From assembly GCF_965638725.1 (NCBI RefSeq), contig NC_134951.1, forward strand, positions 1,674,001-1,738,000: a DNA stretch of 64,000 bases, in the 5' to 3' direction. Below are positions 1 to 64,000 of this stretch, piece by piece. Within the stretch, counting starts at the first letter, position 1. Every line of letters starts with the position of its first letter. The translations under genes were made by a program, and so were the position numbers. The notes beneath the pieces are model-generated. The model was not told the origin of the DNA and searched no databases. It was given only the letters and a program-made list of their open reading frames with translations. Source of the stretch: Aptenodytes patagonicus. Lineage: Eukaryota > Chordata > Aves > Sphenisciformes > Spheniscidae.

Positions 1-1940
1 AAAAAGCTTCTGGGCATGGGCAAGACCCTCTCAGGGGCCAGGAGAGCTTTGGATGGACATGGGTCAGCCACCGTCACCCTCTTCCCAGCCCAGCCCAGCC
101 GCCAGCGGTGCCCGGAGCTCCCGCGGCAGCTCTCCCACACACGGAGAGCAGCGCTGACAGCCTGCGCCCACTCTCCTGCCCGAAGCCAGCCAAGCTATTT
201 AAACGCCTAAATACCCGTCAAAGGGATGGAGCTATCTCCGCATGCCGCGGGTGGGCTGGCATCTCCTGGCAAGGGGCAGGGGGAAGCACGGCGGGGAGCA
301 GGGGCAGCCGGCGGGGGACCACTGGCTCCGGGGACCCCTCTGCTCGCTGCCGCGGCTCCATGGAGTCGGGGAGGTGCATCAGCCCTGTGCGCCCCTTTCC
401 TCCGCACCCCTTTCCCTCTCCATCCCCTCAACCCGGTCCCATCTCACCCACGTACTCCCAAGGAGGTGCCTGGGCTCCACACAAGTTTGGGAGAGACCCT
501 GGCATGCTGCTCCCGTGCCCTGGCCAGCACAGCCCCCAGGGAGTAGGGCAACCCTTTCCCCCTGCTAATCCCTGCCAAAAATTAACCGAAGAGCCCCCCC
601 CCGCCCCGAGCCCCAGCGGATTCAGCCCCGTGACTTACAGGAAAGCTGGTTGAACAGCCTGCTGAGCCATCCCATGCTCCTGCACCGAGGGTGAGCTCGT
701 AGCTACGAAACGCTCAAATGAAACAGGTTTCCCCCCGCCTCCCCCCTTCCCCAAACCACCCTCTTCATTGGCACAGAGAGAAGCGATAAAATCTGACGGG
801 ATTTATTAATAGCACCTCTCCCATCACTAGGGAGCGGTGCTTCGGAAACAGCTTCGAGCATCCCAGCGTGGGGCTGCTCGAGGGAGAAAGGCACCAACTT
901 ACTTTTGCCGGGGAGCAGGGCCAGGGCCGGAGGGTTGGGGTGATGGAGGAGGACACCGGTTGCAGCTCCAGAGCCACCAGCAGATGTTTGGGGGCACCAA
1001 GAAGGAGCAGAAGAAGTTGCGTCGTGCCAGAGTCGCGTAGAAGAAGCAGGGAGACGATGCCAGGAGAGGCAGCTGGGGGTGTCCTTCGAGCCAGGAGGGT
1101 TGGATGGAGCGGTCCCCACTCACTCGAAGTGGGTAGAGGGATGCTGCATGTTATTGCTGCCATCTTGAGGCTGGCCAGCCTGAGCTGGAGAAATACCCTC
1201 TGGCCCCCCGCAGCACCCCAAGGAGTGTGGGGCTCCCCCCGGCCCCCACGACCTATAGCAAGTTCCAGCAAAGCAGTTATTTTATTATTTACTTCGATAA
1301 TCAATCTTGTTTTCACTTTTAGGGGATGAAAAATCTTTTCCAAGTGGTTTAGGCCCCAAACCCCTGAAAACAGCAGGAATAAGGGCGGGTGGGTGTCTGC
1401 CACGGGCAGTGATGGGGAGACACCGGCTGCGGCAGCGCAGGGTGCCAAGCCACGGGCGGGATGCCGGAGCAAGATTCGTGATGCTCGGGTGTTTTTCAGG
1501 AGCTGTCAGTAGGAGCCGGGACAAGCGCTAGCAATGCGGTGCACCCCGATAGGATCACCACCGCCCGTGTCAGCACTGGGGGGTCCCCAGTGAGGGTGCT
1601 CCCCGCCAGCACCCCATCTCTCCTCAGCCCTCGGGAGCGGTAGGGTCAGGCCCTCAGGGTTGGAAGGGGATGGGGGGGGTCAGGCCCTGAGGATTAGCAG
1701 GAAAGCACCCGATATGGGGCTGGATTTGTTCTTTTGCCGTCTGACGGTCCCTGGTGAGGAGGCTGCTCGGCTCGCTGGGTCCTGGAGCTCTTCCGCCCAT
1801 GACACCTCCAAAAGGGCCAAGCGGGCAGTGGGGAGGGTCGGTTGGGCTATCCTGGAAGCCCATAGGGTCCTTCCACAAATTATCTACTGACATATCCCTG
1901 CTTGTTGACCCCAACTCAGCCCGTGCCCACAGACCCCGTG
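1..1940. other. Intergenic sequence, no gene recognised
   Basis: GC-rich, non-repetitive-looking sequence with open frames on both strands, none of which shows a domain, a convincing splice pattern or repeated codon bias. I looked here on the minus strand for the missing C-terminal exons of DRC1 and did not find them. It may hold regulatory DNA or UTR of a neighbouring gene outside the window. Confidence 0.5.
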
Positions 1941-1944
1941 CTGT

Positions 1945-2895
1945 CCTCCCTCGCCCAGCCCAGCCATTCCCCTCCTGGTGCCTTGGTCCAGCCACGATGG
2001 GTTCACTCAGCCCAGCGGAGCTGAGATCCTGCCAGGGGCTTGGAGCAACCCCAAAGCCCTTCCCTGACACCCCCCTTTGGAGGATGCATTTTCGGTTCTG
2101 CCTGGCTCCTGTCCCAGGGAAAATAAGTGCCCTCTGAAAGGGGCTTCCCTGGGGTCCAGGTTGGACATGAAGCAACTGATGCAGACCCGGAGAGGCAGGA
2201 CTGTGCTGGGGTGGGGGACCTGCTCCCCCAGTCCTGGGATGACAGTGATGGAGGAGTCTGAGATGACCGTGTCTGGCCACCTCAGGGCAGCAGGACAACC
2301 CCTTCTCCTCCATCCAGAGCAACTGGTGGTCACCACTGCAGGGTTGGAAGGGTGGTGGCCATGAAGGGCAGAGGAAGAGATCTCCGACTTCAGTGCACCC
2401 GGGCATCCGCCCGCCTCCGGGCTGTGGGAACTGATGGCATCGCCTGTGCTGTTGCCATGGGGTTGCCATGGTATTTGTATCTGCGGTTGCCATGGAGACA
2501 GGAAGAGGCTGGGAGTGGGGGCCTGCTGCCAGGGCTGCCAGGATGTCCCCCAAGCCCCACACGGAGGAGGTACAGGCCTGACCGACCTGTGGTTCCCCAG
2601 GTCCCCCTTCTTGCCCTTCTTGAAGATAAGAGTGACGTTACCTTTCCAGGGAATTGAACCTCCCTGCTGGAGTCTGCTAGAAGTGACTCCGCTGGCTGCA
2701 TGTCCTCTCTCCTTTCCGGGTGGCTGGGACAGGAGCCAGGCAGAACTGAAATGCATCCTTCAAGGGGGGGTGTCGGGGAAGGACTTTGGGGTTGCCCCAA
2801 GCCCCTGGCAGGTTCTCACCTCTGCTGGGCTGAGCGAACCCATCGTGGCTGGACCAAGACACCAGGAGAGGGATGGCTGGGCTGGGCTGGGCAAG
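1945..2895. repeat. Imperfect inverted repeat with about 600 bp between arms
   Basis: The left arm (about 1945-2120) is matched in reverse complement by the right arm (about 2715-2895). Shared stretches include the run around CAGCCACGATGGGTTC on the left and GAACCCATCGTGGCTG on the right, and a GGCTGGGACAGGAGCCAGG-type end. The arms differ by substitutions and small indels, so the repeat is old. The spacer contains a CR1 fragment. It could be an inverted local duplication or an unrecognised repeat; no transposase frame is visible. Confidence 0.65.
2572..2700 (-). mobile_element. CR1 LINE fragment (ORF2, pre-RT linker)
   Basis: On the minus strand this reads as the CR1 ORF2 stretch just before the reverse transcriptase core, including a GNVTLIFKKGKKGDLGN-like peptide. 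Only about 40 codons are recognisable. It lies in the spacer of the inverted repeat and is separate from the larger CR1 to its right. Confidence 0.7.
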
Positions 2896-2904
2896 GGACT
2901 TCCT

Positions 2905-3500
2905 GGGCAAACACTTCCAGGGATGGGGCATCCACAGCTTCTCTGGGCAACCTGTTCCCATGTCTCGCCACCCTTGTAAAGAACTTCTTTGTTATCGCCA
3001 ATCTAAACCTACACTCTTTCAGTTTGAAACCATTGCCCCTTGTCCTGTCACTACAGGCCCTGGTAAAAAGTCTTTCTCCATCTTTCTTATAAGCCCCCTT
3101 TAAGTACTGAAATATACAAAGGCCACAATAAGGTCTCCCCGGGGCCTTCTCTTCTCCAGGCTGAACGACCCCAACTCTCTCAGCCTTTCTCCATAGCAGA
3201 GGTGTTCCAGCCCTCTGAACATTTTCGTGTCCCTCCTCTGGACCCGCTCCAACAGGTCCGTGTCTTTCCCGTGCTGAGGACCCCAGAGCTGGACGCAGTG
3301 CTGCAGGGGGGGTCTCAGCAGAGCAGAGCAGAGGGGCAGAATCCCCTCCCTCGACCTGCTGGCCACGCTGCTGGTGGTGCAGCCCAGGATACGATTGGCC
3401 TTCTGGGCTGCGAGCGCACATTGCCGGCTCATGTCCAGCTTTTCACCCACCAGTCCCCCCAAGTCCTTCTCGGCAGGGCTGCTCTCCATCCCTTCATCCC
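2905..3500 (-). mobile_element. CR1 LINE, 3' part (left of the ERVL insertion)
   Basis: Read on the minus strand this is the C-terminal part of CR1 ORF2: an ESSPAEKDLG-like start, then LDMSRQCALAAQKANR, a LWGPQHGKD-like stretch, RLRELG and EKRRPRGDLI, and finally NRLPREAVDAPSLEVF. Homology ends near 2905, before the usual CR1 3' UTR and octamer tail. It is the downstream half of one LINE; the other half begins at 10934 beyond the ERVL element. Several frame changes show it is an old dead copy. Confidence 0.92.
3496..3500. repeat. 5-bp target-site duplication, left copy (ATCCC)
   Basis: ATCCC lies directly before the TG that opens the left LTR and is repeated directly after the CA that closes the right LTR (10934-10938). 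It lies inside the CR1 coding sequence, whose codons continue across the junction. Confidence 0.9.
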
Positions 3501-4045
3501 TGTCCTGGTTTCGGCAGGGATAGAGTTAATTTCTTTTCTAGTAGCTGGTACAGTGTTTTGGATTTAGGATGAGAACAAAGTTGATAACACACCGATGTTT
3601 TAGTTGTTGCTGAGCAGTGCTTACACTAGCCAAGGACTTTTCAGCTTCCCATGTTCTACCGACTGAGCAGGCTGGAGGTGCACAAGAAGCTGGGAGGGGG
3701 CACAGCCAAACTGGCCAAAGGGACATTCCATACCATGGGACGTCATGCTCAGTACATAAACTGGGGAAAGCTGGCCGGGGGGGCCGCTGCTCGGGGACTG
3801 GCTGGGCATCGGTCGGCGGGTGGTGAGCAATTGTACTGTGCATCACTTGCTTTGTGTATTATTATTATTATTATCATATTATTATTATCATCATTTTATT
3901 TCAATTATTAAACTGTTTTTATCTCAACCCACGAGTTTTTCTAACTTGTGCTCTTCCAATTCTCTCCCCCATCCCACCGGGTGGGGGGGGGAGTGAGCGA
4001 GCGGCTGCGTGGTGCTTAGTTGCCGACTGAAGTTGAACCACGACA
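3501..4045 (+). repeat. 5' LTR of the ERVL-type element
   Basis: Starts TGTCCTGG and ends CCACGACA. It holds a TATA-like ACATAAAC stretch near 3755 and an ATT/ATC-rich tract (about 3857-3910) followed by TATTAAAC, a likely polyadenylation region. It is the same length as the right LTR and nearly identical to it. Confidence 0.92.
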
Positions 4046-4053
4046 GTCCTTTT

Positions 4054-4071
4054 TGGCACCCAACGTGGGGC
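4054..4071 (+). other. Primer-binding site, tRNA-Lys-like
   Basis: TGGCACCCAACGTGGGGC lies 8 bases after the 5' LTR. From memory it matches the tRNA-Lys(1,2)-type primer-binding site used by spumaviruses and some betaretroviruses at 17 of 18 positions. ERVL elements were named for a leucine tRNA primer, so the type is worth noting. Confidence 0.7.
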
Positions 4072-4135
4072 TCGAAGGGTTTGAGATAATAACAGGTTAA
4101 CCGGAGCGTATTAAAGAACTTATATCTGTTAGTAG

Positions 4136-6745
4136 TTGTGGGTCACAATGTTGGTTTCTCTGTTCTCGATATTGATTTGTATAATCTGCATCGCGCTCTT
4201 TTTCCTGCTGTACATGTTAAAGATTGGTGTTGGGTTTTGCAGTTTGCTGTGGTCTGCAGTGAATAGTGATGTCTCGCTTGTGAGGTTTGTTTTTAGAACA
4301 TTGACCGTGACGTTAGTGTGGTATGTAAACTTCGCAATGAAGCCGTTACTGTACCATGGAGATCATTTCGTGGAGACAACTAGCAATTGCAGTAACTTTT
4401 CTGAGAGTTTTTTTACGGAGGAAATACAGAATGGCAGGGTCACTACCTTCTTCTATAATGTTTCCTCCTTCATTACAGTAATTTTTCAGTATTTTGAACA
4501 TCCTTGGGCAGTTAAGATACTTCTATTAATACTTCTTGGGAATACTGTTTCGGTTTTGTCTAAAGTTGGTAAGCAATTTAAGAATATCATCCAGAGATCT
4601 GCCCCAAGGCTGAATAATTATGAGTGGCAGGGTGTGTGGGACAAGATGGGCAAGTACCTAGGCCAATGGGCACCCCCAGTGTTTTGGAACTTCACCCCTG
4701 AGCAAGTGCAGAATCCTGAAAAGTTAGTAGAATATTTGGACAAAGTATGCTGTCACCCTGGCAACTCCAGAGAGATGCAGCTCATTGCAACGTGCTGGGG
4801 CCTGGCCCATGCCTACCGAGCCCTGTTCAACACCATTCAGTGCCCTCAAAGGGAAGGGAAGGTCTCTGGCTCTGACAGTAAAACGACACGCACTGCGGCC
4901 ACTCAGACCCGGGCAACGCGCCCTGCGGCCACTCCGACCCCGGTGACAGGCCGTGCAGCCACTCAGACCCCGGCGACAGGCCCTGCGGCCACTCAAACCC
5001 GGGCAACACGCACTACGGCCACTCCAACCCCAGCGACATGCACTGCAGCCACTCAGACCCCGGCGACATGCACTGCGGCCACTCAGACCCCAGCAACATG
5101 TACTGCGGCCGCTCAGACCCCAGCGACATGCACTGCGGCCACTCCAATCCCGGCGACATGCACTGAGGCCACTCAGACCCCGGCGACATGCACTGCGGCC
5201 ACTCAGACCCTGGCGACATGCACTGCGGCCACTCAGACCCCAGCGACATGCACTGCGGCCACTCCAACCCCAGCGACATGCACTGCAGCCACTCAGACCC
5301 CGGCGACATGCACTGCGGCCACTCAGACCCCAGCGACATGCACTGCGGCCACTCCAATCCCGGCGACATGCACTGAGGCCACTCAGACCCCGGCGACATG
5401 CACTGTGGTCACTCAGACCCCGGCGACATGCACTGCGGCCACTCAGGCTCCGGTGACATGCACTTGCACTGTGGCCACTCCAACCCCGGCAACAGGCCCT
5501 GCGGCCACTCCAACCCCAGCAACACGCCCTGTGGCTGAACCAAAGAACCAGCCTGTGCCGGTATCAGTCGCCCCTGTACACAAGAAGAAATCTTGGAAGC
5601 GGAAGTCGGCTCGTTTAGTAAGGGAGGAAGAAGCTTCTTCTAAAAGGGAACCGGAGGAAGAACTGTACGACTACCCTGGAGAAGGGCCATCACGAGAACA
5701 GGAGGAGGAGAGCCGGCCGCTGATCGGGGAGGAGGAAGAGGAAGAACTCATAAACGAGGCAGTGACCACCCGATCTCTATCCCTGAGTGAGCTGCGAGAT
5801 ATACGAAAAGATTTCAGCCGTCGTCAAGGTGAGCATATTGTCACCTGGCTGCTCCGATGCTGGGATAATGGGGCCAGTAGCCTGGCATTAGAGGGTAGGG
5901 AAGCCAAGCAGCTGGGATCCCTTTCTAGGGAAGGGGGCATTGATAAAGCAATTGGAAAAGGGACACGAGTCCTCAGCCTTTGGAGGCGACTCTTGTCAAG
6001 CGTGAAGGAAAGGTATCCCTTTAAGGAAGATGTCATATGTCGCCCAAGCAAGTGGGCCACCATGGAGAAGGGTATCCAGTTTCTGAGAGAATTAGCTGTG
6101 CTGGAGGTGATTTATGATGACCTGAACAATAAACAACTATCCAAAGATCCAGACGAAGTCAAGTGCACACGACCCATGTGGCGGAAGTTTATAAGGAGCT
6201 CACCATCGTCATACGCCAATTCATTGGCAGTGATGACCTGGAAAGATGGAGAGGAACAAACAGTGGATGAATTGGCTAGTCAACTCCGGCAATACGAGGA
6301 AAGTCTTTCTTCCTCCATCGTCTCGGCTGTGGAGAAACTGTCCGAAAAACTGTCCCGGGAGATCCAGCAACTCAGAGAGGATAGGTCCTACTCCTCACCT
6401 GTACGGACCAGTATCTCGGCTATTAGAAGTAAGCGTTCTTTTGCTCAAGAGAGAGAATATAAAGGGTACACACCACGGGGCACCCTATGGTTTTATCTGC
6501 GTGACCACGGAGAGGACATGAGGAAGTGGGATGGGAAACCTACCGCAGCCCTAGGGGCACGGGTACGCGAATTGCAAGGGAAAACAATCACAGAAAGAGG
6601 TTCTTCCAGGAAAATTGCTGCTCCAGTCTCCAGCGGGCAGTTCCCCAGAGAGAGTAGAAGGGCTGATCTTACTCTTGATCTTAATGAAGAAACTTCTGAC
6701 CCGTACGTACAAGAAATGAGAAATGAGTACTGTGATGAGGATTAG
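4136..6745 (+). CDS. gag-position frame of the ERVL-type element
   Basis: An 869-residue frame. The N-terminus has three or more hydrophobic, membrane-like stretches (roughly residues 1-30, 45-75 and 115-145), with N-glycosylation-type NCS and NVS sites between them. The middle (about residues 250-470) is a ten-residue Ala/Thr/Pro repeat of the ATQTPATCTA kind. An acidic and basic linker follows. The C-terminal third (about 540-780) is helical and charged and looks like the capsid region, with LSELRDIRKDFSRRQGEHIV near its start. Position between PBS and protease supports a gag role; the membrane-like N-terminus is not usual for gag. The start is the first ATG of the frame. Fossil element; not a host gene. 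Confidence 0.75.
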   Translation: MWVTMLVSLFSILICIICIALFFLLYMLKIGVGFCSLLWSAVNSDVSLVRFVFRTLTVTLVWYVNFAMKPLLYHGDHFVETTSNCSNFSESFFTEEIQNGRVTTFFYNVSSFITVIFQYFEHPWAVKILLLILLGNTVSVLSKVGKQFKNIIQRSAPRLNNYEWQGVWDKMGKYLGQWAPPVFWNFTPEQVQNPEKLVEYLDKVCCHPGNSREMQLIATCWGLAHAYRALFNTIQCPQREGKVSGSDSKTTRTAATQTRATRPAATPTPVTGRAATQTPATGPAATQTRATRTTATPTPATCTAATQTPATCTAATQTPATCTAAAQTPATCTAATPIPATCTEATQTPATCTAATQTLATCTAATQTPATCTAATPTPATCTAATQTPATCTAATQTPATCTAATPIPATCTEATQTPATCTVVTQTPATCTAATQAPVTCTCTVATPTPATGPAATPTPATRPVAEPKNQPVPVSVAPVHKKKSWKRKSARLVREEEASSKREPEEELYDYPGEGPSREQEEESRPLIGEEEEEELINEAVTTRSLSLSELRDIRKDFSRRQGEHIVTWLLRCWDNGASSLALEGREAKQLGSLSREGGIDKAIGKGTRVLSLWRRLLSSVKERYPFKEDVICRPSKWATMEKGIQFLRELAVLEVIYDDLNNKQLSKDPDEVKCTRPMWRKFIRSSPSSYANSLAVMTWKDGEEQTVDELASQLRQYEESLSSSIVSAVEKLSEKLSREIQQLREDRSYSSPVRTSISAIRSKRSFAQEREYKGYTPRGTLWFYLRDHGEDMRKWDGKPTAALGARVRELQGKTITERGSSRKIAAPVSSGQFPRESRRADLTLDLNEETSDPYVQEMRNEYCDED
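4890..5540 (+). repeat. 30-bp minisatellite inside the gag-like frame
   Basis: About 21 tandem 30-bp units of the type CACTGCGGCCACTCAGACCC plus CGGCGACATG, with point variants. A larger repeated block (about 5131-5260 against about 5341-5430) shows that several units were copied together. Because the period is divisible by three, the frame stays open in the coding frame and by chance in several others, including antisense ones. Confidence 0.95.
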
Positions 6746-6799
6746 AGGGGCCCTGCCTCCAGCCAGGGGGAGGAAAGGGACAACCGGGTTTACTGGACT

Positions 6800-9700
6800 G
6801 TGTGGATTCGGTGGCCTGGCACGTCAGACCCACAGAAGTATAAGGCTCTGGTAGACACCGGTGCACAGTGTACCCTAATGCCATCAAGCTATATAGGGGC
6901 AGAACCCATCTGTATTTCTGGGGTGACGGGGGGATCCCAACAGCTAACTGTATTGGAAGCCGAAGTGAGTTTAACTGGGAACGGGTGGCAGAAGCACCCC
7001 ATTGTGACTGGCCCAGATGCTCCGTGCATCCTTGGCATAGACTACCTCAGGAGAGGGTATTTCAAGGACCCAAAAGGGTACAGGTGGGCTTTTGGTATAG
7101 CTGCCTTGGAGATGGAGGAAATTAAACAGCTGTCCACCTTGCCTGGTCTTTCGGAGGACCCCTCTGTTGTGGGGTTGCTGAAGGTCGAAGACCAACAAGT
7201 GCCAATTGCTACCACCACAGTGCACCGGCGGCAATATCGCACCAACCGAGACTCCCTGATTCCCATCCATAAGCTGATTCGTCGACTGGAGAGCCAAGGA
7301 GTGATCAGCAAGACTCGCTCACCCTTTAACAGTCCCATATGGCCAGTGCGGAAGTCTAATGGAGAGTGGAGACTAACAGTAGACTATCGTGGCCTAAATG
7401 AAGTCACGCCACCGCTGAGTGCTGCTGTGCCAGACATGCTAGAACTTCAATATGAACTGGAGTCAAAGGCAGCCAAGTGGTATGCCACAACTGATAGCGC
7501 TAATGCGTTTTTCTCAATCCCTTTGGCAGCGGAGTGCAGGCCACAATTTGCTTTCACTTGGAGGGGCGTCCAGTACACCTGGAACCGACTGCCCCAGGGG
7601 TGGAAACACAGCCCTACCATTTGCCATGGACTAATCCAGACTGCACTAGAACAGGGTGGAGCTCCAGAACACCTGCAAAACATTGATGATATCATCGTGT
7701 GGGGCAACACAGCAGGAGAAGTTTTTGAAAAAGGGAAGGAAATAGTCCAAATCCTGCTGAAGGCCGGTTCTGCCATAAAACAAAGTAAGGTCGAGGGACC
7801 TGCACAGGAGATCCAATTTTTAGGAATAAAATGGCAAGATGGACGTCGTCAGATCCCAATGGATGTGATCAACAAAATAACAGCCATGTCTCCACCAACT
7901 AGCAAAAAGGAAACACAAGCTTTCTTAGGCGTCGTGGGTTTTTGGAGAATGCACATTCCAAATTACAGTCTGATTGTAAACCCTCTCTATCAAGTGACCC
8001 GAAAGAAGAACGATTTCAAATGGGGCCCTGAGCAACGACAAGCTTTTGAACAAATTAAACGGGAGATAGTTCATGCAGTAGCCCTGGGGCCAGTCCGGGC
8101 AGGGCAAGATGTAAAAAATGTGCTCTATACCACAGCCGGGGAGAATGGCCCTACCTGGAGCCTCTGGCAGAAAGCACCAGGGGAGACTCGAGGTCAACCC
8201 CTAGGGTTTTGGAGTCGGGGATACAGAGGATCCGAGGCCCGCTATACTCCAACTGAAAAAGAGATATTAGCAGCATATGAAGGGGTTCGAGCTGCTTCAG
8301 AAGTGGTTGGTACTGAAGCACAGCTCCTCCTGGCACCCCGACTGCCGGTGCTAGGCTGGATGTTCAGAGGGAGGGTCCCCTGTACACATCATGCAACTGA
8401 TGCTACATGGAGTAAGTGGGTCGCACTGATCACACAACGGGCTCGAATAGGAAACCCCAGTCGCCCAGGAATCCTGGAAGTGATCATGGACTGGCCAGAG
8501 GGCAAAGATTTTGGAATATTGCCAGAGGAGGAGGTAACGCGTGCTGAAGAGGCCCCAATGTATAATGAACTACCAGAAAATGAGAAGCAATATGCCCTGT
8601 TCACTGATGGGTCCTGTCGTCTTGTGGGAAAGCATCGGAGGTGGAAAGCTGCTGTATGGAGTCCTATGCGACAAGTTGTAGAAACTGCTGAAGGAGAAGG
8701 TGAATCGAGCCAATTTGCAGAAGTAAAGGCCATCCAGCTGGCTTTAGACATTGCTGACCGAGAAAAGTGGCCAGTGCTCTCTCTCTATACTGACTCATGG
8801 ATGGTGGCAAATGCCCTGTGGGGGTGGTTGCAGCAATGGAAGCAGAGCAACTGGCAGCGCAGAGGCAAACCCATCTGGGCTGCCGCATTGTGGCAAGATA
8901 TTGCTGCCCGGGTGGAGAACCTGGTTGTAAAAGTCCGTCACGTAGATGCTCACGTACCCAAGAGTCGGGCCACTGAAGAACATCAAAACAACCAGCAGGT
9001 GGATCAGGCTGCTAAGATTGAAGTGGCTCAGGTGGATCTGGACTGGCAACATAAGGGTGAATTATTTCTAGCTCGGTGGGCCCATGACACCTCAGGCCAC
9101 CAAGGAAGAGATGCAACATATAGATGGGCTCGTGATCGAGGGGTGGACTTGACCATGGACACTATAGCCCAGGTTATCCATGAATGTGAAACATGCGCTG
9201 CAATCAAACAAGCCAAGCGGTTAAAGCCTCTCTGGTATGGAGGACGATGGTTGAAATATAAATATGGGGAGGCCTGGCAGATCGATTATATCACACTCCC
9301 ACAAACCCGCCAAGGCAAGCGCCATGTGCTTACAATGGTGGAAGCAACCACCGGATGGCTGGAAACATATCCCGTGCCCCATGCCACCGCCCGGAACACT
9401 ATCCTGGGCCTTGAAAAGCAAGTCCTATGGCAACATGGCACCCCAGAAAGAATTGAGTCAGACAATGGGACTCATTTCCGAAACAACCTCATAGACACCT
9501 GGGCCAAAGAGCACGGCATGGAGTGGGTGTATCACATCCCCTGTCATGCACCAGCCTCTGGGAAAATTGAACGATACAATGGACTGTTAAAGACTACGCT
9601 GAGAGCAATGGGTGGCGGGACGTTCAAACATTGGGATACGCATTTAGCAAAGGCCACCTGGTTAGTCAACACTCGGGGATCTGCCAATCGAGCAGGCCCT

Positions 9701-9931
9701 GCCCAGTCAGAACTTTTACGTACTGTAGATGGGAATAAAGTTCCTGTAGTGCACATAAAAAATATGCTGGGGAAGCCAGTCTGGGTTATTCCGGCCTCGG
9801 GCAGAGGCAAACCCATCCGTGGGATTGCTTTTGCTCAAGGACCTGGGTGCACTTGGTGGATAATGCGGGAAGATGGGGAAGTCCGATGTGTACCTCAGGG
9901 GGATTTGATTTTGGGTGAGAATAGCCAATGA
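6800..9931 (+). CDS. pro-pol frame of the ERVL-type element
   Basis: A 1043-residue frame. In order: aspartic protease with the DTGAQC motif near residue 19; reverse transcriptase with LTVDYRGLNEVTPP, a PQGWKHSP stretch and an IDD catalytic site near residue 295; RNase H with a FTDGSC motif near residue 600 and a YTDSW further on; integrase with an HHCC zinc site near residues 770-810, then WQIDY, ESDNGTHF and GKIERYNG for the catalytic D,D,E. The C-terminal tail resembles integrase DNA-binding regions. The listed ATG is merely the first in the frame. All enzyme motifs are present. This is a young fossil copy, not a host gene. Confidence 0.92.
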   Translation: MWIRWPGTSDPQKYKALVDTGAQCTLMPSSYIGAEPICISGVTGGSQQLTVLEAEVSLTGNGWQKHPIVTGPDAPCILGIDYLRRGYFKDPKGYRWAFGIAALEMEEIKQLSTLPGLSEDPSVVGLLKVEDQQVPIATTTVHRRQYRTNRDSLIPIHKLIRRLESQGVISKTRSPFNSPIWPVRKSNGEWRLTVDYRGLNEVTPPLSAAVPDMLELQYELESKAAKWYATTDSANAFFSIPLAAECRPQFAFTWRGVQYTWNRLPQGWKHSPTICHGLIQTALEQGGAPEHLQNIDDIIVWGNTAGEVFEKGKEIVQILLKAGSAIKQSKVEGPAQEIQFLGIKWQDGRRQIPMDVINKITAMSPPTSKKETQAFLGVVGFWRMHIPNYSLIVNPLYQVTRKKNDFKWGPEQRQAFEQIKREIVHAVALGPVRAGQDVKNVLYTTAGENGPTWSLWQKAPGETRGQPLGFWSRGYRGSEARYTPTEKEILAAYEGVRAASEVVGTEAQLLLAPRLPVLGWMFRGRVPCTHHATDATWSKWVALITQRARIGNPSRPGILEVIMDWPEGKDFGILPEEEVTRAEEAPMYNELPENEKQYALFTDGSCRLVGKHRRWKAAVWSPMRQVVETAEGEGESSQFAEVKAIQLALDIADREKWPVLSLYTDSWMVANALWGWLQQWKQSNWQRRGKPIWAAALWQDIAARVENLVVKVRHVDAHVPKSRATEEHQNNQQVDQAAKIEVAQVDLDWQHKGELFLARWAHDTSGHQGRDATYRWARDRGVDLTMDTIAQVIHECETCAAIKQAKRLKPLWYGGRWLKYKYGEAWQIDYITLPQTRQGKRHVLTMVEATTGWLETYPVPHATARNTILGLEKQVLWQHGTPERIESDNGTHFRNNLIDTWAKEHGMEWVYHIPCHAPASGKIERYNGLLKTTLRAMGGGTFKHWDTHLAKATWLVNTRGSANRAGPAQSELLRTVDGNKVPVVHIKNMLGKPVWVIPASGRGKPIRGIAFAQGPGCTWWIMREDGEVRCVPQGDLILGENSQ

Positions 9932-10268
9932 TCTGAATTATGTGATGTTAAGTACTAATTATAGTTATAATAGTTATACTAATAATACACAGATATACTA
10001 ATAATACTAATAATATTATATGCCATACTAATGTTATTACAATAAGAATCACCCAGACTAATGAAGAATAACTTCAGTGAAACCAAGCAAAGCACAGTGA
10101 TGGTGGTACCAGAACTGACTTCAACATGGAACAATCCAACACCACATACCATCTCCATTTTTCCTGCCCTGAAAGATTATTATGACAGATGGAGCCCGAA
10201 GTCATGGACTAAATGAACTCACCGAACATTTTAGAGGGATGGCCCACAGACGAAGGGAATGATATCTC

Positions 10269-10309
<41 letters not shown>

Positions 10310-10388
10310 GGGTGGTGATTAATGAAAATGTACTGGAAAATATGAGACTTGAGCATGACGCAGATGGTATAGAATAAGGGGTGGATAT
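9932..10388 (+). other. Post-pol region of the ERVL-type element, no env
   Basis: About 450 AT-rich bases with no coding frame of note. It ends in a purine-rich AATAAGGGGTGG stretch just before the 3' LTR, a candidate polypurine tract; a similar AAAGGGGTGGTG lies near 10306. Lack of env is usual for ERVL elements. Confidence 0.7.
10269..10306. repeat. (TG)n(TA)n microsatellite
   Basis: Five TG units run into about 14 TA units just upstream of the 3' LTR. Length is likely to vary between individuals. Confidence 0.95.
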
Positions 10389-10933
10389 TGTCCTGGTTTC
10401 GGCAGGGATAGAGTTAATTTCTTTTCTAGTAGCTGGTACAGTGTTTTGGATTTAGGATGAGAACAAAGTTGATAACGCACCGATGTTTTAGTTGTTGCTA
10501 GGTAATGCTTACACTAGCCAAGGACTTTTCAGCTTCCCATGTTCTACCGACTGAGAAGGCTGAAGGTGCACAAGAAGCTGGGAGGGGGCACAGCCAAACT
10601 GGCCAAAGGGACATTCCATACCATGGGACGTCATGCTCAGTACATAAACTGGGGAAAGCTGGCCGGGGGGGCCGCTGCTCGGGGACTGGCTGGGCATCGC
10701 TCGGCGGGTGGTGAGCAATTGTACTGTGCATCACTTGCTTTGTGTATTATTATTATTATTATCATATTATTATTATCATCATTTTATTTCAATTATTAAA
10801 CTGTTTTTATCTCAACCCACGAGTTTTTCTAACTTGTGCTCTTCCAATTCTCTCCCCCATCCCACCGGGTGGGGGGGGGAGTGAGCGAGCGGCTGCGTGG
10901 TGCTTAGTTGCCGACTGAAGTTAAACCACGACA
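10389..10933 (+). repeat. 3' LTR of the ERVL-type element
   Basis: 545 bp, same ends and length as the left LTR, with about nine single-base differences clustered partly near 10499-10507. It is followed directly by the right copy of the ATCCC target duplication (10934-10938) and resumed CR1 coding sequence. Confidence 0.92.
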
Positions 10934-12203
10934 ATCCCCCAGCCTGGATTGATACCGGGGATTGCCCCGACCCAGGGGCAGGACCTTGCACTTGGCCTTG
11001 TTGAACCTCATGAGGTTCACAGGGGCCCACTTCTCCAGCTTGTCCAGGTCCCTCTGGATGGCATCCCGTCCCTCTAGCGAATCAACTGCACCACGCAGCT
11101 TGGTGTTATCTGCAAGCTTGCTGAGGGTGTTCCCTCAGCAACTCAATCCCACTGCTTATGTCATTGATGAAGATATCAAACAATACTGGTCCCAGTACGG
11201 ACCCAGGAGGAACACCACTTGTCACTGATCTCCATTTGGACATAGAGCCATTGATCGCAACTCTTTGGATGCGGCCGTCCAGCCAATTCCTTATCCACCG
11301 AATAGTCCATCCATCAAACCCATATCTCTCCAATTTAGAGACAAGGATGTTCTGTGGGACCATGTCAAAGGCCTTGCAGAAGTCAAGAAATGACATGAGT
11401 TGCTCTTCCCTTATCCACCAACGCAATCACTCCATCATAAAAGGCCACCAGATTAGTCAGCCACAATTTGCCCTTGGCGAAGCCATGTTGGCTGTCTCTA
11501 ATCAACTCCCTGTCTTCCAAAAGCCTTGACATGTTTTCCAGGAGGATCTGTTCCATGATCCGACAGGGCACAGAGGTGACGCTGACCGTTTGGTAGTTCC
11601 CAGGGTCCTCCCTTTTCACTGGGGACTTCACCTGACTGCCAGGACTTTTCAAAGACGATGGAACGTGGCTTAGCGACTACATCTGCAGTTCCCTCAGCAC
11701 CCGGGGGTGCATGTCTTCAGGTCCCACAGACTGGTGTATATTCAGGTTCCTCAGATGGTCTCAAACCTGATATTCTCCAATGATGCGTAGGACTTCATTC
11801 CTCCAGTCACTGCCTTGAGATTCAGGGAATTGAGAGATGTGGGAAGACCAATTGCTATTGAAAACTGAGGCAAAAACATTGTGGAGGATCTCAGCCTGCT
11901 GCAAGTCAGTTGTCACCAGATCCCCTTTCTCATTTATTGTAGGGGGGGTACCACTTCTTTTGTCTTCATTTTCTAACTGACATACTTATAGAAGCCCATC
12001 TTATTATTCTTCACATCCCTTGCCAAATTTAGCTCCAGCTGTGCCTTAGCCTTCCTGATCCCATCCCCACACTCCCGGGCAGTATCCCCATATATTTACC
12101 ACAATGTGTGTCCCAGATTCCACTGCCTATGCGTTTTTTGACAAGGAGGTCCCTACTCAGCCATGTTGGTCTACTACCTTCCTTGCCTGACGCATTGCAT
12201 ACG
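10934..12203 (-). mobile_element. CR1 LINE, 5' part (right of the ERVL insertion)
   Basis: Continues the CR1 copy at 2905-3500. On the minus strand it shows, in order, an endonuclease-RT linker (about 11650-12200) with KSMGPDEMHPRVLRELAD-like codons, then the RT core: [56 protein letters not shown] and a NPRYQ end that abuts the ERVL insertion. Frame changes and stops are scattered through it, so it is a dead copy. The 5' end is truncated, as is usual for CR1. Confidence 0.9.
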
Positions 12204-12204
12204 G

Positions 12205-12376
12205 CAATCGTTAGTTCTCATAGAACCATGCCATCACAGAATGGTTTGGGTTAGAAGGGACTTTTGAAGATCGTCTAATCCAACCCCCCTGCCATGCGCT
12301 GGGACATGATCCACTAGATCAGGTTGCTCAAAGCCTCGTCCAGCCTGACCTTGAACACTTCCAGGGATGGGGCATC
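12205..12376 (-). mobile_element. CR1 3' end fragment within the inverted block
   Basis: Minus-strand CR1 3' terminal sequence: codons for DAPSLEVFKVRLDEALSNL, then the 3' UTR up to a single ATTCTGTGAT-like tail unit. The same fragment recurs on the plus strand at about 39452-39620, 49172-49340, 53335-53505 and 63052-63220, so this CR1 was in place before the block was copied. Confidence 0.88.
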
Positions 12377-12845
12377 GTAAGGGACGAGGCCCAAGTGACT
12401 GTGCTGTGAGCCCAGACAATGCCCCGAGAGAAGGCTCCAGACGTCAGCCACGGGAAGGGGCCTGGTCTCACTTCCCTTGACTGACTGGTGTCTCAGCCAC
12501 TCCTGGAACCGGGGCGAGAGAAGATTCCAGAAGTCTTGGACTGGGGCCAATAAATAGGGGCGCATACGACCCACCTGGGGCACTCTCTACACCGAACACC
12601 CCCGTCGGCAGGTCCGACGCTGGATCCAGGGCTGGTGATCTCCCCATCTCTCTCTCCCCACCCCCCCACCCCCCGACTCTTTCTGTTCTCTTAAAGCTGC
12701 CAAGTAACACAAGGCCTACCTCAACTTCTCATACAGCCTAAAAGCGCAGAGCTTAGGTGGATGGAATTGTGAGAGGGTCAACGTTTACAGAATGTTTGGT
12801 CCATTAAAGTCGATGTTTATGTGCGGACCTTGAGTGTTATCTCAC
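12377..12845 (+). other. LTR-like sequence within the inverted block (candidate)
   Basis: Read on the plus strand it has a CCAATAAATAGGGG TATA-like box near 12546, a pyrimidine-rich stretch, and ATTAAA near 12804 followed by GT-rich sequence, an order typical of an LTR. The matching copies are on the minus strand at about 38.99-39.45, 48.71-49.17, 52.87-53.33 and 62.59-63.05 kb. No internal genes are seen. It may be an old solo LTR; I cannot name a family. Confidence 0.3.
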
Positions 12846-12899
12846 CTTAATCCACACCGAGGGGATTTGCGAATCTTGGTCACTCTCCCCTTCTCGGAG

Positions 12900-13076
12900 G
12901 TGGGACATGACAGGCAGTCCTGCTCCAAACTGCAAACCAAAGTGCGGAGGAGCGTCGGGGCCGAGCGGGGCTGGAGCTCAGCACCCAACGGCGCCGCGGA
13001 AGGGGACCAGACGCTGCCATTCCATCTCCAGTTGAAGGTCAACACGCTCTTTCACGCCACGGCAGTGGAAGCATAG
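12900..13076 (+). pseudogene. Gene X exon 5 end fragment (inverted block)
   Basis: Reads SCSKLQTKVRRSVGAERGW, then a GDQTLPFHLQLKVNTLF stretch and a stop. This is the diverged counterpart of the end of gene X exon 5 (for example 35974-36140 on the minus strand, which ends FKVDALFHAMAMEA). The exon's splice donor is not kept here. It is separated from the rest of gene X exon 5 and cannot be functional alone. Confidence 0.7.
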
Positions 13077-13577
13077 GGAGCACTGGCAAGAGAAGTCACC
13101 ATGACAGCTCCTAAGCGTGGATGGGAATTTCGCTGAGAAACCCTTGGGGCGAGTTGGCCTAACCTACTCCCCATCCTCGCCCCTCGGGTTTCGCTGCCTC
13201 CCTGCAGCCACACAAACACCCCAATGGGCTGTCCCAGGGCCCTGGCCAGGATCCCTGGTGCAACGGAGAGGACAAGAGACCACCACAGTGTCCCTGGCTG
13301 GTGAGAACCCATCAGCCTCTGGGGATGGGAGTGGGCAGCTGCTCCAGGGCCACCAGCAGGTCCCCCAGGCCCCACGGAGTGCCAGAGCAGCCCTGGTGCC
13401 ACCAGGACCAGGTAGCCATCACAGTGGCCCATCCTGGCCTAGGGGTGGAGGTGGGTGGCCCAGAGGAACCTTCCCTGCGCGCTCCCCCGCAGGCCCTGGG
13501 CTATGTCCTGGGGCGCCCTGGGTGCCCCCCAAACCCTGACACAGGGGCGCTCTGGGGCAGCTGCTCGCTAATGGCAG

Positions 13578-14330
13578 CTGGGCAAGAGTGTGAAAAACAC
13601 ATCAGAGATGGGAAGAAAAGCAAACAAGCAGGTAGGAGCGGGGTGCTTTGGCGTCACCCCAACCTCTCCTCCCCTCAGGGGATCTCGCCGGGTTTCTCGA
13701 CCTCCCCACTTGACCCCTTTGCACATCCCCTCATCATGCAGAACCTCAGGAGGAGATTCTGGCGCTCCCTGGGCAAGATGGAGGAGTGGCAGCTGACGGT
13801 GCTGTTCTTCACCTCAAGCCTGAGCATTTGGGGGCTCTGCGTGCTCGTGCTGCCCTGCATCCCCACCTTGTTGGCCATACTGGGTCTGGGCATCTGCATG
13901 ACCTGGTGCCCCAAAAGCAAGGCCAAGGTAGGTGTCCGTCTTGGCATCGCCCCAAACACTCCCTGGGCAGGGCTTAGCCCGGGGCAGAGCCCATCCCCGA
14001 GACGCTCGGGAGGGGCCCCATTTTGGGACGGAGCAGTGAAGAGTGGCCATTGCCCACCCAGCCAGGCCCCTGTTCTGCAGCCACCTCCGCCCAGGTGCCA
14101 GGCCTGGGGCCAGGGACACTCCTGTCCCTGTAACTCCAGTTACCCTTCCCAGGGGCCTGGTTTCCTGGGCAGGGGCCCTCCTGGCTGAGGGGAGACACCC
14201 CGCGCTAACCCGGGCCTTGCTTTCTGGGGGAAAGGAAGGGGACCAGACACTGCCATTCGATCTCTGGTTGAAGGTCAATGCGCTCTTCTACACCATGGCG
14301 ATGGAAGCATGGGGAGCACTGGGAGCAGAG
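13578..14330 (+). pseudogene. Gene X, inverted partial copy (exons 1-2 and an exon 5 end)
   Basis: Exon 1 equivalent 13578-13631 reads LGKSVKNTSEMGRKANKQ; the ATG is replaced by CTG at a junction where about 165 bp present in other copies are missing. Exon 2 equivalent 13742-13927 keeps AG and GT splice sites and encodes 62 residues with the double membrane segment (NLRRRFWRSLGK start), differing from the tandem copies at several residues. The start of the next block (to about 14225) then runs directly into a second exon 5 end fragment (GDQTLPFDLWLKVNALF, about 14237-14330). The middle of the gene is absent. Likely a relic; a short membrane peptide from an internal ATG cannot be excluded. Confidence 0.75.
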
Positions 14331-14335
14331 GGTGC

Positions 14336-14668
14336 CCCTCTGGCAATGCCACGCAAGGTAAGAGGTGGTTAGTGTGGGACAACCGGGGGTATCTGTGGAT
14401 GGGAGAGTCTGAGAACAGGCTGGAGGGGCCCTGGAGATGTTATTTAATTCATCAGCAGGACGGCCTTGAGCTGAGAAGCGTCTGGCCACAGCGCTTCACG
14501 CCCTCTCGCAGTGCTCCTCTCCCCTCGCTGCCCCAGAGTCCCCCCAGCAGCCCAGCCGGACCTCTCTGGGGCGGCTCAGTCCTACGCCACACGGACACGG
14601 GGCAGAGAGCTTTCCCTGGTGACCGACAGCCTTCCCTGCAGCCCCTGACGGGCCAAACCACAACTCAC
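14336..14668. other. Unassigned spacer between the inverted block and DRC1
   Basis: Non-repetitive sequence with no exon I can recognise on either strand. It marks where DRC1 stops being recognisable and should contain the breakpoint of the inverted block, if the gene was cut by it. Confidence 0.5.
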
Positions 14669-27016
<12,348 letters not shown>

Positions 27017-27260
27017 GCGGCCCCGTCCCGCCCGGAGAGGCAGCTACCGCGCATGCGCGCCGCGGCTGGAGCGTCCCGGCGTCGCCTAGCAACGCCAACA
27101 CAGCGCATGCGCATCGCCCCCTCCCCCGCGGCTCCGCGGCTCCGCGGCTCCGCGGCTCCGCGTCGCCCAGCAACGGCACGACCGCGCGTGCGCGCTGCCC
27201 CTTCCCGCTCCCGAGCGGCGCGCGCCACAGGGCGGCCGTTGGTGCGCGCGCGCGCGCGGG
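27017..27260 (-). promoter_or_regulatory. DRC1 CpG-island promoter with two X-box motifs and NRF1-type sites
   Basis: Two perfect RFX X-box motifs (GTNRCC-N-RGYAAC): GTCGCCTAGCAAC at 27081-27093 and GTCGCCCAGCAAC at 27162-27174. RFX factors drive ciliary genes, which fits DRC1. Between and around them are NRF1-type palindromes GCGCATGCGC at 27049-27058 and 27103-27112, and GCGCGTGCGC at 27184-27193. An eight-base GGCTCCGC repeat (four units, about 27130-27161) separates the X-boxes. There is no TATA box; the island probably works in both directions. Confidence 0.8.
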
Positions 27261-27917
27261 GCGTCCGGCGCCCTGAGGCGGGGGCGGCCGCGGGCCTGGC
27301 GCTGAGGGGAAAGAGCGAAAAAGGGGGGTCAAGGGCGACTTATTGGTGCTGAAAAACGGCGCCGGGGGCACTGTGAGATATTGCTGGGGTCCCGCGTCCT
27401 CTGCGCCGCACTGCTGGTGCTGGCTGGGCCTCCTCTTCTGCATTCCTCCTGTGTGGGTCCCATTCGTGGCTTTAGTCCCGGAGAAATGGGGCTGGAGGAT
27501 GGCGTCGATCCCGAGGCTGTGCATCCCTCACCGGGGCTGGTAGAGGTGCCCAGCTGGCCACCGCGGGGCACCCAGGCTGGGGGTCTCGGAGCCCTTTGCC
27601 CACTGGGGCCATGGCGGGTGCCCTCCCAGGGAGCTCAGCCTCAGGGGAAGGGGAGCGAGAGCTGGGGCTGGAGCCGTGGGAGCGCTCCCGAAAGGCTCGT
27701 TGGAGGGACGTTCAGAAACAAGGATGAAGCAGGGACCTGGGATGGAGCAGCTGGGGACATGCCAGCCCCCCCAGGGTGGGGACGAGGCACAGAGTGGCCC
27801 CAGTGCCTGTACCCACTGCCAGCACTGTCCCTGACACTCTCGTAGCCCTGGAGGTCACTGCCCCCCGTTCATGCAATAACTGAAGAGCTCTTGGGGATGT
27901 TTTAAGGATGCTACTGT

Positions 27918-27923
27918 TTTATT
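27918..27923 (-). terminator. Polyadenylation signal of gene X, unit 1
   Basis: AATAAA on the minus strand, about 205 bases beyond the gene X stop at 28129-28131. The same signal ends gene X in the other units, at 34466-34471, 44182-44187 and 58060-58065, about 470 bases after the stop. The shorter distance here reflects a 330-bp deletion. Confidence 0.7.
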
Positions 27924-28128
27924 CTGATACAGGCTTAGTTTTGCCGCCGAGTTCTCCGCCAAGGTTCTCCGCCCCCGGGCTGTCCTTGTCGGGGGGGTCT
28001 GATGTAGTCCAGCAGCTCATGGACCTCCTCGAGTGTCTGTCTGGCCCCAAAACAGACACGTCTCCACATGCACGGTGCAGTTGATGGGGGGGCAGGGCTG
28101 GCAGGACCTCTCCGGATATTTGTGCAGC

Positions 28129-31100
28129 TCATGGGGCAGCCACCAGCGGGACTGAGGGCTGCTTCTGAGCAGGGAATCCCCAGTCACCTCTCTCAGTCAT
28201 CTGCAGGCTGCGAGGGGCCGGGCGCCTTCCAGCCCGAGGAGAAAAGGGCCAGCCCAGGCCAGGGGCCGAGGACAGAGAGGGGCGCTGGGGCCACCAGTGG
28301 GCTCTGTGGGAGGGGGTACGGTGGGTGTCAGCAGAAGGCATTGCCCTGAAAGCTGCCATCCCTGCAGGGGTTTGCCATGGCCCTCCGCAAGCCATCCCCC
28401 CCCTTCCCCAGCCCCCCCAACCCCATCCCTTCCTCGGCTTCCTCAGGGCATCAGGGCTGACCCCGGCTCTGCGCCACATCCTGCTCTCGCCCACCCGCAG
28501 CCTCCCCAGGGCGACGGGGCAGGGGGACCCACGAGTTGGCCGCCCCCCCTGCAGGGAAGGGCTCTCCTTACCCTGCCTGCAGGCTCTCTGCAGACCACTC
28601 CACGCCTTCCCAGGGGATGGAGGCTCCTGAGGGAGGAGGCAGAGGGAGAGTGAGCAAGGGCAGCCGTCGCGGGGGCTCCCAGCTGCAATGGCGTCTCTTG
28701 GCCGGGAGCCGCTGCGGAGCTCTGGGATGGGGCTGCTCACCTATCGGGTCCTTCCTCCTGCTTCTCCTAGAGCTCTTCCCCGCGGAGGTCCCCTGCCCCC
28801 AGAAAGCAAGGCCCGGGTTATCGCGGGGTGTCTCCCCTCAGCCAGGAGGGCCCCTGCCCAGGAAAAAGCAGGACTGTGGGGCTGCTTCTGAGCTGGGAAG
28901 CCCCAGTCACCTCTCTCAGTCATCTGCAGGCTGCGCGGGGGGGGCTGCCCAGCGGGTAGTCTCTTCTTGGCCACCCTAGAAAAGAGAAGGGACGTGAGGA
29001 GGAACCCCTGGGCTCCATTTGTCCCCAGGCAGGAAGCCCCGGGGCAGGGAGGCCCCGCAGAGGCCCAGGCTGGAGGCAGAGGTGGCTCCTGGGGTCCAAA
29101 CGGGGGCTCTGAGCGAAGGGGCTACGGGGGGTGTGAGCGGCGGGCATCGGGCATCTCCTGGGCATCCCTGGCATTTCATTTCCCCTTGCCCTCCGCAAGC
29201 CCCGCAGGACACACCACCTCCCCTGGCCTCTTCCACCCATCAGGGTCCTGCGCCTCTCGCTGGCTCTGTGCCGGATCCTGCCTCTCCGCGTGCTGTCCCT
29301 CCCAGCAGTCCCCGTGTGTGCACAGATGTGCACCGGGAAGTTAGCCGGGGCACTTCTTCCCCCCCCGCCCCAGGATCCCCACAGGCCCCGAGTGCCGATC
29401 CCCAGGAGAGCCCAGGAGGGCCCCCTTGCTGGTGGAGGGCGGTGGGGGAGGGAAATGGGGGTGCCTCTCCTAACCGCCGTGACCATCCTCCAAAAAAACC
29501 GACACCCTCTGGCCCCAGGCAGAGGGGGAGCCGAGCAGGTTGATGGGCAGCTGGCTCGGTGCACACAGAAACCATGTGGCTATCTGCTGGAACATCGCCA
29601 CGGGGGCCAAAGGGACCACACCTCGCGGGGAGTCAACAATTTGGTGTCAGTTCCGCTCCTGTTTAACAGCCCATCCAAAGCAAAAATCAACGAGAGGCCG
29701 TCACGTCTCTCACCGTCATCCCAACACTCCCAGACCGCACTGTCTCGTCCTACAGAAACACCCCCTGAACAACACGGCTTCGACGGCTGCACAAGACAGC
29801 CCAGTCCCGTCCCCGCCCTCCCATGCTGTGCTCACCCTGCCCACGCTCCTCCCAGTCCCACCTTTTCCTGCCGGTGCTCCTTACGCCTCCATCGCCATGG
29901 CGTGGAAGAGCGCGTCGACCTTAAACCGGAGATGGAATGGCAGCGTCTGGTCCCCTTCCCCGGCGCCGCTGGGTGCCGAGCTCCAGCACGGCTTGGCCCT
30001 GACGCTCCTCCGCACGCGGGTCTTCAGTTTGGAGCAGGCCTGCCGGATGCGCTGCAGACTGAGCCCCTGCCCCAGGCCCTTGTACCCCACCCAGGGCAGG
30101 GGCTCCATCCCAACTCTCCGCAGACGGTCCAGGGCCTCACGGGAGGGGGGCTGTGCCCATGAGGGCAGGGGCCCCGTGGGGGCCAGGCTGGGGAGAGACT
30201 CCCCCTGCCCAGCTGGCTGCAGGTCTGCACTGCCGGCATCGCCGTATTGTGTCCACGTCTGCCTTGCAGGAGGAGCCCTTGCGTCCTGCCTGGCCGGTCT
30301 CATGGGTCCCTTCGGTGTTCCCAGGGCCCTGAGGACGGGGAACAACGCCTGCAAGCTCTCGCTGTTCCCAGAGCTCCCGGGCAGAGGCGCGTTGCACTCC
30401 TCGCAGCATCTCTCAGGGGCTATTTCGGGGAGCCGCTGGGTTATCTCCCACACGTAGAGCGGCTCCCCGCCGATGGCCAGCTCAAAGCCCAGCCCCAGTT
30501 CCAGCTGCAGGTCCTCCTCGTGCACCAGGAGGTCCACGCTGTAGAGGATGGCGGCCAGCACGGGCAGGTCCTGTTCTGCCGCGGTGGGCTCGCTGCGGTG
30601 CGGGCAGCTGCCCATGAGGCGTCGGCGGCACTGCAGGCAGACGAGGTATTCTTTCCTCACGGCTTTGCACGGGGTTGGAGCGCCGCTACCCTGAGCTGCC
30701 TTCAGCTCTCCCAGCAGGTCGAGGCAGATTTGGGTTATGTCCAGGGACTCCATCAGGGATCTGGCGAGCTCCTCCGTGTTGGTGATGGAAGGCTGGTTCC
30801 TGAGGAGCTCCGAGCTGGTGTCAGCACTGAAATGTCCACCTTGACCCATGTCTCCTGTCTCCCAGGGGAGCTCCCTTGCACAGGCTGCTTCCGCGCCGCA
30901 GTTGCTTCCCCACCATTCTCCTCCATGGGGCTTTCCCCACCTGTGGGGGGAAATCCCGGCTGGACTGTGGGGGCTGCTGTGGGACAGGACAGAGCCAGCA
31001 CCCTCTCTCTGGCTTCTCCCGACCGACTGGGTGATCTCCCAGCTGCCCACAGCCAGCCCTGCCAGCTCTGGGATGCTCTGGGTCAGGTGGGGTCTTGGGG

Positions 31101-31722
31101 ACATGGGGCAAGCCCAGCCCAGCAGGACGAGGCGCATAGCGAGGGGCCGGGCGCCTTCCAGCCCGAGGAGAAAAGGGCCAGCCCAGGCCAGGGGCCGAGG
31201 ACAGAGAGGGGCGCTGGGGCCACCGGTGGGCTCTGTGGGAGGGGGTACGGTGGGTGTCAGCAGAAGGCATTGCCCTGGAAAGCTGCCATCCCCGCAGGGG
31301 TTTGCCCTGGCCCTCCGCAAGCCATCCCCCCCCTTCCCCAGCCCCCCCAACCCCATCCCTTCCTCGGCTTCCTCAGGGCATCAGGGCTGACCCCGGCTCT
31401 GCGCCACATCCTGCTCTCGCCCACCCGCAGCCTCCCCAGGGCGACGGGGCAGAGGGACCCACGAGTTGGCCGCCCCCCCTGCAGGGAAGGGCTCTCCTTA
31501 CCCTGCCTGCAGGCTCTCTGCAGACCACTCCGCGCCTTCCCAGGGGATGGAGGCTCCTGAGGGAGGAGGCAGAGGGAGAGTGAGCAAGGGCAGCCGTCGT
31601 GGGGGCTCCCAGCTGCAATGGCGTCTCTCGGCCGGGAGCCGCTGCGGAGCTCTGGGATGGGGCTGCTCACCTATCGGGTCCTTCTTCCTCCTTCTCCTAG
31701 AGCTCTTCCCCGCGGAGGTCCC
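28129..31722 (-). pseudogene. Gene X copy 1, lacks the membrane-segment exons 1-2
   Basis: Exon equivalents in transcript order: exon 3 31671-31722, exon 4 31502-31556, exon 5 29885-30814, exon 6 28911-28975, and last exon 28129-28151 beyond an inserted extra block. All exons present keep their lengths, splice sites and phases. Exons 1 and 2, which carry the start codon and membrane segment, are absent; a second copy of exon 6 (31841-31905) and the DRC1 promoter copy of unit 2 lie upstream instead. It is either a truncated relic or is driven by that promoter (see findings). Gene X itself is not a family I recognise. Confidence 0.65.
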
Positions 31723-33426
31723 CTGCCCCCAGAAAGCAAGGCCCGGGTTAGCGCGGGGTGTCTCCCCTCAGCCAGGAGGGCCCCTGCCCAGGAAAGAGCA
31801 GGACTGTGGGGCTGCTTCTGAGCTGGGAAGCCCCAGTCACCTCTCTCAGTCATCTGCAGGCTGCGCGGGGGGGGCTGCCCAGCGGGTAGTCTCTTCTTGG
31901 CCACCCTAGAAAAGAGAAGGGACGTGAGGAGGAACCCCTGGGCTCCATTTGTCCCCAGGCAGGAAGCCCCGGGGCAGGGAGGCCCCGCAGAGGCCCAGGC
32001 TGGAGGCAGAGGTGGCTCCTGGGGTCCAAACGGGGGCTCTGAGCGAAGGGGCTACGGGGGGTGTGAGCGGCGGGCATCGGGCATCTCCTGGGCATCCCTG
32101 GCATTTCATTTCCCCTTGCCCTCCGCAAGCCCCGCAGGACACACCACCTCCCCTGGCCTCTTCCACCCATCAGGGTCCTGCGCCTCTCGCTGGCTCTGTG
32201 CCGGATCCTGCCTCTCCGCGTGCTGTCCCTCCCAGCAGTCCCCGTGTGTGCACAGATGTGCACCGGGAAGTTAGCCGGGGCACTTCTTCCCCCCCCGCCC
32301 CAGGATCCCCACAGGCCCCGAGTGCCGATCCCCAGGAGAGCCCAGGAGGGCCCCCTTGCTGGTGGAGGGCGGTGGGGGAGGGAAATGGGGGTGCCTCTCC
32401 TAACCGCCGTGACCATCCTCCAAGAAACGACACCCTCTGGGTGGGAGTGGATGTAACTGACCTAGGTACAGTTTGGTCCCGTGGTTTGGTAACAGGATCC
32501 ACAGGCACCTTGTTGTGGTTTACTCTCGGTTTGGAGAGGAGATGGTGGTTACCGCCACCGTTTTCCCCAGGCTGGGGGAAGACGGGACCCTGACCCAGCC
32601 CCAGCTCAGGAGAGGGTGGCAGGGCACTGCCACTTCACGGTCTGGTCCCACCCAGCCTTGAGGGGCCTCTGAGGCTTGGGAGAGGACCCCAGTTCAGTCC
32701 TGCTTTGGGGAAAGGTGTGCCCCATTGCCGGTGAGTCCCAGTTTTGGGAACAACATCGGCCTGATCCAGGAGGCCACTGGCCTGCTGCTGATTTTGTCCA
32801 GGGGGGCAGAGGGCCCATGGCAGGGCAATATCTTGGGGAAGGGGGTATCGCTGCCCCGGTGCTGGGCTGGGGACAGGACAGGGATGTCCTTGACTTTGGG
32901 CTGAGCAGGGATTGGGAGGGGTGGTCCCTGGCCACCTGCCATTTGGCAGGGAGTGGGGAGTGTCTCTGACAGGTTCAGGATTCAGGGTGGTCCCTGACCC
33001 AAGGCCAGTTTGGGGAGAGGCCCTGGGTCCCGTGAAGGCTGGCACGGCCGTGTCGGGTCCCTGCCCCCTGCCAGTTCGTGGTAGGGGTCCTGGCCCCAGC
33101 GCCGGTGTGGGGCAGGGGATGTTCTGAGCCCTGGGGAGGGTCTCTGAGCCTGTGCTGGTCCTGGGTGGGAGGTCAGGACTGGGTGCCAGTTTGGGGCGAG
33201 GGATCTGGAACTGGCACCGGTTTGGGGGTGGGGGCACCAACCCCAGTGCCAGTTTGGGGAAGAGGAGATCATCTGCGACCAGACAAGGGGTCTGGGGAGA
33301 AGGTGCAGGACTTGGTGCCGGTTTGGGGCAGGGCGGGGGCCTGGACCCGGCTCTGATTTAGGGGGAGCCGGCTGGGGGCGCAGCCCGCCGCAACCGGGGC
33401 GGGGGGGGACGAGCCCAGTTTCTCAC

Positions 33427-33581
33427 CGGCGCTTGGCATCGAGGCGGGCGGCGATGCGGCGGCGGCGGGCGGCGATGCGCTCCTCGGGGCCGGGGCCGGG
33501 GCCGGGGCCGGGGTCGCTGAGGGTCGGGGCCGGGGCCCGCCAGCCCGCCGCCGCCGCCGCCGCGCCCGCTCCCCGGCTCAT
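33427..33581 (-). other. DRC1 exon 1 and promoter, duplicated copy 2
   Basis: A 155-bp copy of DRC1 exon 1 with intact ATG and GT donor. It is 15 bp shorter than the exon at 26847-27016, lacking one repeat of the ARLDA codons; this shorter form agrees better with human DRC1. Both X-boxes are intact at 33646-33658 and 33727-33739. No DRC1 exon 2 follows it. Transcripts starting here would run into gene X copy 1. Confidence 0.85.
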
Positions 33582-34941
33582 GCGGCCCCGTCCCGCCCGG
33601 AGAGGCAGCTACCGCGCATGCGCGCCGCGGCTGGAGCGTCCCGGCGTCGCCTAGCAACGCCAACACAGCGCATGCGCATCGCCCCCTCCCCCGCGGCTCC
33701 GCGGCTCCGCGGCTCCGCGGCTCCGCGTCGCCCAGCAACGGCACGACCGCGCGTGCGCGCTGCCCCTTCCCGCTCCCGAGCGGCGCGCGCCACAGGGCGG
33801 CCGTTGGTGCGCGCGCGCGCGCGGGGCGTCCGGCGCCCTGAGGCGGGGGCGGCCGCGGGCCTGGCGCTGAGGGGAAAGAGCGAAAAAGGGGGGTCAAGGG
33901 CGACTTATTGGTGCTGAAAAACGGCGCCGGGGGCACTGTGAGATATTGCTGGGGTCCCGCGTCCTCTGCGCCGCACTGCTGGTGCTGGCTGGGCCTCCTC
34001 TTCTGCATTCCTCCTCTGTGGGTCCCATTCGTGGCTTTAGTCCCGGAGAAATGGGGCTGGAGGATGGTGTCGATCCCGAGGCTGTGCATCCCTCACCGGG
34101 GCTGGTAGAGGTGCCCAGCTGGCCACCGCGGGGCACCCAGGCTGGGGGTCTCGGAGCCCTTTGCCCACTGGGGCCATGGCGGGTGCCCTCAGGGGAAGGG
34201 GAGCGAGAGCTGGGGCTGGAGGCGTGGGAGCGCTCCCGAAAGGCTCGTTGGAGGGACATTCAGAAACAAGGATGAAGCAGGGACCTGGGATGGAGCAGCT
34301 GGGGACATGCCAGCCCCCCCAGGGTGGGGACGAGGCACAGAGTGGCCCCAGTGCCTGTACCCACTGCCAGCACTGTCCCTGACACTCTCGTAGCCCTGGA
34401 GGTCACTGCCCCCCGTTCATGCAATAACTGAAGAGCTCTTGGGGATGTTTTAAGGATGCTACTGTTTTATTCTGATACAGGCTTAGTTTCGCCGCCGAGT
34501 TCTCCGCCAAGGTCTTGTGTTCCTGGGGAGAGCGCTCACGGCTGCTCTTTGGGGTTCTCTGCTGCTGGAGGCTTCCAGAGATGACAGGCGGATCTTTGCT
34601 CCATCCCAGCAGAACACGAGGCGCTTGAGGGCCCCTCTTGTCCTTGGTCCCATGGCTGCACAGGGAACAAACCAGTCTGGGCTCTGCCTTCCCCTCTGGG
34701 CAGGAGGGGGGCAGGCAGACAGCAAGGTCCTGCAGCCACTGGTGGTGCCGGTGGCACGCAAGGGTTGGACATCTGTTGGACGTGCCCCCGGGCTGTCCTT
34801 GTCGGGGGGGTCTGATGTAGTCCAGCAGCTCATGGACCTCCTCGAGCGTCTGGCTGGCCCCAAAACAGACACGTCTCCACATGCACGGTGCAGTTGATGG
34901 GGGGCGGGGGCTGGCAGGACCTCTCCGGATATTTCTGCAGC

Positions 34942-37900
34942 TCATGGGGCAGCCACCAGCGGGACTGAGGGCTGCTTCTGAGCAGGGAAGCCCCAGTCAC
35001 CTCTCTCAGTCATCTGCAGGCTGCGCGGGGAGGGCTGCCCAGCGGGTAGTCTCTTCTTGGCCACCCTAGAAAAGAGAAGGGACGTGAGGAGGAACCCCTG
35101 GGCTCCATTTGTCCCCAGGCAGGAAGCCCCGGGGCAGGGAGGCCCCGCAGAGGCCCAGGCTGGAGGCAGAGGTGGCTCCTGGGGTCCAAACGGGGGCTCT
35201 GGCAAAGGGGCTACGGGGGGTGTGAGCGGCGGGCATCGGGCATCTCCTGGGCATCCCTGGCATTTCATTTCCCCTTGCCCTCCGCAAGCCCCGCAGGACA
35301 CACCACCTCCCCTGGCCTCTTCCACCCATCAGGGTCCTGCGCCTCTCGCTGGCTCTGTGCCGGATCCTGCCTCTCCGCGTGCTGTCCCTCCCAGCAGTCC
35401 CCGTGTGTGCACAGATGTGCACCGGGAAGTTAGCCGGGGCACTTCTTCCCCCCCCGCCCCAGGATCCCCACAGGCCCCGAGTGCCGATCCCCAGGAGAGC
35501 CCAGGAGGGCCCCCTTGCTGGTGGAGGGCGGTGGGGGAGGGAAATGGGGGTGCCTCTCCTAACCGCCGTGACCATCCTCCAAAAAAACCGACACCCTCTG
35601 GCCCCAGGCAGAGGGGGAGCCGAGCAGGTTGATGGGCAGCTGGCTCGGTGCACACAGAAACCATGTGGCTATCTGCTGGAACATCGCCACGGGGGCCAAA
35701 GGGACCACACCTCGCGGGGAGTCAACAATTTGGTGTCAGTTCCGCTCCTGTTTAACAGCCCATCCAAAGCAAAAATCAACGAGAGGCCGTCACGTCTCTC
35801 ACCGTCATCCCAACACTCCCAGACCGCACTGTCTCGTCCTACAGAAACACCCCCTGAACAACACGGCTTCGACGGCTGCACAAGACAGCCCAGTCCCGTC
35901 CCCGCCCTCCCATGCTGTGCTCACCCTGCCCACGCTCCTCCCAGTCCCACCTTTTCCTGCCGGTGCTCCTTACGCCTCCATCGCCATGGCGTGGAAGAGC
36001 GCGTCGACCTTAAACCGGAGATGGAATGGCAGCGTCTGGTCCCCTTCCCCGGCGCCACTGGGTGCCGAGCTCCAGCACGGCTTGGCCCTGACGCTCCTCC
36101 GCACGCTGGTCTTCAGTTTGGAGCAGGCCTGCCGGATGCGCTGCAGACTGAGCCCCTGCCCCAGGCCCTTGTACCCCACCCAGGGCAGGGGCTCCATCCC
36201 AACTCTCCGCAGACGGTCCAGGGCCTCACGGGAGGGGGGCTGTGCCCATGAGGGCAGGGGCCCCGTGGGGGCCAGGCTGGGGAGAGACTCCCCCTGCCCA
36301 GCTGGCTGCAGGTCTGCACTGCTGGCATCGCCGCATTGTGTCCACGTCTGCCTTGCAGGAGGAGCCCTTGCGTCCTGCCTGGCCGGTCTCATGGGTCCCT
36401 TCGGTGTTCCCAGGGCCCTGAGGACGGGGAACAACGCCTGCAAGCTCTCGCTGTTCCCAGAGCTCCCGGGCAGAGGCGCGTTGCACTCCTCGCAGCATCT
36501 CTCAGGGGCTATTTCGGGGAGCCGCTGGGTTATCTCCCACACGTAGAGCGGCTCCCCGCCGATGGCCAGCTCAAAGCCCAGCCCCAGTTCCAGCTGCAGG
36601 TCCTCCTCGTGCACCAGGAGGTCCACGCTGTAGAGGATGGCAGCCAGCACGGGCAGGTCCTGTTCTGCCGCGGTGGGCTCGCTGTGGTGCGGGCAGCTGC
36701 CCATGAGGCGTCGGCGGCACTGCAGGCAGACGAGGTATTCTTTCCTCACGGCTTTGCACGGGGTTGGAGCGCTGCTACCCTGAGCTGCCTTCAGCTCTCC
36801 CAGCAGGTCGAGGCAGATTTGGGTTATGTCCAGGGACTCCATCAGGGATCTGGCGAGCTCCTCCGTGTTGGTGATGGAAGGCTGGTTCCTGAGGAGCTCC
36901 GAGCTGGTGTCAGCACTGAAATGTCCACCTTGACCCATGTCTCCTGTCTCCCAGGGGAGCTCCCTTGCACAGGCTGCTTCCGCGCCGCAGTTGCTTCCCC
37001 ACCATTCTCCTCCATGGGGCTTTCCCCACCTGTGGGGGGAAATCCCGGCTGGACTGTGGGGGCTGCTGTGGGACAGGACAGAGCCAGCACCCTCTCTCTG
37101 GCTTCTCCCGACCGACTGGGTGATCTCCCAGCTGCCCGCAGCCAGCCCTGCCAGCTCTGGGATGCTCTGGGTCAGGTGGGGTCTTGGGGACATGGGGCAA
37201 GCCCAGCCCAGCAGGACGAGGCGCATAGCGAGGGGCCGGGCGCCTTCCAGCCCGAGGAGAAAAGGGCCAGCCCAGGCCAGGGGCCAAGGACAGAGAGGGG
37301 CGCTGGGGCCACCAGTGGGCTCTGTGGGAGGGGGTACGGTGGGTGTCAGCAGAAGGCATTGCCCTGAAAGCTGCCATCCCTGCAGGGGTTTGCCATGGCC
37401 CTCCGCAAGCCATCCCCCCCCTTCCCCAGCCCCCCCAACCCCATCCCTTCCTCGGCTTCCTCAGGGCATCAGGGCTGACCCCGGCTCTGCGCCACATCCT
37501 GCTCTCGCCCACCCGCAGCCTCCCCAGGGCGACGGGGCAGGGGGACCCACGAGTTGGCCGCCCCCCCTGCAGGGAAGGGCTCTCCTTACCCTGCCTGCAG
37601 GCTCTCTGCAGACCACTCCGCGCCTTCCCAGGGGATGGAGGCTCCTGAGGGAGGAGGCAGAGGGAGAGTGAGCAAGGGCAGCTGTCGCGGGGGCTCCCAG
37701 CTGCAATGGCGTCTCTCGGCCGGGAGCCGCTGCGGAGCTCTGGGATGGGGCTGCTCACCTATCGGGTCCTTCTTCCTGCTTCTCCTAGAGCTCTTCCTCG
37801 CGGAGGTCCCCTGCCCCCAGAAAGCAAGGCCCGGGTTAGCGCGGGGTGTCTCCCCTCAGCCAGGAGGGCCCCTGCCCAGGAAACCAGGCCCCTGGGAAGG

Positions 37901-38469
37901 GTAACTGGAGTTACAGGGACAGGAGTGTCCCTGGCCCCAGGCCTGGCACCTGGGCGGAGGTGGCTGCAGAACAGGGGCCTGGCTGGGTGGGCAATGGCCA
38001 CTCTTCACTGCTCCGTCCCAAAATGGGGCCCCTCCCGAGCAGCCTGGGGATGGGCTCTGCCCCGGGCTAAGCCCTGCCCAGGGAGTGTTTGGGGCGATGC
38101 CAAGACGGACACCTACCTTGGCCTTGCTTTTGGGCCACCAGGTCATGCAGATGCCCAGACCCAGTATGGCCAACAAGGTGGGGGTGCAGGGCAGCACGAT
38201 CACGCAGAGCCCCCAAACGCTCAGGCTTGAGGTGAAGAACAGCACCGTCAGCTGCCACTCCTCCATCTTGCCCAGGGAGCGCCAGAATCTCCTCCTGAGG
38301 TTCTGCATGATGAGGAGGGGATGTGCAAAGGGGTCAAGTGGGGAGGTCGAGAAACCCGGCGAGATCCCCTGAGGGGAGGAGAGGTTGGGGTGACACCAAA
38401 GCACCCCGCTCCTACCTGCTTGTTTGCTTTTCTTCCCATCTCTGATGTGTTTTTCACACTCTTGCCCAT
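34942..38469 (-). CDS. Gene X, full copy (unit 2): unknown membrane-anchored protein
   Basis: Seven exons: 38416-38469, 38117-38302, 37759-37810, 37590-37644, 35974-36903, 35001-35065, 34942-34964. All have AG/GT sites, the phases join without gaps, and the total (1365 bp) is 454 codons plus stop. Residues 1-18 are polar (MGKSVKNTSEMGRKANKQ). Residues 19-80 hold two close hydrophobic stretches (from WQLTVLFF to LGLGICMTW), a hairpin or long anchor. A basic patch follows (RKSSRRSRKKD). Exon 5 encodes 309 residues with helical TEELARSLMESLDI, a CLQC and a CEEC pair about 95 residues apart that could bind zinc, Pro-rich spacers and the FKVDALFHAMAMEA end. AATAAA lies at 34466. The layout recalls testis membrane proteins such as SPATA31 or SPEM, but I claim no homology. 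Confidence 0.75.
38113..38302 (-). other. Gene X exon 2: double membrane segment
   Basis: A phase 0-0 exon of 186 bp (38117-38302) with a pyrimidine-rich acceptor and a GTAGGT donor. It encodes 62 residues: a basic start NLRRRFWRSLGK, a hydrophobic stretch, a Pro-Cys-Thr-Pro turn, a second hydrophobic stretch and a lysine-rich end. Copies at 13742-13927 (inverted), 47835-48020, about 52010-52196 and 61713-61898 keep the same length and splice sites. This conservation of frame argues for coding use. Confidence 0.8.
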
Positions 38470-38809
38470 CTGCTCGCTTGCTCGCCAGCATGCGCGCAGT
38501 CGAAGTGACTCCTGACCCTCCCCAAAACCCACTGAAATAAGGGCCACGTTTGTGATGCAATGGTGACATTGCGTCGACACACAATGGCTGCCACAGTGAC
38601 CCAGGGCTGAGGTGGCGCGGGGAAATGTGAAGCCATTAGCGAGCAGCTGCCCCAGAGCGCCCCTGTGTCAGGGTTTGGGGGGCACCCAGGGCACCCCAGG
38701 ACATAGCCCAGGGCCTGCGGGGGAGCGCGCAGGGAAGGTTCCTCTGGGGCACCCGCCTCCACCCCTAGGCCAGGATGGGCCACTGTGATGGCTACCTGAT
38801 CAACCGGAG

Positions 38810-38945
38810 ATGGAATGGCAGCGTCTGGTCCCCTTCCCCGGCGCCGCTGGGTGCCGAGCTCCAGCCCCGCTCGGCCCCGACGCTCCTCCGCACTTTGGTT
38901 TGCAGTTTGGAGCAGGACTGCCTGTCACGTCCCACCTCCGAGAAG
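38810..38945 (-). pseudogene. Gene X exon 5 end fragment (unit 2)
   Basis: Encodes SCSKLQTKVRRSVGAERGW and GAGEGDQTLPFHLRL, a near match to the end of gene X exon 5, then runs off into spacer. The same fragment recurs at about 48.53-48.66, 52.69-52.82 and 62.41-62.54 kb, and diverged at 12.90-13.08 kb. It lies upstream of gene X exon 1 and is not part of the gene model. Confidence 0.65.
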
Positions 38946-38994
38946 GGGAGAGTGACCAAGATTCGCAAATCCCCTCGGTGTGGATTAGGGTGAG

Positions 38995-39451
38995 ATAACA
39001 CTCAAGGTCCGCACATAAACATCGACTTTAATGGACCAAACATTCTGTAAACGTTGACCCTCTCACAATTCCATCCACCTAAGCTCTGCGCTTTTAGGCT
39101 GTATGAGAAGTTGAAGTAGGCCTTGTGTTACTTAGCAGCTTTAAGAGAACAGAAAGAGTCGGGGGGTGGGGGGGTGGGGAGAGAGAGATGGGGAGATCAC
39201 CAGCCCTGGATCCAGCGTCGGACCTGCCGACGGGGGTGTTCGGTGTAGAGAGTGCCCCAGGTGGGTCGTATGCGCCCCTATTTATTGGCCCCAGTCCAAG
39301 ACTTCTGGAATCTTCTCTCGCCCCGGTTCCAGGAGTGGCTGAGACACCAGTCAGTCAAGGGAAGTGAGACCAGGCCCCTTCCCGTGGCTGACGTCTGGAG
39401 CCTTCTCTCGGGGCATTGTCTGGGCTCACAGCACAGTCACTTGGGCCTCGT
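38995..39451 (-). other. LTR-like sequence in unit 2 (candidate)
   Basis: The minus-strand counterpart of 12377-12845: CCAATAAATAGGGG at about 39277-39290 and ATTAAA at 39027-39032. It lies directly beside a CR1 tail. The copies in later units match it closely. Family unknown; possibly an old solo LTR. Confidence 0.3.
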
Positions 39452-39620
39452 CCCTTACGATGCCCCATCCCTGGAAGTGTTCAAGGTCAGGCTGGACGAG
39501 GCTTTGAGCAACCTGATCTAGTGGATCATGTCCCAGCGCATGGCAGGGGGGTTGGGTTAGACGATCTTCAAAAGTCCCTTCCAACCCAAACCATTCTGTG
39601 ATGGCATGGTTCTATGAGAA
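39452..39620 (+). mobile_element. CR1 3' end fragment (unit 2)
   Basis: Plus-strand CR1 3' terminus: DAPSLEVFKVRLDEALSNLI codons, then the 3' UTR ending ACCATTCTGTGATGG. It is the direct-orientation twin of 12205-12376 and recurs in later units. Confidence 0.88.
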
Positions 39621-39621
39621 C

Positions 39622-39828
39622 TCACTGACGACTGTCACAGGCAAAACAAACTCAACTTGGGGAAGATTAATTCCATTTATTGCCAATCAAAAAGTAGGAG
39701 AGTAAGAAACAAAAACAAAAGTAAAAACACCTTTCCCCCTCTCCGTCTTCTTCCCAGGTTCAACTTGGCTCCTCCATTCCCAACTCTTTGACCTCCTCTC
39801 CCCCAAGGGGCAAAGAGGGATGCCCTGG
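39622..39828 (-). mobile_element. A-rich inserted repeat with polyadenylation signal (probable LTR-element fragment)
   Basis: Replaces the end of a gene X exon 5. On the minus strand it carries CAATAAATGG near 39677-39686 and sequence (TTCAACTTGGCTCCTCCATT on the plus strand) that I associate with a common bird LTR-element repeat. The same insert lies at about 49.34-49.54, 53.50-53.72 and 63.22-63.43 kb. Assignment rests on memory of similar bird repeats. Confidence 0.4.
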
Positions 39829-41621
39829 TACCCCACCCAGGGCAGGGGCTCCATCCCAACTCTCCCCCTGTGCCCATGAGGGCGGGGGCCCCGTGGGGGC
39901 CAGGCTGGGGAGAGACTCCCCCTGCCCAGCTGGCTGCAGGTCTGCACTGCTGGCATCGCCGCATTGTGTCCACGTCTGCCTTGCAGGAGGAGCCCTTGCG
40001 TCCTGCCTGGCCGGTCTCATGGGTCCCTTCGGTGTTCCCAGGGCCCTGAGGACGGGGAACAACGCCTGCAAGCTCTCGCTGTTCCCAGAGCTCCCGGGCA
40101 GAGGCGCGTTGCACTCCTCGCAGCATCTCTCAGGGGCTATTTCGGGGAGCCGCTGGGTTATCTCCCACACGTAGAGCGGCTCCCCGCCGATGGCCAGCTC
40201 AAAGCCCAGCCCCAGTTCCAGCTGCAGGTCCTCCTCATGCACCAGGAGGTCCACGCTGTAGAGGATGGCGGCCAGCACGGGCAGGTCCTGTTCTGCCGCG
40301 GTGGGCTCGCTGCGGTGCGGGCAGCTGCCCATGAGGCGTCGGCGGCACTGCAGGCAGACGAGGTATTCTTTCCTCACGGCTTTGCACGGGGTTGGAGCGC
40401 CGCTACCCTGAGCTGCCTTCAGCTCTCCCAGCAGGTCGAGGCAGATTTGGGTTATGTCCAGGGACTCCATCAGGGATCTGGCGAGCTCCTCCGTGTTGGT
40501 GATGGAAGGCTGGTTCCTGAGGAGCTCCGAGCTGGTGTCAGCACTGAAATGTCCACCTTGACCCATGTCTCCTGTCTCCCAGGGGAGCTCCCTTGCACAG
40601 GCTGCTTCCGCGCCGCAGTTGCTTCCCCACCATTCTCCTCCATGGGGCTTTCCCCACCTGTGGGGGGAAATCCCGGCTGGACTGTGGGGGCTGCTGTGGG
40701 ACAGGACAGAGCCAGCACCCTCTCTCTGGCTTCTCCCGACCGACTGGGTGATCTCCCAGCTGCCCGCAGCCAGCCCTGCCAGCTCTGGGATGCTCTGGGT
40801 CAGGTGGGGTCTTGGGGACATGGGGCAAGCCCAGCCCAGCAGGACGAGGCGCATAGCGAGGGGCCGGGCGCCTTCCAGCCCGAGGAGAAAAGGGCCAGCC
40901 CAGGCCAGGGGCCGAGGACAGAGAGGGGCGCTGGGGCCACCAGTGGGCTCTGTGGGAGGGGGTACGGTGGGTGTCAGCAGAAGGCATTGCCCTGAAAGCT
41001 GCCATCCCTGCAGGGGTTTGCCATGGCCCTCCGCAAGCCATCCCCCGCCTTCCCCAGCCCCCCCAACCCCATCCCTTCCTCGGCTTCCTCAGGGCATCAG
41101 GGCTGACCCCGGCTCTGCGCCACATCCTGCTCTCGCCCACCCGCAGCCTCCCCAGGGCGACGGGGCAGGGGGACCCACGAGTTGGCCGCCCCCCCTGCAG
41201 GGAAGGGCTCTCCTTACCCTGCCTGCAGGCTCTCTGCAGACCACTCCGCGCCTTCCCAGGGGATGGAGGCTCCTGAGGGAGGAGGCAGAGGGAGAGTGAG
41301 CAAGGGCAGCTGTCGCGGGGGCTCCCAGCTGCAATGGCGTCTCTCGGCCGGGAGCCGCTGCGGAGCTCTGGGATGGGGCTGCTCACCTATCGGGTCCTTC
41401 TTCCTCCTTCTCCTAGAGCTCTTCCCCGCGGAGGTCCCCTGCCCCCAGAAAGCAAGGCCCGGGTTAGCGCGGGGTGTCTCCCCTCAGCCAGGAGGGCCCC
41501 TGCCCAGGAAAGAGCAGGACTGTGGGGCTGCTTCTGAGCTGGGAAGCCCCAGTCACCTCTCTCAGTCATCTGCAGGCTGCGCGGGGGGGGCTGCCCAGCG
41601 GGTAGTCTCTTCTTGGCCACC
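39829..41621 (-). pseudogene. Gene X copy 2b, lacks exons 1-2 and the end of exon 5
   Basis: Exon 3 equivalent about 41387-41438, exon 4 41218-41272, exon 5 from 40531 down to about 39829, where the A-rich insert takes over after the PLPWVGY codons. Upstream lies an exon 6 copy (41557-41621) and then the DRC1 promoter copy of unit 3. Both ends of the usual gene are missing, but the remaining exons are open and keep their splice phases. The insert would supply a new stop and poly(A) signal. Confidence 0.65.
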
Positions 41622-43142
41622 CTAGAAAAGAGAAGGGACGTGAGGAGGAACCCCTGGGCTCCATTTGTCCCCAGGCAGGAAGCCCCGGGGCAGGGAGGCC
41701 CCACAGAGGCCCAGGCTGGAGGCAGAGGTGGCTCCTGGGGTCCAAACGGGGGCTCTGAGCGAAGGGGCTACGGGGGGTGTGAGCGGCGGGCATCGGGCAT
41801 CTCCTGGGCATCCCTGGCATTTCATTTCCCCTTGCCCTCCGCAAGCCCCGCAGGACACACCACCTCCCCTGGCCTCTTCCACCCATCAGGGTCCTGCGCC
41901 TCTCGCTGGCTCTGTGCCGGATCCTGCCTCTCCGCGTGCTGTCCCTCCCAGCAGTCCCCGTGTGTGCACAGATGTGCACCGGGAAGTTAGCCGGGGCACT
42001 TCTTCCCCCCCCGCCCCAGGATCCCCACAGGCCCCGAGTGCCGATCCCCAGGAGAGCCCAGGAGGGCCCCCTTGCTGGTGGAGGGCGGTGGGGGAGGGAA
42101 ATGGGGGTGCCTCTCCTAACCGCCGTGACCATCCTCCAAGAAACGACACCCTCTGGGTGGGAGTGGATGTAACTGACCTAGGTACAGTTTGGTCCCGTGG
42201 TTTGGTAACAGGATCCACAGGCACCTTGTTGTGGTTTACTCTCGGTTTGGAGAGGAGATGGTGGTTACCGCCACCGTTTTCCCCAGGCTGGGGGAAGACG
42301 GGACCCTGACCCAGCCCCAGCTCAGGAGAGGGTGGCAGGGCACTGCCACTTCACGGTCTGGTCCCACCCAGCCTTGAGGGGCCTCTGAGGCTTGGGAGAG
42401 GACCCCAGTTCAGTCCTGCTTTGGGGAAAGGTGTGCCCCATTGCCGGTGAGTCCCAGTTTTGGGAACAACATCGGCCTGATCCAGGAGGCCACTGGCCTG
42501 CTGCTGATTTTGTCCAGGGGGGCAGAGGGCCCATGGCAGGGCAATATCTTGGGGAAGGGGGTATCGCTGCCCCGGTGCTGGGCTGGGGACAGGACAGGGA
42601 TGTCCTTGACTTTGGGCTGAGCAGGGATTGGGAGGGGTGGTCCCTGGCCACCTGCCATTTGGCAGGGAGTGGGGAGTGTCTCTGACAGGTTCAGGATTCA
42701 GGGTGGTCCCTGACCCAAGGCCAGTTTGGGGAGAGGCCCTGGGTCCCGTGAAGGCTGGCACGGCCGTGTCGGGTCCCTGCCCCCTGCCAGTTCGTGGTAG
42801 GGGTCCTGGCCCCAGCGCCGGTGTGGGGCAGGGGATGTTCTGAGCCCTGGGGAGGGTCTCTGAGCCTGTGCTGGTCCTGGGTGGGGGGTCAGGACTGGGT
42901 GCCAGTTTGGGGCGAGGGATCTGGAACTGGCACCGGTTTGGGGGTGGGGGCACCAACCCCAGTGCCAGTTTGGGGAAGAGGAGATCATCTGCGACCAGAC
43001 AAGGGGTCTGGGGAGAAGGTGCAGGACTTGGTGCCGGTTTGGGGCAGGGCGGGGGCCTGGACCCGGCTCTGATTTAGGGGGAGCCGGCTGGGGGCGCAGC
43101 CCGCCGCAACCGGGGCGGGGGGGGACGAGCCCAGTTTCTCAC

Positions 43143-43297
43143 CGGCGCTTGGCATCGAGGCGGGCGGCGATGCGGCGGCGGCGGGCGGCGATGCGCTCCT
43201 CGGGGCCGGGGCCGGGGCCGGGGCCGGGGTCGCTGAGGGTCGGGGCCGGGGCCCGCCAGCCCGCCGCCGCCGCCGCCGCGCCCGCTCCCCGGCTCAT
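43143..43297 (-). other. DRC1 exon 1 and promoter, duplicated copy 3
   Basis: 155-bp exon 1 copy with ATG at 43295-43297 and intact donor. X-boxes at 43362-43374 and 43443-43455 are unchanged. It is followed downstream (to the left) by the truncated gene X copy 2b, not by DRC1 exon 2. Confidence 0.85.
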
Positions 43298-44658
43298 GCG
43301 GCCCCGTCCCGCCCGGAGAGGCAGCTACCGCGCATGCGCGCCGCGGCTGGAGCGTCCCGGCGTCGCCTAGCAACGCCAACACAGCGCATGCGCATCGCCC
43401 CCTCCCCCGCGGCTCCGCGGCTCCGCGGCTCCGCGGCTCCGCGTCGCCCAGCAACGGCACGACCGCGCGTGCGCGCTGCCCCTTCCCGCTCCCGAGCGGC
43501 GCGCGCCACAGGGCGGCCGTTGGTGCGCGCGCGCGCGCGGGGCGTCCGGCGCCCTGAGGCGGGGGCGGCCGCGGGCCTGGCGCTGAGGGGAAAGAGCGAA
43601 AAAGGGGGGTCAAGGGCGACTTATTGGTGCTGAAAAACGGCGCCGGGGGCACTGTGAGATATTGCTGGGGTCCCGCGTCCTCTGCGCCGCACTGCTGGTG
43701 CTGGCTGGGCCTCCTCTTCTGCATTCCTCCTGTGTGGGTCCCATTCGTGGCTTTAGTCCCGGAGAAATGGGGCTGGAGGATGGCGTCGATCCCGAGGCTG
43801 TGCATCCCTCACCGGGGCTGGTAGAGGTGCCCAGCTGGCCACCGCGGGGCACCCAGGCTGGGGGTCTCGGAGCCCTTTGCCCACTGGGGCCATGGCGGGT
43901 GCCCTCAGGGGAAGGGGAGCGAGAGCTGGGGCTGGAGCCGTGGGAGCGCTCCCGAAAGGCTCGTTGGAGGGACGTTCAGAAACAAGGATGAAGCAGGGAC
44001 CTGGGATGGAGCAGCTGGGGACATGCCAGCCCCCCCAGGGTGGGGACGAGGCACAGAGTGGCCCCAGTGCCTGTACCCACTGCCAGCACTGTCCCTGACA
44101 CTCTCGTAGCCCTGGAGGTCACTGCCCCCCGTTCATGCAATAACTGAAGAGCTCTTGGGGATGTTTTAAGGATGCTACTGTTTTATTCTGATACAGGCTT
44201 AGTTTCGCCGCCGAGTTCTCCGCCAAGGTCTTGTGTTCCTGGGGAGAGCGCTCACGGCTGCTCTTTGGGGTTCTCTGCTGCTGGAGGCTTCCAGAGATGA
44301 CAGGCGGATCTTTGCTCCATCCCAGCAGAACACGAGGCGCTTGAGGGCCCCTCTTGTCCTTGGTCCCATGGCTGCACAGGGAACAAACCAGTCTGGGCTC
44401 TGCCTTCCCCTCTGGGCAGGAGGGGGGCAGGCAGACAGCAAGGTCCTGCAGCCACTGGTGGTGCCGGTGGCACGCAAGGGTTGGACATCTGTTGGACGTG
44501 CCCCCGGGCTGTCCTTGTCGGGGGGGTCTGATGTAGTCCAGCAGCTCATGGACCTCCTCGAGCGTCTGGCTGGCCCCAAAACAGACACGTCTCCACATGC
44601 ACGGTGCAGTTGATGGGGGGCGGGGGCTGGCAGGACCTCTCCAGATATTTCTGCCAGC

Positions 44659-47600
44659 TCATGGGGCAGACACCAGCGGGACTGAGGGCTGCTTCTGAGC
44701 AGGGAAGCCCCAGTCACCTCTCTCAGTCATCTGCAGGCTGCGCGGGGAGGGCTGCCCAGCGGGTAGTCTCTTCTTGGCCACCCTAGAAAAGAGAAGGGAC
44801 GTGAGGAGGAACCCCTGGGCTCCATTTGTCCCCAGGCAGGAAGCCCCGGGGCAGGGAGGCCCCGCAGAGGCCCAGGCTGGAGGCAGAGGTGGCTCCTGGG
44901 GTCCAAACGGGGGCTCTGAGCGAAGGGGCTACGGGGGGTGTGAGCGGCGGGCATCGGGCATCTCCTGGGCATCCCTGGCATTTCATTTCCCCTTGCCCTC
45001 CGCAAGCCCCGCAGGACACACCACCTCCCCTGGCCTCTTCCACCCATCAGGGTCCTGCGCCTCTCGCTGGCTCTGTGCCGGATCCTGCCTCTCCGCGTGC
45101 TGTCCCTCCCAGCAGTCCCCGTGTGTGCACAGATGTGCACCGGGAAGTTAGCCGGGGCACTTCTTCCCCCCCCGCCCCAGGATCCCCACAGGCCCCGAGT
45201 GCCGATCCCCAGGAGAGCCCAGGAGGGCCCCCTTGCTGGTGGAGGGCGGTGGGGGAGGGAAATGGGGGTGCCTCTCCTAACCGCCGTGACCATCCTCCAA
45301 AAAAACCGACACCCTCTGGCCCCAGGCAGAGGGGGAGCCGAGCAGGTTGATGGGCAGCTGGCTCGGTGCACACAGAAACCATGTGGCTATCTGCTGGAAC
45401 ATCGCCACGGGGGCCAAAGGGACCACACCTCGCGGGGAGTCAACAATTTGGTGTCAGTTCCGCTCCTGTTTAACAGCCCATCCAAAGCAAAAATCAACGA
45501 GAGGCCGTCACGTCTCTCACCGTCATCCCAACACTCCCAGACCGCACTGTCTCGTCCTACAGAAACACCCCCTGAACAACACGGCTTCGACGGCTGCACA
45601 AGACAGCCCAGTCCCGTCCCCGCCCTCCCATGCTGTGCTCACCCTGCCCACGCTCCTCCCAGTCCCACCTTTTCCTGCCGGTGCTCCTTACGCCTCCATC
45701 GCCATGGCGTGGAAGAGCGCGTCGACCTTAAACCGGAGATGGAATGGCAGCGTCTGGTCCCCTTCCCCGGCGCCACTGGGTGCCGAGCTCCAGCACGGCT
45801 TGGCCCTGACGCTCCTCCGCACGCGGGTCTTCAGTTTGGAGCAGGCCTGCCGGATGCGCTGCAGACTGAGCCCCTGCCCCAGGCCCTTGTACCCCACCCA
45901 GGGCAGGGGCTCCATCCCAACTCTCCGCAGACGGTCCAGGGCCTCACGGGAGGGGGGCTGTGCCCATGAGGGCAGGGGCCCCGTGGGGGCCAGGCTGGGG
46001 AGAGACTCCCCCTGCCCAGCTGGCTGCAGGTCTGCGCTGCTGGCATCGCCGCATTGTGTCCGTGTCTGCCTTGCAGGAGGAGCCCTTGCGTCCTGCCTGG
46101 CCGGTCTCATGGGTCCCTTTGGTGTTCCCAGGGCCCTGAGGACGGGGAACAACGCCTGCAAGCTCTCGCTGTTCCCAGAGCTCCCGGGCAGAGGCGCGTT
46201 GCACTCCTCGCAGCATCTCTCAGGGGCTATTTCGGGGAGCCGCTGGGTTATCTCCCACACGTAGAGCGGCTCCCCGCCGATGGCCAGCTCAAAGCCCAGC
46301 CCCAGTTCCAGCTGCAGGTCCTCCTCGTGCACCAGGAGGTCCACGCTGTAGAGGATGGCAGCCAGCACGGGCAGGTCCTGTTCTGCCGCGGTGGGCTCGC
46401 TGCGGTGCGGGCAGCTGCCCATGAGGCGTCGGCGGCACTGCAGGCAGACGAGGTATTCTTTCCTCACGGCTTTGCACGGGGTTGGAGCGCCGCTACCCTG
46501 AGCTGCCTTCAGCTCTCCCAGCAGGTCGAGGCAGATTTGGGTTATGTCCAGGGACTCCATCAGGGATCTGGCGAGCTCCTCCGTGTTGGTGATGGAAGGC
46601 TGGTTCCTGAGGAGCTCCGAGCTGGTGTCAGCACTGAAATGTCCACCTTGACCCATGTCTCCTGTCTCCCAGGGGAGCTCCCTTGCACAGGCTGCTTCCG
46701 CGCCGCAGTTGCTTCCCCACCATTCTCCTCCATGGGGCTTTCCCCACCTGTGGGGGGAAATCCCGGCTGGACTGTGGGGGCTGCTGTGGGACAGGACAGA
46801 GCCAGCACCCTCTCTCTGGCTTCTCCCGACCGACTGGGTGATCTCCCAGCTGCCCGCAGCCAGCCCTGCCAGCTCTGGGATGCTCTGGGTCAGGTGGGGT
46901 CTTGGGGACATGGGGCAAGCCCAGCCCAGCAGGACGAGGCGCATAGCGAGGGGCCGGGCGCCTTCCAGCCCGAGGAGAAAAGGGCCAGCCCAGGCCAGGG
47001 GCCGAGGACAGAGAGGGGCGCTGGGGCCACCAGTGGGCTCTGTGGGAGGGGGTACGGTGGGTGTCAGCAGAAGGCATTGCCCTGAAAGCTGCCATCCCTG
47101 CAGGGGTTTGCCCTGGCCCTCCGCAAGCCATCCCCCCCCTTCCCCAGCCCCCCCAACCCCATCCCTTCCTCGGCTTCCTCAGGGCATCAGGGCTGACCCC
47201 GGCTCTGCGCCACATCCTGCTCTCGCCCACCCGCAGCCTCCCCAGGGCGACGGGGCAGGGGGACCCACGAGTTGGCCGCCCCCCCTGCAGGGAAGGGCTC
47301 TCCTTACCCTGCCTGCAGGCTCTCTGCAGACCACTCCGCGCCTTCCCAGGGGATGGAGGCTCCTGAGGGAGGAGGCAGAGGGAGAGTGAGCAAGGGCAGC
47401 TGTCGCGGGGGCTCCCAGCTGCAATGGCGTCTCTCGGCTGGGAGCCGCTGCGGAGCTCTGGGATGGGGCTGCTCACCTATCGGGTCCTTCTTCCTCCTTC
47501 TCCTAGAGCTCTTCCTCGCGGAGGTCCCCTGCCCCCAGAAAGCAAGGCCCGGGTTAGCGCGGGGTGTCTCCCCTCAGCCAGGAGGGCCCCTGCCCAGGAA

Positions 47601-48187
47601 ACCAGGCCCCTGGGAAGGGTAACTGGAGTTACAGGGACAGGAGTGTCCCTGGCCCCAGGCCTGGCACCTGGGCGGAGGTGGCTGCAGAACAGGGGCCTGG
47701 CTGGGTGGGCAATGGCCACTCTTCACTGCTCCGTCCCAAAATGGGGCCCCTCCCGAGCAGCCCGGGGATGGGCTCTGCCCCGGGCTAAGCCCTGCCCAGG
47801 GAGTGTTTGGGGCGATGCCAAGACGGACACCTACCTTGGCCTTGCTTTTGGGGCACCAGGTCATGCAGATGCCCAGACCCAGTATGGCCAACAAGGTGGG
47901 GGTGCAGGGCAGCACGATCACGCAGAGCCCCCAAACGCTCAGGCTTGAGGTGAAGAACAGCACCGTCAGCTGCCACTCCTCCATCTTGCCCAGGGAGCGC
48001 CAGAATCTCCTCCTGAGGTTCTGCATGATGAGGAGGGGATGTGCAAAGGGGTCAAGTGGGGAGGTCGAGAAACCCGGCGAGATCCCCTGAGGGGAGGAGA
48101 GGTTGGGGTGATGCCAAAGCACCCCGCTCCTACCTGCTTGTTTGCTTTTCTTCCCATCTCTGATGTGTTTTTCACACTCTTGCCCAT
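44659..48187 (-). CDS. Gene X, full copy (unit 3)
   Basis: All seven exons are present at the positions expected from a 9717-9718 bp shift: about 48134-48187, 47835-48020, 47477-47528, 47308-47362, 45692-46621, 44718-44782 and 44659-44681. Lengths, splice sites and phases equal those of the unit 2 copy, giving the same 454-residue length. It differs from unit 2 at a few residues, for example WCPKSK in place of WWPKSK at the end of exon 2. The final residues after MTER are VPLVSAP rather than VPLVAAP. AATAAA at 44182-44187 lies beyond the stop. Function unknown. Confidence 0.75.
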
Positions 48188-49339
48188 CTGCTCGCTTGCT
48201 CGCCAGCATGCGCGCAGTCGAAGTGACTCCTGACCCTCCCCAAAACCCACTGAAATAAGGGCCACGTTTGTGATGCAATGGTGACATTGCGTCGACACAC
48301 AATGGCTGCCACAGTGACCCAGGGCTGAGGTGGCGCGGGGAAATGTGAAGCCATTAGCGAGCAGCTGCCCCAGAGCGCCCCTGTGTCAGGGTTTGGGGGG
48401 CACCCAGGGCACCCCAGGACATAGCCCAGGGCCTGCGGGGGAGCGCGCAGGGAAGGTTCCTCTGGGGCACCCGCCTCCACCCCTAGGCCAGGATGGGCCA
48501 CTGTGATGGCTACCTGATCAACCGGAGATGGAATGGCAGCGTCTGGTCCCCTTCCGCGGCGCCGTTGGGTGCCGAGCTCTAGCCCCGCTTGGCCCCGACG
48601 CTCCTCCGCACTTTGGTTTGCAGTTTGGAGCAGACTGCCTGTCACGTCCCACCTCCGAGAAGGGGAGAGTGACCAAGATTCGCAAATCCCCTCGGTGTGG
48701 ATTAGGGTGAGATAACACTCAAGGTCCGCACATAAACATCGACTTTAATGGACCAAACATTCTGTAAACGTTGACCCTCTCACAATTCCATCCACCTAAG
48801 CTCTGCGCTTTTAGGCTGTATGAGAAGTTGAAGTAGGCCTTGTGTTACTTAGCAGCTTTAAGAGAACAGAAAGAGTCGGGGGGTGGGGGGGTTGGGGAGA
48901 GAGAGATGGGGAGATCACCAGCCCTGGATCCAGCGTCGGACCTGCCGACGGGGGTGTTCGGTGTAGAGAGTGCCCCAGGTGGGTCGTATGCGCCCCTATT
49001 TATTAGCCCCAGTCCAAGACTTCTGGAATCTTCTCTCGCCCCGGTTCCAGGAGTGGCTGAGACACCAGTCAGTCAAGGGAAGTGAGACCAGGCCCCTTCC
49101 CGTGGCTGACGTCTGGAGCCTTCTCTCGGGGCATTGTCTGGGCTCACAGCACAGTCACTTGGGCCTCGTCCCTTACGATGCCCCATCCCTGGAAGTGTTC
49201 AAGGTCAGGCTGGACGAGGCTTTGAGCAACCTGATCTAGTGGATCATGTCCCAGCGCATGGCAGGGGGGTTGGGTTAGACGATCTTCAAAAGTCCCTTCC
49301 AACCCAAACCATTCTGTGATGGCATGGTTCTATGAGAAC

Positions 49340-51545
49340 TCACTGACGACTGTCACAGGCAAAACAAACTCAACTTGGGGAAGATTAATTCCATTTATTG
49401 CCAATCAAAAAGTAGGAGAGTAAGAAACAAAAACAAAAGTAAAAACACCTTTCCCCCTCTCCGTCTTCTTCCCAGGTTCAACTTGGCTCCTCCATTCCCA
49501 ACTCTTTGACCTCCTCTCCCCAAGGGGCAAAGAGGGATGCCCTGGTACCCACCCAGGGCAGGGGCTCCATCCCAACTCTCCCCTGTGCCCATGAGGGCGG
49601 GGGCCCGTGGGGGCCAGGCTGGGGAGAGACTCCCCCTGCCCAGCTGGCTGCAGGTCTGCACTGCTGGCATCGCCGCATTGTGTCCACGTCTGCCTTGCAG
49701 GAGGAGCCCTTGCGTCCTGCCTGGCCGGTCTCATGGGTCCCTTCGGTGTTCCCAGGGCCCTGAGGACGGGGAACAACGCCTGCAAGCTCTCGCTGTTCCC
49801 AGAGCTCCCGGGCAGAGGCGCGTTGCACTCCTCGCAGCATCTCTCAGGGGCTATTTCGGGGAGCCGCTGGGTTATCTCCCACACGTAGAGCGGCTCCCCG
49901 CCCGATGGCCAGCTCAAAGCCCAGCCCCAGTTCCAGCTGCAGGTCCTCCTCATGCACCAGGAGGTCCACGCTGTAGAGGATGGCGGCCAGCACGGGCAGG
50001 TCTGTTCTGCCGCGGTGGGCTCGCTGCGGTGCGGGCAGCTGCCCATGAGGCGTCGGCGGCACTGCAGGCAGACGAGGTATTCTTTCCTCACGGCTTTGCA
50101 CGGGGTTGGAGCGCCGCTACCTGAGCTGCCTTCAGCTCTCCCAGCAGGTCGAGGCAGATTTGGGTTATGTCCAGGGACTCCATCAGGGATCTGGCGAGCT
50201 CCTCCGTGTTGGAAGGCTGGTTCCTGAGGAGCTCCGAGCTGGTGTCAGCACTGAAATGTCCACCTTGACCCATGTCTCCTGTCTCCCAGGGGAGCTCCCT
50301 TGCACAGGCTGCCTTCCGCGCCGCAGTTGCTTCCCCACCATTCTCCTCCATGGGGCTTTCCCCACCTGTGGGGGGAAATCCGGCTGGACTGTGGGGGCTG
50401 CTGTGGGACAGGACAGAGCCAGCACCCTCTCTCTGGCTTCTCCCGACCGACTGGGTGATCTCCCAGCTGCCCGCAGCCAGCCCTGCCAGCTCTGGGATGC
50501 TCTGGGTCAGGTGGGGTCTTGGGGACATGGGGCAAGCCCAGCCCAGCAGGACGAGGCGCATAGCGAGGGGCCGGGCGCCTTCCAGCCCAAGGAGAAAAGG
50601 GCCAGCCCAGGCCAGGGGCCGAGGACAGAGAGGGGCGCTGGGGCCACCAGTGGGCTCTGTGGGAGGGGGTACGGTGGGTGTCAGCAGAAGGCATTGCCCT
50701 GAAAGCTGCCATCCCTGCAGGGGTTTGCCATGGCCCTCCGCAAGCCATCCCCCGCCTTCCCCAGCCCCCCAACCCCATCCCTTCCTCGGCTTCCTCAGGG
50801 CATCAGGGCTGACCCCGGCTCTGCGCCACATCCTGCTCTCGCCCACCCGCAGCCTCCCCAGGGCGACGGGGCAGGGGGACCCACGAGTTGGCCGCCCCCC
50901 CTGCAGGGAAGGGCTCTCCTTACCCTGCCTGCAGCTCTCTGCAGACCACTCCGCGCCTTCCCAGGGATGGAGGCTCCTGAGGGAGGAGGCAGAGGGAGAG
51001 TGAGCAAGGGCAGCTGTCGCGGGGGCTCCCAGCTGCAATGGCGTCTCTCGGCCGGGAGCCGCTGCGGAGCTCTGGGATGGGGCTGCTCACCTATCGGGTC
51101 CTTCTTCCTCCTTCTCCTAGAGCTCTTCCCCGCGGAGGTCCCCTGCCCCCAGAAAGCAAGGCCCGGGTTAGCGCGGGGTGTCTCCCCTCAGCCAGGAGGG
51201 CCCCTGCCCAGGAAAAAGCAGGACTGTGGGGCTGCTTCTGAGCTGGAAGCCCCAGTTCACCTCTCTCAGTCATCTGCAGGCTGCGCGGGGGGGGCTGCCC
51301 AGCGGGTAGTCTCTTCTTGGCCACCCTAGAAAAGAGAAGGGACGTGAGGAGGAACCCTGGGCTCCATTTGTCCCCAGGCAGGAAGCCCCGGGGCAGGGAG
51401 GCCCCACAGAGGCCCAGGCTGGAGGCAGAGGTGGCTCCTGGGGTCCAAACGGGGGCTCTGAGCGAAGGGGCTACGGGGGGTGTGAGCGGCGGGCATCGGG
51501 CATCTCCTGGGCATCCCTGGCATTTCATTTCCCCTTGCCCTCCGC
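49340..51545 (-). pseudogene. Gene X partial copy left of the gap (low-quality sequence)
   Basis: The same arrangement as copy 2b: A-rich insert, exon 5 body (about 49.6-50.24 kb), exon 4 and 3 material (about 50.9-51.15 kb), then an exon 6 copy (about 51.25-51.32 kb). It holds many one-base indels not shared by any other copy, so its broken frames may be errors rather than real damage. Confidence 0.6.
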
Positions 51546-51645
51546 NNNNNNNNNNNNNNNNNNNNNNNNNNNNNNNNNNNNNNNNNNNNNNNNNNNNNNN
51601 NNNNNNNNNNNNNNNNNNNNNNNNNNNNNNNNNNNNNNNNNNNNN
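51546..51645. other. Assembly gap of 100 N
   Basis: Exactly 100 undetermined bases, the conventional placeholder for a gap of unknown size. The left flank ends in the block next to gene X exon 6, while the right flank starts at a gene X exon 3 donor. Confidence 0.99.
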
Positions 51646-54600
51646 ACCTATCGGGTCCTTCTTCTGCTTCTCCCTAGAGCTCTTCCTCGCGGAGGTTCCC
51701 CTGCCCCCAGAAAGCAAGGCCCGGGTAGCGCGGGGTGTCTCCCCTCAGCCAGGAGGGCCCCTGCCCAGGAAACCAGGCCCCTGGGAAGGGTAACTGGAGT
51801 TACAGGGACAGGAGTGTCCCTGGCCCCAGGCCTGGCACCTGGGCGGAGGTGGCTGCAGAACAGGGGCCTGGCTGGGTGGGCAATGGCCACTCTTCACTGC
51901 TCCGTCCAAAATGGGCCCCTCCCGAGCAGCCTGGGGATGGGCTCTGCCCCGGGCTAAGCCCTGCCCAGGGAGTGTTTGGGGCGATGCCAAGACGGACACC
52001 TACCTTGGCCTTGCTTTTGGGCCACCAGGTCATGCAGATGCCCAGACCCAGTATGGCCAACAAGGTGGGGGTGCAGGGCAGCACGATCACGCAGAGCCCC
52101 CAAACGCTCAGGCTTGAGGTGAAGAACAGCACCGTCAGCTGCCACTCCTCCATCTTGCCCAGGGAGCGCCAGAATCTCCTCCTGAGGTTCTGCATGATGA
52201 GGAGGGATGTGCAAAGGGGTCAAGTGGGGAGGTCGAGAAACCCGGCGAGATCCCCTGAGGGGAGGAGAGGTTGGGGTGACACCAAAGCACCCCGCTCCTA
52301 CCTGCTTGTTTGCTTTCTTCCCATCTCTGATGTGTTTTTCACACTCTTGCCCATCTGCTCGCTTGCTCGCCAGCATGCGCGCAGTCGAAGTGACTCCTGA
52401 CCCTCCCCAAAACCCACTGGAAATAAGGGCCACGTTTGTGATGCAATGGTGACATTGCGTCGACACACAATGGCTGCCACAGTGACCCAGGGCTGAGGTG
52501 GCGCGGGGAAATGTGAAGCATTAGCGAGCAGCTGCCCCAGAGCGCCCCTGTGTCAGGGTTTGGGGGGCACCCAGGGCACCCCAGGACATAGCCCAGGGCC
52601 TGCGGGGGAGCGCGCAGGGAGGTTCCTCTGGGGCACCCGCCTCCACCCCTAGGCCAGGATGGGCCACTGTGATGGCTACCTGATCAACCGGAGATGAATG
52701 GCAGCGTCTGGTCCCCTTCCCCGGCCGCCGCTGGGTGCCGAGCTCCAGCCCCGCTCGGCCCCGACGCTCCTCCGCACTTTGGTTTGCAGTTTGGAGCAGG
52801 ACTGCCTGTCACGTCCCACCTCCGAGAAGGGGAGAGTGACCAAGATTCGCAAATCCCCTCGGTGTGGATTAGGGGGAGATAACACTCAAGGTCCGCACAT
52901 AAACATCGACTTTAATGGACCAAACATTCTGTAAACGTTGACCCTCTCACATTCCATCCACCTAAGCTCTGCGCTTTTAGGCTGTATGAGAAGTTGAAGT
53001 AGGCCTTGTGTTACTTAGCAGCTTTAAGAGAACAGAAAGAGTCGGGGGTGGGGGGGTGGGGAGAGGAGAGATGGGGAGATCACCAGCCCTGGATCCAGCG
53101 TCGGACCTGCCGACGGGGGTGTTCGGTGTAGAGAGTGCCCAGGTGGGTCGTATGCGCCCCTATTTATTGGCCCCAGTCCAAGACTTCTGGAATCTTCTCT
53201 CGCCCCGGTTCCAGGAGTGGCTGAGACACCAGTCAGTCAAGGGAAGTGAGACCAGGCCCCTTCCCGTGGCTGACGTCTGGAGCCTTCTCTCGGGGCATTG
53301 TCTGGGCTCACAGCACAGTCACTTGGGCCTCGTCCCTTACGATGCCCCATCCCTGGAAGTGTTCAAGGTCAGGCTGGACGAGGCTTTGAGCAACCTGATC
53401 TAGTGGATCATGTTCCCCAGCGCATGGCAGGGGGGTTGGGTTAGACGATCTTCAAAGTCCCTTCCAACCCAAACCATTCTGTGATGGCATGGTTCTATGA
53501 GAACTCACTGACGACTGTCACAGGCAAAACAAACTCAACTTGGGGAAGATTATTTCCATTTATTGCCAATCAAAAAGTAGGAGAGTAAGAAACAAAAACA
53601 AAAGTAAAAACACCTTTCCCCTCTCCCGTCTTCTTCCCAGGTTCAACTTGGCTCCTCCATTCCCAACTCTTTGACCTCCTCTCCCCCAAGGGGCAAAGAG
53701 GGATGCCCTGGTACCCCACCCAGGGCAGGGGCTCCATCCCAAACTCTCCCCCTGTGCCATGAGGGCGGGGGCCCCGTGGGGGCCAGGCTGGGGAGAGACT
53801 CCCCCTGCCCAGCTGGCTGCAGGTCTGCACTGCTGGCATCGCCGCATTGTGTCCACGTCTGCCTTGCAGGAGGAGCCCTTGCGTCCTGCCTGGCCGGTCT
53901 CATGGGTCCCTTCGGTGTTCCCAGGGCCCTGAGGACGGGGAACAACGCCTGCAGCTCTCGCTGTTCCCAGAGCTCCCGGGCAGAGGCGCGTTGCACTCCT
54001 CGCAGCATCTCTCAGGGGCTATTTCGGGGAGCCGCTGGGTTATCTCCCACACGTAGAGCGGCTCCCCGCCGATGGCCAGCTCAAGCCCAGCCCCAGTTCC
54101 AGCTGCAGTCCCTCATGCACCAGGAGGTCCACGCTGTAGAGGATGGCGGCCAGCACGGGCAGGTCCTGTTCTGCCGCGGTGGGCTCGCTGCGGTGCGGGC
54201 AGCTGCCCATGAGGCGTCGGCGGCACTGCAGCAGACGAGGTATTCTTTTCCTCACGGCTTTGCACGGGGTTGGAGCGCCGCTACCCTGAGCTGCCTTCAG
54301 CTCTCCCAGCAGGTCGAGGCAGATTTGGGTTATGTCCAGGGACTCCATCAGGGATCTGGCGAGGTCCTCCGTGTTGGTGATGGGAAGGCTGGTTCCTGAG
54401 GAGCTCCGAGCTGGTGTCAGCACTGAAATGTCCACCTTGACCCCATGTCTCCTGTCTCCCAGGGGAGCTCCCTTGCACAGGCTGCTTCCGCGCCGCAGTT
54501 GCTTCCCCACCATTCTCCTCCATGGGGCTTTCCCCACCTGTGGGGGGAAATCCCGGCTGGGACTGTGGGGCTGCTGTGGGACGGACAGAGCCAGCACCCT

Positions 54601-56035
54601 CTCTCTGGCTTCTCCCGACCGACTGGGTGATCTCCCAGCTGCCCGCAGCCAGCCCTGCCCAGCTCTGGGATGCTCTGGGTCAGGTGGGGTCTTGGGGACA
54701 TGGGGCAAGCCCAGCCCCAGCAGGACGAGCGGCATAGCGAGGGGCCGGGCGCCTTCCAGCCCGAGGAGAAAAGGGCCAGCCCAGGCCAGGGGCCGAGGAC
54801 AGAGAGGGGCGCTGGGGCCACCAGTGGGCTCTGTGGGAGGGGGTACGGTGGGTGTCAGCAGAAGGCATTGCCCTGAAGCTGCCATCCCTGCAGGGGTTTG
54901 CCATGGCCCTCCGCAAGCCATCCCCCGCCTTCCCCAGCCCCCCCAACCCCATCCCTTCCTCGGCTTCCTCAGGGCATCAGGGCTGACCCGGCTCTGCGCC
55001 ACATCCTGCTCTCGCCCACCCGCAGCCTCCCCAGGGCGACGGGGCAGGGGGACCCACGAGTTGGCCGCCCCCCCTGCAGGGAAGGGCTCTCCTTACCCTG
55101 CCTGCAGGCTCTCTGCAGACCACTCCGCGCCTTCCCAGGGGATGGAGGCTCCTGAGGGAGGAGGCAGAGGGAGAGTGAGCAAGGGGCAGCTGTCGCGGGG
55201 GCTCCCAGCTGCAATGGCGTCTCTCGGCCGGGAGCCGCTGCGGAGCTCTGGGATGGGGCTGCTCACCTATCGGGTCCTTCTTCCTCCTTCTCCTAGAGCT
55301 CCTTCCCCGCGGAGGTCCCCTGCCCCCAGAAAGCAAGGGCCCGGGTTAGCGCGGGGTGTCTCCCTTCAGCCAGGAGGGCCCTGCCCAGGAAAGAGCAGGA
55401 CTGTGGGGCTGCTTCCTGAGCTGGGAAGCCCCAGTCACCTCTCTCAGTCATCTGCAGGCTGCGCGGGGGGGGCTGCCCAGCGGGTAGTCTCTTCTTGGCC
55501 ACCCTAGAAAAGAGAAGGGACGTGAGGAGGAACCCTGGGCTCCATTTGTCCCCAGGCAGGAAGCCCCGGGGCAGGGAGGCCCCACAGAGGCCCAGGCTGG
55601 AGGCAGAGGTGGCTCCTGGGGTCCAAACGGGGGCTCTGAGCGAAGGGGCTACGGGGGGTGTGAGCGGCGGGCATCGGGCATCTCCTGGGCATCCCTGGCA
55701 TTTCATTTCCCCTTGCCCTCCGCAAGCCCCGCAGGACACACCACCTCCCTGGCCCTCTTCCACCCATCAGGGTCCTGCGCCTCTCGCTGGCTCTGTGCCG
55801 GATCCTGCCTCTCCGCGTGCTGTCCCTCCCAGCAGTCCCCGTGTGTGCACAGATGTGCACCGGGAATTTAGCCGGGGCACTTCTTCCCCCCCGCCCCAGG
55901 ATCCCCACAGGCCCCGAGTGCCGATCCCCAGGAGAGCCCAGGAGGGCCCCCTTGCTGGTGGAGGGCGGTGGGGGAGGGAAATGGGGGTGCCTCTCCTAAC
56001 CGCCGTGACCATCCTCCAAGAAACGACACCCTCTG
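51646..56035. repeat. Repeat of the end of unit 2 after the gap (probable false duplicate)
   Basis: Corresponds to about 37758-42151, offset about 13.88 kb. It carries unit 2 variants rather than those of unit 3: CTTCTGCTTCTCC at the gap edge, GGCCACCAGG, GTGACACC, and the CTCCAGCCCCGCTCGG form. It holds gene X exons 1-3 (start near 52362), the exon 5 end fragment, the LTR-like piece, CR1 tail, A-rich insert and a copy of 2b (about 53.77-55.49 kb). One-base indels are dense throughout. Confidence 0.85.
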
Positions 56036-57020
56036 GGTGGAGTGGATGTAACTGACCTAGGTACAGTTTGGTCCCGTGGTTTGGTAACAGGATCCACAGG
56101 CACCTTGTTGTGGTTTACTCTCGGTTTGGAGAGGAGATGGTGGTTACCGCCACCGTTTTCCCCAGGCTGGGGGAAGACGGGACCCTGACCCAGCCCCAGC
56201 TCAGGAGAGGGTGGCAGGGCACTGCCACTTCACGGTCTGGTCCCACCCAGCCTTGAGGGGCCTCTGAGGCTTGGGAGAGGACCCCAGTTCAGTCCTGCTT
56301 TGGGGAAAGGTGTGCCCCATTGCCGGTGAGTCCCAGTTTTGGGAACAACATCGGCCTGATCCAGGAGGCCACTGGCCTGCTGCTGATTTTGTCCAGGGGG
56401 GCAGAGGGCCCATGGCAGGGCAATATCTTGGGGAAGGGGGGTATCGCTGCCCCGGTGCTGGGCTGGGGACAGGACAGGGATGTCCTTGACTTTGGGCTGA
56501 GCAGGGATTGGGAGGGGTGGCCTGGCCACCTGCCATTTGGCAGGGAGTGGGGAGTGTCTCTGACAGGTTCAGGATTCAGGGTGGTCCCTGACCCAAGGCC
56601 AGTTTGGGGAGAGGCCCTGGGTCCCGTGAAGGCTGGCACGGCCGTGTCGGGTCCCTGCCCCCTGCCAGTTCGTGGTAGGGGTCCTGGCCCCAGCGCCGGT
56701 GTGGGGCAGGGGATGTTCTGAGCCCTGGGGAGGGTCTCTGAGCCTGTGCTGGTCCTGGGTGGGGGGTCAGGACTGGGTGCCAGTTTGGGGCGAGGGATCT
56801 GGAACTGGCACCGGTTTGGGGGTGGGGGCACCAACCCCAGTGCCAGTTTGGGGAAGAGGAGATCATCTGCGACCAGACAAGGGGTCTGGGGAGAAGGTGC
56901 AGGACTTGGTGCCGGTTTGGGGCAGGGCGGGGGCCTGGACCCGGCTCTGATTTAGGGGGAGCCGGCTGGGGGCGCAGCCCGCCGCAACCGGGGCGGGGGG
57001 GGACGAGCCCAGTTTCTCAC

Positions 57021-57175
57021 CGGCGCTTGGCATCGAGGCGGGCGGCGATGCGGCGGCGGCGGGCGGCGATGCGCTCCTCGGGGCCGGGGCCGGGGCCGGG
57101 GCCGGGGTCGCTGAGGGTCGGGGCCGGGGCCCGCCAGCCCGCCGCCGCCGCCGCCGCGCCCGCTCCCCGGCTCAT
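57021..57175 (-). other. DRC1 exon 1 and promoter, copy after the gap
   Basis: Identical in form to 43143-43297, with ATG, donor and both X-boxes intact. If the sequence right of the gap is a false duplicate, this is the same locus counted twice. Confidence 0.75.
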
Positions 57176-58536
57176 GCGGCCCCGTCCCGCCCGGAGAGGC
57201 AGCTACCGCGCATGCGCGCCGCGGCTGGAGCGTCCCGGCGTCGCCTAGCAACGCCAACACAGCGCATGCGCATCGCCCCCTCCCCCGCGGCTCCGCGGCT
57301 CCGCGGCTCCGCGGCTCCGCGTCGCCCAGCAACGGCACGACCGCGCGTGCGCGCTGCCCCTTCCCGCTCCCGAGCGGCGCGCGCCACAGGGCGGCCGTTG
57401 GTGCGCGCGCGCGCGCGGGGCGTCCGGCGCCCTGAGGCGGGGGCGGCCGCGGGCCTGGCGCTGAGGGGAAAGAGCGAAAAAGGGGGGTCAAGGGCGACTT
57501 ATTGGTGCTGAAAAACGGCGCCGGGGGCACTGTGAGATATTGCTGGGGTCCCGCGTCCTCTGCGCCGCACTGCTGGTGCTGGCTGGGCCTCCTCTTCTGC
57601 ATTCCTCCTGTGTGGGTCCCATTCGTGGCTTTAGTCCCGGAGAAATGGGGCTGGAGGATGGCGTCGATCCCGAGGCTGTGCATCCCTCACCGGGGCTGGT
57701 AGAGGTGCCCAGCTGGCCACCGCGGGGCACCCAGGCTGGGGGTCTCGGAGCCCTTTGCCCACTGGGGCCATGGCGGGTGCCCTCAGGGGAAGGGGAGCGA
57801 GAGCTGGGGCTGGAGCCGTGGGAGCGCTCCCGAAAGGCTCGTTGGAGGGACGTTCAGAAACAAGGATGAAGCAGGGACCTGGGATGGAGCAGCTGGGGAC
57901 ATGCCAGCCCCCCCAGGGTGGGGACGAGGCACAGAGTGGCCCCAGTGCCTGTACCCACTGCCAGCACTGTCCCTGACACTCTCGTAGCCCTGGAGGTCAC
58001 TGCCCCCCGTTCATGCAATAACTGAAGAGCTCTTGGGGATGTTTTAAGGATGCTACTGTTTTATTCTGATACAGGCTTAGTTTCGCCGCCGAGTTCTCCG
58101 CCAAGGTCTTGTGTTCCTGGGGAGAGCGCTCACGGCTGCTCTTTGGGGTTCTCTGCTGCTGGAGGCTTCCAGAGATGACAGGCGGATCTTTGCTCCATCC
58201 CAGCAGAACACGAGGCGCTTGAGGGCCCCTCTTGTCCTTGGTCCCATGGCTGCACAGGGAACAAACCAGTCTGGGCTCTGCCTTCCCCTCTGGGCAGGAG
58301 GGGGGCAGGCAGACAGCAAGGTCCTGCAGCCACTGGTGGTGCCGGTGGCACGCAAGGGTTGGACATCTGTTGGACGTGCCCCCGGGCTGTCCTTGTCGGG
58401 GGGGTCTGATGTAGTCCAGCAGCTCATGGACCTCCTCGAGCGTCTGGCTGGCCCCAAAACAGACACGTCTCCACATGCACGGTGCAGTTGATGGGGGGCG
58501 GGGGCTGGCAGGACCTCTCCAGATATTTCTGCCAGC

Positions 58537-61500
58537 TCATGGGGCAGACACCAGCGGGACTGAGGGCTGCTTCTGAGCAGGGAAGCCCCAGTCACCTCTC
58601 TCAGTCATCTGCAGGCTGCGCGGGGAGGGCTGCCCAGCGGGTAGTCTCTTCTTGGCCACCCTAGAAAAGAGAAGGGACGTGAGGAGGAACCCCTGGGCTC
58701 CATTTGTCCCCAGGCAGGAAGCCCCGGGGCAGGGAGGCCCCGCAGAGGCCCAGGCTGGAGGCAGAGGTGGCTCCTGGGGTCCAAACGGGGGCTCTGAGCG
58801 AAGGGGCTACGGGGGGTGTGAGCGGCGGGCATCGGGCATCTCCTGGGCATCCCTGGCATTTCATTTCCCCTTGCCCTCCGCAAGCCCCGCAGGACACACC
58901 ACCTCCCCTGGCCTCTTCCACCCATCAGGGTCCTGCGCCTCTCGCTGGCTCTGTGCCGGATCCTGCCTCTCCGCGTGCTGTCCCTCCCAGCAGTCCCCGT
59001 GTGTGCACAGATGTGCACCGGGAAGTTAGCCGGGGCACTTCTTCCCCCCCCGCCCCAGGATCCCCACAGGCCCCGAGTGCCGATCCCCAGGAGAGCCCAG
59101 GAGGGCCCCCTTGCTGGTGGAGGGCGGTGGGGGAGGGAAATGGGGGTGCCTCTCCTAACCGCCGTGACCATCCTCCAAAAAAACCGACACCCTCTGGCCC
59201 CAGGCAGAGGGGGAGCCGAGCAGGTTGATGGGCAGCTGGCTCGGTGCACACAGAAACCATGTGGCTATCTGCTGGAACATCGCCACGGGGGCCAAAGGGA
59301 CCACACCTCGCGGGGAGTCAACAATTTGGTGTCAGTTCCGCTCCTGTTTAACAGCCCATCCAAAGCAAAAATCAACGAGAGGCCGTCACGTCTCTCACCG
59401 TCATCCCAACACTCCCAGACCGCACTGTCTCGTCCTACAGAAACACCCCCTGAACAACACGGCTTCGACGGCTGCACAAGACAGCCCAGTCCCGTCCCCG
59501 CCCTCCCATGCTGTGCTCACCCTGCCCACGCTCCTCCCAGTCCCACCTTTTCCTGCCGGTGCTCCTTACGCCTCCATCGCCATGGCGTGGAAGAGCGCGT
59601 CGACCTTAAACCGGAGATGGAATGGCAGCGTCTGGTCCCCTTCCCCGGCGCCACTGGGTGCCGAGCTCCAGCACGGCTTGGCCCTGACGCTCCTCCGCAC
59701 GCGGGTCTTCAGTTTGGAGCAGGCCTGCCGGATGCGCTGCAGACTGAGCCCCTGCCCCAGGCCCTTGTACCCCACCCAGGGCAGGGGCTCCATCCCAACT
59801 CTCCGCAGACGGTCCAGGGCCTCACGGGAGGGGGGCTGTGCCCATGAGGGCAGGGGCCCCGTGGGGGCCAGGCTGGGGAGAGACTCCCCCTGCCCAGCTG
59901 GCTGCAGGTCTGCGCTGCTGGCATCGCCGCATTGTGTCCGTGTCTGCCTTGCAGGAGGAGCCCTTGCGTCCTGCCTGGCCGGTCTCATGGGTCCCTTTGG
60001 TGTTCCCAGGGCCCTGAGGACGGGGAACAACGCCTGCAAGCTCTCGCTGTTCCCAGAGCTCCCGGGCAGAGGCGCGTTGCACTCCTCGCAGCATCTCTCA
60101 GGGGCTATTTCGGGGAGCCGCTGGGTTATCTCCCACACGTAGAGCGGCTCCCCGCCGATGGCCAGCTCAAAGCCCAGCCCCAGTTCCAGCTGCAGGTCCT
60201 CCTCGTGCACCAGGAGGTCCACGCTGTAGAGGATGGCAGCCAGCACGGGCAGGTCCTGTTCTGCCGCGGTGGGCTCGCTGCGGTGCGGGCAGCTGCCCAT
60301 GAGGCGTCGGCGGCACTGCAGGCAGACGAGGTATTCTTTCCTCACGGCTTTGCACGGGGTTGGAGCGCCGCTACCCTGAGCTGCCTTCAGCTCTCCCAGC
60401 AGGTCGAGGCAGATTTGGGTTATGTCCAGGGACTCCATCAGGGATCTGGCGAGCTCCTCCGTGTTGGTGATGGAAGGCTGGTTCCTGAGGAGCTCCGAGC
60501 TGGTGTCAGCACTGAAATGTCCACCTTGACCCATGTCTCCTGTCTCCCAGGGGAGCTCCCTTGCACAGGCTGCTTCCGCGCCGCAGTTGCTTCCCCACCA
60601 TTCTCCTCCATGGGGCTTTCCCCACCTGTGGGGGGAAATCCCGGCTGGACTGTGGGGGCTGCTGTGGGACAGGACAGAGCCAGCACCCTCTCTCTGGCTT
60701 CTCCCGACCGACTGGGTGATCTCCCAGCTGCCCGCAGCCAGCCCTGCCAGCTCTGGGATGCTCTGGGTCAGGTGGGGTCTTGGGGACATGGGGCAAGCCC
60801 AGCCCAGCAGGACGAGGCGCATAGCGAGGGGCCGGGCGCCTTCCAGCCCGAGGAGAAAAGGGCCAGCCCAGGCCAGGGGCCGAGGACAGAGAGGGGCGCT
60901 GGGGCCACCAGTGGGCTCTGTGGGAGGGGGTACGGTGGGTGTCAGCAGAAGGCATTGCCCTGAAAGCTGCCATCCCTGCAGGGGTTTGCCCTGGCCCTCC
61001 GCAAGCCATCCCCCCCCTTCCCCAGCCCCCCCAACCCCATCCCTTCCTCGGCTTCCTCAGGGCATCAGGGCTGACCCCGGCTCTGCGCCACATCCTGCTC
61101 TCGCCCACCCGCAGCCTCCCCAGGGCGACGGGGCAGGGGGACCCACGAGTTGGCCGCCCCCCCTGCAGGGAAGGGCTCTCCTTACCCTGCCTGCAGGCTC
61201 TCTGCAGACCACTCCGCGCCTTCCCAGGGGATGGAGGCTCCTGAGGGAGGAGGCAGAGGGAGAGTGAGCAAGGGCAGCTGTCGCGGGGGCTCCCAGCTGC
61301 AATGGCGTCTCTCGGCTGGGAGCCGCTGCGGAGCTCTGGGATGGGGCTGCTCACCTATCGGGTCCTTCTTCCTCCTTCTCCTAGAGCTCTTCCTCGCGGA
61401 GGTCCCCTGCCCCCAGAAAGCAAGGCCCGGGTTAGCGCGGGGTGTCTCCCCTCAGCCAGGAGGGCCCCTGCCCAGGAAACCAGGCCCCTGGGAAGGGTAA

Positions 61501-62065
61501 CTGGAGTTACAGGGACAGGAGTGTCCCTGGCCCCAGGCCTGGCACCTGGGCGGAGGTGGCTGCAGAACAGGGGCCTGGCTGGGTGGGCAATGGCCACTCT
61601 TCACTGCTCCGTCCCAAAATGGGGCCCCTCCCGAGCAGCCCGGGGATGGGCTCTGCCCCGGGCTAAGCCCTGCCCAGGGAGTGTTTGGGGCGATGCCAAG
61701 ACGGACACCTACCTTGGCCTTGCTTTTGGGGCACCAGGTCATGCAGATGCCCAGACCCAGTATGGCCAACAAGGTGGGGGTGCAGGGCAGCACGATCACG
61801 CAGAGCCCCCAAACGCTCAGGCTTGAGGTGAAGAACAGCACCGTCAGCTGCCACTCCTCCATCTTGCCCAGGGAGCGCCAGAATCTCCTCCTGAGGTTCT
61901 GCATGATGAGGAGGGGATGTGCAAAGGGGTCAAGTGGGGAGGTCGAGAAACCCGGCGAGATCCCCTGAGGGGAGGAGAGGTTGGGGTGATGCCAAAGCAC
62001 CCCGCTCCTACCTGCTTGTTTGCTTTTCTTCCCATCTCTGATGTGTTTTTCACACTCTTGCCCAT
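58537..62065 (-). CDS. Gene X, full copy after the gap
   Basis: Same seven exons as the unit 3 gene shifted by 13878 bp, with exon 1 at 62012-62065, exon 5 at 59570-60499 and the stop at 58537-58539. I find no difference from the unit 3 copy by eye, down to residue variants such as WCPKSK and VPLVSAP. It is therefore either a very recent duplicate or, more likely, the same gene assembled twice. Confidence 0.65.
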
Positions 62066-63221
62066 CTGCTCGCTTGCTCGCCAGCATGCGCGCAGTCGAA
62101 GTGACTCCTGACCCTCCCCAAAACCCACTGAAATAAGGGCCACGTTTGTGATGCAATGGTGACATTGCGTCGACACACAATGGCTGCCACAGTGACCCAG
62201 GGCTGAGGTGGCGCGGGGAAATGTGAAGCCATTAGCGAGCAGCTGCCCCAGAGCGCCCCTGTGTCAGGGTTTGGGGGGCACCCAGGGCACCCCAGGACAT
62301 AGCCCAGGGCCTGCGGGGGAGCGCGCAGGGAAGGTTCCTCTGGGGCACCCGCCTCCACCCCTAGGCCAGGATGGGCCACTGTGATGGCTACCTGATCAAC
62401 CGGAGATGGAATGGCAGCGTCTGGTCCCCTTCCGCGGCGCCGTTGGGTGCCGAGCTCTAGCCCCGCTTGGCCCCGACGCTCCTCCGCACTTTGGTTTGCA
62501 GTTTGGAGCAGGACTGCCTGTCACGTCCCACCTCCGAGAAGGGGAGAGTGACCAAGATTCGCAAATCCCCTCGGTGTGGATTAGGGTGAGATAACACTCA
62601 AGGTCCGCACATAAACATCGACTTTAATGGACCAAACATTCTGTAAACGTTGACCCTCTCACAATTCCATCCACCTAAGCTCTGCGCTTTTAGGCTGTAT
62701 GAGAAGTTGAAGTAGGCCTTGTGTTACTTAGCAGCTTTAAGAGAACAGAAAGAGTCGGGGGGTGGGGGGGTGGGGAGAGAGAGATGGGGAGATCACCAGC
62801 CCTGGATCCAGCGTCGGACCTGCCGACGGGGGTGTTCGGTGTAGAGAGTGCCCCAGGTGGGTCGTATGCGCCCCTATTTATTAGCCCCAGTCCAAGACTT
62901 CTGGAATCTTCTCTCGCCCCGGTTCCAGGAGTGGCTGAGACACCAGTCAGTCAAGGGAAGTGAGACCAGGCCCCTTCCCGTGGCTGACGTCTGGAGCCTT
63001 CTCTCGGGGCATTGTCTGGGCTCACAGCACAGTCACTTGGGCCTCGTCCCTTACGATGCCCCATCCCTGGAAGTGTTCAAGGTCAGGCTGGACGAGGCTT
63101 TGAGCAACCTGATCTAGTGGATCATGTCCCAGCGCATGGCAGGGGGGTTGGGTTAGACGATCTTCAAAAGTCCCTTCCAACCCAAACCATTCTGTGATGG
63201 CATGGTTCTATGAGAACTCAC

Positions 63222-64000
63222 TGACGACTGTCACAGGCAAAACAAACTCAACTTGGGGAAGATTAATTCCATTTATTGCCAATCAAAAAGTAGGAGAGTA
63301 AGAAACAAAAACAAAAGTAAAAACACCTTTCCCCCTCTCCGTCTTCTTCCCAGGTTCAACTTGGCTCCTCCATTCCCAACTCTTTGACCTCCTCTCCCCC
63401 AAGGGGCAAAGAGGGATGCCCTGGTACCCCACCCAGGGCAGGGGCTCCATCCCAACTCTCCCCCTGTGCCCATGAGGGCGGGGGCCCCGTGGGGGCCAGG
63501 CTGGGGAGAGACTCCCCCTGCCCAGCTGGCTGCAGGTCTGCACTGCTGGCATCGCCGCATTGTGTCCACGTCTGCCTTGCAGGAGGAGCCCTTGCGTCCT
63601 GCCTGGCCGGTCTCATGGGTCCCTTCGGTGTTCCCAGGGCCCTGAGGACGGGGAACAACGCCTGCAAGCTCTCGCTGTTCCCAGAGCTCCCGGGCAGAGG
63701 CGCGTTGCACTCCTCGCAGCATCTCTCAGGGGCTATTTCGGGGAGCCGCTGGGTTATCTCCCACACGTAGAGCGGCTCCCCGCCGATGGCCAGCTCAAAG
63801 CCCAGCCCCAGTTCCAGCTGCAGGTCCTCCTCATGCACCAGGAGGTCCACGCTGTAGAGGATGGCGGCCAGCACGGGCAGGTCCTGTTCTGCCGCGGTGG
63901 GCTCGCTGCGGTGCGGGCAGCTGCCCATGAGGCGTCGGCGGCACTGCAGGCAGACGAGGTATTCTTTCCTCACGGCTTTGCACGGGGTTGGAGCGCCGCT
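63222..64000 (-). pseudogene. Gene X partial copy at the window edge
   Basis: A-rich insert followed by the body of exon 5, running off the window. It matches 39622-40390 and 49340-50110. Unlike the version at 49.34-50.1 kb its frame is open (205 codons from the insert to the edge), which supports the view that the indels near the gap are errors. Confidence 0.65.

Follow-up and report, generated by a model that had tools for sequence, protein, structure and literature searches.

The 64,000-nucleotide window of Aptenodytes patagonicus DNA analysed here contains a tandem array that is interrupted by an assembly gap, which raises the question of whether the DNA to the right of the gap adds further array units or is DNA from the left side written a second time. 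The gap consists of exactly 100 N, is the sole N run in the window and separates a left from a right contig (Table 1). Among the many array diagonals obtained by self-BLAST of the window, the right contig from its first base to the window end (51646-64000) is covered by one single 12.36-kb match to 37757-50118 with 99.45% identity. An earlier note on this DNA had proposed that 51646-64000 tracks 37758-50120 at a steady distance of about 13.88 kb and that a self-comparison would display one off-diagonal of about 12.3 kb; both expectations were confirmed, with a register offset of 13,889 at the start of the match and 13,882 at its end. The left contig's suffix matches the right contig's prefix, as expected for a dovetail, over 12,362 of 13,789 bases, at which point the window ends. 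For the terminal 1,427 bp of the left contig (50119-51545), any partner would fall beyond 64000, and the lack of one in the window was counted as a point against an overlap.

Within the left contig, the array repeats at an offset of 9,717 bp (30151-41842 versus 39868-51545, 99.41% in self-BLAST). Its blocks, which were named P, Q, S, T, R and U in this analysis, were read from self-BLAST in the order P Q R S T R S, followed by two rounds of P Q S T R U T R S, the last S block being truncated by the gap. In the right contig, the first bases belong to the final part of an R block, after which U T R S P Q S T R U T fill the remainder of the window. Differences were counted in global affine alignments (MAFFT staggered indels, inflating mismatches). 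In the left contig, the 11.7 kb compared between units 2 and 3 contain 43 substitutions and 21 indels. Most of the indels (18 of the 21) fall at or after 48600, close to where the left contig stops, which leaves 40 substitutions and 3 indels before this position; aligned at the array offset, the two units share at most 1,182 bp of uninterrupted identity. Apart from its gap-facing end, the left-contig array shows no sign of false duplication. In block comparisons, in which T includes the R after it, T2b and T3b of the left contig differ by 1 substitution and 10 indels in 1.6 kb, with T3b located inside the noisy contig end, and the nine other comparisons among T1, T2, T2b, T3 and T3b yielded 9 to 15 substitutions each. 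The single substitution between T2b and T3b indicates that local homogenisation occurs in the array, and the near-identity of real array copies over such short stretches was also counted against an overlap; comparable homogenisation over 6 kb was not seen in the array.

The 43 substitution positions that separate units 2 and 3, ten of which are covered in both copies, served as diagnostic sites for the array copy that the right contig follows. Agreement was obtained at 12/12 covered unit-2 positions and 41/41 covered unit-3 positions (53/53 in register), and the sequence of events described in the earlier note, unit 2 variants first and unit 3 variants later, is reproduced in order. In addition, the two contigs share a clean core that is identical over 5,991 bases, located in a zone in which 27 substitutions and 2 indels distinguish unit 2 from unit 3. 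All 5,891 101-mers of this core occur at the expected place in the left contig, and 1,103 of these are unique to that place within the left contig. The right-contig 31-mers that are absent from the left contig (1,330 of 12,325) all start at or before 56521.

The two renderings of this DNA differ by 65 changes in 12.36 kb, comprising 5 substitutions and 60 indels in the global affine alignment, and among the indels, 57 are single-base and 52 are of homopolymer type. These changes gather at the gap: the first 4,875 bases (about 4.9 kb) of the right contig hold 57 of them, and the last 2,912 bases (about 2.9 kb) of the left contig hold the other 8. Using other array copies in the window as outgroups to set polarity, 55 differences are private to the right contig and 8 to the left, one is undecided, and one is also present in another copy that lies within the noisy end of the left contig; overall, 63/65 are private to the contig whose end holds them. 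All five substitutions are private to the right contig and lie in its error-rich end. The ratio of substitutions to indels is 5:60 between the renderings, compared with 40:3 for unit 2 against unit 3 in the part before 48600 (Fisher p 1.8e-20). Consensus quality thus differs between the renderings, with private indels limited to the gap-facing 4.9 kb of the right contig and 2.9 kb of the left, and their presence at both gap-facing ends argues for poorly polished overlapping contig ends and not for evolution. Copies of the array-gene exon are frameshifted in the noisy zones at 49.6-50.3 and 53.7-54.5 kb, and their counterpart renderings remain open throughout the stretch that they cover (39868-40566, and from 63464 to the window end).

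Because of the diagnostic sites, the 5,991-bp exact match and the private, end-confined errors, one DNA stretch appears to have been assembled twice, and 51646-64000 is probably 37757-50118 written a second time, an assembly error and not biology. Judged from the assembled sequence, there is a high probability that this is an unmerged overlap of about 13.8 kb between contig ends of the same haplotype, termed a 'homotype' false duplication. Here, two contigs of one haplotype would end within the 9.7-kb tandem array and share about 13.8 kb; the assembler would have left both contigs separate, and the scaffolder would have placed them next to each other, separated by 100 N. Low read support at the ends may have left long-read indels uncorrected, which would have prevented the merge. 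The overlap would carry on through 50119-51545, and its expected length of 13,789 bp is of long-read size.

Table 1. Features of the array, the gap and the two renderings in the 64,000-nucleotide window.
Feature	Positions	Strand	Basis
P block 1: DRC1 CpG island and exon 1 (26846-27043), adjoins rest of DRC1	25855-27965	-	self-BLAST, CpG
Intact 322-codon exon ORF, array gene unit 1	29884-30849	-	identical to P0001
P block 2: orphan DRC1 promoter/exon-1 copy	32436-34513	-	self-BLAST, CpG-island/exon-1 positions
Intact copy of 322-codon exon ORF, unit 2	35973-36938	-	98.4% to P0001
Left contig 3' end, proposed overlap (13,789 bp if reaching contig end)	37757-51545		self-BLAST
P block 3: orphan DRC1 promoter/exon-1 copy	42152-44229	-	self-BLAST; exon 1 tested here
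Clean core of overlap	42643-48633		identical 5,991 bases to 56521-62511
Intact copy of 322-codon exon ORF, unit 3	45691-46656	-	99.1% to P0001
Error-rich left contig end	48633-51545		8/65 differences, all private; also 18/21 unit 2/unit 3 indels
Assembly gap, 100 N	51546-51645		N-run scan of window
Right contig 5' part, putative second rendering of 37757-50118	51646-64000		self-BLAST, alignment, diagnostic sites
Error-rich right contig start	51646-56521		57/65 differences (52 indels, 5 substitutions), 55 private to right contig
P block 3 again, putative false fourth copy	56032-58107	-	0 substitutions, 3 indels vs 42152-44229
Clean core, second rendering	56521-62511		identical 5,991 bases to 42643-48633
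Unit-3 exon ORF again, putative false copy	59569-60534	-	99.1% to P0001; inside identical core

The earlier note had named an unmerged contig overlap or a haplotig, a proposal that is supported, and the same-haplotype overlap is preferred to the haplotig because the 12.36 kb contain no more than 5 substitutions, all of them private and in the error-rich right end, and none in the core. That the right contig represents the other parental haplotype of the same locus, set beside the first as a haplotig ('heterotype' false duplication), is unlikely, even though the same register and gap placement would result and heterotype duplications outnumber homotype ones in all three VGP assemblies tabulated in the relevant part of Ko et al. 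(2022, PMC9516828). Comparison of the assembled sequences revealed no heterozygous variants between the renderings in the clean core. At a heterozygosity of 0.1%, the lowest VGP value quoted in the corresponding part of Rhie et al. (2021, PMC8081667), a core without SNPs would have a probability of 0.0025 and five or fewer substitutions overall one of 0.016, and at 0.22% these values decrease to about 2e-6 and 2e-7, in a test that would miss a haplotig in a homozygous stretch.

A real and very recent duplication of two array units is highly improbable; it would form a homogenised higher-order unit of 19.4 kb, and the 100 N would hide about 5.6 kb of the array. The locus is already a tandem array whose units are 99.4% similar within one contig, and a gap of 5,645 bp would restore the right contig to register, but such an event requires that no substitution arose outside the right contig's noisy end, that unit-2 and unit-3 variants retained an identical order and that private, mostly homopolymer-type indels gathered by chance at both gap-facing ends. 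If the divergence between units 2 and 3 is typical, a core free of differences would have a probability of about 2.5e-13, and the longest exact run of 1,182 bp between these units compares with 5,991 bp between the renderings. Private substitutions or a register of its own would mark the right contig as a true duplicate; instead, the left contig is followed at 53/53 diagnostic positions. A true two-unit duplication would have meant that a complete DRC1 promoter and exon 1 spread beside copies of an uncharacterised bird gene. Chance, or mere general repeat similarity among array units, is barely conceivable: the right contig aligns also to the next register (47475-51545, 97.9%), but 16 substitutions and 61 indels are present there in 4.07 kb, and general similarity was ruled out by the fit of all 53 covered diagnostic positions to the 13.88-kb register.

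The earlier note had additionally invoked the promoter spacing of 6.58, 9.72 and 13.88 kb. The values themselves were reproduced, as the spacings of the CpG-island exon 1 copies are 6,565, 9,716 and 13,878 bases, but they are uninformative as evidence. By assembly convention, 100 N usually denotes a gap of unknown length. Since the 100 N may stand for any length, a true array with a 9,717-bp offset would be accommodated if the gap hid about 5.6 kb (5,645 bp), and the change in spacing was set aside as evidence for false duplication, a conclusion that holds without it.

The preferred explanation, an unmerged overlap of contig ends, can be compared with known false duplications. Homotype false duplications are overlaps at contig boundaries in the portion of Rhie et al. 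(2021, PMC8081667) that describes them (Extended Data Fig. 5b, type 1), and gaps between duplicated pairs are listed as one mark of false duplications in the corresponding portion of Ko et al. (2022, PMC9516828). As far as these descriptions extend, the present case resembles the homotype form (PMC8081667) in that the duplicate lies at a contig boundary, has long-read length, is arranged in tandem with a gap and shows unequal consensus quality; the duplicates are located on one scaffold with a gap between them, and their assembled sequences contain no haplotype-specific variants. It differs from the homotype cases described there in that it sits in a tandem array, where it resembles one extra array unit, and in having been assessed on assembled sequence. 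A same-scaffold duplicate across a gap is also shared with heterotype false duplications or haplotigs, as portrayed in the pertinent parts of both papers (Rhie et al., 2021, PMC8081667; Ko et al., 2022, PMC9516828), from which the present case differs by the absence of allelic variation outside the error-rich end. The block order P Q S T R U T R S is identical to that of the true units 2 and 3 in the left contig, whereas the differences between those units are mainly substitutions (40:3 before 48600) and those between the renderings are mainly indels at contig ends. A literature search for contig-end indels together with false duplication found no paper combining all of these aspects.

DRC1 is located on the minus strand to the left of the array. 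The ORF 22624-22947 matches the solved DRC1 chains 8j07 (E 2.2e-18) and 9fqr (E 3.3e-17) and was the one of seven ORFs scanned with a Pfam NYD-SP28 match above the cut-off, one further ORF being just below it; more DRC1-like exons were recognised by eye between 16 and 25.4 kb. The CpG observed/expected ratio of P block 1 is 1.08 in its 600-bp core. Exon 1 in its unit-3 copy (43142-43297) yielded a weak DRC1 match at the same residue numbers (9fqr E 0.016, 8j07 E 0.54), and no DRC1 at E up to 10 was retrieved from the PDB when the long ORF across exon 1 served as the query. The orphan exon 1 in units 2 and 3 is open, has the same splice donor by eye and is detached from the rest of DRC1. The orphan DRC1 CpG-island copies could possibly drive the neighbouring array gene. 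A literature search on DRC1 tandem copies in birds found no paper combining all aspects.

The array gene product is an uncharacterised bird protein according to its named database relatives, which derive from storks, a penguin, eagles, owls, cranes and pigeons. Its database cluster P0001 contains four members on one 132-Mb contig, which fits an overcounted annotation. Pfam provided no family for the array-gene ORFs, and of 4/26 relatives scanned, three were without a family and the fourth had one match below the cut-off. The UniRef name of one relative, 'KIND domain-containing protein', was not borne out by Pfam. A profile search for solved relatives returned no confident match (best E 0.16), and a fold search with the structure model, which is poor (mean pLDDT 52.7, pTM 0.42), gave no match at E 0.001 or better. 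Among 23 sequences, the C-x2-C pair C71/C74 is invariant and C149/C152 is nearly so. The U block matches an additional N-terminal segment of longer relatives, which looks hydrophobic by eye.

Elsewhere in the window, an endogenous retrovirus lies beside DRC1 (3501-10937), with two 549-bp LTR-like repeats that are 98.2% identical and a pol-like ORF (6800-9931) with reverse transcriptase, RNase H and integrase domains. A 30-bp unit (10 codons per unit) is repeated 21.5 times at 4884-5535 within the long retroviral ORF 4136-6745. An inverted partial U block at 12213-14230 (12213-13035 and 13574-14230) is 97.6-98.8% identical to array copies and places array-gene pieces on the plus strand. Searches for RNA families and tRNAs found none in the window.

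The contrast between spread substitutions and private indels clustered at a gap provides a read-free test for false duplication. The contig-end indels look uncorrected, and the frame breaks that they cause in the array gene could be mistaken for recent pseudogenes. The suspicion of the earlier note that gene and promoter copies are overcounted holds for one set, the fourth P block and the fourth exon ORF being unit 3 again, and by this reading of the assembled DNA the number of DRC1 promoter copies in the window would drop from four to three, as would that of intact long array-gene exons. The duplication is a correct and ordinary finding, most likely an unmerged overlap, and as a false duplication it is not to be counted as new biology.
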